Assembly (NCBI GenBank): GCA_029959195.1
Contig: CP114124.1
Coordinates: 1,054,001-1,118,000 of the forward strand
DNA length: 64,000 bases
DNA from: Dictyophora rubrovolvata
Taxonomy: Eukaryota > Basidiomycota > Agaricomycetes > Phallales > Phallaceae
Direction: 5' to 3'
Shown: one piece after another, positions 1 to 64,000 of the stretch
How positions within the stretch are numbered: the first letter of the stretch is position 1
How the letters are laid out: the number at the start of each line of letters is the position of its first letter
Program-made: the position numbers and the translations under genes
Notes under the pieces: generated by a model
What the model saw: only the letters and a program-made list of their open reading frames with translations
The model's database searches: none
What the model was told of the DNA's origin: nothing

Positions 1-1875
1 AGACGTACGGGAAGCTGGTGTGACTACTGTTGCTCGAACATTGAGCAAATGGTTCGATCCGGTTTGACCAGGCTATTACATTAAAAATTAGATAAAAAGA
101 GTTATCTTGTAATAACATACCGAAATGACCATTTCAATATGAGGCGAATGCGGTCCAGCAGACGGATCGTCGAATTGCTCAATTGCAGGTGAATTATGAG
201 GGAGCCTCACAAAACTTAGTACGTTGTTCAAATGCGTCGCGAAAGGCCCCGTGCCGTCCTTTTCCCATTGTGCCAGTGCAAGTGCAGCCTCCGTGCTATT
301 CGCCAAGTCACTAGAGAAAAAGGGGAAACGTATTTATTATTAGAGAGGGAAATCGTCGACGTCAAAAGGAAATCGCAACACGAACCCGTCAGTTGGATCC
401 GTAGACGTAGTCAACCACGAAAGCCCGACAGATACTTGGTCGGACAGGTTTTTACCGACCGAAGGAAGGTCTACGATAGTGTTAATGCCGAGGGGCTGGA
501 GATCGCTTGGGTCGCCAATTCCAGAATGTAAAAGGATGTGCGGGGTTCCTATACTTCCGGCCGAGATAATAACTTCGTTGGAAGCAGTCAGCGTGAAAAC
601 TTCTCCAGACGCTAAGAAAAGGGAGATCAAGTTAGGGTCGTTCAAAGTATAATCGAAGATTTGTCACCTGACAATGCTTGTACAGTCCTGATAGTCGGAA
701 CTTGGCCGGGTTTGGTCTGGGTACTAGGAAGAACGCGCTGAACGAACGTGCTGACGAGGACATCGAGATTTGGTCGCTCGAGAGCTTGTGGACCGAGATA
801 TGTCGTTCCGGGATAACTTCGTTTTCCTTCATGATCAACCGTATATAGCAACCAAGCTATTAATAATGTCAATGTCAATGTCAATGTCAATGTTAATATA
901 AATCGAGGAAGAAGAACTGACAAGTTCCCATCGGGGTTCCACTATTCATATCGGGATTGAATGGGAATTCGTTCGGCAGTTCAGCGGCGGTTTGGAGAGT
1001 CCGTGACGTAACCTGCTGGGTTACGAAACTGGGAGCACTAACTGATGTTTCACCGTTTGTGCCGTGGAGAGATTGAATGAATTCTCCATTCGTGTTACGA
1101 TTGCTACTTGGCGGGACGAGTTTCTCATTCTAGCATAATCGGACATAAATAAATAAGATGCAAAATAGGGGGTGGAATATGAAATATGGATACTGGGGGT
1201 ATGTAATTACCTTGAAGAAGAATTCGTAGAGATTGTTGAACGTCCAGCCTGAATCGCCGGTGACCTCTGCCCAGCGGTTATAATCGTCTTCGCTGCCACG
1301 AGTGTAAAAAAAGTCATCTAATTAAAAAAAGGAAAAACCAAAAATAGATAGAACGGTCAGGAAAAGTGCGTGCATGCACGCGTGTTTGGTAGAAAATGTA
1401 ACTGACTTATGGCTGAGCTACCACCCAAACCAAAACCCCGAGGATAGCCCAACGTGGCGTTGTTAAGGCCAAGTTGAGGGACGGTGGTGAAGTTCCAGTC
1501 GAAAGATGAGCCGACGAGGTTTGGTGCGAGTCCTGGGACCATTATACCTTGAACGCCTTGTGTGCTAAAGTAAAAAAAAAAGTGGGTTTGTGCTCGAGGG
1601 ATGTGTCGTGTTGGAGAGGACGTACTTGGGACCAGCTTCGATTACCAATACTTTGAAGTTCCTGATAGCGGACAACCTGTTCGCCGTTACAGATCCTCCA
1701 GGACCGCCTAGTTGGGGGGGATGTTAACCAAAGAAAGGTAACGTTTTATGAAGCACGGGAACGTACTTCCGATGACAATAAAGTCATACTCTGGGTTTTT
1801 GATTTGGTCGATGCTGGTGTAAAGCTTCGCTTGACAGACAGCTGCAGCGGTGAGCAGGAGCAAGAACGCGAACAT
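1..1875 (-). CDS. GMC oxidoreductase, aryl-alcohol-oxidase type (partial, 3' end outside window)
   Basis: The start at 1875 opens a signal peptide (MFAFLLLLTAAAVCQA), so the product should be secreted. Exon 1 (1767-1875) and exon 2 (1626-1707) splice to give the FAD-binding DFIVIGSGPGGSVTANRL. Exon 3 (1407-1564) carries the family stretch PRGFGLGGSSAI and joins to NDFFYTRGSEDDYNRWA. Later exons show HGTNGETSVS, GKRSYPGTTYLGP, EVIISAGSIGTPHILLHSGIG and WEKDGTGPF. The last visible exon reaches NVRATVVTPASRT. At least seven short introns were placed by frame. Aryl-alcohol oxidases oxidise aromatic or polyunsaturated primary alcohols with O2 and release H2O2, often during lignin decay. The catalytic His/His or His/Asn pair lies beyond the left edge and cannot be checked. 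The substrate is inferred only from family resemblance. Confidence 0.93.
868..893. repeat. Hexanucleotide microsatellite inside a GMC intron
   Basis: Four to five copies of GTCAAT/ATTGAC lie within the 65-nt intron 857-921 of the GMC oxidoreductase gene. The intron boundaries are fixed by frame (donor GTCAGT, acceptor TTAATAG), giving GTPMG-TSWLLYTV across the junction. The repeat is therefore spliced out and can vary in length without changing the protein. Confidence 0.8.
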
Positions 1876-4270
1876 CTTTCAAGGCGTTGTGCTGGCTCTT
1901 GGGATGGGAAGGGCTGTTATAACCCGATTAACGGGAAGATAAGGGCAATGTGAACGAGACGAGTGCGAGAGAACGAAAGAACATTCTGGTTATATTTATG
2001 TTGTTGTGGGGGAAGTACACAAGTGTCCTAAATTTGGGGGTCGGAGGGAAAAAAGATTTTGTTTACATAATGAGTATTAATATGCATTCGGAGTGCGGTT
2101 TGATGGGACCTCGGTTGTGTGACCTGGCGACGTGTGTGGTCGTTCCTGCTTCTAAGTTCTGCCAATCTTAAAAAGAGAAAAGGAAAAAGGTGGCGATCTT
2201 CTCTTCTAGAGTGCAAGCCACAGCTTCTTCAGAGTCGGCATCTGCGTTGCAGTGCGCGGTCCTTTACTCCACTCTCGTTTCGGTCTCGGTCTGCGTGGAT
2301 TTCTTCAGAAATGCTCGTAACATTCCCTTCGTTCGGGCCGAAACCGAGACAACCCGTTTCTTGCACCACTGCCAGTATATCCGATGATTTTCTATTTTTT
2401 ATTGTACCTTGTGGTCAAAGTTTCGGCCAATATGATCATTCCGCTTATAAGCCGCTTTGATGTAGGTCGGATATACCATCTGACATCTGTCAGCAATGTC
2501 ATGTCATCTTATTGCACATCAAGAATAGTTGAGACGACGGTGACTAGACATCTTGTTATAGTTAGGGTATTTGGGAAGGAGTTTGCCTGCTATAGCTAGA
2601 GCTTTGCGGCGAAGATCAGGTTCGATATATTTTAAGATGCGAATGAATCGCGAAGGTAATAGATGTGACCTTTGTTGAAGGAGAGATAATTCAGGATAAT
2701 TATCGCTGAGAACGCTGAGAATAAAGGTACGTTTGTATAATAAATTCAGGACACGAATACAAGTCTAAATTTTCTTTAGGGTTCCCTTCCCCTGCCAATG
2801 GATGGTCAGTTCCTACATATTGTGCCCGATCCACCTCACAACCACACTATGTATTAATACGTATGTTGAATTTGAAATCCTGCAATCCTCTGAGCGACCA
2901 TGTAACCAAATGACGTCTAACATATTAATTTTAGTTTTGGTTTTCATCTCCATCTCCGTATTTTTTTAGCTGCCGGAATTTATTAATACATACATATTTG
3001 AACGACCCACAGCCCTGAAACCCGCAGTGATGTTGTTGGTACCTGTGTGTAATGACTGTTACAACAAACAATACATTTGTACGGTCCTCGAGCTCTTTGT
3101 GTCCCAAGTTTCGGAAATGACAAGAAAATGTCTATTCAACGCGCGATCATGGTGCCAGACACAAGCTCAACACAAGCTATGAAGCACATGGTATAGAAGC
3201 GGCGGGACTGGACAGCCATAAAACGAACCATCACTGTCAAGGCAAAGGCTATCAAACCAAGAGTATTACCAGTTGTTTTTAGTCCATTCGGGGGCCTGTT
3301 TCCATTCGGCAAGGTGAGAACGAACGGTCTGATGAGACCGTGTCAAGGTTGGCTCGGGTAAAAAAAGAGAGGACCTTTGTCACGTAGGTGACGATAAGTT
3401 CATCAGTGATGAGGACGACAAGAAAGCAGTACACCAGCTGTCACGATTGAATAATATCACTCATATTCTTCGAACTCCTTTGGGATGATTTTCAAATAAT
3501 CTGATCTTCTAGTTATTCTCATGATAGAATTCTAATTCGAGAACCTCAAGCTACATCACAAATTTGGTTCTCGGACCCTTTTTTTCGTACGTATACATCT
3601 GACGTCAAGACTGTTCTGTAATTCCCTGGCTGCTACATATAGAAGGGGGCCTGAAAAAAAAACCACATTGACTTGTACCTGTCCTACCCCGCATCCCACA
3701 TCTCCTCTTTCCGATGATTCGAGAAAAACCTATTAGGAAAGCCAGGCCCTTCAAAATGTTGCCCCTGAATCCATCCAGTACGTACAGCCCCGTTATTCCT
3801 GCGGTGCAGTTGAGCCATTTTTTCCTCAGAGCGTAGAGGAAATCAGAGGGAGAGAATGGAGAATCTTTTTAAGCCCGAAACGACATAGTATATCTCTTAC
3901 ACATACATAGTAAGTGTTTTCGTATTACTTTTCAAAAATGAACGATTCGGCGTAATTTATATGGCCCGAATGAGATTGATTTTAGGTTCCTATCTTTATA
4001 TATTTCTATAAAGATGGATCCGCAGCCCGCTATCTGATCGGACAGCTTCAGTGGTGAATTAAAATCTCTAAATGACGAAAGGTACGATATGTATATCATA
4101 TCGTCAATCAGTTACTGAATCTTGGCTCTTCTTCATTAAGCCACGCTGTCGTTTTGACTTATCGGTGATCTGGTTGATTGGTGGACTCGGCGGGCGACAC
4201 CATTGAGCTCAGCAGTAGCTTGACGCGAGTCTGAATCATTCACGGAATCAGGTCTAATCACCTAGAGATA
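1876..4270. other. Intergenic region, no supported gene
   Basis: About 2.4 kb between the GMC gene start and the first family relic. Only short open frames with no recognisable motifs or convincing exon joins are present. The first few hundred bases are the GMC promoter region. A near-perfect palindrome (CGATATG-TATAT-CATATCG) lies at about 4084-4105. I found no tRNA-like or transposon-end structure. Confidence 0.5.
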
Positions 4271-4379
4271 GAATTCAGAGTAATAACAGCCATTTTAAAG
4301 GGGAGTGAGAAGTGATATAATTGAATGCCATACTACATGATAAACATAGTAGCATCTGCCGGAGCAGGCGAGATTCGAA

Positions 4380-4465
4380 TTGTAGGAAAGTGACGGCTCG
4401 AGTAGTAGTCTTGTCAAATTTTTCCCCCATGGCAGTGTAATAATTTGAGTATCGCAACCATCAGT
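4380..4465 (-). pseudogene. Remnant of a T1-family C-terminal exon
   Basis: The minus strand encodes NYYTAMGEKFDK, which aligns with QYTAMGRKFEEN in the neighbouring T1a gene, in a short window with no surrounding exon structure. It sits just 3' of T1a, exactly where similarity between the T1 downstream flanks ends. It is best read as the scrap of another T1 copy left by an older duplication. Confidence 0.5.
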
Positions 4466-4702
4466 GACATTGTTGTCTGGAATTTCATGTTCTCCATTTT
4501 GAGATGGTCTCAGTTTTTCACTTCATCATCAAGAGAAAGGACTTAGAACGATAACTGTGGTCTAGACGCAAAACTCGACGTAAATCATTAAGAATTTGGA
4601 GCAAGCACAACATAGTATTTATTCTCCCCTTTGCTTTCCGGTGGTACTGAGATTTGGTAATTTAGGATAAAAAACAAGAAAGTAAAAAATGAGCAGAACA
4701 TT

Positions 4703-5421
4703 CTAGTTGTTGGATGAGGGCGGAGGAAACAGGGGAACATCAACAGAATTTTCCTCAAATTTTCGCCCCATCGCGGTGTACTGGTATGTCACGTTTGCTT
4801 TCTGGTCTTCTAAGAATTTAACGGTGGCAGAACCACTTAAGTAAGGTCCAAACGAAAAATTGATGGTATTGCTATTGCCCTTGTCGTCCACCAAATTGGA
4901 TGTAGAACGAACTCGAACTGTTCCCAAAACTGGGAAGGTGAAGTAAATATGCAGGGATTTCAATTCGGGTTGACTGGTGTCTTTTCGCGGAGCCACTGTA
5001 ATTACGAACTGGTTTATAGGTTAGTAAGAAGAAACAATGAAGGAGGACTAGAAGAAGAACATTGAGTCTATGACCGTCGTCGAGCTTGCCTGTGAGCCTT
5101 TGGGTGCTATTTGAAGAGGACAGAGCTTGTTGTTCAGGTGTAGGTTGTACGGTGTGGCCTGTTGGTTGGCCATTGGAAGAGGTGACCGGCTGAACGGCAG
5201 TCAAGAGTTCTAAAGTTTATGAAGCTAAGCGGCTGCCATGACATGTAGGAGATAATTCCCTTACTGGTAGAATCTGAAAATCTTTGACGTTAGTTGGACT
5301 GTGGGAGGGAAGGGTAGTATGTATGCTTCATCGCGATGAACATACCTAACAAGTTGGTGATTCCACTATCGGTCAAGTGGCTTAATTTTTGACGAGGAAA
5401 TATAGGTACCGCACTAGTCAT
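4703..5421 (-). CDS. T1a: small beta-rich family protein (T1 type with T3-like first exon)
   Basis: Three exons, 5346-5421, 5061-5209 and 4703-5008, total 531 nt or 176 residues. Exon 1 (MTSAVPIFPRQKLSHLTDSG) is much closer to T3 than to the other T1 genes. Exon 2 is Gln/Thr/Ser-rich and ends GKLDDGHRLN. Exon 3 is nearly identical to T1 and T1b (YFTFPVLGTVRVRS, FSFGPYLSGSATVKF, VTYQYTAMG). No signal peptide, membrane segment or known domain is visible, and the function is unknown. The frame is open throughout. A TATA box sits at 5476-5483. An alternative acceptor in the long first intron would add an exon, but that runs into a stop. Confidence 0.72.
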
Positions 5422-5475
5422 TACTGCGTTCTGTGAACAGAAACTGTGCTAACAAAAGACTTCGTAGGATCGAGC

Positions 5476-5483
5476 TTTTTATA
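5476..5483 (-). promoter_or_regulatory. TATA box of T1a
   Basis: TATAAAAA followed by GCTCGATC on the minus strand, about 55-60 nt before the T1a start. The string AAAAGCT(C/T)GATC recurs at T3-left, T3-right and T1b, suggesting shared promoter ancestry. Confidence 0.65.
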
Positions 5484-5499
5484 AACTCATAGTCGACTG

Positions 5500-6300
5500 A
5501 CTCGTGACATCATCAGTCTCAGGATTTCAATACTTCAATACAAATTCGGCGAAACAAAGGGTCTTTCAACAATTTGAAATGAGGCGGCTTATAGATTCTT
5601 GACAGAGAAGATGAATTTATCGTGCACAAATCAATTGAAAAAACTCACGGTTGTAAAGAGCCCGTCAACGGAAATGACTGAACATCGTGAATATTACAAT
5701 TTACACTGAACTGATGTTTCACCATCGTGTTCAAGCGAACTGACAGAACCACTTGGTATAAAAATAGGCAAGGAGTATATATCACGTCATTCTTTTCTAT
5801 GTACTACATATGCCGACTATTTGTTTGGGCCTCTGGCCGTTTTAGTAGCCCTACAAAAAATTACACCATTCTTATTCACATTGACGTCGAGCACACGTTT
5901 ACTTCTTCTAATTGAATACTCATTCAGTTTACGACATGAATTAAGACACATAAACGTGTCATTATGTAAAGCGTGAACAACTGAATCCTGCATAGGCTGT
6001 ACTCTTTACATAAATGTCAGGCCAGGGTCCATGAAATGGTGTGCGCATATTAGTCGCTATCATTAGAATATGGAATGCTTGCGAATCGATGGGACAGTCA
6101 ACCGTCGAATGGCGGTTCTTGGGACACGTGCCACACGTCCGAGTTGGTCGTATCATTCAAAGTTGACATGCATACAATTAGACAAAGATAGAATTTCGCT
6201 AGAAGAGTGATTACCCTTTCAATAATTCGATTTGCGGGGTTGGGTGCCACTTCCTTGAATATAAAAGCTGAAGTTGTTAGAGTACGATTAGCAGATTTTT
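5500..6300. repeat. T1a-T2a intergenic spacer, direct repeat of the T1b-T2b spacer
   Basis: This spacer aligns in the same orientation with 17095-17350 plus 18309-18830. Examples are the shared AAAGGGTC-TTCAACAATT, TTATAGATTCTTGACAGAGA and TTCTTATTCACATTGACGTC. The T1b-T2b copy is interrupted by an insert of about 0.95 kb. The spacer is a bidirectional promoter region for the divergent T1 and T2 genes. Confidence 0.8.
6260..6266 (+). promoter_or_regulatory. TATA box of T2a
   Basis: TATAAAA followed by GCTGAAG, 47 nt before the T2a start. It is conserved at T2b (18783-18789). Confidence 0.65.
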
Positions 6301-6306
6301 CACATC

Positions 6307-6975
6307 ATGAGTACAGTAGTTCAAGTACTACCATCTACACTCATGGACACTCCCCATCTAACTGACCGCGCCATTGTTGATGAAACAGGTAGGATCCATT
6401 CCCCATTCGATGAATTCACGACAGGTTGATTGTGTCATTATTAGATATTTCTAGTAAGAACACTGCACTCCACTTTACCCTGTATATTTCTAACCGGGAT
6501 GAATGCAAGCTTTCCATCATTTTGCTGGCCAAGTGAAAGAAATCACAAAGGACATCAAAAATCTGCTAGACCCTGATAATTTGGGAGTGTTTTCGTTAAC
6601 GACCAGCCTTCCTGAGGGAGCCGCCGGGTCTCTCTATGAGTATAGCGCTGGCCCATTTAGCGTACCTCGTTTTCCTTTTTCCATTAATTCTTCTCGATTA
6701 TCTAACCTTGAGTTCAGTTCAAGATACAAGATGAATCGAACGACGTGTCACTCCAAACGTTCTACGGTCCGCCACTTTTTGCCCCTATCTTAATAGATAG
6801 CTCTCGTGGCACCCTCGATAAAGGTATCTCTGCCACTCTCGGACCGTCTGATATTCTAGACGGCACGGTCAATATCACTAAGGGAGCGGCCGATAAGTAT
6901 GTCCTTCAATACGATGTCACCATCAAGATATCTGGCGGCAAGCACTACCGAGGAGAAATTTCTCTCGAAATTTAA
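6307..6975 (+). CDS. T2a: small beta-rich family protein with 9-nt micro-exon
   Basis: Exons 6307-6388, 6445-6453 (micro-exon ATATTTCTA, encoding Asp-Ile-Ser), 6510-6661 and 6718-6975 total 501 nt or 166 residues. The start gives MSTVVQVLPSTL. Exon 3 contains FAGQVKEITKDIKNLLDPDN. Exon 4 contains VSLQTFYGPPLF, LGPSDILDGTVNITKG and LQYDVTIK. No signal peptide, membrane helix or known domain is visible. Intact relatives are T2b and T2-right. The sequence closest to its exon 4 is the relic T2c beside ADE1, and the downstream flank also matches that of T2c, so the two pairs were copied together. Function unknown; the T1a gene is divergent. Confidence 0.75.
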
Positions 6976-7300
6976 GGTCAACTGCGGTGCCTTTTCTTCG
7001 ATATATAGTCGCCTGTACTGGTATATCTCGTGTTTCTTGGTTCCCTATTTGTCTTTAGACCTTTTATCTATTATCACAAACGCCGTAAGTTGTCATAGCG
7101 AGGTGCCAGGGTCAAGCCAAGGTCTATCTAAAAGTCTGAAGCCCTATTACAAAAAGTATAATCGAGGCGTCCGTCAACGTAGAAAAAAAGTTTTGAGTAG
7201 CGCACCAAATACCCAACTGTTAAGTTGATTGATTTTCTGAGACTAGTAGTCAAAATGGCCAACTTTTCCAACTCCAAGCCGTATTAAGTTTCGTTACGTA

Positions 7301-7420
7301 ATACTTCCTCCTCTTCCGCCAGCCCCTCTTCTCCAAACAAGCCTTTCTTTAAAGTTAGTATCAAAAGGAAAAGTGAGAGATATATACGATGTTCCGCCAA
7401 GTGAAGCTTTAGACAAGCTT
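7301..7420 (+). pseudogene. ADE1 5'-exon fragment (duplicated)
   Basis: This stretch matches the first coding exon of the intact ADE1 gene at 23585-23704, including [18 protein letters not shown]. The start codon has become ATA. The 5' flank (6980-7300) also matches the T2c-ADE1 interval, so promoter and first exon were duplicated together with T2. The match stops abruptly at about 7420, where UbiA-derived sequence begins. Confidence 0.85.
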
Positions 7421-7422
7421 AT

Positions 7423-8144
7423 AGGATTCCTTCAATCAGGTTATATCCCCAAAACGATCTCGACACTGCTTTTAATCATCTCGCAAATACTTTCTTTTTC
7501 ATTCCCTTTGTGCATAAGTAAAGCTTTCAAGTTCGCATATTCACTTATCAATCATCTAATTTTGTCTTTTTTGTATAACAGTCGTCTTTGGAATAAACAA
7601 CGTATATGGCTATCAGTGACGTGAATAACCAACGTCTGGGTTAGAAGGCGGGGTTCTCTTGCCAAGATATCACGACTCTGTCCGACGTGCATCATATTCT
7701 TCGACTGTATTGATTCTGCTGATATCCTCATCAACACGCAGGTATGAGAACGTCCTGACAACGTCACTGCTGTTGTTGCGTTGGATGGCAATACTCCGCA
7801 CCTCCATCTCGCCTGAAAGAAGTTCCATTCTTGGATTCGCTATCCAACGGCTCGATCATTTTCTTGGCGTGGTGCGTCGGATATAGTTATCGAGAAGGCA
7901 AATTCGAGATTACGCGCAGCAAATCTCTTATATTAGCTTTGTGTTCCTCTGGAATGCATGCTCTTGCGGCTGCCGTCGACTACCAATGGGATACTATGGA
8001 TGCCGATCAGACTAGTAGCTACCGTCGCAACCTACTGGGGTGTCAGAAAACTGCATGTTTCTTCGCTTTCCTAACCTTGTGAGTTATATCTTCATTTTCT
8101 CAAGTTTGCGCCATCTTTTTTCTCAGCGAGGTCCACTTTTGTTA
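7423..8144 (+). pseudogene. UbiA prenyltransferase fragment (duplicated, truncated at both ends)
   Basis: It matches the intact UbiA gene at 42008-43025 from GFLQSGYIPKT through its introns to the start of the last exon, in the opposite orientation. The first Asp-rich motif is no longer readable, the second is changed (DYQWDTMDADQT instead of DYQWDMDAGQT), and the frame is broken. It lacks the true N-terminus, which is replaced by the ADE1 fragment, and most of the last exon. It cannot give a working enzyme. Confidence 0.85.
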
Positions 8145-8236
8145 TGCATGTACCTGCATTCAGTCATTCTTTATATTGGGAAGCGAAAGCCTGACTTTCA
8201 ATCTGATTAGCTTTCGGGGGACCCCTTGAAGATTAA
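8145..8236 (+). pseudogene. Last-exon fragment of the ubiquitin C-terminal hydrolase gene
   Basis: The sequence from ATGCATGTACCTGCATTCAG to the stop corresponds to the final exon of the intact UCH gene (50699-51769, minus). The 3' flank continues to match, as far as the solo LTR at 8521. It marks the outer edge of the left duplication arm. The join to UbiA sequence lies in a few bases of shared sequence near 8140-8147. Confidence 0.82.
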
Positions 8237-8520
8237 ATCAACGATAGTGTACATTTATCGACTTTTTTTGTCAGCGGAGATGTATTCTGAAGAAATACTC
8301 ACCATGTAAACCTACATTCGAAATTCATACAAAGCACGAGCTTTACTTTAGTAGTCGACAAATTACGAACGCTCTTCCGAACCGTTTCCTGAATTCACAC
8401 CAGGAGCAAGACGTATTACAGTGGTATTGGGGAGTCTGGTAAACATCACTAAGGATAAAAATTGTGTCAAGAAGCACTGGAGTGAATCTCTAATCCATTG
8501 TTTGAGAACAAGAAAGACAA

Positions 8521-8850
8521 TGTAAGGGAGCGTAGCTCCCTACACATGGAGTGTTAGCGCCCGTCGGAGTATATTTAGTATCGTTGTCCACGTCGCTCGT
8601 TTGTCCTTACGGACACTCTTTTATGTCCCCATTTTTCTTTATGTCTATCTTCCTTTCTTTTCTTCCTTTCTTTATGTCCTTAGCTCGTTTATTAGTCCTC
8701 AAGTCTATTTGTATTTAATCTCTCCTTTCCTAGCATATAGATCATCGTTTATTCTCTCAGACTAGTCCTGAGACTTTCGGTCATTTTCACCCGCCAGTTT
8801 TATTATCGATTACGACGACGACTATCTATAGAAGAGATAGCCGCCTCACA
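8521..8850. mobile_element. Solo LTR (about 330 bp) of an LTR retrotransposon
   Basis: It begins TGTAAGGGAGCGTAGCTCCC and ends CCTCACA. ACAA flanks it on both sides (8517-8520 and 8851-8854). The right duplication arm has the uninterrupted site near 50440, which proves insertion. No internal coding region is present. The superfamily cannot be assigned from one LTR. It inserted after the inverted duplication. Strand is not determined. Confidence 0.78.
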
Positions 8851-9299
8851 ACAAAAACGCTTTATAAGCACCGAAGCTGGTTAATATTTAGGTTGTAATG
8901 GGTTGCAACGGTTCCAGATCAAAAGTAGTGGTCTGTTCGGGAACGACTTTGGAATACACCGTGTAAGCGTATTTAATTTGTGCCTGCGTGCCCGAAATAG
9001 TACTGATAGATGCAAAATATAATAGTGCCCTGGGATAACGCTGGCCGGTTTCGGCAGATGCCCGACCGGCCCCGTAGTAACAATATCTTGCCCGTCAGAC
9101 CCTGTCCGACGCTGACCGAGAATGAGATAAGAATAACTCATATTAAGCAAAGACGAACTTATTTCGGGCTAAAAGCGGCTCATATTAGGTAATTCACTAA
9201 CTGGACCTACAGGAATGCTGCCCCGTCTGAAGTTTTGCTGCAGCGGATTCAGAGAAGCAAATTCAAAGATGGAAGATTCAAAAGATGTGTTTTAACATA

Positions 9300-9660
9300 A
9301 AGGTTTCAAATAAATTATACTTTTCGCTGTGGTAAATCTCAATAAGGTGTAAATTATGTATCAAGTAAAACCCACTTTTCAACTTGTCTTTTTTTTCGTT
9401 GAGTGATCTGTTGAAGCAAATACTTTTTAAAAAAAATTGGAGGTAGCTAGGAATAAGTAATTCTTGAATAAATTATGACCGGCAGAATTTTTGCTGTGGT
9501 AGACTTCGATAAAGTGTAAATTGTGTATCAAGCAAAACCTACTTTGTAACTTGTCCTTTTTTTCATTGGGGGTGATCTGCTTGGGCAAATGCTTCCAAGA
9601 AAAAAAAGGGAGATAGCTATAATCAAGTAGGTTTTGAGTAAATTATGACCAGCCTACAAT
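9300..9660. repeat. Tandem duplication inside the TIR element
   Basis: Two neighbouring copies of about 180 bp share TAAATTATGACC(G/A)GC, ATTATGTATCAAG-type sequence and CAACTTGTC followed by a T-run. The first ends near 9480 and the second near 9655. Confidence 0.65.
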
Positions 9661-9884
9661 CTCAATTTCAGACCAACAGTCCCCAGACACTAGGCGGCCC
9701 CTTGAGTCCACTCACTTAATTTTCATTTCAGTGTCTTTTTTGCAGTTAATATATTGTCTCTTGTGACTTTGACGGTTTTAATAATATAAAATGAATCAAG
9801 AACACTTGACTTTCCACAGCAATTTTGAGCATATATTGAGGCACCAAGCAGGTCTATATGTTGACTGGACATTATTCACAGCTG

Positions 9885-10225
9885 GTCGGTCAGTCACATG
9901 ACCTTGGGTCATTTGCAAAGATGTCCCATATCTCAACAACTATTGCAAGTTAAGGCTTTGATGATTTTTAGGTACTATTATATATACATATAAACTGTCA
10001 TAAAAGAAAGAGATACTTGAGTTTATTATTTTGGCTCTTAAGTGGGTGTAATTCAACATTTTTAGCTCACTATTAAGGTATCTCTAAGTTTGAGATGGTA
10101 GCTAATATATAGAGAAAATAACATGCGAAGTATTAACTCTTAACCCACAATAGTTTTCGAGATATGGGGACATCTTTCAATTTTGTGAATGACCCAAGGT
10201 CACGTGACTGACTGCGTCTGACTTA
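9885..10225. repeat. Internal inverted repeat of the TIR element
   Basis: CAGTCACATGACCTTGGGTC near 9890 is mirrored by GACCCAAGGTCACGTGACTG near 10192, and AAAGATGTCCCATATCTC is mirrored by GAGATATGGGGACATCTTT. The arms are about 60 bp and separated by about 200 bp, so the stretch can form a large hairpin. Confidence 0.7.
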
Positions 10226-10541
10226 CATAACTGAACAGCTGTAAGCATTGGCCGTAAATCATAAATCCTAATTTCTTAAATACCGGAACCCGGCGGCACA
10301 TATCTGAATTTTTAGTATTTTTCTCAGATTCTAGAGCTCAGTGGCTCTCATTTCCATCAATATTTTCAAAAAAATATACATTAACTAACATACAACGAAA
10401 CTAATTACAGGAATACTACACTATGGCGATGAACATGGCTCATCTCAAGATGAGTCAGCCTTTGCTGTGAGCACCAGACACGCACGGAACCAGACAGCTT
10501 CTGTGTGGGACACTATTATGTCATGCCTGATAGATACAGTG

Positions 10542-11144
10542 TGTGAGGGATTTGTTTTAGATTTAGAATAGGCTTAGTTCCTAATAAAATATAATGGAGT
10601 TTTGTTTAGGGATTGTTCAGCAACTAAAAGTCCTGTTATTGAAGGTGAGACGCTTGAAGGAATATTTGAACTTAAGAATTAAGTTCAAATTAGTAGAGAT
10701 AGATAGGGACTTATTACTAAGTCCTTGAGAATAGAAAAAGATAAGAGGAAAAAAGACCAATTTGATTGGTAAGCACTTTAGTGCACAACAGTAGTTACAA
10801 GATAGATAGATTACAAGAGAAATGAGCCCCTATTTATACACCTTGAGCAAGTACAAATAGCTCCAAACATTAGTAAGAGAAACATCATGTGAAAGATAAG
10901 AAATTACTTAAAAAGGAAGTGAATGAATAATAGTGGATCAGGGAAAATTATAGTGAGACAGGGAAGTGGAGAGAGATGATAAGAAAATAAAGGGGTTCCT
11001 GGAACTAAGTCATCTGACTGTTCCTGAAAGATAAGGTACATTACAAATAAAGGATTATTAAAGCAAGCAGGAACTAAAAAAAGAATAAAGAAAATACTTG
11101 TTTTTTTTGGGTAGATAAGGGAGGAAATCATGAAATACATGACA
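10542..11144. mobile_element. Solo LTR (about 600 bp) of an LTR retrotransposon
   Basis: It starts TGTGAGGGATTTG and ends TACATGACA, with an exact 5-bp target duplication CAGTG (10537-10541 and 11145-11149). It lies inside exon 3 of T3-left, where the intact twin reads straight through the same site. A TATA-like ATTTATACACC is near 10832. No internal region is present. The exact duplication suggests a fairly recent insertion followed by LTR-LTR recombination. Strand is not determined. Confidence 0.85.
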
Positions 11145-11775
11145 CAGTGCCTATAAGATCAGACCCGAACACATAGTTGACACTGTTCAATTGACCATTC
11201 ACTTGTTCAACTAGAAATGTCCCATTGCTGTTGCTGAAGTAGACCTGCAGTTCCTTCAAAGCTGAGCCAGATGAACCGAATTTATCCGGTGTTTTTGTGT
11301 ATATAAACTATCTGTGAGGTTAGCTGGAAAAAAAAGGTAATGGAAAGTTGATATCAGCTTGATACCTGAATGTTATCCCCAGTTCCGTATCTACCTATGA
11401 CAGCTTGAGTCTTGTCTCCTGAGAATTGTGCATCGGGGTTCACTCGGATAGTATAGACGATATGGTTTTGAGAAATTTCTTTGGAAACCTGGGATAGAAG
11501 GCCTGAAAAGTTAATTCTGAATATTCAGCTCGAAAATGCACGAAATATCCATCCTTACTTGTGGAGTCTAGTGCATTGTGCTGTTGAGTAGGTGGTTATG
11601 GGGTAATGTGAACATACCGAGCAGGTTAGTAATTCCACTATCAGTCCGGAGCGACAATCGCTGACGGGCGAATATGGGTAAGGCGCTGGTCATGGCTGAG
11701 TAGTTGATACTTGAGCTTGAGTAGTAGTACCAGATGGGAAACACTTGGTGTGCGGCAACCAGTCTAAGATCAAGC

Positions 11776-11782
11776 TTTTATA
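11776..11782 (-). promoter_or_regulatory. TATA box of T3-left
   Basis: TATAAAA followed by GCTTGATC on the minus strand, about 83 nt before the old start codon. It is retained although the gene is broken. Confidence 0.55.
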
Positions 11783-13110
11783 AACTTACAGCAGTTCCCC
11801 TCGTGTTACACACCCGAGGAATGGCACTGTTAATAGGATTTATGGGTTATGTAGTATCAAATCACTACCACTTCAAGTTTGGTACCATTTCAGTACGACT
11901 CGGTTAGGACCAATACACACCCAACCAGAGGGCAGGTTGTTTTCACATAATCTAGCTTCAATTCAGTTTTCTATCCTACTCAATAAGCTACCCCAGCCAC
12001 CAGTTACCTATTGCTCCATTTAAATTTGCTAAAGTTTATCAATTCTTCACCCTCAATTGAACGCCATTGAGTGAGCCAGACATCAGTTGTATTAAAACAA
12101 TAGATGGGGAATTTAGTATTTCACAGAAACTTCTCGTGCACCTGAATACAACTATAAAAGAGTGTTCCGCTAATCACCTGAATATAACGTCCCTGCATAT
12201 AAATCATACCTTCATAATGCAAGGTGGAAATTTGATTGTCACAGAGGGGTCACAATGACCTTGAGAGACCTAGTACGCAGCTTAATCTCATAATAGAATA
12301 GCCTAAACATTTATGGTACTTTTTCTTCCTTCTTGAATGTTACTTACACACTGAGAAGTGCGGGTATAATTTAGTTTCAATGAAGATGTTGGTATCGGAG
12401 TCGCTGGCTAACACTCAAATTAATATTGCGTCGTCGGCGATGATGCATTAGTTAAGTCTTAGTAAAATATTATAAATCCCGGTAGTTAGTTTTCATCTTT
12501 TCACATTTATAATTTTGTATATAAAGCTCTATATCTCGAGCACTAAATACTAAGTTCTATCTAAATCATAACTGCTAGTTGCGACAGAAGAACGATAATT
12601 TCAAATTGGCGCAGTGAGCTTCTAAGAGCGAGGTACACACGCCTTTTGAGTCTCAAAGACATAAATGGGACAATGACAAAAAAGGGTTCTTTTTCATATC
12701 GTCATGTCTGCGTCCGAAGAATTTTGCAATATCAATGCTATAAACTCGAACCAATGATTGAACAAATAGTTATAGCTAGGTTTAATGTGACAGAAATCTA
12801 GCTGTGCAGACATTTTTTTAATTGAATATGTGAATGTATATATACTCAACTAAATTGTGCAGTACAACCGCTAGAAATTAAAAGATATAGCCACAAAACA
12901 TTATATAAATAGCGTCGGAGACGCAGAAGTCCCGGAGCAAATGAATTAATAGGAAATGAATGAGAATAGGCTGGAGACCACGAACACTAGATGAATTCTC
13001 CAGGAGATCAGGAGAGCCAAAGCTAGATTGGCAGAGATGGGGCATGCTGGTCGTACTTTTCAATGGTTAACATGGCTAGACTACTACATATGAAGAACGT
13101 ACTAGGCTCT
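11783..13110. other. Spacer between T3-left and T4-left with a dispersed relic
   Basis: Mostly AT-rich sequence without a supported gene. At 12025-12140 a stretch (CTCAATTGAACGCCATTGA, then ACAATAGA-GGGAATTT) matches 47725-47800 in the same orientation, although the surrounding arms are inverted. It is therefore a separate dispersed repeat. The open frame at 12067-12258 here has a faintly SKP1/BTB-like look (TIDGEFSISQKLL) but is too short to call. Confidence 0.5.
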
Positions 13111-13116
13111 GATTCC

Positions 13117-13123
13117 TATAAAA
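13117..13123 (+). promoter_or_regulatory. TATA box of T4-left
   Basis: CCTATAAAATATC, 62 nt upstream of the start. The matching CCTATAAAACATT is at 49036-49042 for T4-right. Confidence 0.55.
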
Positions 13124-13184
13124 TATCTTCGACGTGAATAGGCAACTCAACACTAACAGACCAACGTGTCTTCCCTTTCATGCC

Positions 13185-13844
13185 ATGAGCACAGCAGTCG
13201 AAGTATTCCCGGTTACCCTTTCGCGCGGGATCCCTTATCAAGAGTATCGTTCCATTACCAATCCAATAGGTAAGGCTTAACACCTTATCACTCAGGACGT
13301 TCTGATGCTGTATCCAATATAGATATTGCCAGTAAGGAATTGTTGGTCTCTTAAGGCAGAGATACCTAATTAAAAGCTTATTCAAGATGTCCACTACCAT
13401 GCTAGTGACATCAAAGACATCACGAGCCAAGTCACCGACCTAAAGGACCCTGATAATCTGAAAGTGTTTCAGTTGGCCACCACTGTCACTGGCAACCCCA
13501 ATGCTGCGGATATTCAACTCTTTCACCATGCCATAGGTCCACTGGAGATAACTCCTGTTATTTGTTTAGTTGATATTCTAATGAAACATAATCCAGATAA
13601 AATTGAGCTATGATGGCGCTGACACGATTGCACTTCAAGTGTTCCTGAATATCCCAATCATCCCCTCCATTCAGGTGCTTAATACTTCGGGTTCATTGTC
13701 ATAAGGTGTTCAAGGCGATTTTGGTTACCCAGGGATCCTTTCCGGAATAGTTGGCATTGAAAGAAGGGGCGGAAAGACTACCCTTACATATTCAGCTATG
13801 GTCGTTGGGAAAACGTTTTCCGGAGGCATTCCTCTTCCATTCTG
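13185..13844 (+). pseudogene. T4-left: decayed copy of the T4 family gene
   Basis: Exon 1 (13185-13269, MSTAVEVFPVTLSRG), the 9-nt micro-exon at 13323-13331 (ATATTGCCA, Asp-Ile-Ala) and exon 3 from 13387 match T4-right. Where T4-right has a GT donor after CCACTGGAG, this copy has AT. In the last exon, Gln of LSQGIEG has become a TAA stop. The C-terminal ILSGIVGIERRGGKTTLTYS and KTFSGGIPLPF are still readable. The T5 remnant follows at 14610. Confidence 0.8.
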
Positions 13845-14609
13845 AAGTTATCCTCCCCTTTGAGTCTGCTCCTCATTTTCAGAGTCTAAACTCCTACTTT
13901 CTTGTCCTCTGTTTCTTTTGTTAGTTTGCAATTATACATTGCGACACATTGTTCACAAACGCTAGTGATTGTCAAATTACTCTGTCGCAAAATTTCGAAA
14001 CAACTTGAAGCAACCTGTTTAGATTGAATAGACTGATCGACAAAAAGAATTTGCCATACAGAGTCTGTCCAAGATTCAGAACTTACATGCCTGATCATGA
14101 CAGTCATGATTATTATACTGTCAGGTAATTTGGAAAACATGATGATGTAGGAGCACCTAAGAATACACAAGGAACTCGAGTTATGAGCTCAAGAATAAAA
14201 ATTAGTGCTTTGATAGAGGTGTATTAGCCAGTTTAGTTGTTAAAAGTAATCGGAACATTTTAGGCCCCAAAGTTGAACGTTGAACATTCAACATTCCAAC
14301 ACTTATAATATATTGGTTATGAAGAAGACTGAGGTTGCAGGTTATCTTCACCTGATCCCCCCAATCACAACATTCCGTTTAAATTTCTTTATAACTAATC
14401 GTCAATAACTGAATATAAAACTGAATTGAAGCTGAATTATGTTAAAATAACCTGGTACTGCCAGGAATGAACTGACGTACACCATTCTTTGTACAAAACC
14501 GGGAGTTTTGTGTTCATGTTATGCAATCTATATCATATAAACCCGGCTGCAAGTTGTTATTCGCCCCAGTCAGTTTTACCCCAAGCATACTCGTTCATTA
14601 CGTTTCAAA

Positions 14610-15150
14610 ATGTCTACTAGCAATGTAAGTTCGCATAATGAATTACGGAAACTGTGAAATTATAATTACTATTTATTTGCTTTAGAACATTCCTGATCTC
14701 ATCAAAGGCAGCAGTATGTGAACTCGAAGACTGAAATTCGGCGAGCCTCTTCCTAACTCTATGCCTTTAGTTGTCAGCGAAGAGAAGCACAGAGAAGCAA
14801 CAAAGCACTTCTCTGAAAAAAGTGACGGCATGATCATCCTTAAGACTCCTGAAAAGGACACAAAATTAATCGAGGAGTTGCTCGAGATCGCCATTCTCGG
14901 AGATAGTTTCATCAAAGTTCCCAAGGATGCTAAACATTGCACCTGCTGAGGCCGTCAGTACAGCGTCCTCAATATAACAAACACGGGCGTCAACGTTCAT
15001 GGCAAACAACTTACAAAGGATATCACCACCGGAACATATGGATATATCTGGAACAGAACTGTCCCTACTGGTATCACTTGCTACAATTGCAAGAAACGGG
15101 GGGATAATGGTATAGCCAGCTACTGGCTTGTATTTTACTCGTGTTCTTGA
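14610..15150 (+). pseudogene. T5-left: family-linked gene with one in-frame stop
   Basis: Exons 14610-14624 (MSTSN), 14686-14713 (NIPDLIKGS) and 14771-15150 form one frame: KHFSEKSDGMIILKTPEKD, FIKVPKDAKHCTC, then TGA, then GRQYSVLNITNTGVNVHG and a C-terminal part with GTYGYIWNR and two CxxC-like pairs. The TGA aligns with TGT (Cys) in T5-right. Without it the protein would be about 140 residues. The family is unrecognised and not visibly homologous to T1-T4. A TATA-like ATATAAACCC lies upstream. Selenocysteine recoding is improbable in this group of fungi. Confidence 0.65.
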
Positions 15151-16242
15151 TGAACTAAACAAATGCGGCTGTATAAATCTTTACGTTGACTTTAACAATA
15201 TCATTGATGGTTTTCTTGAAACTATTATCAATGATTGATCATCTTTTGTATATGTAAAACTCACTTGAAGTGCTAAGTACTAAGTCCTTGTATTTAGAAA
15301 AGATGCGAACACTCTGGCCTGAAGCTCAGAAATGGCTTATTATGAAACATGCCATGGAGAAGTGCTGTAAGGGTTCACGCTCTTATGGCCACACAGAAGA
15401 GCATTGTGCAATGATGTGACACGAATGTGACATGTAACTACAGGGCCTCAGATCCAGGAGCCGGTGGACGACACTCTTTACTATCAATCTGCGTACTGTA
15501 ATTTTGGCTAAGTTGACATCACATTTATTTTATTGGGTCTATAACTTGTAACGTAATGGACCTCTCTATCGCCACCAGCGACACTAGCTTTCATAAGGAG
15601 ACAACACGTTGGAGCTTCAGGTTTTTTTCACCACTAATTATATCTGAACCATGGGGCCTTGGGGGTTTCGCCTGACACAGAACTTAGCATGCGAGTTTAT
15701 GTGAAGGTGAAACTTACCATGAGTATATCTTTATGTTTTCTATTGACATTTCATTGTATGCAGATGTGGCTCAGATGGTCTCTGTGGGTCAACTGAATTC
15801 GTTTTCAAGAAACTTTACTTAGAAGTTAGAACAAAGAACAGAACTTTTATGGTCGAAAATTAAGATACTTTCAATGACTGAATACGGGGTTAGAACCACT
15901 CTCGAGACGCACTGGCTATATGGCTTATCCAAGTTAATATACTTGATTGGTTGATTGATCGCCCAAGGTTCTGTACACATTGACTCGCTAAGACACAACC
16001 ATCAGATTGTTGTCTGGAATTTCATGTTCTCATTTTGAGATTGTCTCAGTCTTCCACTTAATCAAGGGAAAGGACTTAGAACGATAACTGTGATCTAAAC
16101 GCAAAACTCAACATAAATCATATCAAGAAGTTTGGAGTAAGCACAACATAGTATCTATTTCCTCCCCTTTGTTTTTGGGTGGTACTGAGGTTTAAAAATT
16201 CAGGAGAAAAAAAAAGAAAGTAAAAAAAAGCAGCAGAACATT
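15151..16242. other. Spacer between T5-left and T1b
   Basis: No gene seen. The part at 15990-16230 repeats the 3' flank of T1a (4460-4690), for example GTTGTCTGGAATTTCATGTT and AAAGGACTTAGAACGATAAC. It marks the end of the T1-T2 direct repeat unit. The remainder aligns patchily with 45730-46780 in inverse orientation. Confidence 0.55.
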
Positions 16243-16912
16243 CTAGCCGCTGAATGGGGACAACGGAAGGGGTGACAGGAAAACGTCAACAGAATTTTCG
16301 TTGGCTTTTTGCCCCATCGCAGTGTACTGGTATGTCACGTTTGCTTTCTGGTCTTTTGAGAATTTAATGGCAGCAGAACCACTTAAGTAAGGTCCAAACG
16401 AAAAATTGATGGTATTGCTATTGCCCTTGTCGTCCACCAAATTGGATGTAGAACGAACTCGAACTGTTCCTAAAACTGGGAAGGTGAAGTAAATATGCAG
16501 GGATTTCAATTCGGATTGACTGATGCCTTTTCGTGGAATGCTCGTAATTATGAACTGATCAAGCTTCGAATCAGTGAAAACAAGAAATTTTAAAAAAAAA
16601 TTACATTGAGCCTGTGACCATCATCAAACCTGCCGATCAGAGCCTGAGGGTCGTTGGCATTCTTGGAGGTTGTCCTGGGATCAATGGTGCCCCTGTACAG
16701 AAATTCTAGAACGGCTGCCAAAATTCAACCAACTTGTACGTATAGGTAATATTTTTCCTTACATGCGACATCTAAAGATCTTTGCATTAGCGGGACTCAG
16801 GGAAGCCATGCTTCTTTATCATGGTGGTAAACATACCTACTGCATTGGTGACTCCACAATCAGTCTCAGTAGTCAGCTTGCTGAGGGGAAATGACGGTGC
16901 TTGAGTACTCAT
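16243..16912 (-). CDS. T1b: small beta-rich family protein
   Basis: Exons 16837-16912, 16605-16714 and 16243-16554 total 498 nt or 165 residues. The start gives MSTQAPSFPLSKLTTETDCG. Exon 2 carries an in-frame deletion of about 20 codons relative to T1-right, running straight from TTSKN to ANDPQALIGRFDDGH. Exon 3 (YFTFPVLGTVRVRS, FSFGPYLSGSAAIKF) is highly conserved. There is no signal peptide or known domain. The TATA position reads TTTAAAAGCTTGATC, so the promoter may be weaker than that of T1-right. The frame is open, but expression is uncertain. Confidence 0.7.
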
Positions 16913-17094
16913 GGTTAATAAGCAGGACCGAAGAAAAGTTTGCTTGATGAAGTACTCCAGTCAGATCAAGCTTTTAAACAATGTCCGACTACACGCCCAA
17001 CTGGGTGGTTAGGTTCCTGTCACAGAATCTAGCTGCACTAGCTCTAATTCTTTAGGTACGCCAATATATTACCACTTGTGTCATTACACCGAGT

Positions 17095-17350
17095 GAGCAC
17101 TGACATGTGACGTTGTCAGTCTCAGGATTTCAATACAAAATTGGTGAAACAAAGGGTCCTTCAACAATTGGAAATGAGGCAGCTTATAGATTCTTGACAG
17201 AGAAGATGAATTCACCGTGCACACATCAATTGGGCAAACTAAGGGTCATAAAGACCCTGTCAACGGAAATAGCTGAACGCCGTGAATATTATAATTTAGT
17301 TTCGCCACCATGTTTAAATGAATTGACAGAACCACTCCTATGAAAAAAAT
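17095..17350. repeat. T1b upstream spacer, direct repeat of 5500-5780
   Basis: It matches the T1a-T2a spacer in the same orientation up to AAGGAGT, where the 17358-18308 insert begins. The short open frame inside is not conserved between the copies and is not a gene. Confidence 0.75.
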
Positions 17351-17357
17351 AAGGAGT

Positions 17358-18308
17358 TCCTAGTTAACTGGTCCGATGCAACAATGAAATCTGAGATTTG
17401 ATCTCGGCAATTGGAGAGGACACCGGCCACCATCGCCTAAGAAAATAGTACAAAAATAGTATTAAATAACATCAAATTACAAAAGGCTCTGTCCAATCAT
17501 AAAGCGTGATGACTGATGAAGCTCCACTGAAACTTCGTACTTAGGAATGAGTAATATACTGGGCAATAAAAAAGGCTTCCTGACATGAGGAAACAAAAGA
17601 GTAAAAAAAGCAGGAAGGATAAGATAGACAGAGGAGCATTAGCCGGAGAAGGAAGAAAAGACTGAAAAAAATGTAAGGCAGAGAAGGAGTCGAACCAACA
17701 ACACAATATCCAGGTGGGATACACTGTACCACTCAGACACAACGTACTTTACGTACTTGCTCCTATCAACTGTATGATAATGCACTCACGCTGTTGGAAC
17801 ATTGAAGGCCCCATGTGATATATTCATTTGTATTTTCCTGTTCTCAACCTCAGAAACCAAATCAATATATCAGTTACTTTTTTCGAAATGATGTCTAGCC
17901 AGCACTTTCACAATCTGTGGCAGCACGAAATGTTTGCACAGTCTTATGGCTTTCTCATAGGGCACAGACCTGTTCAGTGGACAATCTTAATCATGACTCA
18001 TCGACATCGTAGGGCTTTGCATCGTGGGTTCGTCTCCCTGTTATGTCACTTTTCTGTGACTTTTCAGTCACATTACTTTTTTTTTCGGCTAAAAAACCAT
18101 CGTTATCGAGTGGATCCTATTGGTTTGTGATGCTCTAGTTCTCCCGCTTAATTATTTGTTACCTTTTCTAAGTTCAGATTTGTATATTTAGAACGTCGCC
18201 TATTTACAACAATTTTTTAGGTTACTGGGGTCCTCCATCCCAAACAGGCAATCGATCTCATTTCACTAAGCGGGATCGGACCAATCGACTGAACACTGAA
18301 AAAGAAGC
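17358..18308. mobile_element. Insert of about 0.95 kb flanked by AAGGAGT, containing a SINE-like unit
   Basis: The T1a-T2a spacer reads GGCAAGGAGTATATATC without interruption. Here AAGGAGT occurs at 17351-17357 and again at 18309-18315, with foreign sequence between. The 7-bp duplication suggests insertion of a mobile element. The ends are not clear inverted repeats and no protein is encoded. The SINE candidate at 17537-17757 is nested inside. Confidence 0.6.
17537..17757 (-). mobile_element. Candidate tRNA-derived SINE
   Basis: On the minus strand a tRNA-like head carries an A-box-like TGAGTGGTACAGTG and a perfect B box GGTTCGACTCC about 35 nt later, followed by a pyrimidine-rich body. Acceptor-stem halves do not pair, so this is not a working tRNA gene. 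CGTACTT occurs near both ends (about 17537 and 17751) as a possible target duplication. Confidence 0.5.
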
Positions 18309-18782
18309 AAGGAGTACATATCTTTTCTTCTATGTATGTCCACCATTCATTTAGGCCCCCGGTTATTTTACTAGAAGCCCTACAAAAGCCTATTACATCA
18401 TTCTTATTCACATTGACGTCGAGAATTCACGTTGACTTCTAATTAAATAACCATTCAGTTTATGATATGTCGAATGAATTAAGACACATAAATGTGTCGT
18501 CAAAGCGTGAACAATTGAATTCTGCACAGGCAGTACTCTTTACATACGTTAATTTTAGGCTAGGTTCTATGAAATGGCGTGCGCATATATTGGAATGCTT
18601 ACGGATCGATGGGACAATCAACCATCGAATGGCGGCTCTTGAGACACATGCCACACGTCCAAGTCGGCCATATCATTCGGCGTTGACATGCATACAATTA
18701 GACAAAGGTAGAATTCCGCTAGAGGAGTGATTACCCTTTCAATAATTCAATTTGTGGGACTGCCAGGTGCCACTTCTTTGCA

Positions 18783-18789
18783 TATAAAA
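18783..18789 (+). promoter_or_regulatory. TATA box of T2b
   Basis: TATAAAATCTGAAG, 53 nt before the T2b start. It aligns with the T2a TATA at 6260-6266. Confidence 0.6.
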
Positions 18790-18835
18790 TCTGAAGTTGT
18801 TAGAGTACGATTAGCAGATTTTTCACAGCATCATC

Positions 18836-19504
18836 ATGAGTACAGTAGTTCAAGTACTACCATCTTCGCTCGTAGGCGTTCCCTATCGAACTGATCGCGC
18901 CATTGTTGGTGCAACAGGTAGGATTCATTCTCCATTCAATCAATTCACGACGGGTTGACTGTGCCATTAGATATTTCTAGTAAGGACACACTCCATTTTA
19001 CCCGTAAATTTCTAACCGGGATGACCACAAGCTCTCTATTATAACGCTGGTCAAGTGAAAAATATCACGAAGAACGTCAAATATCTGATAGACCCTGATA
19101 ATCTGGGAGTATTTGAGTTGGCAGCTAGCCTACCTAAGAAAGTTGGAAAAGGAACCCTCTATGAGTATGGGGTCGGCCCACTGACTGTACTTTGCTTTTC
19201 TTCTTTTGGAAAAAAAACCTGATGTTGATTATTTCAGTTTAAATTACAACTCATTGAGAACGACCATCTTTCACTCCAAACGTTCTTCAGTCCTCCACTT
19301 TTTCCTGCTATCTTAATGGATAGCTCTTATAGCACCCTTAATAGAGGTATCTCCACCACTATTGGGCCTGCTGATATTCTTGACGGCACGGTCATAATCA
19401 CCAAGGGAGTGGACCACAAACCCCACCTTAAATACGATATCACCTTCACAAATTCTAAAAAGAGATACAGAGGCAATATCATTCTCGACTTCAAGTATAA
19501 CTGA
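18836..19504 (+). CDS. T2b: small beta-rich family protein with 9-nt micro-exon
   Basis: Exons 18836-18917, 18971-18979 (micro-exon ATATTTCTA), 19032-19186 and 19238-19504 total 513 nt or 170 residues, with an open frame. Features include MSTVVQVLPSSLVGVPY, AGQVKNITKNVKYL, LSLQTFFSPPLFPAILMDSS and IGPADILDGTVIITKG. It is the left-arm counterpart of T2-right (43493-44158). Without the micro-exon, the exon 1 to exon 3 join breaks the frame, which supports the model. No signal peptide, membrane segment or known domain; function unknown. Confidence 0.75.
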
Positions 19505-19570
19505 AGTTGATCCCCGTGTCCTTTCTTGCGCACTTAGGGATGCGAAACGCGGAAAAGTTAATCTGTACAT

Positions 19571-20690
19571 CAATCAGTCTTACTCCGAACAAAAAATGCA
19601 CGGAAACTCACCTTGAATATACGTCTACTCCATATATGATCGAATTTATACCTGTAGTTACTCTTCACCCCCATTTCAAATATATCCACCAAAAGAGCTC
19701 TTAACTTTCTTGGTTGTCGTCACAATGGTTTCTTCACATTCCCAGACCTTCTTGATCGTATGCCTGAATCGAGTGATTTGAAAAGAGATTTATCATTTTG
19801 AAGATGATGATTAAAGTATGGGAGACAAATGACTGGAGTGCGAGAAGCATCAGGACCCGGCTAATAAAGCATGTCCAGGCATTCGCTCGTGAACACTTGC
19901 AATGATATCGGAAAGATGTATAATGTTGCAGCTCGTTCGAGAACGTCCTCTTTCCAGTAAACCGAGGGGTAGAGATGGTTTTCGAAAGCGGGACCCCGGA
20001 GAAGGATAAGAGAGGGATGTTACTCTGTTAAGTTTGCGACAACGAGACTTTATCCGTGGAGGAATTCCCGTCTGGGTTTTCTTCGCTCCGATTTCCAGGG
20101 CTGCCATTACGCGTTGCACTAGTCGCATTCACCGCAACTGTCTCTATGTTAGAAGAATGAACCGAAGCAGAGAGAATTAAACTTATCCCAATGCCGAAGA
20201 TGTGTAAATAGCGGCACGTAAAGCGTTGAGAAAGCACGACAATGGAAGTAACTATCCCTGGAGTGGGTCTCTAGAACGCGTAGGACAGAGTCTGAACTCG
20301 ATAAAAAAAATGGTTCCTAAGCCACTTGTGGCGTGTCAAATAAGAAGTGATAATAAACAAGAAAGCATATCAAAGGTCGAAAGATTAAGAGGAATGAATA
20401 CTGTGTCAGTAATCGCGAAATGTTTGTCAGAAAAAAATGCAAAAAAAAACAGATCGTTATACTGACTCATCGGTTAGGACATCGACATTCACACTTCTTA
20501 GCGTGCTCAGAATGCTCAGAACGATTATTGAGACCTGGGCTGCGAAGGATATTAAATTCGAGGCGAAATGCTGAAAATGGATGGGTTGAATGTGTCGGAC
20601 GCGTGACGTGCAACAAGAATTAGACGCCCATCAGTAGTGGTGACGCCAACACATTGATTCTTGTTCGTTCCCAATTACCTCAATGTCGAC
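19571..20690. other. Spacer without a supported gene
   Basis: Beyond the end of the left arm. Short frames on both strands lack ATG-supported motifs. One minus frame at 20028-20237 looks hydrophobic at its start but opens with GTG, not ATG, and has no conserved neighbour exons. Confidence 0.45.
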
Positions 20691-20691
20691 G

Positions 20692-20740
20692 TTCAACGTT
20701 CAACATTCAACATTCAACATTCAACATTCAACATCAATCA
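20692..20740. repeat. Heptanucleotide repeat (TTCAACA/G)n
   Basis: Six or so copies of CATTCAA / CGTTCAA in a row. A short, partly palindromic version (GTTGAACGTTGAACATTCAA) lies at about 14273-14300 downstream of T4-left. Confidence 0.85.
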
Positions 20741-20924
20741 TCTGTCACCCTCAGTGAGCTTTGCAAACTCTTCCCCAATCTGGTCCCGTAGCTATTATTG
20801 ATTGTCTAGTTTTTTTCTTAACTTGATTCCGCTTGCGCTCCTAGTCCTCTAGGGATGCGTCAGGCTGGGATCGGAAAGGGGAGCGTGAATAGGGCATGAA
20901 CGGGAACGGAAAAAGGTGAGCGCA

Positions 20925-22090
20925 TGGCGCATCGAGATCAGCTGTCCAGTTTCTTAGATTCGTCTAGGTCACCCTCCCTCCAACATCATCCCTTGCACCA
21001 CCAGCGTCATCAGCTCAACAAACACAGGAGCATCATGTTCCCTTCTGAGGTGGACTGCTGCCTCCTCTTGGATATACAGTGCCAAGCGCAGCAAGCTTGT
21101 ACAGCACTTTCGACTTCGATGTCTGTATGAATGGGCGATTTGCGCCGGCGATACCGCCTTCTTCTGGGCCTCAACTTCTCAGTGGTGGTGATAATGTTGA
21201 TAATGGTGCACTGTCCTCATCCGAGTCTGCTCCGAATCCGAGGGGTTCACCTGCTACGACGACTACTCCGTATCATTCTTATCCGGCGCATATGCTTCCT
21301 TATCGTGGTCAGCCACCTTCGCGCCCTTCTTCGAGAGCCTCAACTGGTTATCCCTGCTGCAGGTCCTGGTCCTGCACCCATTACGGTTCCTAATGCTCCG
21401 CCACCTTCTGTCATGACACCAAGCGCGATTCCTACAATGAAAAGACAGCATAGACTCTAACTAAGAGGCCGAGAACGGATGAGGGGTTTGAAAGACGCGT
21501 TTCTACTGGTTCTGTGCCTGGCGGACGTCCCTCCGTCTGCACACTACGGTGGTTCAGCAGCGTTGAATTCATCATCCGCGCCTGCTACAACGACGTCCTC
21601 GTCTAGCCAACTGCCGAATCAAAGTCAAAATCAGTATGGCGGACATCATTATTCGTCGAGTGCTTATTCTCCTCGAAATAGTACCAATCTGCCTCCTCAT
21701 CCAACTGAACTGTGATCGTGATCGTGATAGGGAGCGGGATAGAGACAGAGACAGGGAAAGGTGGGGGTGCCCACCTTATGGTGTGGGAGGAGAACATTCG
21801 CGGTCATACTTGTCATCGTCTTATCCTCCTCAGTACGCGCACCATTCTGCTTATGGCAACAAGTCTGAAGACCGGGAACGTGACAAAGAGAGGGACAAGG
21901 ACGATAAAAGGACCGGATGAATGATGGTCGATTTGGAGTCGAATTCTGCGTCTGTTTCACCGCCTCCTCCGAGGTCGCCATGTCAAATGTGAATGGAGAT
22001 GTGTCCGGGGCGAGGGCTGTGCCAGGTCCTGGACCTGTTGGAGGATTGGGGGGTTTTCGTGGTCGACCGAACCAAGCTCGGTAACAGTTT
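20925..22090 (+). pseudogene. Decayed low-complexity gene (Ser/Pro-rich then Arg-Asp/Glu-rich)
   Basis: Coding-like stretches in changing frames: STFDFDVCMNGRFAPAIPPS, then PAHMLPYRGQPPSRPSSR, then KRPRTDEGFERR-like, then a run of RD/RE dipeptides followed by SSSYPPQYAHHSAYGNKSED. The composition resembles disordered regions of nuclear regulators, but the parent gene is not identified and is not in this window. The frame changes several times, so it is a remnant. Confidence 0.55.
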
Positions 22091-22149
22091 TCAGGGCAAT
22101 AAAATGGATCTCGGTGCGTTTCGACTGTCCGACTAAGTCTACTAACCTA

Positions 22150-22826
22150 AATGTTGTTTATATCTAGGAACGAAGATGAAGCCCGACGAGTTCACGGTTA
22201 AGTGTTTCCCTCGCGGAGATGCTGACTGGGAGTTCGAATATCCCGAAGATCGTCTACTTCCACTTAAGGGCGTCATCGCCGACGATTTGATGCGCGCCCC
22301 CGACATGTAGGATTCAGACGGCGAACCGTGCTTGTTGGTCTCCAAGAGGGGAAATGCCACTGGCACCACCCTCGGCCGCGCGAATGACATCTTCTCCGTC
22401 GTTCGCGATTACTTTAGTGACATGTCTATCAACCAAATCTCAATGGAGTGTGGGATAATTAACTACGATAGCAAGTCGGACGTCTTTTCGGAACCTGGTG
22501 ATTCGGGCTCAATTATCGCCGACATCTGTGGTCGTATCGGTGGCATGCTTAGCGGCAGTTCTGGTAAGACCAAGACCTCCGACATGACCTATGCCACACC
22601 ATTCTGGTGGCTCCTCAAGCGTATCCAGGCTAACGAGTTCCCCAATGCCCACCTCGGTGTCGTCACCTAGGCATCTCGACATCAACGAGGATTGCTGTTT
22701 AGGTTCGTCTTTATTTTCCGTCTCGTCTTCTCGTACTTACAACTAACGAACCTTGACGTCTAGAGTCGTCTGCCTCGATTTGGATGGCGATATTGATGAC
22801 TTTGGCCTCCTAGGTCTAAACAGGGA
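22150..22826 (+). pseudogene. Fragment of a trypsin-fold-like GDSGS-domain gene
   Basis: Translation gives FTVKCFPRGDADWEFEYPED, an internal stop, then CLLVSKRGNATGTTLGRAND, EPGDSGSIIADICGRIGGML and DMTYATPFWWLLKRI. GDSGS followed by a Gly-rich strand and TYATP resembles the active-site serine loop of S1-type peptidases. I recall similar uncharacterised genes repeated in mushroom genomes, which is recollection, not a search. The fragment ends in a foreign join with T2c near 22827. Confidence 0.6.
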
Positions 22827-23310
22827 TGAGCACAAGCTCTCTATTATAATGCTAGCGAAGTGAAAGAAAACACCAAGGATGTCATAAATCTGCTAGACCC
22901 TGATTGTTTTCGTTAACGACCAGCCTTCCTGAGAGAGTCGGGTTTCTCTGAGTATACATAGCACCAGTGGCCCACTTAGTGTACCTCATTTTCTTTTTCC
23001 TTTAGTTTTTCTTCAATTATCTGATTTTGAGTTCAGTTCAAGATACAAGACAAGTCAAACGACATTTCACTTCAAACCTTCTACAGTCCTCCACTTCTTG
23101 CCCCCATCCCAGTAGACAGCCTCAATGGCACCCTCGATAAAGGTATCTCTGCCACTCTCGGAACGTCTGATATTCTAGACGGCACGGTCAATCTCAACTA
23201 AGAGAGCGGCCGATAAACGTGTCCCTCAATACGATGTCACCGTCAAAATTGGCGACAAGCACTACCAAGGAGAAATTACTCTCTAATCTCTCTAATTTTA
23301 GAGCCAACTG
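22827..23310 (+). pseudogene. T2c: remnant of a T2 family gene beside ADE1
   Basis: It covers exons 3 and 4 of a T2 gene, with several frame breaks. The stretch DILDGTVN and its DNA are almost identical to T2a, closer than to T2b or T2-right. The first exon and micro-exon are gone, cut at the join with the GDSGS fragment. Its 3' flank to ADE1 matches 6980-7300. Confidence 0.8.
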
Positions 23311-23584
23311 CAGTGTCCTTTTCTTCGCGTTGTCATACTAGCGAAGTAGATTCATCTAAAAGTCTGAAATTCCCTATTACAAAAAGTTTAATTGAGGTCT
23401 CCCAAGTTAGCGTTTTGAGTTTTTTCTTCGAATAGCGCATTAGATATTGACTAAATATCAACTTCAAGTTGATTCATTTTCTCAACTGGTAGGGCTTGAC
23501 TTTCGCCAAAAATACCAGTCCTTAAGCTTCACCGAAAAAAAAAAACGGCCTTTGACTTCAGAATGTACCAGTACCGTTTACGTA

Positions 23585-24943
23585 ATGCTTCCTCTTTCGC
23601 CAGTCCCTCTTCTCCAAACAAGCCTTCCTTTAAAGTTAGTATCAAAAGGAAAAGTGAGAGATATATACGATGTTCCCCCAAGTGAAGCTCTAGACAAGCT
23701 TTACGCAAGTAAATCAAGCAAATCAAGCTCGACCTCGACGGCAATTCTCCGAAACGGCGCTTTGCTTTTCATCGCGACGGACAGAATTTCCGCATACGAT
23801 GTTATTTTGAAAAACGTGAGTTTTGAACAACTGTTGAACATTATTTATCTACCTTCTTTTTTTACCTTTGTGAATTGATTAGGGTATCCCACAAAAAGGT
23901 GTTCTCCTAACAGAAATTTCGACTTTCTGGTTTAGCGAGTTGGCGGATATTGTGCCCAATCATGTCATCAGCACCTCTTTGGAAGCGATCCTGTCTGTAT
24001 TACCATTATTTTCTGGAGAAATAGACCTCGAACAGATCCGATCTCAGCTCAAAGGACGTACGATGCTTGTTCAGAAAGCCAAGGTCATTCCGATTGAAGC
24101 GATCGTGAGAGGATATTTGACTGGTAAAGTACCCTGTTACGGTTAATATTCATCATATCACGAAACCGAACGTATCTTTTTTTAAGGCTCGGCATGGTCG
24201 GAATACAGATCGCATACAACCGTGCACTCGATACCTTTGCCAGCAGGCCTTATTGAGTCTCAAAAGTTCCCGGAGCCTATATTCACCCCGTCAACCAAAG
24301 CAGAGTTAGGGATGCATGATGAGAATATCAGTCCTCAGCGTGGTGAGCTTGTTTGAAAAAAAAATTCCAATCACAAAATAATCATACTAATATATAGTCT
24401 TATAAATTAAAAATAATTCATTATTTCCCCTTCCTTGATTCACTACGGTCTTCTTTCCTGTACCGCAACCCATATTTCCCTGGCCAACTTCTAGCGCGAG
24501 AGATAGTCGGAATGGATGTATATGATGAGATCGAAAGGATTTCTCTTGCACTGTATAAAAAAGCTTCATCGTACGCAGAAAACCGGGGTCTCATTCTCGC
24601 CGATACGAAATTCGAATTCGGATTAATGGATTCACAAGTTGATGATCAGGAGGGATCAGCTCAGACTTCGAAGCCTACTCTGATATTAATTGACGAACTC
24701 CTAACCCCTGACTCGTCAAGATATTGGCCAAAGCAAGGATACGAACCCGGGAAACTACAGCCAAGTTTCGATAAACAATACTTGCGCAATTGGATGGTCG
24801 GGAAAGGGTTTAAAAAGGGGCTGGAAAGCGGTCCGCCTGGAATGGAAAGTGAAGGGTGGGTCATTGAAGCTGGTGTTGTGGAGGGTACAAGACAACGATA
24901 CGTAGAGTGTGTGGAGAAGTTGGTTAAGCGGCGGATAGGATAG
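23585..24943 (+). CDS. ADE1: Phosphoribosylaminoimidazole-succinocarboxamide synthase (SAICAR synthetase)
   Basis: The enzyme catalyses ATP-dependent joining of aspartate to CAIR in purine synthesis, in the cytosol. Exon 1 carries [11 protein letters not shown] and [18 protein letters not shown]. Exon 2 carries [26 protein letters not shown] and [19 protein letters not shown]. Exon 3 carries [20 protein letters not shown]. Exon 4, after an intron of about 153 nt, carries [27 protein letters not shown] and [10 protein letters not shown]. Length of about 310 residues is normal for the family. The start at 23585 gives [20 protein letters not shown]. Its first exon and promoter were duplicated to 6980-7420. 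The gene itself is intact. Confidence 0.97.
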
Positions 24944-25310
24944 AATGGGCAGTGGATATGAAGTAAGGTAATCAGTGGCCAAGGCATTGACGCCTTGGTT
25001 ATTGAGCGTATGGTAGTGAGCAGGGTGAATAAGGTGAGTAAGGTGTTATAGGGCTTAATAGTTCTGCTTCTGTATGTTGTGGCGTAGTTTCATCGTCATC
25101 ATTGTTGTTTTCCATATAACTCTTCAAAATAGAAGAGAATGGACGATAAGTTCGAGGCGATGGATGTGTTATGGAGATATGATTCTGTGGAAAAATGTTC
25201 TCATGTGGGGAAGGGGAGGTTGGTGTTCTCGACAATGAGGCTCTATCTTGGCTCACCCACGTTACTGATGGTCCTATCATCTGTTTGGAGAAATCGAGTT
25301 AGAAACAATA
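24944..25310. other. Intergenic gap between convergent genes
   Basis: It holds the ADE1 3' UTR and the 3' UTR of the Cys-rich gene. No other feature seen. Confidence 0.6.
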
Positions 25311-26612
25311 TCATGATTCGAAAAACGGGAAATAACCAACAGAGATGAGAAGAATAGGCTCCCAGTTCGGTGACAGAGGTGTTGACAAGTTAACAGGTGA
25401 TTGAGCATAAGGAGAACTTGAATAAGGACTTGGACTTTCAGGTTGGTATGAGTTGATATAAGGAAATTGGGTATATATTCGTGGAAGGTGGACGGTTTGA
25501 GTAATAGACGGATGTGTTAACTCAATATTGATATCATTGCTAATGTCGATCGGAGACGACAGATCCCATGTTGCTGATGAGAAAGGTGACATCGGTGACA
25601 GGGGCGAGGAAGATGTCAGTGAGGATGAGAATGAGTAAGCTGAAACAGTTGTCGCCGGTGAGGTAAACGGAGAATGGAGAGTGGTAATCTGGCCAATGTT
25701 GGACATCGGCGCTTCCGAAGCTCCTTCGTCTACTAGTGACAGCTTCGGGAGGTCATAAACGGACTTCGGTATGGGTTGCCCGGGTAATGTGTCAATAGAA
25801 GAAGGGGGCGACGGGCTTCTAACCTCGACGGAGATAACGGTGCTCTGATCGTCGATTTCGGCTTCGGGACCGTTTGCGTATCGACAGGGACAAGTCGGCG
25901 AGTAACAACCGTATCCGTTGCTACAGCTGTTTGAATAACATTGCACAGTGAACTTTTTCTTCTTGTTTCGCTATATTATGAATTCGATTGAGATAACTGA
26001 TAACAAATCAAATGTTTTATTGAAGGAGGTGGACTCACATTCGGACAAGAGAACGAATAGCAAGGGTCCGATTCATCGCATGTTGAGGAATAGCATTTTG
26101 AAAGAGACGGCATAACACCGGTCGGAAGGCATGTTGAATCCGTATCGTCCTGCCTCCGTGCAGCTGGGGAACTGGTTATCAGACTGACGCCGGCACCGGA
26201 AGGTTCGGGAAAAGACGTGGCCGCCCCAGATATGGACGCGCTTGGTGAACTGAGCTTGGGCCTCGAAGACTCTGGCTGGTCGTCACACCGCAGTAAAATG
26301 CAGATATCATTGTCTGTCGCTCGTTCGACAGACGTCCAGGTCGTATTATAGAGAAAGAATTGCATCTCTAGACTTGCTATGAGTGCTTCAATTAGTGTAT
26401 TGCTGGTGGGAGTGCGTCTTGAGGTATAAGTGCGGAGGACAGTCTACAGCCAATGAGGAATCACTTCGCATGGCATGATGTGGAACTCGCCGTACCTTCA
26501 GTTCGCCCATGGTAAATGACTGGGGATACAATTTCATAGTAGCATCAACGTGGTCGGATAGGACGAGATGGTCCCGAAGGAAGAAGGCACAATGGCTTAG
26601 CAGGGAGGACAT
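25311..26612 (-). CDS. Cysteine-motif, Ser/Pro-rich protein of unknown function
   Basis: Three exons by frame. Exon 1 from 26612 (MSSLLSHCAFFLRDHLVLSD to FTMGELK) joins exon 2 (MQFFLYNTTWTSVERATDND). Exon 2 ends in a Cys cluster, CYSSTCDESDPCYSFSCPN. Exon 3 opens with a second cluster, CYSNSCSNGYGCYSPTCPC, followed by a disordered Ser/Pro tail with repeated SPLSPMSPFSS-type runs. The intron splits the Cys region between two similar repeats, so these may be a duplicated metal-binding knot. No enzyme domain is visible. The gene is divergent from the anoctamin gene across about 290 bp. Exon ends are reasonably certain and the function is not known. Confidence 0.65.
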
Positions 26613-26898
26613 AGAGGAAAGACAAAAGAAAATCGAGATGAGAGAAGGGGGCGAAGGAAGGTTATACTCGTACTTATATCATAAAACGATAAATCAGGAA
26701 TCTGATGCAGTAAACAACAAACAGCGATAGGAAAATAGACGTGTGAATGTAAGGTACAAGATAGAAAACTGGTGCGAAGCAAGGCTGTGTGTGACTCCAT
26801 TCATTCAGCCAAAGTGTGACATGTGACATGTGACATCATAATTTGCTGGTACCAACTACGACGGCGCCTCGAGGCACTTTTGCTCGTTATTGTCCCTA

Positions 26899-29800
26899 AT
26901 GGCACTTGCGCCTGAAATAGACCTCGTCTTACTTTTTGTCCCATCTCGCCTCAAGAATGATTCCAAGCTTGGATACAACTCAAACCCTCGAGACGAACTA
27001 TCCAATCTCATCACAACCCTATCGTTGGGCGGTCTCAGTGTCACCGCCCGACCAGCTGTGGACGGCTCAGTTCCGGAAACGAATGGTCGTTCAACTCTAA
27101 ATTCTACTCATGCTCCCGAAATTTATATATTTGTCTCGGCACCACCGTCGAAACTAGCGGAATTATACAATGCACAGGCTCACGCAGACTTTCTCCTTGG
27201 CGTTCCTGCGCCATCTTGGAGAATTCGCGAAGGTGGTACCGCCTCTAAAGACTCAGAACCAAACAGATTTCAGTTGCATATGCTACCGCCGGCGGATAGA
27301 ATTCGTCTTGTGTACGAATATATCACCTCCCTCAGGGTGGAAGGCGGTCTCGGTATAGTTGTTGACCCATCACAATCAGGTTAGGATCCGATCGCCCCTT
27401 TTTCCTCAGTCTGGCTCTGCTTGACACATTCTGTCTACGTACATTTTAGACTCCGGCTCAGCTTCCGGTTTTGATACTCCCCAGTATCCGAGCATCAAGT
27501 CCATCTTCGCACTTCATGATCAAAAGTTCAACAGACGTTGGTTCGAATCATGGACGCGCCAGCGCCGTGGTTTTCATATCTCGTTTTCGGAATTGTGCAA
27601 AATCAGAGACGAGGCAAGTAGACGCTTAACTTCTACTGGCTGGTAGAGAAATTTGAATTTTTTTTTAATATCATACTCCCATCACTCATCACCCATCAAT
27701 GCTTCTTGGGCATTCTATTGCTGATCTTGGTTTTTGTTCTGATTTTCCACACCCTGAATTAGTTCGGCGAAGCAATGGTGCGTTCATGTGTCACCTCACT
27801 TCCGTTCAATATTCTTAGTACACATTCTCAGGGCTTTTACTTTGCCTTCTTGTCCTCCTACACGGTTTCCCTTTTCATTCCCGCTTTGTTGGGATTTCTA
27901 TTTTGGATCACGACGAGTCCCTACTCTCTCTTATTTTCATCGTTGCTCACCATCTGGTCCATATTTTGGGTCGAGTGGTGGCGTGTTCGTGAGAAAACCC
28001 TAGCAGTTCGATGGGGCACGCTTGGTTCATTTAAGGCTGAGAAAAGACGAGTTAGGTTTATATCCCAGAACAAAAACACGAATGTCAAAAATGACATAAC
28101 AAGTGAATTTGATGACCTTGACGCTGCGTTTCCTTGGTATAAGCGTGAATTGCGGATATTGGCATCCGTACCACTCATAATACTTTTTGGTGCACTTTTA
28201 GCTGCTGTTCTGACTGGTATCTTTGTCCTCGAAGCGTTCGTCACACGACTTTACCATGGCCCTGGCTCTCAATATATCGTACGTAACTATGTGTGGTCTA
28301 TCGCCGACCCCTACCTGTTTTAATATGTCCGAGCTTAGTCTCTTTTTCCAACCGTTCTTTTCACCCTGTTCATCCCCATTTTCCTCACCTTCTATCATAA
28401 TCTCGCAACACGTCTTACAAATTGGGAAAATCATGCACATGACTCAGGGTTTGATAACAGCCTCACCCTAAAGTCGTTCGCGTTGTCTTCCATTGTAGCC
28501 TATTTAGGATTGGCCCTTTCGGCCTTTTTATATGTTCCTTTTGGAGACATGGTCATGGGGTTAGTGGAAGGTGCATTCATTAACGAGACCGAGAGTGGTG
28601 GACATGAGAGAAGCTTGGGACGACTGAAACGATGGGGATTCAAAGCGAGGCAGGGCGGGGAGTTAGATACTGATCGTGAGCCGTGTTGTTACTGTTTTGT
28701 TGACATGATTTGACTAATCCATCATCAATTAGGACTTCAAAAGCAAATGTTTGCCTTTACGGTCACGAATCAAGTAGTGAACACGGCACAAGAGGTCGTT
28801 CTTCCATATATCTTTAGGGCTATTGAACGTTACCGAAGTGAAACGGAGTGGAATCCATTTGGAACCAAGACGCCTACCGAAAGTGAAAGTGGAGTGCCTG
28901 AGCCAAAAAAGAAGACGCCCCAACGAAAGATGACGGAAAGCGAAATGATGGAGCTAACGATGGAAAGAGAATGGGAAACTAAATTATTGCAAGAAGTTAA
29001 GAAAAACGCTTTGCTCCCTGACTATACTCTTTTCAGTAAGTGTACAAAAAAATTAAGCCGTATATGAGCCTTTACTTTTTTAGGTGATTATGCCGAAATG
29101 GTCACTCAATTCGGATATGTTGCACTTTGGTCAACTATTTGGCCGCTTGCTCCAGGTAGCTATTTTCGACATGTATGTTGATGGACGTTCTAACAACAAT
29201 CGTCCAATAGTGATGGCGTTCTTAAACAATTGGTTGGAAATGCGTTCCGATGCTTTTAAAATTATGACCCATAGCAGGAGACCGCTTCCCAAGCGTGTAG
29301 AATCGATTGGGGCCTGGTTGGATTGCATGGTGAGTTTTTTTTTAGTTTGCATTCGCATCACTTGTGATGCACCCTTGAAATTTAATTGGGGAACTGGGGT
29401 AAACTCAACCTTGGAATACTTCTTTTCACTATCTCTTTTTTCCGTTTCTTTCCTTTTCTTTCACTCCTCTTGCACATTTCATCTCCTGTTGACACTGAGC
29501 TGGTTATGCGGTCTACTTCGAGATTATCCTCGATTTCCTGCTTTACCATCTGAGACCCTGTCTTAATTCACTCCATCAGTTGAATGGGGATTTGATTCAA
29601 GTTTCGGAAGTCTGATCCGATTGATCGAACCACTGGAGTTCAAGTTCTGATGAAGGTGTTCCAATCTTATCTTGATCATTTTCCCACTGCTGAATTAGGT
29701 TGACGCCGAGCCGTCAGCTCAGGCTCCCTGACTAGGAAGGCGTATGTTTTCATTCTCAGGTTAATATCTGACGACATTCTTGATTCTAATTGATCTATGC

Positions 29801-30789
29801 ATATCATGGTCCTAAACGATGAAAACCCATCTACGTGATAAGGTTATGATCACTTTGGTTCTTTGGCGACTTCTCGAAGTCTTTATAATCACTTTTTTTC
29901 CTTATCCGTAACTATACTTCTACTCTTTTGTTGATGCTTTCTATGTCGTCAAGTTCTTACAATAGCCATCGTGAACACGTTATGATGCGTTCCCATTGCC
30001 TTACATTGCCGCATTTTTATCTCGATCTTCATTCATTGGCACTTCCCAAGTTTCATTAATCTATGCTTTACCTCAGTTCCCTAATTCCCTATCATCATCG
30101 CCATCGTATAAACGATGGGAAAGCTTTTCCCAATATTCATTCTTTTTTCTGTTTTTTTTCAGGCATTTATATCCTGGCTGGGTACACTCACAAATGCGGC
30201 ATTGGTGTATCTTTTTCACCCAGAAAAGCACGCAGTTCTCTCTTCCAGATTTGGAACTTCCCTTAGGGCGACTGTGCCAGGTTCGATTGGAGGATCGGAA
30301 CCCTTATTTGGTGTAGAAGGCACCCTGGCTGCCCCCTTGGAAACTCATGCCCCTTCACATCTTGAAATACACGCTCCGGCAGCTCACGGCGATCCCTCAT
30401 CTACCATCACTTCGACATGGCACATACTACTTATGCCAGCACTTTTGGTAACGTTGGCGAGTTCACACGGATACATTTTATTGCGAGCTGCTATTCGCCA
30501 TATCGTTTGGCGAGCCGTGTGGAGAGGCTCTAAAGAAGAAAGAGAAATCAAGCGAATGGGAGAAACGATCAAAGAGGCTTGTTTAGGTCAGATGAGGCGG
30601 AATGAGCGAAAGGGCAAAGATAGTGCCGGCACTGGTGGCAGCAGTTTTGCACTCCCTACCGGTGTTAGCATTGGTGTTGATGTGGGTGAGGTGGGCTCTG
30701 ATCAGATGAACGATACAGAACGACTATTCTGGGAACGCGATTTGGATGAAGCCGGTGTTTGGAGTGCTATTAGCGGTAAAGAAGATTAG
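26899..30789 (+). CDS. Anoctamin/TMEM16 family membrane protein (Ist2-like)
   Basis: The first exon is a soluble N-terminal region (MALAPEIDLVLLFVPSRLKN). Membrane exons include KFNRRWFESW, FYFAFLSSYTVSLFIPALLG, LFTLFIPIFLTFYHNLATRL, TQFGYVALWSTIWPLAP and FLNNWLEMRSDAFKI. The stretch RRPLPKRVESIGAWLDCM matches the conserved anoctamin region before a late helix. Family members are calcium-regulated ion channels or lipid scramblases; yeast Ist2 tethers cortical ER to plasma membrane. The intron at about 27612 starts with GC instead of GT, and the next exon is only 15 nt (TTCGGCGAAGCAATG, FGEAM). One intron of about 830 nt (29332-30163) is unusually long here. The last exon, ending at 30789, holds the final helices and a charged tail. 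Confidence 0.92.
29332..30163 (+). other. Exceptionally long intron of the anoctamin gene
   Basis: It runs from a GTGAGT donor after AWLDCM to the acceptor TTTTTTCAG before AFISWLGTLTNAALVYLF. Most introns in this window are 50-70 nt. A CTGATGA at 29647 and a CTGA at 29690 could be boxes C and D of a snoRNA, but no convincing terminal stem was found. No protein-like exon was recognised inside. Confidence 0.6.
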
Positions 30790-31062
30790 CTTTATTGGGA
30801 ATCTTTTTGGAGCGTTTGTTCAAAACATACCATCTAATGCTACGCGAATTTACATGCTGGAATATATACAATGTGCAATCCAAACACAAGCTCGAACAAG
30901 GGCACTAAAAAATTCAACTCCATAGTTTGGTTTATTACTGCAAGGATATTATCACAGAACCAAGACCTCGTCCCTTCTCGCGCACACTAAACAAGCTCTA
31001 AACGTTGTCTATGCGTGACATGAGTGCCCACAGCAGCGCCTATCCTCATGAGACCAAAAAAA

Positions 31063-31158
31063 CGACAACAGCAGGATTTGAACCTGCGCCCTCATAGAGG
31101 ATCAGATGCTTTGTCATTGAATTCAAGTCTGACACCTTAACCACTCGGTCATGTTGCC
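31063..31158 (-). tRNA. tRNA-Ser(UGA) with a 14-nt intron
   Basis: The acceptor stem GGCAACA pairs with TGTTGTC (one G-U). The D arm, an anticodon loop CTTGAAA after removal of intron TTCAATGACAAAGC, a long variable arm with CCTC/GAGG stem, and a T arm GCAGGTTCAAATCCTGC are all present. Anticodon UGA and the extra arm identify serine. The intron lies one base 3' of the anticodon, the standard place. The A box (TGACCGAGTGG) and B box (GGTTCAAATCC) are intact. Confidence 0.93.
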
Positions 31159-31361
31159 TTAACACACCTTCAACCTTGTTACATCGTTGAGCGAAATGCA
31201 CAACTTCAGCGAAATTTATCAGGCAATTATCAGGTATTAGACAACTGAAAGCCAACATCGATACACATAATGAAAATAAAAATATAATCTGTCCATTTCA
31301 TATAGATTTCTTTGAGAGGTGAAAACAATTCTTGGGGTATCCCACTGACTCGCTTACTGTT

Positions 31362-31964
31362 TCATAATCGAGTGACAGCTTTGGCGTCGAGCGGCATGCC
31401 TGATTTGAAAAGCGATAGAATATCATTAAACGACAATCCAAACCCAAAATATAATAATAGAGATACGCACCACTTGGGTCGATTCCGTTACGGGCAAGTA
31501 TTCGATGGTGTCTTCTAAGCCTTGCCTCGTCAAAGCTATTGAGAAATATGAGTACTGTCATCAGAAAAAAGAACCACAGTCAATTCACGAGCATGAAGCA
31601 CTTACTCTACGCCTTCGTTTCGCATGATATCAAGTACTTCTTGTGTTGCTGCTTCATCCAATCCTTCTCGAGAATCGCCGCCAAGGATATTCTGCTCCAA
31701 ATCGAAATTTGAGCTGGAAAGCCCGACGGATGCTTGGGCGGAGAAAGACGTAGGTACACGGGTGTATCCTACTCTGTTATTGCGTATAGGTAGATTTGGT
31801 AAGAGTGTTTGGAGTTTGTTTGGAAGGAGCGGTATGAGTTTGGAGCGATAGTGGACGCTTCCTGGTAAAAAGACTCGTTCAGCATGATGGCATGTGTTAC
31901 GATTATGATATTTACCCATGAAAAAGAGAAAAAAACAACTTAGAATAGATAAGTAAAAGAACAT
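31362..31964 (-). CDS. DUF2015 family small membrane protein
   Basis: Exons 31606-31964, 31471-31535 and 31362-31399. The N-terminus is a hydrophobic segment (FFYLSILSCFFLFFMG), then PTSFSAQASVGLSSSNFDLE. The C-terminus reads VLDIMRNEGVDFDEARLRRH, ILARNGIDPSG and MPLDAKAVTRL, which is the conserved end of fungal DUF2015 proteins. The role is not established. The two introns were fixed by this C-terminal motif. It lies tail-to-head with the RSA4 3' end, about 570 bp away. Confidence 0.85.
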
Positions 31965-32531
31965 TATTGCTATGAATCAAAGTTTGGAGTGAGGCGTGTA
32001 CGTGTGGTTTGGACTTGGAATGGTTTGATTCCGTGGTTGCTAAATATATACCAAATTTCAAATTTCAGATATTGCACTGGCCTAATTGTTTGTTCCACTG
32101 GCTTGCATTCAGCGCTGAAATCTTTATGGACACACCGTTAGCTTCGCATTGTCGTAGGTATTCCCAATTTGAAGCGCTTTATTATGTATTTTTAACTTCA
32201 CCGGTTATGTGACGTCAACTGCTAGGTTTAACAGGAACATATTCAGATTATATTTGGCCATAGACGCTTTCGAAAGAAACAGGAAAAGGATTATCTTCAT
32301 AAGAAAATATCATGGCGCTTAAAAAAAGAATCAGGCTGAGTCTGTTGGTCTTTCTCAAGTTCAGGAACAAGGCTTCTGCGACAACACCATTTCAATCGGA
32401 ATGCTGGTATTCAAACGAATTAAAATAATGATTCGGTATGGAATACGATAATGATATTGATATCTAATGTTTCCATCTAGAGGCAAACTTATGTTAGACA
32501 AACCTTTATTTCCGGAAATGATTGCAGAATC

Positions 32532-34552
32532 TTACATTTTGACCGTGCGATCTTTTCCACCACTAACCACTTTATCTGCCACAAAATCCACGCAATAAAC
32601 CTCATCAGCGTGCCCCGGAAGATCCGTGTGTATTTTATAAGTTTTCAAGTTCCAAAGCTAATTGAGTGGTATTAGCCCTGATAGCAAATACTTCAAGATA
32701 ATGAAATACCTTGAGTGTACTATCTTTGCTGGCACTAATCAGTTGCCGCGAATCAGCCGACCACGTCAAACGGTACACAGGACCAACATGGCCTCTCAAA
32801 GTCGCGATAAACCTAGCAAAGATATATAACGGCCCCAGAAACGAAAGAAAAAAGCCGAAAGCTTACTTTCCAGTTTTACCATCCCAAATCCTCACAGCGG
32901 AATCCCAACCCGCACTAGCTGCCCATCGTCCGTCTGGACTGAATGCAACATGCGATATTTGCCGTTGATGACCTGTCAATCTCGCGATCGGTTTTGTTTT
33001 CTTGTCGCCCTCTGTTGAATTCGAGAAAAGCGACCATAAGAATAGTGTATGATCGTCCGATCCGCTTATGAGTAATTCAGGTGTGTTGGAGACAATGTTT
33101 TCGTAACGAGCACGAGCCATTAATTGAGCTACCGAAAAACAAGTCAGATAAGAGACATTTGTTTGTTTGCTTCTTTGTACTGTACCTTCTTCATCGGATG
33201 ATGGTCTTTTGGGTGTATGATCAAAAGGTCCAGTTCGTAAAACGAAATCGGTATTTAGAGCCAACGTTGTTACCCAATGGGCATGATCTTTCAATGTGTA
33301 CAACGGTTTACCCTAATAAAATAGTCAATTTTTTTTGTCTTGTTCGGCCAGAAATGCAATACAATGCAGCCCCACGTACGCCATTTGCATCCCATACACG
33401 CACAGAACGGTCGCTACTGGCGGTATATAAAATACCTTTTCCCGTCAAACCTCCACCGCCCCATCTAACCACGTTCACGCTCGCTGTGTGTCCGCCTAGT
33501 GTATATTCACATATACGAGTCGCGGTTGACCAAACACGCACAGTACCGTCCTTTGAGGAAGATGCGAGCCGAGGTGTTTTGGGATTCCTGAGTCCACAAA
33601 ATAACCAATTCATTACGAATTTACGAACAGAAAAAAATAAAGTATAGACGTACAGATGGACAGGTTCCCATGATAAAGATGTCACCCACTTCGAATGACC
33701 CCTCATAGCATCACCGAGGGCTTTACCTGTTTTCGGATCCCAAAGACGAACCTACACACCAGACGTCAACCATGACTGAATTTTTTTTATGATATAGAAG
33801 GGTGTCCATACGTGTCCATCGTGTCCACCAGTGGCGAGCTTCCTCTCTCTTGCTTCCCATTCAACACACAAGACCCACCCTTTATGACCCGAAAGAACAT
33901 GTGAAGGTGTCTCGGTGTTTATATCCCATAGTCGTGCATTATTGTCACCTGAACCAGTAGCTAATAGTTTTCCGGTAGGAGAAAACGCAGCACATAGAAT
34001 TGGGGATGAATGACCTGAGTCCATTGGTATATTAAAGTTTCAGAGCAAGAGAAAGAGAAAATCATGAATATACCTGTCAATGTCGACGAACACCTCGTAG
34101 CCGGCCGCACTTTGAATACAGCCTGTGGAGAACAGTAGATGGTAATTACATCTTCTGGCGAAAATAATTTAGAAGGATGTTTTAAAACGTCTTCCTGGAT
34201 GGAATTTTTGATGACGATTCTAGTTGGCGTATTGGCATCTTTTTCAGGCAAAGAGACATAAAACGAAAAAGGAACAGGATCCTCATTCTAAAAAAAGCAA
34301 GTCTATATTTTAAAAATGAGGATGGACAACATATGGGAAACAAACTTCGGGAGTCAGCTTGTTAACCAAAGACTCTAATCCATCGCGACCGAAATCGGCT
34401 GGAAAGGTGACCGCAGGAGCTAAAGGTTGACCGGAATCTTCTGATACAAATTGTACGACGACACTTGGCACCTGCGCAACTGGTTCAGGTGCTGGAGGTT
34501 CAATTCCATGGTATACTTTTTGTCGTTTTGGTGGAGGTAGAAGTGCAGCCAT
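32532..34552 (-). CDS. RSA4: Ribosome assembly protein 4 / Notchless (NLE domain plus WD40)
   Basis: An N-terminal NLE domain (VVVQFVSEDSGQPLAPAVTF, SFYVSLPEKDANTPTRIVI) is followed by WD40 repeats: TGHSSPILCAAFSPTGKLLA, SGHKGWVLCVEWE, LGGHTASVNVVRWGG, SGSDDHTLFLW, LTGHQRQISHVAFSPDGRW and the final PGHADEVYCVDF ending KDRTVKM. Rsa4 binds the Rea1 AAA-ATPase through the NLE (MIDAS-binding) domain and drives release of assembly factors from pre-60S particles in the nucleus. About eight introns interrupt the WD repeats. Start 34552 (MAALLPPPKRQKVYHG). The CCDC137-like gene begins 80 bp away on the other strand. Confidence 0.95.
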
Positions 34553-34632
34553 TGGACAATAAGCGCCTGTGCGAAAAAAGCTGTTGAACTTGCCCTTCCA
34601 CTGTTAGTGAACGACGACTTGTCCGAGAAAAA
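34553..34632. promoter_or_regulatory. 80-bp bidirectional promoter between RSA4 and the CCDC137-like gene
   Basis: The two start codons face away from each other with only 80 bp between them. No TATA box is visible. The short shared interval implies co-expression of two ribosome-biogenesis-type proteins. Confidence 0.7.
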
Positions 34633-35514
34633 ATGCCGCACAAAAGAGCCAAATCATCAGTTCGTAAAGAAAGCTCAAAAAAGTACGTTTGTCGTTTCAA
34701 GAGGGTTTATTTATTTACGCAACTAATTAGAAGACAAGTTTAGACCTTGCTCCGACAGGAAACCTCACTTTATCTCAAGAAGATATACCGAAGAGCCTTT
34801 CGCGGGTTTTACAAGCTGAGCAAATAAGAAAACGCTTCAAAGAGAAACGGGCAAGGGAAGGAGAAGAGTTTACATCCAATAGGGACAAAAAACGGCAGAA
34901 GAAGGAAGATAGTTCGAAACCCTTGGTGATCAAGGTATGGAACCTCTCTGAATTTAGCACTGGAGCACCATTCTGATACCTAGCCAAAGCACAATGAAAG
35001 TTTAAAGCAATTTAGCAAGTCAGTTTTTATTCTTTTTCTTTTTAGGAGGTCTTGTCTTCACAGATGCGCTTTTAGACGGGTAGAGGAAGAAATGCGTGGT
35101 CAGGTTGTTGAAGCCATGCAAGCGTCCCGAAGTGTCACAAGAAAGGCCAACAAGGAGGTTAAAGAAGCTAAAAAAGCTCGGATAGCTGCTGCTCAAGGCA
35201 AAGCTAAAACCAAAGAAAGCGAAGAAGACCACGCACCAGATGCTCTGACCGAGACTGCGCCGAAGAGGGCGAGTCAAACTGCTGAGATGGACTTTCCGAA
35301 AGCTGATCAGCGGAGACGGTTGAATGATATTGTTCAAGCGCCACCTACGTTTACGAAACTGCCGCGAGGTGTAAAATCAACAACGACAGAAGCTGCAAAA
35401 ACGGGTGTGGTATCTTTGGCTCAAAAACATATGATGGAGCTGGAACGAGAGCGAGCAGTCAAGCGATATCGGGAACTCAAAGGAAACAGATTATTAGCTC
35501 AACAAGAAACATGA
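34633..35514 (+). CDS. Lysine-rich coiled-coil nucleolar protein, CCDC137-like
   Basis: Exon 1 (MPHKRAKSSVRKESSK) splices to NLDLAPTGNLTLSQEDIPKS, which is followed by RVLQAEQIRKRFKEKR. Further exons give KPKHNESLKQFSKRVEEEMR and a basic C-terminus ending LERERAVKRYRELKGN. The acceptor at TAGAAGACAAG was chosen because earlier AGs break the frame. The pattern of IPKS-RVLxAxQIR, HNESLxxFxxRVE and a final ERERAVxxYRxLK resembles eukaryotic CCDC137/nucleolar proteins. That assignment is from memory and moderate. It is highly charged and probably nuclear. Confidence 0.7.
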
Positions 35515-36383
35515 GCAGTATGTCGGTGGTGCCGTGCTGAATGCCCGACCAGGGAACATGTCTCGAGATGAACATTCTCTTCTCTTCACTCATCGTCACT
35601 TTGCGGACCCTTCATTCAAGACACTCTTTTCCATCGCTTTATGTACAGCGGATGATGGCATGAACAGAAGTATACCGTTTGGGCTTTGCTTATCATGAAG
35701 CATTAGAGAGTAGAAGCGATCTCTATAAAATAGCCTAAACCATTGATCCTGCCACTAGTTCTCCTACCATGTAAGCGGATGTCCATTTACTGAATGATTC
35801 GGACGCGTGCTTCAAATTTTATCACTCCGTCATCTAACGGGATGAATCACTAGGACCGTGGTTGAGAAAATGCTGTAAGAAGAACGGCGAATGTAAATTC
35901 GACTTTCAATTTGTCAATTGTTTGTGAAGGGACATCAACAAAGGGGAAAAGGTGCCTTTTACACAGCGGAAGATGTAGAGAAGAATGCCCACTCGAATGT
36001 TTGTGCACGTCGCGGCGTTCGTGTACTATTCGCTGACAACGAATGCCTCCAGCGCCTGAGATTGAGATGAATTGCGCAATCAGTAAATTACTAATTCGGC
36101 GTCAGAAATCGCCTTTTTCGATGTTCTCTCCATCACGTCGGTCTCGCTGCATGATCATGCTACCGACGCTGATGTTGTTTAACCGTTTTCTGCCATTCCG
36201 TTCACATGTTCTCTCACGGAGCTACACCCTTTGAATCAAATTCAGCCAAGGCCTTCACGTGACTTTCCCTTACAAATGCTAGGGCCCAGCACTAGCCTCG
36301 AAATTCGTAAAGTTCCTTGCCAAACTCGCCAAACTCTTTCACCGTTATTACACCCCCACTGTTATTTTACGCTTTCGTTCGCA
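35515..36383. other. Intergenic region upstream of the flavin monooxygenase
   Basis: About 0.87 kb with no supported gene. It contains the 3' UTR of the CCDC137-like gene and the promoter of the monooxygenase. A short ATG frame at 36043-36234 has no recognisable features. Confidence 0.5.
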
Positions 36384-39163
36384 ATGTCCATTAAACCTGA
36401 CTCGTCGTTCGTCGATGTTCTCATCATCGGGGCTGGTCCAGCCGGTCTGATGTGTGTCAATGCCCTCGCTCGATTCGGTGTCAAAGTCAGAATCGTCGAT
36501 ATGAGGCAAGTTTTAAATCTCCTCGTAGCTCTGAATCCCCCATTTTGAGAGACGTGACTTAAATTGTAGACCCAAGTCCGTTCCTGCAGGCCAAGCAGAC
36601 GGCATCCAGCCCAGAACTATTGAGGTCTTACAAGTATGTAACTCCGAGAGTTTTACCGTTTACCCTCTCCGGCTGACGATCTTTTAAAAGAGCTATGGCC
36701 TGGCAGAACGTCTCTTACGAGAAGGAAATCATATGCATCTCGCAGTCAGTAATTGTTTACCTACCTACACCAGCATCGCGCATCGTCGCTTCACTGTTAT
36801 TTCAGGCATTCTACAACCCCAGTGCAAATGGCGGCATCGAAGTAAGCGTATATATACGTCCTTCCTAATTGCTATCTCCCTTGCTAATCACATCAAAGCG
36901 TACCGATCGTACGCCAGATGTTGTTACTCCACATGCACGCTATCCCTTTGAGGTTTAGTACTCTTCCCTATATTATATAATACAAGTCCCTTTTTGTTGA
37001 TCCATCCGTTAGGTTACTTTGCATCAAGGCGCTATAGAATCGATATTTCTCGACTCTATGAAAGAGTATGGCATACAGGTGGATCGTCCCATTGTTCCTG
37101 TCTCAATAGAGATATCGGATGATAAGGAGAAGTTGGATGATCCGAACGCTTATCCCGTTACGGTATGACTGGTGACTTAGCTGGCTACTGGAACATATCC
37201 GCTCATATATCATACCATATCAAATCAGGTTACTTTGAAGCACTTGGATGACTCAGAACGCATAGAGACTGTCTACGCCAAATATGCTTTGGGAGCAGAT
37301 GGCGCACACTCGTGGGTTCGAAAAGCTCTCGGGATTGATATGGAGGGAGAACAAACCGGCAAGTTACATAAATTATGATTCATAAAATTTCGGCTATTAA
37401 TTAATTAATTTTGTGCCATTACCTTAGATTACATTTGGGGTGTGGTTGACACGATACCCGAGACGGATTTCCCAGATATACGGAATAAGTCTGTCATTCA
37501 TTCCAACAACGGCTCTTGTATGGTTATACCGCGTGAGGGAGATAAAGTTCGATTATATATTCAACTAAGTGAAGCCGATGTCCTCACAAACGACCGAGTT
37601 GATAAAAATCGAATGTCTGCTGAAAAATTGCTTGAAGTACATACACACCTCCCCTCCCCTTCTTCACTTTTTGACACTTCTCATTGTAGGTCGCCAAGAC
37701 ATCTTTTAAACCGTATACCCTTGAATTCCCCCACGAGATTGAATGGTGGACAATATACATTAGTATGTGACACTGAGAGATATTATGTATATGCACTTTT
37801 GAGGATGTATTCTTACCCTTTCTTAGTCGGACAACGAGTTGCTTCTCACTACCATCGTAAATTACGTGTCTTTATTGCGGGAGATGCCTGTATATTTTTA
37901 TTTCTTTCCTATGAAATTGACTTCCGATATAACATATTTCCAGGTCATACGCATTCACCGAAAGCAGGCCAAGGTAGCAATTTCCTCTTTTCTAGGAAAC
38001 TTGCATGTGCTAACTAACTCCCCGGCGCAGGAATGAATGCCAGCATGAACGATACCCATAATCTAAGTTGGAAACTCGCCCAAGTGCTTCGCGGCTGGGC
38101 CGATAAAAGCATACTGGAAACTGTACGTGTAATATTTTATACGTTTGACAGGTCATTCTGAACTTACCTACTTATTTCATTCCTGTATAGTATGAACTTG
38201 AGCGACGAAAATTCGCACAGGAGCTAATTGAATTTGATCGGCAATTTGCGGCATTGTTTTCCGGGAAGCCACGGACAGAGGAATTTCAAGATGGTGTAAC
38301 GCACGAGGAATTTATATCGTAATTGACGATTTCCCTTTAATAACGACACTCCGATAATCTCATATTTTTTTTGTAGCGCATTCAAAACTGCGGGAGGACT
38401 TACCAGGTGAACCCGGCTTTGTGTCACTTTACACCTAAGAAAAGTTCATCCGACTGACTTTCTTTCTTTCAGCGGTATCGGCATACATTACGACAGATCC
38501 CCTCTTACCAATGATAAATACCAATCCTTTTCCCCGAAACTAGTTGTCGGACAGCGTATTATTCCTCAGTTATTGATTCGGGCTGCAGATGGCAGACCGT
38601 ATGAACTGCAGGACCTCTTACCTGCCGATGCCCGCTTCAAAATTTTAGTATTCACCGGAGATACGGGAAATCAAACTCAAGTTCGAATATTGAATACTTT
38701 AGCTGAAAAACTTGAAAATGTCCTCGTCAAGTATGCTCGCTCGGGCGAGAAGGTTGATGCAATGTTTGAAGTGTTATCTATCAGGTAATTTATTTTTATT
38801 TTCGAGTGAAGAGTTTATATATACATATACATGGTGATAACTTGTTTCGTTAGCACGGCATCGAAAGAGTCTGTGGATTATACTGTTTTGCCAAAAATCA
38901 TGCGTCGCCATTGGTCAAAGTGCGTTTGTTTTTTTCATTTAGTTTTCATAATTTTTTTTCAACTCTCGGTTGAAAGGGTGTTTGTTGATCAGCAAGAAGT
39001 ACACGGAACTCTAGGAGGAACATGCTATTCTACATATGGTATTGGACCGGCTGGGACTATCGTGGTTGTGCGACCTGACGGATACGTTGGGGCTATCGCA
39101 CCGTTGGACAAACCTGAGCACCTGGATGAATATTTGAGCGGATTTATCAAACATTCTACATAA
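36384..39163 (+). CDS. FAD-dependent aromatic hydroxylase, phenol 2-monooxygenase-like
   Basis: About a dozen exons. The FAD-binding VLIIGAGPAGLMCVNALAR lies near residue 12. VDMRPKSVPAGQADGIQPRT follows, then the DG motif GADGAHSWVRKALG, the GD motif FIAGDACHTHSPKAGQGMN with NLSWKLAQVL, and a thioredoxin-like C-terminal PHOX dimerisation domain (LVVGQRIIPQLLIRAADGRP, FVDQQEVHGTLGG, YGIGPAGTIVVVRPDGYVG). The family hydroxylates phenols ortho to the OH using NADPH and O2. The physiological substrate cannot be told from sequence. Length of about 600 residues fits the family. Start 36384 (MSIKPDSSFVDVLIIG) is preceded by no extra coding sequence. Confidence 0.94.
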
Positions 39164-39400
39164 CTACGGATATTTCAGAACGACATTTTTTTGATTTCTG
39201 GATTTTTTTAAAATGCTACGAGTTATGCTGACGTTACATATGTAATAGCTGATGATGGCTGACCTGTACAAGTTGCGTTTTAATTATATTTGGTATAGAC
39301 GGATTATTCATGATGAAAATGGAGTCACGACGATGCTGTCGTTGATTCTGTTCGATGAATCTAGAAAAAATGGGTTCAGTGAGAGTGTCAAAACAGCTGA

Positions 39401-40033
39401 TTATCGCGCGAACGAATTCACCACTTCTAATAACCGTCGATAAGAATCTAACGTCCGGATATATTCGTCGTAAGTCTCGTCAACATCTACATCCGGACTC
39501 CAAATGGCTATCGAATTAAACTTTCCTACAGGTCGTAAGACCTTTGTTTCAGTTACCGATGACTGTTCAGTCTCAAATTCCGGAGAAACGTCATTTTCAA
39601 CCTCCAAAGCTGCTGCACTACGACGTGTTAATCGTTTGCTTCTCTTCTTCGGCGAATTCGGCCTGACGAGGGGTCGTTGTTTCTTTGGTATTAATCCCAG
39701 CGTCCCCGAGGAGGAGTCTTCTTCTTCATCATCATCTGCTCGTAAAATAACGCCCGTATATCCTTCAGGAACATCCACAACAACACCTTTCAGTTTACGT
39801 CCCCTAAATGCTGATATAACGCGTTTTTTCAATCGCCCAAGTAGTTTGCCTTCAGACGCGCTGCTGCTACTTGAGTCTTTAGTTTCCTCGGTCAAGTCCG
39901 GTTTGACGCGAAAGTAGGTTGATACTGGTGCATAACCCGAGTAATCGATGTGAAATGGCATGAGATGCGGTTCGACGATGGGAATGGGAATGGGATTGAG
40001 AGGCGGGCATAGTTGTGTTTGTGTCGGCATCAT
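39401..40033 (-). CDS. RNH203: Ribonuclease H2 non-catalytic subunit C
   Basis: Single exon of 210 residues starting MMPTQTQLCPPLNPIPIPIV. The conserved subunit C signatures are present: HLMPFHIDYSGYAPVSTYF near the N-terminus, AFRGRKLKGVVVDVPEGYTG in the middle, and a C-terminal FNSIAIWSPDVDVDETYDEY. In the trimer this subunit scaffolds the catalytic subunit, which removes ribonucleotides from DNA. An acidic/basic linker (ADDDEEEDSSS, then PKKRSKRLTRR) separates the two halves, as in other basidiomycete copies. Upstream frame continues open with no ATG, so the ATG at 40033 was chosen. Confidence 0.85.
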   Translation of the reverse strand: MMPTQTQLCPPLNPIPIPIVEPHLMPFHIDYSGYAPVSTYFRVKPDLTEETKDSSSSSASEGKLLGRLKKRVISAFRGRKLKGVVVDVPEGYTGVILRADDDEEEDSSSGTLGLIPKKQRPLVRPNSPKKRSKRLTRRSAAALEVENDVSPEFETEQSSVTETKVLRPVGKFNSIAIWSPDVDVDETYDEYIRTLDSYRRLLEVVNSFAR

Positions 40034-40457
40034 GGACAGTGGTGGCCAACTAGTTACTTGCGCTGCGCGTGCGCGTCGTGTCACACAAACGCGCGTTTGA
40101 GGAGCAAATCTAAAAATAGCACTCGTAACGGATTTGGAAAACTACGTGTAATGGCATCATCGATCATCCTTGCCAGGAAACACCTTATACCATGTAATTA
40201 ATAAATTAATAATCTATGAGTTGGACAAGCACGTCGTTCAGAAAAGGTCAATGTTAAGACAATGATTTGTTAATCGGACTGCGTAAATAGCGCATGTTAT
40301 CAATGTCAATGACATCACTTGACACTTGAACAATAGTCAATGTAATTGAAACTCGGCGATTGTTGACCGATAAATATACTAATAAAAAGGTAATACCATA
40401 TACCCTTGCTGCTTCTTTTGTTCATACACAAGTAGTCATTTGGAGTCACTTTGAATG

Positions 40458-41743
40458 TTAATCCTCCCACACCATGTGCCCTTGCGCATCCACAGCTGCT
40501 TTCATCCCACCACTCAAAGCCGGCTGCTTCTTCTTCTTCTTCTTCGACTGTTCGTCCATAATAGCCTTTTCCATTTCTCTTCGATGGCTCGCCAGCAATT
40601 CCAGCCTTTGCTTTTCTCCTTCTTCTTTAGCAGTCTTTTCGGCTTCACGCCGGGCTTGGTTTTGTTTTTGTTTCTTCGTCTTTGACTCTACAGCCTTGTC
40701 CGGCTGAGAAGGACGCGAATGTTCTTTTAACAACAAAAGTGGAACGACGACGATTGAACGATTGAGTTCTGGTCAAACCACACACATTAGAGGTGAGAAC
40801 ATACTGGCTTTACCGCGGCTCTTGATAGGGACGACATCCCATCCTCCGTCTTCTTCTCCGTCTGCATCCATATCTTTAACATCTTCCGCGTCTTCATAAT
40901 CACCCCATGAGAATCCCGTAGCAGGCTGTTCTGGCGGAGAAGAAATTCGCATGACGCGTGAGAGTGCAGGGTAATTGGGTGTCTCTAGTATACTTTGGGA
41001 AAGAAAGCAAAACAACCGAGGTCAGTTTAATCTTTTCACACACTATTTTTTTTTAAAAAAAAAGACACAACTTACTCGTCTACTTGAGTCTTCCTTCCCT
41101 TGGGCAACAGCTTCTCAGCCAGCGTTTGCGGTTTGAGCCGATTCACTTCGCTAACGGACTTCTCTAGTCCACTCACCGAAGAGGTATCATCATCCACGGA
41201 AGTAGTCGTCGTCAATCCGGCATCGCTCGTAGCTACATTCTGACTACTACTGGAGGTCCTGTGTCGAGATTCAACGCGTGTCCAAGCTTCTTCCGCATTC
41301 ATTTTGGGATTCGATTCATCCGCGGAGACGAGAGGAGAGCGCGATGAGCCTGCAATTGAATGACCGCTAGCACTGGCCGGATTATCTGATGGTATAGGCG
41401 TTCGTGATCGCCTTCCCTTCTTCTTCTTCTTCTCATTTTTTAGACTCCCTGAAGACGAGAGGGCGGACTGCTCGACGTCTGTAGTAGAAAAACCTCCTGG
41501 AATGAGCTCTTCGGTGGGAGGTGCGGGTTTGGCTGAAGAACCTTCTTCGGTCTGTTTGTTGACGTCCTCATGCGTTAGAACCGGTTTCGATCTTTTCTTG
41601 TCTGCTAACGCCTTAGCTTGCCGATTTTGCCTCTTTGGAGTCTTCTTAGACGGTTGATTGCTCCATATCACACCAATGATGATCATGAACAAGGATGCAG
41701 CAACGGCGTTTGAAGAAAGAATGTAACTCAGGATAGAACCCAT
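40458..41743 (-). CDS. N-terminally membrane-anchored, disordered coiled-coil protein
   Basis: Three exons. The start at 41743 gives MGSILSYILSSNAVAASLF and a single helix (AASLFMIIIGVIW), followed by a long Ser/Lys-rich stretch. Exon 2 has an acidic tryptophan box, FSWGDYEDAEDVKDMDADGE, and GGWDVVPIK. Exon 3 has a charged coiled coil (EAEKTAKEEGEKQRLELLAS) and ends GGMKAAVDAQGHMVWED. It could be an ER- or mitochondrion-anchored adaptor. I do not recognise a named family. The Lys-run near the end is encoded by a TTC/TTCTTC microsatellite. It lies next to the UbiA gene. Confidence 0.75.
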
Positions 41744-42007
41744 AGCTTGATAGGGAATGTAATTAATATAGTTGAAAAACTTTGGAGTTAAAGACGAGAG
41801 TGAGGTTTTAAAGGAGTGAGGAAGAAACAAGATTTTAGTGCGTTATATAATCACGGTTTCGGGGCCAATTGATTCGTGACGCGCAGAAGGGACGTGGAAG
41901 CATAATCATGTGCCTGAAACCTATTGGACTGAATCTCGTTCTTGACTTTCTGAGTAGGAAAAAGGGGGTTCGTAATTTAATTATTATTAGTCTATAAATA
42001 AACAGTC

Positions 42008-43025
42008 TCATGTCGTGTACGTTGAGTGGCTGTGGAGAGCTCGGAGAACTCGTATTTTTGAAAAAAACCAGAGGAATACCATCAAAATAGTCCAACAAAC
42101 GAGGACTCGAAATAAGTAGTGGACCCATTGAGGGTTTAGACAAGACGTAGCCAAAACCATAATTCCAAGCTGCAGATAGCGCTTCAATATTCCATTTCCT
42201 TCACGTTCAAAGTACCATGCAAGTATGCTAAAGTGGGCCTCGCTGAGAAAAAGATGGCACAAAATTAGGAAAATAAAGGTATAACTCACAAGGTTAGGAA
42301 AGCGAAGAAACATGCAGTTTTCGGGCCCCAATAGGTTGCGACGGTAGTCTGACCGGCATCCATATCCCATTGATAGTCAACGGCAGCCGCAAGAGCATGC
42401 ATTCCAGAGGAACACAAAGCTAATATAAGAGATTTGCTGCGTGTAATCTCGGATTTGCCTTCTCGATAACTATATCCGACGCACCACGCCAAGAAAATGA
42501 TCGAGCCGTTGGATAGCGAATCCAAGAATGGAACTTCTTTCAGGCGAAGTGGAGGTGCGGAGTATTGCCATCCAACGCACAACAGCAGTGATGTTGCCAG
42601 GGCATTCTTATATCTGCGTGTTAGTGAGGAAACTAGCAGAATCAATACAGTCGAAAAATATGATGCACGTCGGACAGAGTCGTGATATCTTGGCGAGAGA
42701 ACCCCGCCTTCTAGCCCAGACGTTATTTTTCTTGGGTTATTCACGTCACTCTGATAGTCATATACATCGTTTATTCCAAAGACAACTGTTATACAAAAAA
42801 GACGAAATTAGATTATTGACAAGTGAATATGCGAACCTTGAAAAATTTACTTATGCATAAAGGGAATGAAAAAGAAAGTATTTGCGAGATGATTAAGAGC
42901 GTTGTCAAGATCGTTTTGGGGATATAACCCGATTGAAGGAATCCCATTCCGAATAGGATAGGGCCAAAAATCCAGCCAGCAGGCCGACTTGCATATATCA
43001 AAATACCAGCAGAAGGTGGTATCAT
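42008..43025 (-). CDS. UbiA family prenyltransferase
   Basis: Exon 1 begins MIPPSAGILIYASRPAGWIF and passes GFLQSGYIPKT to CI, spliced to IVFGINDVYDYQSDVNNPRK, the first Asp-rich motif (NDxxDxxxD). The second motif is VDYQWDMDAGQT. The last exon, after LTF-EAH, ends LRALHSHSTYTT. Hydrophobic helices alternate throughout, as in this intramembrane family, which transfers isoprenoid chains to aromatic or other acceptors. The substrate cannot be inferred. The phenol hydroxylase 3 kb away could suggest aromatic metabolism, but unrelated genes lie between. An upstream exon before 43025 is not excluded. A truncated copy is at 7423-8144. Confidence 0.88.
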
Positions 43026-43492
43026 CGCTCATCCGAGGGAGTCGATGGAAACCGAGCATTACATAATCGATCAATAAGCGCCTCGTCATAGCTTGACGAG
43101 GCCTTCAGCTTCAGTTCTCCTAAGTAGCAGGTGTGATTATCATTATTTTTTTCGCAAACGACTTACAATAACCAGATACACGACGTCCCGTGCGATAATT
43201 TCATTGACCGCTCTGTCAGACTTTCTTCGAGGTGAGCCGGAAATTGCGGTCAAAACTGTAGCTTATGTACTTGGCATTGCAAAGGGTTTTTTCAGAAATT
43301 CAAGCATTTGAACCTCAAATAACTCGAAGGTAGATCATTCATAACACACGGTGCATAGAAGCGTGATAGAGATTCAGACAAAACATCAAGATCTAATAAA
43401 TGAGAAGGACCAAGAAGCACAAAATTGGCTACAGAATAACTTCTCCACGTTTCGCATTTCTAAATGCCCAAGAAAAGGCACGGGGATCAAAT
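43026..43492. other. Spacer between UbiA and T2-right
   Basis: No gene seen. From about 43430 the sequence begins to match the T2b 3' flank, which sets the inner edge of the right arm. Confidence 0.55.
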
Positions 43493-44158
43493 TCAGTTAA
43501 ATTCGAGAGTGATATCGCCTTTGTATCTCTTGTTTCCGAAAATTTTGAGGGTGGTATCATATTGAAGGTGGAGTTTGCTGTCGCTTCCTTTAGCGACCTT
43601 GACCGTGCCGTCAATAATATCAACAGGCCCAACAGTGGCAGTGATACCTTTATCACTGGTACTATAGGAGCTATCCATTAAGATGGTAGCAAAAAGTGGG
43701 GGGCTGAAGAACGTCTGGAGTGAAAGACGGCCGTTCTTGGTGAGCTGCAATTTAAACTGAAATAATCAACATCGGGTTATTTTCCCAAAAGAGGAAAAGC
43801 AAAGTACAGTCAGTGGGCCGGCTCCATACTCATGGAGGATTCCTTCTCCAACTTTCTTAGATAGGCTAGTTGCCAACTTAAATACTCCCAGTCCATCGGG
43901 GTCTAGCAGATCTTTGACGTCATTCGTGATATTTTTCACTTGACCAGCGTTATAATAAAGGGCTTGTGATCATGCCGGTTAGAGATTGACGGGTAAAATG
44001 GAGTGTGTTCTTACTAGAAATATCTAATGACACAGTCAACCTGTCGTGAATTCATTGAATGGAGAATGGATCCTACCTGTTGCACCAACAATGGCGCGAT
44101 CAGTTAGATAGGGAACGCTTACGAGCGTAGATGGCAGTACTTGAACTACTGTACTCAT
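43493..44158 (-). CDS. T2-right: small beta-rich family protein with 9-nt micro-exon
   Basis: The start at 44158 gives MSTVVQVLPSTLVSVPYLTD. The micro-exon ATATTTCTA lies near 44020, between introns that match those of T2b. Exon 3 gives YYNAGQVKNITNDVKDLLDP. The last exon gives RLSLQTFFSPPLFATILMDS and VGPVDIIDGTVKVAKG. The open frame predicts about 170 residues. A TATA-like TATAAGCTG is upstream near 44220. No signal peptide or known domain. It sits divergent from T1-right across 0.83 kb. Confidence 0.75.
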
Positions 44159-44925
44159 GATATGAATGAGTTTGGAGGAGTAAAAAGTTTGTTGGTGTCA
44201 GCCATGTACTCTCCAACAGCTTATATGCGAACCCAAATCAAATCCAGCCTTAATTAAAGGGGAACTTTACCATCTTTTTTTTTGCTGAATTCAATTATTG
44301 CCCAATGACGTGCAGAACGACAAATAGAGTGTCAACTGGCTGAACTGAATGATGAATCAGGCTGTGAGAAATATGAATACCTGGCGATATATGTGATTGC
44401 TGCACCGGCGAGCTCCTACGAAACGGCTTGATCAGCTGAAACTGTAAAGTCCCGTTTATTGGAGAAAATCTAGCTGCCGGGGAATTAGTAGCGCATGCTT
44501 CTTTTCTGGCGCCGTTTCTTATAGATTTTCTACGAGTAGCGGCTGGCTTAATCAATTCAGCGTGGGACCAATTGATGCGGGTCTTCGAGTGAACTTGAGT
44601 TCTTTTGGTACGACGTCTTCGTATTAGATAGATGACAACTAATTGCCAGACTCGTGGATCTTTGTTGTAGGTTTATATTCAGCCCGGCCTTTGAGTGTAC
44701 AAAACCCGCCAGATGAGCATGGCTGAGGGGTAGCTGGCATTTCTTTGTTTATGCAGCAACCAGGGATGTTTCAATCGAGAATTCGTTGGCTTTTCTGTGA
44801 AAAAATTCTTGAGTAATCTTTGAATTCTTTGAGGCTTAACTTTGCTTCACCTTGCGTCCACTCAGAGTGAAGAAGGATACCGGACCGAAGTCAAAACGAA
44901 TATAGTCGGGTGTTGACCATAGGTT

Positions 44926-44932
44926 TATAAAA
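44926..44932 (+). promoter_or_regulatory. TATA box of T1-right
   Basis: TATAAAAGCTTGGTC, 66 nt before the start. It is the intact form of the box that reads TTTAAAAGCTTGATC at T1b. Confidence 0.65.
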
Positions 44933-44991
44933 GCTTGGTCTGACTGGAGTACTTCATCAAGCGAACTTTTCTTCAATCCTGCTTATTGACC

Positions 44992-45725
44992 ATGAGTACC
45001 CAAGCACCTTCATTTCCCCTCAGCAAGCTGACTACTGAGACTGATCGTGGAGTCACCAATGCAGTAGGTATGTTCACCACCGTGATAAAGAAACATGGCT
45101 TCCAGTCCCGTTAACGCAAAGATCTTTAGATTCCGTATGTAAGGAAAAATATTACATACCTATACATACAAGCTGGTTAAATTTTGGCAGACGTTCTAGA
45201 ATTTTTGTACAGGAACACCGTTGACCGCGTGATGACCTCCAAAAATCGCGTTTGCTACGCCTTGCGTGCCGGACCTGAGGAGCGGCAATTTTTGCCCTCC
45301 GAGAATGCCAATGACCCTCAGGCTCTGATCGGCAGGCTTGACGATGGTCACAGGATGAATGTAATTGCCTTAAATTCTTTTTCTCGTCTTCGCTGATTTG
45401 AAGTTTTGATCAGTTCGTAATCACGAGCGTTCCGCGAAAAGGCATCAGTCAATCCGAATTGAAATCCCTGCATGCTTACTTCACCTTCCCAGTTTTGGGA
45501 ACAGTTCGAGTTCGTTCTGCATCCAATTTGGTGGACGACAACGGCAATAGCAATACCATCAATTTTTCGTTTGGACCTCACTTAAGTGGTTCTGCCACCG
45601 TTAAATTCTCAGAAGACCAGAAAGCAAACGTGACATACCAGTACACCGCGATGGGGAAACAAATTGACGAAAATTCTGTTGATGTTTCCCTGTCAACCCT
45701 TCCTTTGCCCCCATTCAACAACTAG
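44992..45725 (+). CDS. T1-right: small beta-rich family protein
   Basis: Exons 44992-45067, 45191-45360 and 45414-45725 total 558 nt or 185 residues, the longest T1 copy. Exon 1 is MSTQAPSFPLSKLTTETDRG. Exon 2 is DVLEFLYRNTVDRVMTSKN and onward to GRLDDGHRMN. Exon 3 is KSLHAYFTFPVLGTVRVRS, FSFGPHLSGSATVKF and VTYQYTAMG. All frames are open. The exon 1 length (76 nt, phase 1) is the same in T3. No signal peptide, membrane segment or known domain. Function unknown. Confidence 0.75.
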
Positions 45726-46786
45726 GATGTTCTGCTCTTTTTTTCACTTTCTTGATTTTTTCTCCTAAATTTCCAAATCCCAGTGCCATCGGAAAACAAA
45801 GGGGAGAAAATAGATACTATGTTGTGCCTACTCCAAACTTCTTGATATGATTTATGTTGCGTTTTGTGTTTAGATCACAGCTATCGTTTTAAGTCCTTTC
45901 TCTTGATAATTAAGAAAGCTGAGACCATTTCAAAATGGAGAACACGAAATTCCAGATAACAATGTCACTGATGGTTGCGATACTCTCAGTGAGCCAACGC
46001 AACAGAACCTCGGGCAATCGATCAGCCAATAAGTCAGATATATTAACTTAGGCAAGCCAATTAACCATTGCGTCTCGAGAGTGGTGCTAACCTCATATCC
46101 AGTTGTTGAAAGCATCTTAATTTTCAACCATAAAAGTTCTGCTTTCTGTTCTAAGTAAAGTTTTTGAAAAAAAAAACGAACTCAGTTGACCCGCAGAGCC
46201 CATCTGAGTCACATCTGCATACAATGAAACGTCAATAGATATCTACAAAAACATAAAAACATACCCACCGTAAGTTTCGCCCTCGCACAAACTCGCATGC
46301 CAGGTTCTGTGGCGGGCGAGGCCCTCGTGGTTCGGATGTGATTGGTGGTGGGGAAGGCTGAGGTTCCAACGCGTTGTGTCATGGTGAAAGCGGGTGTCGA
46401 TGGTGGTGGCGATAGAAAATTCCATTACGTTACAGATTATAGACTCAATAAAATAAATGTGACGTCAACCTGGCCAAAATTACAGTATGCAGATTGACAG
46501 CAAACTTAGCAAAGAGCAGTGTCGTACAGGACTGGCAGACCGCCCTTAATTTGTCACCGGCTTCACTTGTCACATTCGTGTCACATCTTTGCACGATGCT
46601 CTTAGTTCGTGTCCTTACTATAGCTTCGTATGCTCTTTTCTAAATGCAAGTACTTAGTACTTAGCACTTCAAATGAGTTTTACATTTACAAAAGATGATC
46701 GATCATTGATAATAGTTCCAAGGAAACCATCAATGATATTGTTGAAGTCAGCGTAGGGATTTGTACAGCCGCGTTTGTTTAGTTCA
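45726..46786. other. Spacer between T1-right and T5-right
   Basis: Convergent 3' ends. The part 45770-45990 matches the 3' flanks of T1a and T1b in inverse orientation. No gene supported. A 60-codon minus frame at 46243-46425 shows no conservation with the left arm. Confidence 0.5.
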
Positions 46787-47315
46787 TCAAGAACACCAGT
46801 AAATTACAAGCCAGTAGCTGGCTATACCATCATCCCCCCGTTTCTTGCAATCGTAGCAAGTGATACCAGTAGGAACGATTCTGTTCCAAATATATCCATA
46901 CGTCCCGGTGATGACATCCTTTGTAAGTTGTTTGCCATGAACGTTGATGCCTATGTTTGCACTGACGGCCACAGCAGGTGCAGTGTTTAGCATCCTTGGG
47001 AACTTTGATGAAACTATCTCCGAGAACGGGAATCTCTAGCAACTCCTCGATTAATTTCGTGTCCTTTTCGGGAGTCTTAAGGATGATCATGCCGTCACTT
47101 TTTTGAAAGAAGTGCTTTGTTGCTTCTGTGCTTCTCTTCGCTGACAACTAAAGGCATAGAATTAGAAAGAGGTTCGCCAAATTTCACGGTCTTCGAGTTC
47201 ACGTACTGCTGCCTTTGACGAGATCAGGAATATTATAGGCAAATAAACAGTTATTCAAGCTATAATTCTATGGTTTCTGCAACTCATTATGTAAACTTAC
47301 ATCGTTAGTAGACAT
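46787..47315 (-). pseudogene. T5-right: frame-disrupted copy of the T5 gene
   Basis: The start at 47315 gives MSTND, then an intron, then NIPDLVKGS. The conserved SDGMIILKTPEKDTKLIEEL, FIKVPKDAKHCTCCGRQ and GTYGYIWNRIVPTGITCYDC are all present but in different frames. Relative to T5-left there is a 2-nt gap before the TKHFFQKSDGM region and a deletion of about 17 nt after GRQ. A micro-intron rescue was considered and not found. TATATAAACCC lies at 47384-47391 (minus). Both arms thus carry damaged T5 copies, with different lesions. Confidence 0.62.
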
Positions 47316-48315
47316 TCTGAAACGGAATGAGCGAGTATGCTTGAAGCAAAACTGACTGGGGCGAATAACAACTTGCGGTCGGGTTTATATATGGTGCATG
47401 TTGCATGACCACGAACACAAAAAACTCTCCGTTTCATCCTAAGAATGGCATACGCTAGTTCGTCTTTGGCGGTAGGCTTGTCTTCCCCGTGTATATGACG
47501 CTACATCACGCCGAAGCCTTCAAAAACAAATTAATGAAGGAAGCGTCTCATGTTATCCTTCAGCCAGACGAGGCTTTCCCAGTTTCCAAAAAATGGCTTT
47601 CTATTGTCAATGAATGTACAATAAACCATTCTTCTGCTCCATTTGAATTTGCTACTGACTCTAGGTAGGCTTGGTCGACCGGGCTGTAAAATGTAACAGA
47701 TGGCTTCAAAAAAGGTTTTTCTAGTCCTTCTCCCTCAATTGAACGCCATTGATTGAATCAGACGGTTGTATTGAAACAATAGACGGGAATTTGCTTCACG
47801 GAAGCTACGCTCGTTTTACCCTATTTGCTGACATCGAGGCCGTCGATGTCTTATAGTAGAAGGAGTGTATCCGGGCGGTGATTCTCGATGCCATGTTTAA
47901 GAGATTCAGTTGTTCAAGAGAAAGACTGGGAATAGTTAATGCGTCTCTATTAAAGCAGTAGTTCTAATTCTTGAGCCCATGACTTTAGTTCCGTTGTACA
48001 ATGTATTCTTAGATGTTCCCACATCATATTATTGCAAAAATCTCAAGTGATCATGAAGGCCATGATTAGGCATGTTCAGACTCTGTACGGCAAATTCTTT
48101 TTATAGATCGGTTAATCCTGATCGGTTTATTCAATCTCAGGAACAGGTTGTTTCCAACTTTTGCGATAGAGTAATTTGACAATCACTGGCGAAATTGAAC
48201 AATGCGTCGCAATGTATAATTGCAAACTAACAAAAGAAACAGAGGACAAGAAAAGACAAGAAAGTAGGAGTTTAGACTCTGAAAATGAGGAGCAGACTCG
48301 AAGGGGAGGATAACT
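47316..48315. other. Spacer between T5-right and T4-right
   Basis: No gene supported. It contains the same-orientation relic of 12025-12140 at about 47725-47800. The part 47990-48260 matches the T4-left 3' flank (13890-14170) in inverse orientation, including TAATTTGAC and GTATAATTGCAAACTAAC. Confidence 0.5.
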
Positions 48316-48975
48316 TCAGAATGGAAGAGGAATGCCTCCGGAAAACGTTTTCCCGGCGACCGTAGCTGAATATGTAAGGGTAGTCTTTCCGCCCGTTCTT
48401 TTAATGCCAACTGTTCCGGAAAGGATCCCCGGGTAACCAAGAGTGCCTTCGATACCTTGTGACAACGAACCAGAAATATTAAGCACCTGAATGGAGGGGA
48501 TGATTGGGATGTTCAGGAACACTTGAAGTGCAATCGTGTCAGCGCCATCATAGCTCGATTTTATCTGGATTATGTTTCGTTAGAATATCAACTAAAAAAA
48601 TAACAGGAGTTACCTCCAGTGGACCTATGGCATGGTGAAAGAGTTGAATATCCGCAGCATTGGGGTTGCCAGTGACAGTGGTGGCCAACTGAAACACTTT
48701 CAGATTATCGGGGTCCTTTAGGTCGGTAACTTGGCTCGTGATGTCTTTGATGTCACTAGCATGGTAGTAGACATCTTGAATAAGCTTTTAATTAGGTATC
48801 TCTGCCTTAAGAGACCAACAATTCCTTACTAGCAATATCTATGTTGGATACAGCGTCAGAACGTCCTGTGTGATAGGTGTTAAGCCTTACCTATTGGGTT
48901 GCTAATGGCACGATACTCTTGAAAAGGGATTCGCTTTGAAAGGGTAACTGGGAATACTTCGACTGCCGTGCTCAT
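48316..48975 (-). CDS. T4-right: small beta-rich family protein with 9-nt micro-exon
   Basis: The start at 48975 gives MSTAVEVFPVTLSKRIPFQE. Micro-exon ATATTGCTA (Asp-Ile-Ala) lies near 48830. Exon 3 gives VYYHASDIKDITSQVTDLKD and LATTVTGNPNAADIQLFHHA. The last exon gives IALQVFLNIPIIPSIQVLN, LGYPGILSGTVGIK and LTYSATVAGKTFSGG. The frame is open, with about 168 residues. TATA box at 49036-49042. It has the same architecture as T2. It is the functional-looking twin of the decayed T4-left. Function unknown. Confidence 0.75.
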
Positions 48976-49633
48976 GACGTGAAAGGGGAAGACACTGGTC
49001 TGTTAGTGTTGAGTTGCCTATTCACGTCGAAAATGTTTTATAGGAATCAGAGCCTGTACATTGTGATATTCTAATCGTTGAAAAGTACGACAGGTGTGCC
49101 CAATGGCTAAATGAATGGAGAACACAATGTATTCGCGAAGAAGGTCCCTTGGCCGCTGTGGGACTCCGATCGATGTGAACATGATGAAGGAAATCAAGGC
49201 CGTTACCTGGCTGAATCGAACTGCCGGGTTTTGGGTTAGATCAGTGCATATGACGGAACTTTGGGAATTCGAATTGCTGGCGTGTGCTTCTTTTCTGGCG
49301 CTATCACGCACTTTTTAAAAGGAAAATCCAATGATGGCAGCTGGCTTTATCAATGTAGTGTGGACTCTGCGAGGCATTGAAAGAGAATTGAATGGATAGT
49401 GCCAGATGTTGGCAGCTTGTGTTGTCGGCATTCCCCGGTTCTCAGTCAAATCACTGATGATGAGGCTGCTTCGAAATTGAATTCGGGTTTACTGTTTTCT
49501 GGCTTTTTGTGTGAGTTGACTTCGAGTTCTTTGCTGTGAAGCCAAGTTTGTTTCATCGTTTGTGCATCCGTCTCAAGGCAAAAAATGAATATGTGTAACA
49601 TTGCGATCACGGATAAGGGAGTTGCTATAAATT

Positions 49634-49640
49634 TATAAAA
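49634..49640 (+). promoter_or_regulatory. TATA box of T3-right
   Basis: TATAAAAGCTCGATC, 93 nt before the start. It shares AAAAGCT(C/T)GATC with T1a, T1b and T3-left. Confidence 0.62.
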
Positions 49641-49726
49641 GCTCGATCTAGTTACAATGTTCGATTGCACACCAAGTGTTCCCCATCTGGTACCACTCAA
49701 GCTCAAGTATCAAGTACTACTCAGCC

Positions 49727-50411
49727 ATGACCAGCTCCTTACCCATATTCGCCCGTCAGCGATTGTCGCTCCGGACTGATAGTGGAATTACTAACCTGCT
49801 CGGTATGTTCACATTACCTTACCCAACCGTGACCGCCTACTCAACAGCACAATGCACTAGACTCCACAAGTAAGGATGGATATTTCGTGCATTTTCGAGC
49901 TGAATATTCAGAATTAACCTTTCAGACCTTCTATCCCAAGTTAATTCCAAAGAAATTTCTCAAAACCATATCGCCTATACTATCCGAGTGAACCCCGATG
50001 CACAGTTATCAGGAGAACAGGCTCAAGCCCTCATAGGTAGATACGGAACTGAGGATCAGGTTCAGGTATCAAGCTGATATCGACTTTTCATTACCTTTTT
50101 TCCCCGGCTAACCTCCCAAATAGTTTGTATACACAAAAACACCGGATACTTTCGGTTCATCTGGCTCAGCTTTGGAGAAACTGCACGTCTACTTCGGCAA
50201 CAGCAATGGGACATTTCCAATTGAAGAAGCGAGTAATCCATTGAACGTCAACTATATGTTCGGGCCCGATCTTAAGGGCACTGTATCTATTAGGGCTATT
50301 TCGGACACGAAGGCACAAATTAAATACGCTTACACGGTGTATTCCAAAGCCGTTCCGGAACAGACCACTATTTTTAATCTGGAACCGTTGAAGCCTATTA
50401 CAACTTATTAA
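49727..50411 (+). CDS. T3-right: small beta-rich family protein
   Basis: Exons 49727-49802, 49926-50065 and 50124-50411 total 504 nt or 167 residues. Exon 1 is MTSSLPIFARQRLSLRTDSG. Exon 2 is DLLSQVNSKEISQNHIAYTI and ends GRYGTEDQVQ. Exon 3 is FVYTKTPDTFGSSGSALEKL, YMFGPDLKGTVSIRA and IKYAYTVYSK. The frame is open. The alignment FGPDLKGTVSI (T3) / FGPHLSGSATV (T1) / LGPSDILDGTVNI (T2) / LGYPGILSGTVGI (T4) links the family. Its left-arm twin is destroyed by insertions. No signal peptide or known domain. Confidence 0.75.
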
Positions 50412-50698
50412 CCAGCTTCGGTACTTATGAAGCGTTCTTGTCTTTCTTGTTCTCAAATTAAAGATTCACTTTGCTTCTTGACACAATTTTTATCCTTAGT
50501 GATGTTTATCAGACTCAATATCACCATTGTTATACGTCTTGCTCCTGGTGTGAATTCAGGAAACGGTTCGGAAAAAGCATTCTTCATTAAGTCTAGGTCG
50601 TGCTTTGCATGGATTCAAATGTAGGTTTACATAGTGAGTATTTCTTCAGAATACATCTCCACTGACAAAAAAATTGACATATGTACACTATAGTTATT
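50412..50698. other. Shared 3' region of T3-right and UCH
   Basis: Convergent 3' UTRs. It contains the empty site of the solo LTR found at 8521-8850 (the AAGAAAGACAAGAACGC context, on the minus strand here). Confidence 0.65.
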
Positions 50699-51769
50699 TT
50701 AATCTTCAAGGGGCCCCCCGAAAGCTATGACATTAAAAGTCAGGTTTTCGCTTCCCAATATAAAGAACGACTGAATGCAGGTACATGCATCCTGAGAGAA
50801 AAGAATCAGATGCCCGAAAAATAACAAGAAGTAAAAACGGACACACCAGTAGAAAGTTTGTACATGGACCTCTATCCAAGGGAGCAGGCCTACGACCGTC
50901 TAATTCCAGAAGCCGATTAGATGAACGGTCTTGCGGGTCCGGGGCTTGAACGAATGCTATGAAATGTAGGTTTGTGTCTAAATCCGTAGGAACTTCAGAT
51001 TGACCCATATGTGCAGTAGATTCGTGGATAGAGGCGAAAAGATCGGTCTTCTCGAGCAATTCAGCCCGTTCGTCCGGAGTGAGAGCAATGGATTTCTCAA
51101 GAAATTCTGCTAAAGGTGATTCGGGGGTGATCGTCGCGTCTGACTTCGAGTCCAGTTAAGTTTGTTCTCAACAAAAATGTATAGATTTACAGCTTGAAAA
51201 AAAGGTCACTTACGTTGGCCAGAGCGTGCAAAAGACCTATGGTTCCACAGGCGTTAGAGATCTAATACAGAACAAATGTTACGATCTTGAGGTCCTATAG
51301 AAGGTATTTAAACCCATCTTTACAGTTTGTCTGATAAAGAGAGCACTCGGATCAACGTGTTTTTGACCCTCAGAACTCTCGATCCATACGTCCTCTGTGC
51401 GTCGTCGTTCTTCTGTTATCATTGTTACTGGAAACAATAACAGCAGTGCTTTGACAGGTCCCGGCACTATATCTAGGAGCTTTTGTAAAACGGGTTAGCA
51501 CGAGAAATTAGACCGAAATTGTTGTTTCACCTCAGGATCAAAACCATAAACATCGTGAAAGGCCGCAGAAGCAGTCACTAGGCCTGCTTTTTGTGCCCAC
51601 TACGTAGAAAATGTACGATGATCAGGATTGAAATATTCGGTCATCCATCTCAGCTCTACACATACGCTTGTAAGAACCTATCAAAAACAATAAGCGTATC
51701 TTCAGTTGATTTGAGTTTTTTCTTTACTTCTGGGTTAGCTTCCAAGGGAATCCAAGTGACGTCTGACAT
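50699..51769 (-). CDS. Ubiquitin C-terminal hydrolase, UCH-L3/YUH1 type (peptidase C12)
   Basis: The start at 51769 gives MSDVTWIPLEANPE, followed by a 12-nt micro-exon (VLTS) and WAQKAGL. DVYGFDPELLDIVPGPVKA and LLLLFPVTMITEE follow. The catalytic Cys is in ISNACGTIGLLHAL, the His in DTNLHFIAFV and the Asp in LLELDGRRPAP. The final exon DACTCIQSFF ends FNVIAFGGPLED. The enzyme releases small adducts from ubiquitin or NEDD8 C-termini in the cytosol. Length of about 250 residues is slightly above yeast Yuh1. A copy of the last exon is at 8145-8236. Confidence 0.95.
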
Positions 51770-52114
51770 ACTCAAACAAAGAAAACGGGAATGAAAGGAT
51801 CTTGCGTCATATCATGATTAAAGTTTTAGAGGCACTTATTTATAGCTATCAAGGCGCTTGTTTATATCTCATCGATGCTAAGGCGAATCTCTGCTAAATC
51901 AGACGGTTCTTCTGTCGAGTGTATATATATTCACAATCAAAACGATTTTAAGTAATAATAAACATTGACATAACCTGACTATACCTATACATGGTACACT
52001 AGCCTAAGCTATACTTGGAATAATAAAAAGAAAATCTCCTTATACAACATTTACAGCCACCGCACATTGTGTTATACTACGTCTGTATTTCCATTAGGCT
52101 CATGCCTCGTCCTC
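51770..52114. other. Intergenic gap between UCH start and F-box gene end
   Basis: Contains the UCH promoter and F-box 3' UTR. AT-rich; no other feature seen. Confidence 0.55.
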
Positions 52115-54514
52115 TCAATTGTGTTCACCCGGTTGAGGGGTGGTGCAAATTGCACCTTCAAAACGTCCCCCAAAATCCACAAAACGCATTCGGGTATCAT
52201 GGTCAACGGAGTAGCACACCACGCCAGTGCTTTCATCAAACGCAAGAGCAACGACTCCTTTCTCCATATCTGCTAAAAAGGAGGGATCAACGTTTAGACT
52301 CCTCACAGACGAATAGGCAGCGTGTCTTCGTAGAAATGTAGCACCAAAGTCAACACCGGGAACGAAGACAATGGGACACATGTCAGGGCAATCCCATGCA
52401 TGGAAGCAGCCAGACTCTTCCAAGACATATCCCATATGGTGACGAATGTATGCTCCGGTAGTCGTAGCAGACGCAAGTTGATATTGACCTGGAATAAATT
52501 TGTAACCCACAATGCGCAAAATCGCTTTTGCAACGCCAAGACCGAATTTGTCCAATGCGGTAGACGTGGGAGAGCGCATGAAGGCAAAAGAGAAGAAGGC
52601 CCCGGGTAAAATGTCGCAGAAGGTCGCATCGTCCCACTTCCATCGCGTCCTTTTGACGATCTGGAATGGAAGGTCATACCTAAATTTGGTGACGTGGCCT
52701 TTGCCCCCACGAACTGGGACAACTTCATCGGTCAAGGCCGTAGGATGCATCATAACATGAAGGAGGCCGTTGGGCCCCTTCACCGGCACGTAAATCGACT
52801 AGGTAAAATATCGAGTCGTTACAAATATGAAAACACGTCAAAAACAAACACACGACGTACGATAGGAGCTGGCGCAGAGTGGAATTGAGAATCTAGCATT
52901 TTGTCCGGATTTCTTATCGCGGAAAACCACCCTTCCTCGAGATTTGAAAAATAGACACCTGTCGCCGATATACCATACAAGTGTTGGGTGCCAAGGCTTG
53001 GTGGCTTGTGTAAACTTTTCCCGACGTCAGGTAGATTGAACAACGTCAAGCTAAAGGTTTTCACATCCCCCCCATCTATACCGACTACTAATTGAGATAC
53101 AAGGACACAATTTTGCCAAGGCAGCAGCTTTATTTTCCATATGGTACTGGGCTATGACAACGTAATACTATTCAGTATACCTATACCGGAACTTTTCTTG
53201 TACAACAACTCACCAAAATAGGATTTACTATATCAGCCGACCCTAGACTTATAAATGAAGCTGGTCCGCTATAAATATTTTTCGACCGCAGTTCTGGATA
53301 ATCGAACATGAGCAATCGTGGACGACAGACCAGCGCGATCATGAGAGTGTTGGGTAGCGTTGTATGTTGTACATCGCACATCGCAATCTGCTGAATCTTT
53401 TGGATCACGGACGTTTCGTATACCACCTTCAACGGAGTCGGGCATTCTGTTTTTATGGCATCAAAAGAACCTTTTGAATGGTTTTGGTCGGCCAACTCTT
53501 CAACAAGTTCAAGAGATATTGCCGCAACTGACACTCTAGTGATAAATTGTAAGCTAAAATAGAGCTTCAGCGCGTGTAAGACAAGGAAGATGAAAGTAAA
53601 AGTACACACGTAGTTTCGTTTTGAATAGGAGGAGTCGTAAAAGTAAGGAAAATATGCAACTCGTTATTGAAAGTTCCATACGTTGCTTCGAACAATTCCG
53701 GTTTCCGATTCAAATGTGCTTTTGTAAGTGGAGTTCGAGCGCCGCCCTTGTACAATTTCATTTCCCACAACGAAACATACGCTTCTCCATGACAGTCTTG
53801 ACTCAATGTAACAATAAACTTGGAACCTGGCAAGATGCGGACTTCGAGAACTTGATCATATGTATCTTGGTGAACCAGTGAACCAGTCAAAGGACGGAAA
53901 ACGAAGTTTTCATGCATGTAGATAGAACGTGTGACGAGGTATTCTGCCATAAAGGGTTTGATTTCACCATAGAGGTGTCTAGAAGTCGGAGGGAGACTAG
54001 GGAGTACAAGGCTGAGTCGTTTCATAGCAGATAGCCATATGGTACCATTACGTGTCACTTTGTTCATATGACGCGAAGTCTAGGGAGTCGTTGAGGCTTG
54101 TCAGAGGAATATATAGAATGAGACGTAAAGCACACTTACCTTGCGTAAAGAAAGAATGTCGCGTACACTAAGCCATTCACAAATTTTGAGATGGATTTCC
54201 AGGGGAAACGCGACAAATTTCGATTGCCTGAGAAACACACGGCGAATGGTTTGAACACTGTTAGACGCATGGTCGGGTTGTTGTTCGGTTTGTTCACCAG
54301 GAGGTGAGGTCACGTTTGGTTGTGAGTTTGCGGCAATCGCTTCTCGAGCGCGAGCCATCATTATTTCCATGATCTCTGGTGTCAGAATGTCCCATGTAAA
54401 AACACTCATGTTGACAGATCCCAGATTGAAACGTGTTTCTTGAAGGTTGGGCTGAGCCTGAGGATGAGAGCCAGCCTGTAGTGGGAGGGGAGGAACATCG
54501 GGTGCGGCAGACAT
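52115..54514 (-). CDS. F-box protein
   Basis: The start at 54514 gives MSAAPDVPPLPLQAG. An F-box lies near residues 95-145: FVAFPLEIHLKICEWLSVRD, then ILSLRKTSRHMNKVTRNGTI and WLSAMKRLSL. The rest forms a long C-terminal region with repeated beta-like stretches (RILPGSKFIVTLSQD, EAYVSLWEMKL, RPRLLMFDYPELRS, LADMEKGVVALAFDESTGVV), as in the substrate-binding parts of mushroom F-box proteins. Several introns of 50-70 nt. By family it would recruit a substrate to an SCF ubiquitin ligase; the target is unknown. Exon joins in the middle (52800-53200) are less certain. Confidence 0.82.
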
Positions 54515-55226
54515 TGCAAAAGAAACTTGACTTAAGACTCGGGAAAGGTAAACAGTTTGAAGTCAAAGACTTTATATATGTCGCGTTAGTCCAGACCCGG
54601 GGGTGGTGTATGGACAATTGGAGGATTCGTCCACTTGTCCTACAAAACTGGACCAGTGTCCCTTGAACCGAAGTTGGTTCGAAGAAATGGACGAACGAAC
54701 ATGTCTCATTTATTTTTTTATAAGAATAAACTTGTGACGATTAGAAGATGCGTTTGGACAAGGCAGCAATGAAAATACAATTGCCCGTCGACAGAGTAAA
54801 TGGGAGAAAGCCGTCACAAAGGGTCGTCGCTTGGCTTCGTGGGAACACGAATAAATATGGAAAGAATCCTAAGTATTAAAACTTGAGCTTCCTTACGAGG
54901 GTCGATTTTGTGATTGAAAGGTAACATCAGTTGCCGAAGACTATGTGTGGTTAATAAATGGCACAAGGGGATTGTGCAGAGCTTTAGCCATCCCGTCTCT
55001 ACAGCAACGTGTGATGCATGCAGCCTTTTCGTGCGCTGTGTTGCTGAATGCAACAACTCTGGAAATTCTTAAATAAAGAGTCAGCGAACCCGTCCGAAGT
55101 GTACATGAAGGACGCGTGATATTGGTAGAACTTCAAATTCTTCCAGGTTGAACTTGGGAGGCTTTTCAAAAGTCTGCTTACATAATAAGTAGCCATTTCC
55201 TGTTTCTAAAACTTTCCCTTCTCAAA
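54515..55226. other. Intergenic region between F-box gene and RPF1
   Basis: Divergent promoters. TTTATATATG near 54570 could serve the F-box gene. No gene supported. Confidence 0.5.
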
Positions 55227-56760
55227 ATGGGATCATCATCCAAACCAAGAAACAAAATGAAGTCAGTACACCATGTTTCAAAGGCTCTTTCTTCCTTATA
55301 AATACAGCTTTCAGGCGAGAACAGTTTTACGAGGCAATCAGGAAAAAGCGGACACAACAGAAGCTGAAACGGAGGCAAGAGATTTTACAAGAGGAGAAAA
55401 ACGACAAAAAAAAGAAAGAGGTATTTGTGCATTAAGAATAATAAGTAACGAGACCAACTGAAGGAACTGAAAGGAACGCTTGGCCATGAATGTACCGCGC
55501 ACTTTAGACAATACCAGAGAATACGACCCTTCAATGCTCACAGCCAATCTTTCTATTAAGACTCCAAGTACATCTACTGGGGAGACATCTAATTCGGCTG
55601 TACCTTCAACTGTCCCCTTAAGCGCAGAAATCCCGGACCAGGAGGTTATAAATGATATCTCAACAGATCCCTTTGCTTCGTATTTTAATCCGTCGCCCGA
55701 CAGCGATACGCCTATTATTCCCAAAGTGATTATTACGACGTCTCAAAAGGCTACACGTGCCTCGTATGATTTCGGTGAAGAACTTGCTGCCGTGTTTCCA
55801 GGTGCTGAGTTCCGACGGCGACCTAAAGGTCAAGGATTTGAGATAGGCTGTATTGCGAGGTGGGCCACCAAACGGGGGTATGGAAGTTTAATTGTCGTCA
55901 ATGAAGACCGAAAGACACCAAGTATGTGTATTTTTCCCTTCTATATAGCTTAAGCGACGAACTAGCAGTGTTTGTACGTTGTCAGATGCCATAACTGTTA
56001 TCCACCTGCCGTCCGGTCCCTCCGCGTATTTCAAATTAACATCCATCGAACTAACGAAAGACATATTTGTAAGTTTCCTGTTCTCAATTAGCTTTTCTTC
56101 TTCTTTGATCGATTATCACAGGGACACGCTCGTGCCACTTCACATTATCCAGAACTAATACTTAATAATTTTGTAACGCGTCTGGGACACACGGTTGGGC
56201 GTATGTTTCAAACCTTGTTCCCACCGCTTCCAGAGTTTCAAGGAAGGTGTGTGTGTGCATTTTGATTAAGAAAATCTTCTCACGATCTATTCTATTAATT
56301 ATGTGGTTTTTCCCAGGCAAGTTGTAACTTTGCACAATCAGCGAGATTTCTTGTTCTTCAGGCGGCATCGATATGCATTCCGTAGTTCAGAAAAAACTGC
56401 ATTGCAAGAAATTGGACCACGATTTACATTGAAACTGCGATGGCTGAAAAAAGGTTTACCTGGGGTTGGAAGCGCATTCGGGAAAGGAGAACACCCTCCC
56501 GAATTGGAGATTTCAGATGGCGAGGGAGGAGGTGAGGCTGCAGGGAAGGAGGATGATGGAGAAAACGGAGAGGAAAAATCATCAGCCACTAAATCAAGGG
56601 TTGCCACGGGTGGTCTGGACGAATATGAATGGGTCTGGAAGGTAGATCTTCTTTTTGTTAAATGCTACTTTTACGGCAATGAGGATGAGATCGACTCATA
56701 CTTGACATATTTTTTTGACAGCCGGAGCTAGAGACAACAAGAAGAACGTTCTTCTTATGA
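55227..56760 (+). CDS. RPF1: Ribosome production factor 1 (Brix domain)
   Basis: Exon 1 ([12 protein letters not shown]) joins [20 protein letters not shown] and then [20 protein letters not shown], the conserved Rpf1 N-terminus. The Brix domain runs from [20 protein letters not shown] through [20 protein letters not shown] and [20 protein letters not shown] to [11 protein letters not shown]. An acidic linker precedes the C-terminal [15 protein letters not shown]. Rpf1 acts in the nucleolus in 60S assembly, binding 5.8S/25S rRNA regions. About seven exons; every join is supported by frame and motif. Confidence 0.95.
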
Positions 56761-57665
56761 TGGTGGTGATGAAAGACACGCGCTGGTTAATTTCGACTCG
56801 ATCATGGACACACAGTTGCCTTTGATTGGCCGGAGCACAGCAAGGTGGATTCCGAAAGAAGCGTTGATCATGCGATGGCACCTCTTTTATTGATAGAGAC
56901 ATGTTATTCATCCATGTTTTGTGTTCCATTTAGGGTGAACAATAGAACAGAATTTCAATAATATGTAATTTCCTCCGGAGAGCAAAAGTTTCGTCTGTGT
57001 GGTTGCTATGAGCGATGACTTCACATCGTGTCAACCGGGACGCGCATCGCAAAGCTTACGGACCTCAGGGCAAGGGGCCGAGCTAAGCCGAGGTCTAGGC
57101 GTTGCATATGATAATTACGCGGGTCGCGCAAATTGTCGGTGCCATTTCTGTTTCTTTGTCATCTCTCACGCTTTCCTCTTCTTCCTGTCTGTTTTCCTTT
57201 TTTCCTTCGCAAATATAAGAGAACGTATTTTTCTCTCGTGTCATACCACTTTCTGAATTGATTTTCCTTGTTCCCGAAAACTTGCTGGCACGAACGCAGG
57301 GCCGGCAAAGCGTCGCGCTCAGGTAGGAATACACGTGGTGTTCCTCCTTTTTTATTTTATTTTTAGCGCTTTTTGTCGCAGCAGGCACTCTGTGTAATAC
57401 TCCTCTTACTACTAAGAATTGGCGGAACCGCAATTCTGGTGTTGCTCTGTTTACTGACTGGTGAGGCTCGCAGGTCGAGTTCGAGTCTTCAGGCCAAAGG
57501 GGAGCAAGCAGAATTTGCAGCGGGTGAGCACATTGAGTCTGCTTTGTGAAGCATATCATACTTATGGTCGCTGAACAATAATAGCCGCACAAACAAGGGC
57601 AATACTGAACACTGTCGCCGTCTAAATTTCTTGCTTTTTGTTTAAATCCGGAGGGAGCCCTTCAT
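56761..57665. other. Intergenic region upstream of the 932-residue protein gene
   Basis: RPF1 3' UTR and a 0.7 kb candidate promoter/5' UTR with pyrimidine tracts. A minus open frame at 57095-57592 has no motif and no ATG-supported conservation. Confidence 0.5.
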
Positions 57666-60464
57666 ATGGCCTTTTTCAATAATAGTGCTGCGTACGATTC
57701 ATATTTACGTCGGAAACGTTCCAGCTCAACAACAAGAGAAAGACCATCTCGTTCCTCCACTTCAACCTCCTCGGATGGACACATTAAGAAACATTCTCCT
57801 TCTCCCTCCATTTCAATTCCTTCAACTGAGTCCGCTGAATCTATTCCTCCCCTCCCTTCTGGACCACTGTCTTATTCCACATCAATAACAGTGCCCGCTG
57901 CACCCGCATCGTCTGATCCCTTTTCTACGACCCTTCATACCCCAAGAAACTACAAGCGTGAGTCCCCTCCCCCATTTTCCAACTTGATGGTAAATCCGCG
58001 ACGCAACGACTCGCCCATGAATCATACTCCCTCACCCTCGCCTGTCAATGCTTCCTCCCCTATTGTGCCATCTAAAGAATTACCAACCAGATCTTCTAGT
58101 CTCCGCCGAGGTGTCCCACTAGAAATTAAGCCACCGAGATTGCAGGTCTCGCCTACTCAAATTGAACAGTGCCCCATCCCAATTTTGCCTAGCTCAGGAA
58201 AATCCGTTTCGCCTGCAGCTAAAACGTCATCTACTCGCAAATCTCACTCTCACACTGGTTCCCTCAACAATTCTTCTTCGTCTTCATCTCCAGTGACTCC
58301 AATGCTATTCGCTCCTTCCCATCCATCATCCCCTGGCCATTCACCCACGTCCCACTCGTTTAGTTCCGGCCCAAACTCCTCCCACTCTTCTCTTAAGCGA
58401 GCTCTTTTGTCTGCCTATAATTCCGTGGAACATCTCACGTTGCCAGGTTTACCTTCACCTGTATCCCCGCATATGACCGGTAAAACAACACCACTAAGTG
58501 AAACTGCTTCCCCAATCCAGGCCGGTCAGAGCAGTCAAAAACGCCATCGGAACGTCTTGAGGAAACCAAGTGTTCATTCTCATCGCGAGCCTCTCCCTCA
58601 GGAGACGGACAAAGTTGGTATGTCGACCAAGCTTCAGGACCGGAACCATCGCCCGAGAGCGAAAAGCGTTACAATTTCCCCAACGCGTTCAGGAGCTATA
58701 TTTGATATTTCTCAACCTATGCCAACTAAAGCTCTTAATTTGACTCCCGCGGGCGAAGTTCAAGCAGCCTATCGAGAATCCCAACGACGGGTCAGGGATA
58801 TTGATAGCAACTCGGGCAAACTCGTTGCCGTTGGAGTGCCAGACTGTAGTGATATTCTGAGAAAGAAAAGTCCGTCATCGATTCGTGCCACCGACAACTT
58901 CATTCCAGATACACAGCCGAACAAAGGAATTGCTAGTGTAAAGAATGGACTTACGAAGAAGCTTTCTGCCAAGTGGGGCAAAACTACCGATAAGCGGGAG
59001 GAGAGATTTCATGCCACGTCTGCGAGTGTCACTGGACTTCCGGGTGACCTTATTTATGGCTCCTACACTGAGGCACGACCGCGAGGACGCACGTCGAAAC
59101 CAATTGATGCACTCATTAGCCCACGGCAAAGGGAATTGAAGCTTCCTGCAGAGCAGACCAGAAAGAGTCATGAAGAAGGCCGTGTTTGGGAGGACACTGT
59201 TGACGACTGGGTTATAAATCAGCAGCATAGCTTGCCAAAGAGGGATCAGGAGATGGAAAAAAGTAAATCTGTCGACACCGAAGTGTCGAACCCGCGACGA
59301 CTTTGGAAACTTGTTAAACGACTGAGCAGCGGGAATCTTAGAGGGGAAAGGAAACAGTCGCCGATGGACGAACCGCCGCCTGTTCCACCCCTTCCTAAAG
59401 ATCTCATTGCGAGGCCTGCAGATCATCTGGAAGACGTAGATATACTGATGTCCCAAAGCCCCATTTTGGAAACTCCTAAAGGAATTATGCGTTACATCAG
59501 CAGTATACCTTCCTTAACTATACCTCAAGCGCACATTGTGTCCCCGGTGACGAAGTTGTCCTCGCCCCAGGAAGTAGCTCCGGTCAGCTCATCCCCCCGA
59601 AGTCCGACTGGAGCAGGCCCTTCACGACGATTACGCAGCGAGACAACTCGATCATCCTCTCCTTCATCAGGAACAACGGGATTTTTTTCTCGCTCACGAA
59701 GTTCGTCCACGTCCTCTTACGGAGAAACTCTTCCTCCTATGCCCGATATGCCTTTAACGCAAACAATTCTTAAACATGGTTTTCAAGGGGTGATTTCACC
59801 CGCACCCGCACCAGACGTTCCTGAAAGAAACGAACGACGCAATGTGCGGAGTCATAGTAAATCGCCTCCGCCGCCTCATCTTTCCCCTGCTCCCCGTCGA
59901 AGGTCACATGATACGTCGCCGAGTGGTTCAGCAACTATTCCTTGGTTTGATGTTCAAAATCCGATTAATAAGTTTCTCATATCTAAAGGAAAACGAACGC
60001 AGTATCCTCCGTTGGTGGCATTCCAGTCTGCTAAAGCTGATAATCAGGCACAGGCACAGAATGCCCGTCGACCCTCTACCGCGAACGCATCTTCCATTCC
60101 CCCACCAGTTCCTTCTCGCAGTCCTAAGAGACCTGCAACCAGCAGTTCAATGTCAGGCACAGTCAACTCTAGGAAATTTTCCGTGCCAAGTACAATCCAC
60201 TCTCAAGGAGTTTCATCTTCAGAGGACGATCAAAATCAAAGCTCTAAACCCAGGCCACGATCTGTCTCAGACGGAGTAATGGATTCTCCTGCTTCTATGA
60301 CGTTTAGAGAGATGACGAGTGTGAAACAGCCTTTAACTGAGGAGGAAAAGAAAGCGAAGTGGGAAGATTTATTAAATCGAAGTGCTAAGGCCGGAGGAAC
60401 ACTGCACGTCGTATCGCGAACTGATAACTCGAAACTATGGAGTGAGAAGCCAACGGCCGACTAA
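57666..60464 (+). CDS. Large disordered Ser/Pro-rich protein of unknown function
   Basis: A single exon of 932 residues, notable in such an intron-rich region. The start is MAFFNNSAAYDSYLRRKRSS. Most of the chain is Ser/Pro/Arg-rich with many SP and RxxS sites suitable for kinases, and poly-Pro runs such as PPPVPPLPK that could bind SH3 domains. Only the ends look ordered: the N-terminal AYDSYLRRKR and a C-terminal QPLTEEEKKAKWEDLLNRSA followed by GGTLHV. The C-terminal block may be a short conserved docking motif. I do not recognise the family. Coding use is continuous with no interruptions. Confidence 0.82.
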   Translation: MAFFNNSAAYDSYLRRKRSSSTTRERPSRSSTSTSSDGHIKKHSPSPSISIPSTESAESIPPLPSGPLSYSTSITVPAAPASSDPFSTTLHTPRNYKRESPPPFSNLMVNPRRNDSPMNHTPSPSPVNASSPIVPSKELPTRSSSLRRGVPLEIKPPRLQVSPTQIEQCPIPILPSSGKSVSPAAKTSSTRKSHSHTGSLNNSSSSSSPVTPMLFAPSHPSSPGHSPTSHSFSSGPNSSHSSLKRALLSAYNSVEHLTLPGLPSPVSPHMTGKTTPLSETASPIQAGQSSQKRHRNVLRKPSVHSHREPLPQETDKVGMSTKLQDRNHRPRAKSVTISPTRSGAIFDISQPMPTKALNLTPAGEVQAAYRESQRRVRDIDSNSGKLVAVGVPDCSDILRKKSPSSIRATDNFIPDTQPNKGIASVKNGLTKKLSAKWGKTTDKREERFHATSASVTGLPGDLIYGSYTEARPRGRTSKPIDALISPRQRELKLPAEQTRKSHEEGRVWEDTVDDWVINQQHSLPKRDQEMEKSKSVDTEVSNPRRLWKLVKRLSSGNLRGERKQSPMDEPPPVPPLPKDLIARPADHLEDVDILMSQSPILETPKGIMRYISSIPSLTIPQAHIVSPVTKLSSPQEVAPVSSSPRSPTGAGPSRRLRSETTRSSSPSSGTTGFFSRSRSSSTSSYGETLPPMPDMPLTQTILKHGFQGVISPAPAPDVPERNERRNVRSHSKSPPPPHLSPAPRRRSHDTSPSGSATIPWFDVQNPINKFLISKGKRTQYPPLVAFQSAKADNQAQAQNARRPSTANASSIPPPVPSRSPKRPATSSSMSGTVNSRKFSVPSTIHSQGVSSSEDDQNQSSKPRPRSVSDGVMDSPASMTFREMTSVKQPLTEEEKKAKWEDLLNRSAKAGGTLHVVSRTDNSKLWSEKPTAD

Positions 60465-60947
60465 ACTTATCGAATATTCCTTCTCTTTCCCCCCTTTGAC
60501 GAATGATCTTACGCTCACCCTCGTTTTTTTTTTCGTTTCATCGATTTCAACCCAGACTTCTTTTTTCCCCCTCAAATCTATTTCAATTCACCTCTCTCAC
60601 TTTTTTTTTCATGGCGTCGTCGCTCATTTCACTGCTTTTTTTTTCTTTGAAGAAAAAAATGACGCTCTTTCGCTTTTCTTTCGCTTTTCTTTCAAACACG
60701 CTTTCGACACAAAGAAATCTTACAAGTCTTCGTCATACTCGGATACCCCTGTAATAACTATCTAATCTTATGTTTGTAAGTAATCATTAATAATTAATCT
60801 TGTCGCGGTGTGGATCCGCCTTTTATGTTTTGGGAAGACTGAGGTATGAAGATCTGAAACAAAAAATAGCCTGGTAGTATGGGGCGGTAGCAACGGCCCA
60901 GGGCGAATCAATCACTTGCAGTGACACTGGCAATCTTATCTCCCTGC
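60465..60947. other. Intergenic gap with pyrimidine-rich 3' UTR
   Basis: A long T/C-rich tract (60490-60720) follows the stop codon, then the short promoter of the dTMP kinase gene. No gene supported. Confidence 0.6.
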
Positions 60948-61793
60948 ATGTCACAACGCCGCGGTGCCTTCATCGTTATCGAGGGTCTCGATAGATCAGG
61001 AAAAACAACGCAAACCAATCTATTATGCGAACGTCTCTCAGGAACCACTAATAGACCAATCAAGCTGATAAAATTCCCAGGTAAGACATTCAGCTCAAAA
61101 GCGTGTACAAATTCTTGACTTTCAAACTCTGAGTTTAGACAGAACCACACCGATAGGTCAAATAATAGACAACTATTTACGATCTAAATCTGAACTGGAC
61201 GATCACGCTATTCATCTCTTGTTCTCTGCGAATCGTTGGGAGCTGAGGTATAATATTTATGCCACTTGATTCAAAGAAGAATAAAAAAACAAGGCTAATG
61301 CTCGAGGGGTTTTTGAACTTTTGCGCGTGTTAGATCTTCACTTTTACAACTCCTGAATGATGGGGTTACTGTAATTTGCGATCGCTACGCGTTTTCTGGA
61401 ATCGCATTCACGTTTGCAAAGTCATTAGTCGCATCCAGGTCTGGATCTGCATTCGGATGCAGTGCGTCCAAACCATCGGAAAGCCTCACTTACGAGTGGT
61501 GTCGTTCACCTGACACAGGTCTTCCCGCCCCAGATATAACGTTATTTCTTGACATATCTCCAGAATCTGCGAAGCTGAGAGGAGGTTACGGCGATGAACG
61601 ATACGAAAAGGCCGAGTTGCAACAGCGTGTACGCGAGGTTTTCCGAAGAATACAAAATGACGTACAACAAACCTCTAGTGCTCGTTGGATTACAATTGAT
61701 GCGAGCCGCGAAAAGGAAGTAGTGGCAGATGAGCTATGGAGCTACGTAACAGAATTTTCGGATGGGGTAGACGAGCCAGTTAGGAGCCTGTAG
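60948..61793 (+). CDS. CDC8: Thymidylate kinase (dTMP kinase)
   Basis: Phosphorylates dTMP to dTDP with ATP. Exon 1 holds [20 protein letters not shown] (P-loop). Exon 2 is [20 protein letters not shown] and [11 protein letters not shown]. Exon 3 is [20 protein letters not shown], the DRY motif that binds dTMP, then [14 protein letters not shown] and [20 protein letters not shown] (lid region). The C-terminus ends VDEPVRSL. About 220 residues, normal for eukaryotic enzymes. Introns at 61081-61138 and after WELR. The ATG at 60948 is the first in frame. Confidence 0.96.
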
Positions 61794-62164
61794 TTATCCT
61801 CGTCCGAGAAAGTATAAATAATCATGACTATATATTTTGTAAACAATAACCAGTAGCGATGGATATTAGAAACACATGTTATATGACAACAATCACTGCC
61901 TGAGTGTTGATCAGTAGACAGGGACAGGATGGGTGGACGAAAGGAGAGGTGATATATGGGATATGATTTAAAGAGCGTAGGATGGAGAAACAAAGGTGGG
62001 ATGGGAGTAGAAAAAAAGAACGGATTGGATGATGTTGAAACCCGTTTCGAAACAAGAAAAACCTATTCGAGTAAAGACCAGAAGCAAAAAATCACCAATT
62101 ACAGCTATATTCCATAATAAAAACCTACAAACAAACACTCCGCCCTGCAAAAGATAAAGGGTCC
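61794..62164. other. Convergent 3' region between dTMP kinase and UBC6
   Basis: 3' UTRs of two convergent genes. AT-rich, no further feature. Confidence 0.55.
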
Positions 62165-63366
62165 TTAGCTACTCGATAATCGAGAAACGAGGACGGCAAT
62201 AGCGATGACAGCGCCCCACCGCCATTTCTCCCATATCAAATTTCGCCACCCCAACGCGAATGTCCCAAAAGTTCCACCAGCACGGGCATTTGGTGGATTT
62301 CTAGCTATCTGTTTATCGGGACCATTGGGTGTATCTTTTACGGCAGGGGCTGGTGTTTCTTGGTTTGCAGGACTGACAAGAACCGAGCTGGAAGGGGTCG
62401 CACTAGCTCCCGACGCCGTTCGTTGCTTTTCATCGGGAATTCCACGTTCTTTTTCTCCCATATTAGGAAGATCCCTCGCTGAAGGTGTACAATACTATAA
62501 AATGTCAGCGCGAGTGACTTAAAAGCTATTCAAATGGAATTTTCCATACGTCAGGAAAGGCATCTCTAAATCGCTTCTGTGTTAAATTCCACGCATGACT
62601 CCTGCTCGCTAGAGCCCGCTTATCTTGAGTGCCACTCGAGAGTCCTCCAGTTGTCATCTCATCCGATAACATGAACGATAGTAACCCTGTGAGACTATTG
62701 AAAAGAAAAAGACAATCAGTCCGTCGAAACACGTGATCCTGGATTTATGTCTCGTACATAGTAGCGACGCTCCACGCGGGATTCCACTACAGTAAGGAGA
62801 GTGTGTGTTAATAACGTACAGAGATATAGGCCAGGCGATCTACGTACAGTCCCCGGGTGAAAATCCGACATCGAGAAGCAAATTCTCTTATCTGGTTGGA
62901 AGCGGCCAGAAGGAGTTAACATCTATAGAGCGTAAAGTTAATCAATGACAAAAAGTTTTGATCTAACCGTAGCTTCACATACCTTGATCCCTGGGGGTTT
63001 AAACGGGTATTCGGGTGGAAACAATAAGACGCCATGATATTCACCATCAGCATATGGTGAATCGGGCGGACCACGCTACAGGAAGCATCAGATTCCGAGT
63101 GATTTTGAAGATTAGACACGCCGTACAATTATATAATTCCCTTTGAAAGTGTCTCATTCGATAACATGTACTCTGAAATAGATCACAACACTTACATGTT
63201 AGGACGTTCTTCTCATCCGGTGTCGCCCAAACGAATGGAGGCGGTTCCTTCTGCATTGTGGCGTATTCTTTGCTTAACTATAAGACGGGATCAGTACTAC
63301 GCTAAGCATGTCGACATACCCCGACAACTCTACACGTACTCGTTTCGTAGCTGCCTTGGTGGCCAT
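62165..63366 (-). CDS. UBC6: Tail-anchored ubiquitin-conjugating enzyme E2 (Ubc6/UBE2J2)
   Basis: The start at 63366 gives MATKAATKR, spliced to LSKEYATMQKEPPPFVWATP. The E2 fold follows: SPYADGEYHGVLLFPPEYPF, then the catalytic Cys in RICFSMSDFHPGT, WNPAWSVATILTGLLSFMLS and a Ser/Pro-rich linker. The C-terminus is a single hydrophobic tail WRWGAVIAIAVLVSRLSSS, which anchors it to the ER. Ubc6 builds ubiquitin chains in ER-associated degradation. Six or so exons with short introns; all joins fit. The tail is the last 20 residues, as usual. Confidence 0.96.
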
Positions 63367-63531
63367 GATTTAGTAGTAGTGGAGATGAAGGAAATGTTAT
63401 GACAAGTTGCGGCTTAGGTAATCTAATTATTAGTTAAGGCTGTTCCGTCCGGAGACGCAAAGTGTCCGTGCACTGGGAAAATACAATTACAAAGTAAATT
63501 CGATAATGTACATTTTTTCGTTTCTGTCCAA

Positions 63532-64000
63532 CTATCTATGTCTGTGGCCGTGTCCAGGTCGGTGTTTTCTCTGATTTCTCCGGCGTTCAGCTTCTTCCTC
63601 TTTAGCACGAGCACTGCGATTTCGCGGATCAATAACTTCATAATCTCTTTGAGCTCGTTCAACTTCGGCTGTGTTATCTTTCGGAAAATGAAGCCGATGA
63701 GAAATCCAAGTTTTATCATTATCGACTTCTATGCCTTCTTCCTCTCCATCTGCCATACCTTTCGCCATGGAGCGTGTTTAGTACCCCTTGTTGTTTGCAT
63801 AAAGTGGCAGTGAAGAGATCTGCTCACCTTCTTCATTACCTGTCTCTTTCATTTCCTCATCCTCATCATCGTATGGTAAATCCTGTAAACTTCCCTTGAA
63901 GCTATTCAATTTGGTAATGAGATCGGTCTCGTCTCTCCGCTTTTTCTTCCCGTCTCGATCTCTTTCTATCGTCCGAGTTTTGTACTTCGCTATCTCGGCC
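63532..64000 (-). CDS. CWC27: CWC27-type cyclophilin, C-terminal part (partial, runs off right edge)
   Basis: Two exons. The 5' visible part is charged (RDGKKKRRDETDLITKLNSF, then DLPYDDEDEEMKETGNEEG). An intron at 63770-63829 precedes MADGEEEGIEVDNDKTWISH, RLHFPKDNTAEVERAQRDYE and VIDPRNRSARAKEEEAERRR. The RDYEVIDPR box and the preceding W..H.L.F motif match the C-terminus of the spliceosomal peptidyl-prolyl isomerase-like protein Cwc27. The cyclophilin domain itself would lie beyond the window, so the name rests on the tail only. Confidence 0.68.

What the first reader, a model, noticed from the sequence alone, without database searches (positions are those of the whole stretch)
4703..50411. 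A linked superfamily of small beta-rich genes (T1, T2, T3, T4) with one shared architecture
Four sequence types that look different at first align at both ends. N-terminus: MSTQAPSFPLSKL, MTSSLPIFARQRL, MSTVVQVLPSTL and MSTAVEVFPVTL are each followed by a phase-1 intron placed just before a D/E codon. C-terminus: FGPHLSGSATV, FGPDLKGTVSI, LGPSDILDGTVNI and LGYPGILSGTVGI are each followed by a Y-x-x-T strand. There are seven open-frame genes and several relics in one window. None has a signal peptide or a known domain, so this looks like an undescribed, locally amplifying family.
Basis: partly seen in the sequence, partly recalled or inferred. Interest (0 to 1): 0.85.

Follow-up and report, generated by a model that had tools for sequence, protein, structure and literature searches.

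The report
Paired small mushroom genes, function unknown
Four kinds of small fungal genes that look unalike appear to be one family, built on the same four-exon plan with a tiny nine-base exon and sitting in back-to-back pairs that were copied as a block; nothing in the libraries searched says what they do.

Summary
T1, T2, T3 and T4 are one gene family. Eight open copies share a predicted four-exon plan: exon 1, a 9-nt microexon, exon 3 and exon 4, with intron phases 1, 1, 0. Three more loci are broken. A profile of T3/T4 exon 4 finds the exon-4 frames of all four open T1/T2 copies ahead of every unrelated segment among 3,170 six-frame segments. AlphaFold2 models of both types show seven exon-4 strands in the same order.

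T1/T2 form subfamily A and T3/T4 subfamily B. The genes stand as head-to-head A-B pairs: T1 with T3, and T2 with T4. A block of about 8.6 kb carrying both pairs was copied in tandem and inverted. So the amplification is segmental, not gene by gene.

No significant match was found in Pfam, NCBIfam, PHROGs or PDB sequences, and no significant fold match. Fungal proteomes could not be searched, so "undescribed" is untested beyond those libraries.

Best guess: co-expressed cytosolic beta-meander proteins that work as A+B partners, perhaps ligand-binding defence proteins. That function is weakly supported.

The parts
4703..5421 (-). T1a, open, 179 aa; exons 5346-5421, 5265-5273, 5061-5209, 4703-5008; mosaic: exons 1-2 T2-like, exon 4 T1-like
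   Evidence: intron-3 donor GTTCTT is weak
6307..6975 (+). T3a, open, 166 aa; exons 6307-6388, 6445-6453, 6510-6661, 6718-6975; head-to-head with T1a (885-bp spacer)
7294..8139 (+). piece of the 5' part of the SAICAR synthetase gene (7294-7420, 92.9% to 23578-23701) joined to a UbiA-type piece (7421-8139, 89.9% to 42947-42230): right end of copy a
8144..9014 (-). 3' flank and 3' end of exon 4 of T2b (8851-9014), the flank holding a ~330-bp TG..CA insert at about 8521-8850
11141..11693 (-). T2b, 5' part (exons 1-3 and start of exon 4), cut off by a ~2.1-kb insert at about 9015-11140; broken
13185..13845 (+). T4b, broken: in-frame stop in exon 4 and intron-3 donor AT instead of GT
16243..16912 (-). 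T1b, open, 168 aa; exons 16837-16912, 16763-16771, 16605-16714, 16243-16554
18836..19504 (+). T3b, open, 170 aa; exons 18836-18917, 18971-18979, 19032-19186, 19238-19504; head-to-head with T1b (1,923-bp spacer)
22819..23327 (+). T3d, relic fragments of exons 3-4, just before the fuller SAICAR synthetase gene
43493..44158 (-). T3c, open, 169 aa; exons 44077-44158, 44015-44023, 43808-43962, 43493-43756; AlphaFold2 model m959d09b976e8
44992..45725 (+). T1c, open, 188 aa; exons 44992-45067, 45130-45138, 45191-45360, 45414-45725; exon 4 modelled as mc626fb1ec0e6; head-to-head with T3c (833-bp spacer)
48316..48975 (-). T4c, open, 167 aa; exons 48891-48975, 48830-48838, 48614-48774, 48316-48564
49727..50411 (+). 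T2c, open, 170 aa; exons 49727-49802, 49861-49869, 49926-50065, 50124-50411; head-to-head with T4c (751-bp spacer)
42230..50790 (-). block copy c, inverted relative to copies a (4447-8139) and b (8144-19567): order T2-T4-T5-T1-T3-UbiA

Best explanation
Shown, with predicted gene models: T1-T4 are one gene family in two subfamilies, A (T1, T2) and B (T3, T4), with one shared gene plan (four exons, a 9-nt microexon, intron phases 1, 1, 0). A and B genes stand head to head in two kinds of pair, T1-T3 and T2-T4. A block of about 8.6 kb carrying both pairs was copied in tandem and inverted, and some copies have decayed.

Inferred history (about 0.8): an ancestral gene duplicated into a divergent A/B pair, the pair duplicated once, and then the whole block duplicated.

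Inferred product (about 0.6): a small cytosolic all-beta protein, mainly an antiparallel meander, with seven strands in exon 4 and no signal peptide by eye.

Inferred function (about 0.25): each divergent pair is expressed together from its shared spacer, and its A and B products work together as a heteromer that binds a ligand. It would be stored in the cytosol as a defence protein, in the manner of other cytosolic fruiting-body defence proteins.

The confidence below is for the whole chain including function; homology and architecture alone would be about 0.9.
For: Gene plan shared by 9 of 9 models, 8 of them open, with introns of 48-72 nt. Microexon motif in 9 of 9 genes against 0.2-1.9% of shuffles per gene. 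The B exon-4 profile ranks the four open A exon-4 frames (E 8.4e-5, 3.5e-4, 1.2e-3, 0.06) directly after the B pieces and before any unrelated segment out of 3,170. hhalign of A against B: P 2.5e-4 over 150 columns, though probability only 43%. T1-against-B z up to 6.3 for exon 4 and 6.1 for exon 1. Seven exon-4 strands map one to one, by hand, between the B model and the A model. T1c-T2c dN 0.69 and T3c-T4c dN 0.63 are alike, as one duplication of a pair predicts. Block copies at 74-90% DNA identity. Between types dN is well below dS (1.6-3.9). For the function: divergent pairing is reported for fungal aegerolysin/MACPF partners (PMC9505663, passages), and cytosolic fruiting-body lectins and biotin-binding proteins are toxic to fungivores and model animals (PMC6238071, introduction).
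Against: hhalign probability is only 43%. Exon 3 shows no A-B similarity, and T2 against T3/T4 is weak. Neither exon-1 profile finds the other subfamily's exon 1 significantly (A profile: best E 3.6; B profile: none listed up to E 5), the A exon-4 profile finds B only at E 0.24-0.9 and misses T3a, and the B exon-4 profile does not list the two T2b pieces. Among recent copies dN/dS is 0.39-0.70 over the full coding sequence and up to 2.0 for exon 4 alone (T1a-T1c, few changes), so recent constraint is loose. Exon gaps between copies are no more often multiples of three (8 of 28) than intron gaps (7 of 24), although gap placement on DNA is ambiguous. No expression data exist. No fold match reaches E 1e-3. 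Both structure alignments mixed A and B rows, so the agreement of folds is not fully independent. Nothing tests ligand binding, defence or heteromers.
Confidence: 0.35

Rival explanations
1. An ordinary lineage-specific orphan gene family caught in a segmental duplication: the products act singly, the pairing is only a trace of an old inverted duplication, and the role is housekeeping-like or dispensable.
For: Recent copies evolve with dN/dS 0.39-0.70, exon and intron divergence are similar between copies b and c, 3 of 11 loci are broken, and the neighbouring T5 is disrupted in both copies.
Against: All five pair copies (three T1-T3, two T2-T4, the genes of T2b-T4b being broken) keep the divergent order. 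Between types dN is well below dS. Eight of 11 loci stay open; a rough neutral simulation of six of the eight open genes, with assumed branch lengths, gives 0.03-0.59 per gene for staying stop-free.
Confidence: 0.4
2. A and B are a two-part membrane-active pair that works like aegerolysin/MACPF partners.
For: Head-to-head arrangement and small, predicted all-beta products without an evident signal peptide; divergent aegerolysin/MACPF pairs in fungi (passages of PMC9505663).
Against: No Pfam match to a pore-former, no significant fold match, and A and B are paralogues of similar size, unlike a small binder with a large MACPF partner.
Confidence: 0.1
3. A small ligand-binding beta-barrel family of lipocalin/calycin type.
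For: Meander of strands; nitrophorins and a designed beta-barrel are among the 50 listed weak Foldseek hits for both models, and nitrobindin and other lipocalin-type chains for the B model.
Against: Every such hit has E of 0.13 or worse with TM-scores of at most 0.47; no Pfam lipocalin match.
Confidence: 0.25
4. The four types are unrelated and only look alike at their ends.
For: Exon 3 does not align between A and B, and identity of the A proteins to T4c is 20-22%; the exon-1 profiles do not cross between A and B.
Against: Shared microexon and all three intron phases, exon-4 profile hits across subfamilies, same strand order. Within A, T1a joins T2-like and T1-like parts.
Confidence: 0.04

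Closest known systems
Fungal aegerolysin/MACPF bicomponent gene pairs (plyA/plyB and relatives)
   Same: Head-to-head gene pairs in fungi with a beta-sandwich component (PMC9505663, passages)
   Different: No sequence match; A and B here are paralogues of similar size, and the paired partner is not a large MACPF-like gene
Cytosolic fruiting-body defence proteins (lectins, biotin-binding tamavidins)
   Same: Made in the cytoplasm (PMC6238071, introduction), as the lack of an evident signal peptide suggests here; small size and beta-rich folds are recalled knowledge
   Different: No Pfam or PDB sequence match; expression site unknown
Lipocalin/calycin-type barrels (nitrophorins, nitrobindin)
   Same: Weak Foldseek similarity; nitrophorins listed for both models, nitrobindin for the B model
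   Different: No significant E-value, no sequence match
Microexons of Phanerochaete chrysosporium P450 genes
   Same: Exons of 2-10 codons and frequent introns of 45-55 bp in a basidiomycete (PMC1184071, passages)
   Different: Unrelated proteins; here one 9-nt exon is kept across a whole small family

Membership tests
T1-T4 as one family | same intron positions and phases, including the 9-nt exon 2 | tested here: met
   9 of 9 predicted models; shuffles; no RNA evidence
T1-T4 as one family | sequence similarity of subfamilies A and B beyond chance | tested here: met
   met for exon 4 by profile and for T1 exons 1 and 4 by shuffles; not for exon 3; weak for T2; exon-1 profiles do not cross
T1-T4 as one family | same predicted fold | tested here: inconclusive
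   seven exon-4 strands correspond, but both alignments mixed A and B, and coordinates were not superposed
Aegerolysins | match to a Pfam aegerolysin profile | tested here: not met
   no such family reported at E up to 10 in 8 of 8 proteins, (that the library holds the profile is recalled)
Aegerolysin/MACPF pair | a large MACPF-like partner gene head to head | tested here: not met
   the partner is a paralogue of about the same length
Lipocalin/calycin | closed beta-barrel with significant structural match | tested here: not met
   no match with E <= 1e-3; best calycin-type hit E 0.15 (nitrobindin, B model) and 0.25 (nitrophorin, A model)
Beta-trefoil mushroom protease inhibitors (mycocypins, cocaprins) | sequence match to Pfam or PDB members | tested here: not met
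   none reported at E up to 10 in Pfam or PDB; one search listed two unrelated chains at E 0.5
Cytosolic fruiting-body defence proteins | high expression in fruiting bodies and activity against fungivores | not testable with these tools
   no RNA or assay data

The most novel reading that the evidence does not exclude
A previously unnamed family of fungal proteins in which two paralogous subfamilies, always encoded head to head and both carrying a conserved 9-nt microexon, make an obligate A+B heteromeric beta-barrel with a new defence or recognition role, kept diverse by block duplication and exchange of exons between paralogues (as in T1a).
Probability: 0.15. Interest if true: 0.75.

Novelty: new variant of a known kind. 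Interest (0 to 1): 0.42.

Why it matters
Small orphan families without known domains are common in mushroom genomes (recalled) and are hard to join up, because each type looks unrelated. Here one locus shows how four such types descend from one gene, with the link preserved in intron phases and a 9-nt exon that gene finders easily miss. It also gives a concrete, testable unit for function: a divergent pair of paralogues. If A and B act together, the locus would be a fresh case of a paired-protein system in fungi.

Tried and rejected
Dead ends. Pfam, NCBIfam, PHROGs and PDB searches gave nothing significant; the one Pfam line (satellite virus coat, E 0.11, T2c only), the two PDB lines (E 0.5) and three PHROG lines (best E 0.026, matched by two members) were taken as chance. 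Viral contigs with the B and A profiles gave 9 and 69 pattern hits and no relative. Prokaryotic contigs with the A profile gave 49 pattern hits and no relative. Plasmids with T3c gave none. No whole genome is held for the window. Foldseek against PDB (both models) and against BFVD (B model only) had no match at E 1e-3. Literature searches by topic (microexons, bicomponent pairs, mycocypins, cytosolic lectins, orphan families, calycins) showed no title or abstract on such a family; the lists were partly capped (for example 12 of 343), and a family without a name cannot be searched by name.

Considered and set aside. T2a as a separate relic: it is the 3' end of T2b beyond an insert. Multiples of three among exon gaps as a test of coding constraint: uninformative (8 of 28 against 7 of 24). 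Positive selection on T1a-T1c exon 4 (ratio 2.0): it rests on 3.5 synonymous and 22.5 other changes and I did not test it. The column 'frame kept if skipped' was a wrong formula and is not used; skipping 9 nt keeps the frame by arithmetic.
Full report
What is there. Short introns fit, and the neighbours include genes for SAICAR synthetase, an anoctamin, a WD40 protein, an RNase H2 subunit and thymidylate kinase. Eight are open from start to stop: T1a, T1b, T1c, T2c, T3a, T3b, T3c and T4c, with products of 166-188 residues. T4b has a stop in exon 4 and a lost intron-3 donor. T2b and T3d are broken too. That makes 11 loci, 8 of them open. All splice sites are predictions; no RNA evidence was available.

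Gene plan. All nine models have four exons. Exon 1 ends in phase 1, after the first base of a D codon. Exon 2 is only 9 nt long, written AG|9 nt|GTAAG in every model. Exon 3 follows in phase 1 and exon 4 in phase 0. Introns are 48-72 nt. The AG-N9-GTRAG arrangement occurs once between exons 1 and 3 in 9 of 9 genes but in only 0.2-1.9% of dinucleotide shuffles of the same stretches. Microexons of 2-10 codons and introns of 45-55 bp are known from a basidiomycete (PMC1184071, passages), while a 2024 paper states that functional microexons had not been described in filamentous fungi before (PMC11121469, abstract and passages). So the device itself is not new. Its conservation across types is the evidence for common descent.

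Homology of the two groups. T1 and T2 form subfamily A and T3 and T4 subfamily B; within each, full-length z-scores are 17-58. Between A and B, T1 exon 4 reaches z 6.3 and exon 1 z 6.1 (both against T4c), exon 3 shows nothing, and T2 is weak. hhalign gives P 2.5e-4 with a probability of only 43%. The cleanest test was a profile of the four B exon-4 peptides run against 3,170 six-frame segments of the window. After the B pieces come the four open A exon-4 frames (E 8.4e-5, 3.5e-4, 1.2e-3, 0.06), and the first unrelated segment is at E 1.7; the two pieces of T2b are not listed. The reverse search is weaker: T4c comes first after the A pieces at E 0.24, T3c and T3b at 0.74 and 0.9 are mixed with an unrelated segment at 0.67, and T3a is not listed. 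The exon-1 profiles do not cross between A and B.

Fold. A B-type model (T3c, with its introns read as filler because the tool takes contiguous DNA only) has low mean confidence (pLDDT 55) but 68-87 per ten-residue block over nearly all of exon 4. An A-type model of T1c exon 4 alone has mean pLDDT 79, and its five models range from 75 to 79. By hand, using alignment A5, the seven strands of exon 4 correspond one to one. Both input alignments mixed A and B rows, so this agreement is supportive rather than independent. Foldseek found no match with E of 1e-3 or better in the PDB (both models) or among viral models (B only). Among the 50 weak PDB hits listed for each model, nitrophorins and a designed beta-barrel occur in both.

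Genomic arrangement. The genes stand head to head as A-B pairs: T1a-T3a (885 bp apart), T1b-T3b (1,923), T1c-T3c (833), T2b-T4b (about 1.5 kb) and T2c-T4c (751); spacers follow. Self-comparison shows a block T2-T4-T5-T1-T3-UbiA of about 8.6 kb. Copy c (42230-50790) holds all of it, inverted. Copy b (8144-19567) lacks the UbiA end. Copy a (4447-8139) keeps T1, T3 and the UbiA piece, with a bit of the SAICAR synthetase gene between them. The UbiA end of copy a meets the T2 flank of copy b, so a and b look like a tandem pair. T3d lies just before the fuller SAICAR synthetase gene at 23.4 kb, which explains the piece of that gene beside T3a. T2b is cut by about 2.1 kb of foreign DNA, and its 3' flank holds a ~330-bp TG..CA insert that looks like a solo LTR.

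History and selection. T1c-T2c and T3c-T4c have similar dN (0.69 and 0.63), as expected if one A-B pair was duplicated once. T1a is a mosaic: exons 1-2 are 22 of 29 identical to T2c against 12 and 13 of 29 to T1b and T1c, while exon 4 is 82 of 101 identical to each of T1b and T1c against 29 of 88 to T2c. Exon 3 does not follow T2 (11 of 46, against 14 of 31 and 17 of 47), and the stretch upstream is closest to T1b. Between types dN is well below dS, which is 1.6-3.9. Between block copies dN/dS is 0.39-0.70 over full coding sequences, so recent constraint is modest. A rough simulation of six of the eight open genes, with branch lengths that I assumed, gives 0.03-0.59 for a gene to stay stop-free under neutrality; together the open copies suggest use, but the numbers are approximate. 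Exon gaps show no excess of multiples of three.

Function. This is the weak part. Predicted: small all-beta products. Shown: A-B pairing. By eye there is no signal peptide; no predictor was run. Inferred: co-expression and joint action of A and B. In fungi, divergent gene pairs encode two-part toxins of the aegerolysin/MACPF kind (PMC9505663, passages), but these proteins match neither component. Cytoplasmic lectins and biotin-binding proteins of fruiting bodies are held to act against predators (PMC6238071, abstract and introduction). A stored, cytosolic, ligand-binding pair of that general kind is my best guess at about 0.25. An ordinary orphan family without partner action is about as likely or more so.

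Novelty. No significant match in the profile libraries or PDB sequences, and no viral, prokaryotic or plasmid relative was found with the queries tried. No paper on such a family showed up in the lists I saw. Fungal proteomes were not available, so I claim only that the family is absent from these libraries. As a kind, it is a lineage-restricted family spread by segmental duplication. The paired-paralogue layout with a fixed microexon is what sets it apart.

Noticed in passing
14611-15152 (+) and 46770-47318 (-): T5, another small gene in the block between the two pairs, without a Pfam match for its pieces; copy b has an in-frame stop and copy c lacks 17 nt and 2 nt relative to b.
   Followed up: partly
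about 9015-11140: A ~2.1-kb insert splits exon 4 of T2b; six bases on either side of the break both align to the same six bases of T2c with one mismatch each, like a target-site duplication. It holds a 167-bp tandem duplication (9321-9650) and inverted repeats (9889-10212).
   Followed up: partly
about 8521-8850: A ~330-bp insert with TG..CA ends in the T2b 3' flank, resembling a solo LTR; no other copy in the window.
   Followed up: partly
4703-5421: T1a joins T2-like exons 1-2 to a T1-like exon 4, suggesting exchange between paralogues.
   Followed up: yes
exon 2 of every model: The 9-nt exon could be skipped without losing the frame, so two protein forms per gene are possible.
   Followed up: no
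upstream of T1c, T2b, T2c, T3a: TATAAAAGCT occurs 47-93 nt upstream of the start in 4 of 10 copies checked, spread over T1, T2 and T3; near variants stand before T1a, T1b and T3b. A possible shared core promoter.
   Followed up: partly
31063-31158 (-): A tRNA by Rfam (52 bits) that ARAGORN with bacterial settings did not report; at 96 nt it may hold an intron.
   Followed up: no
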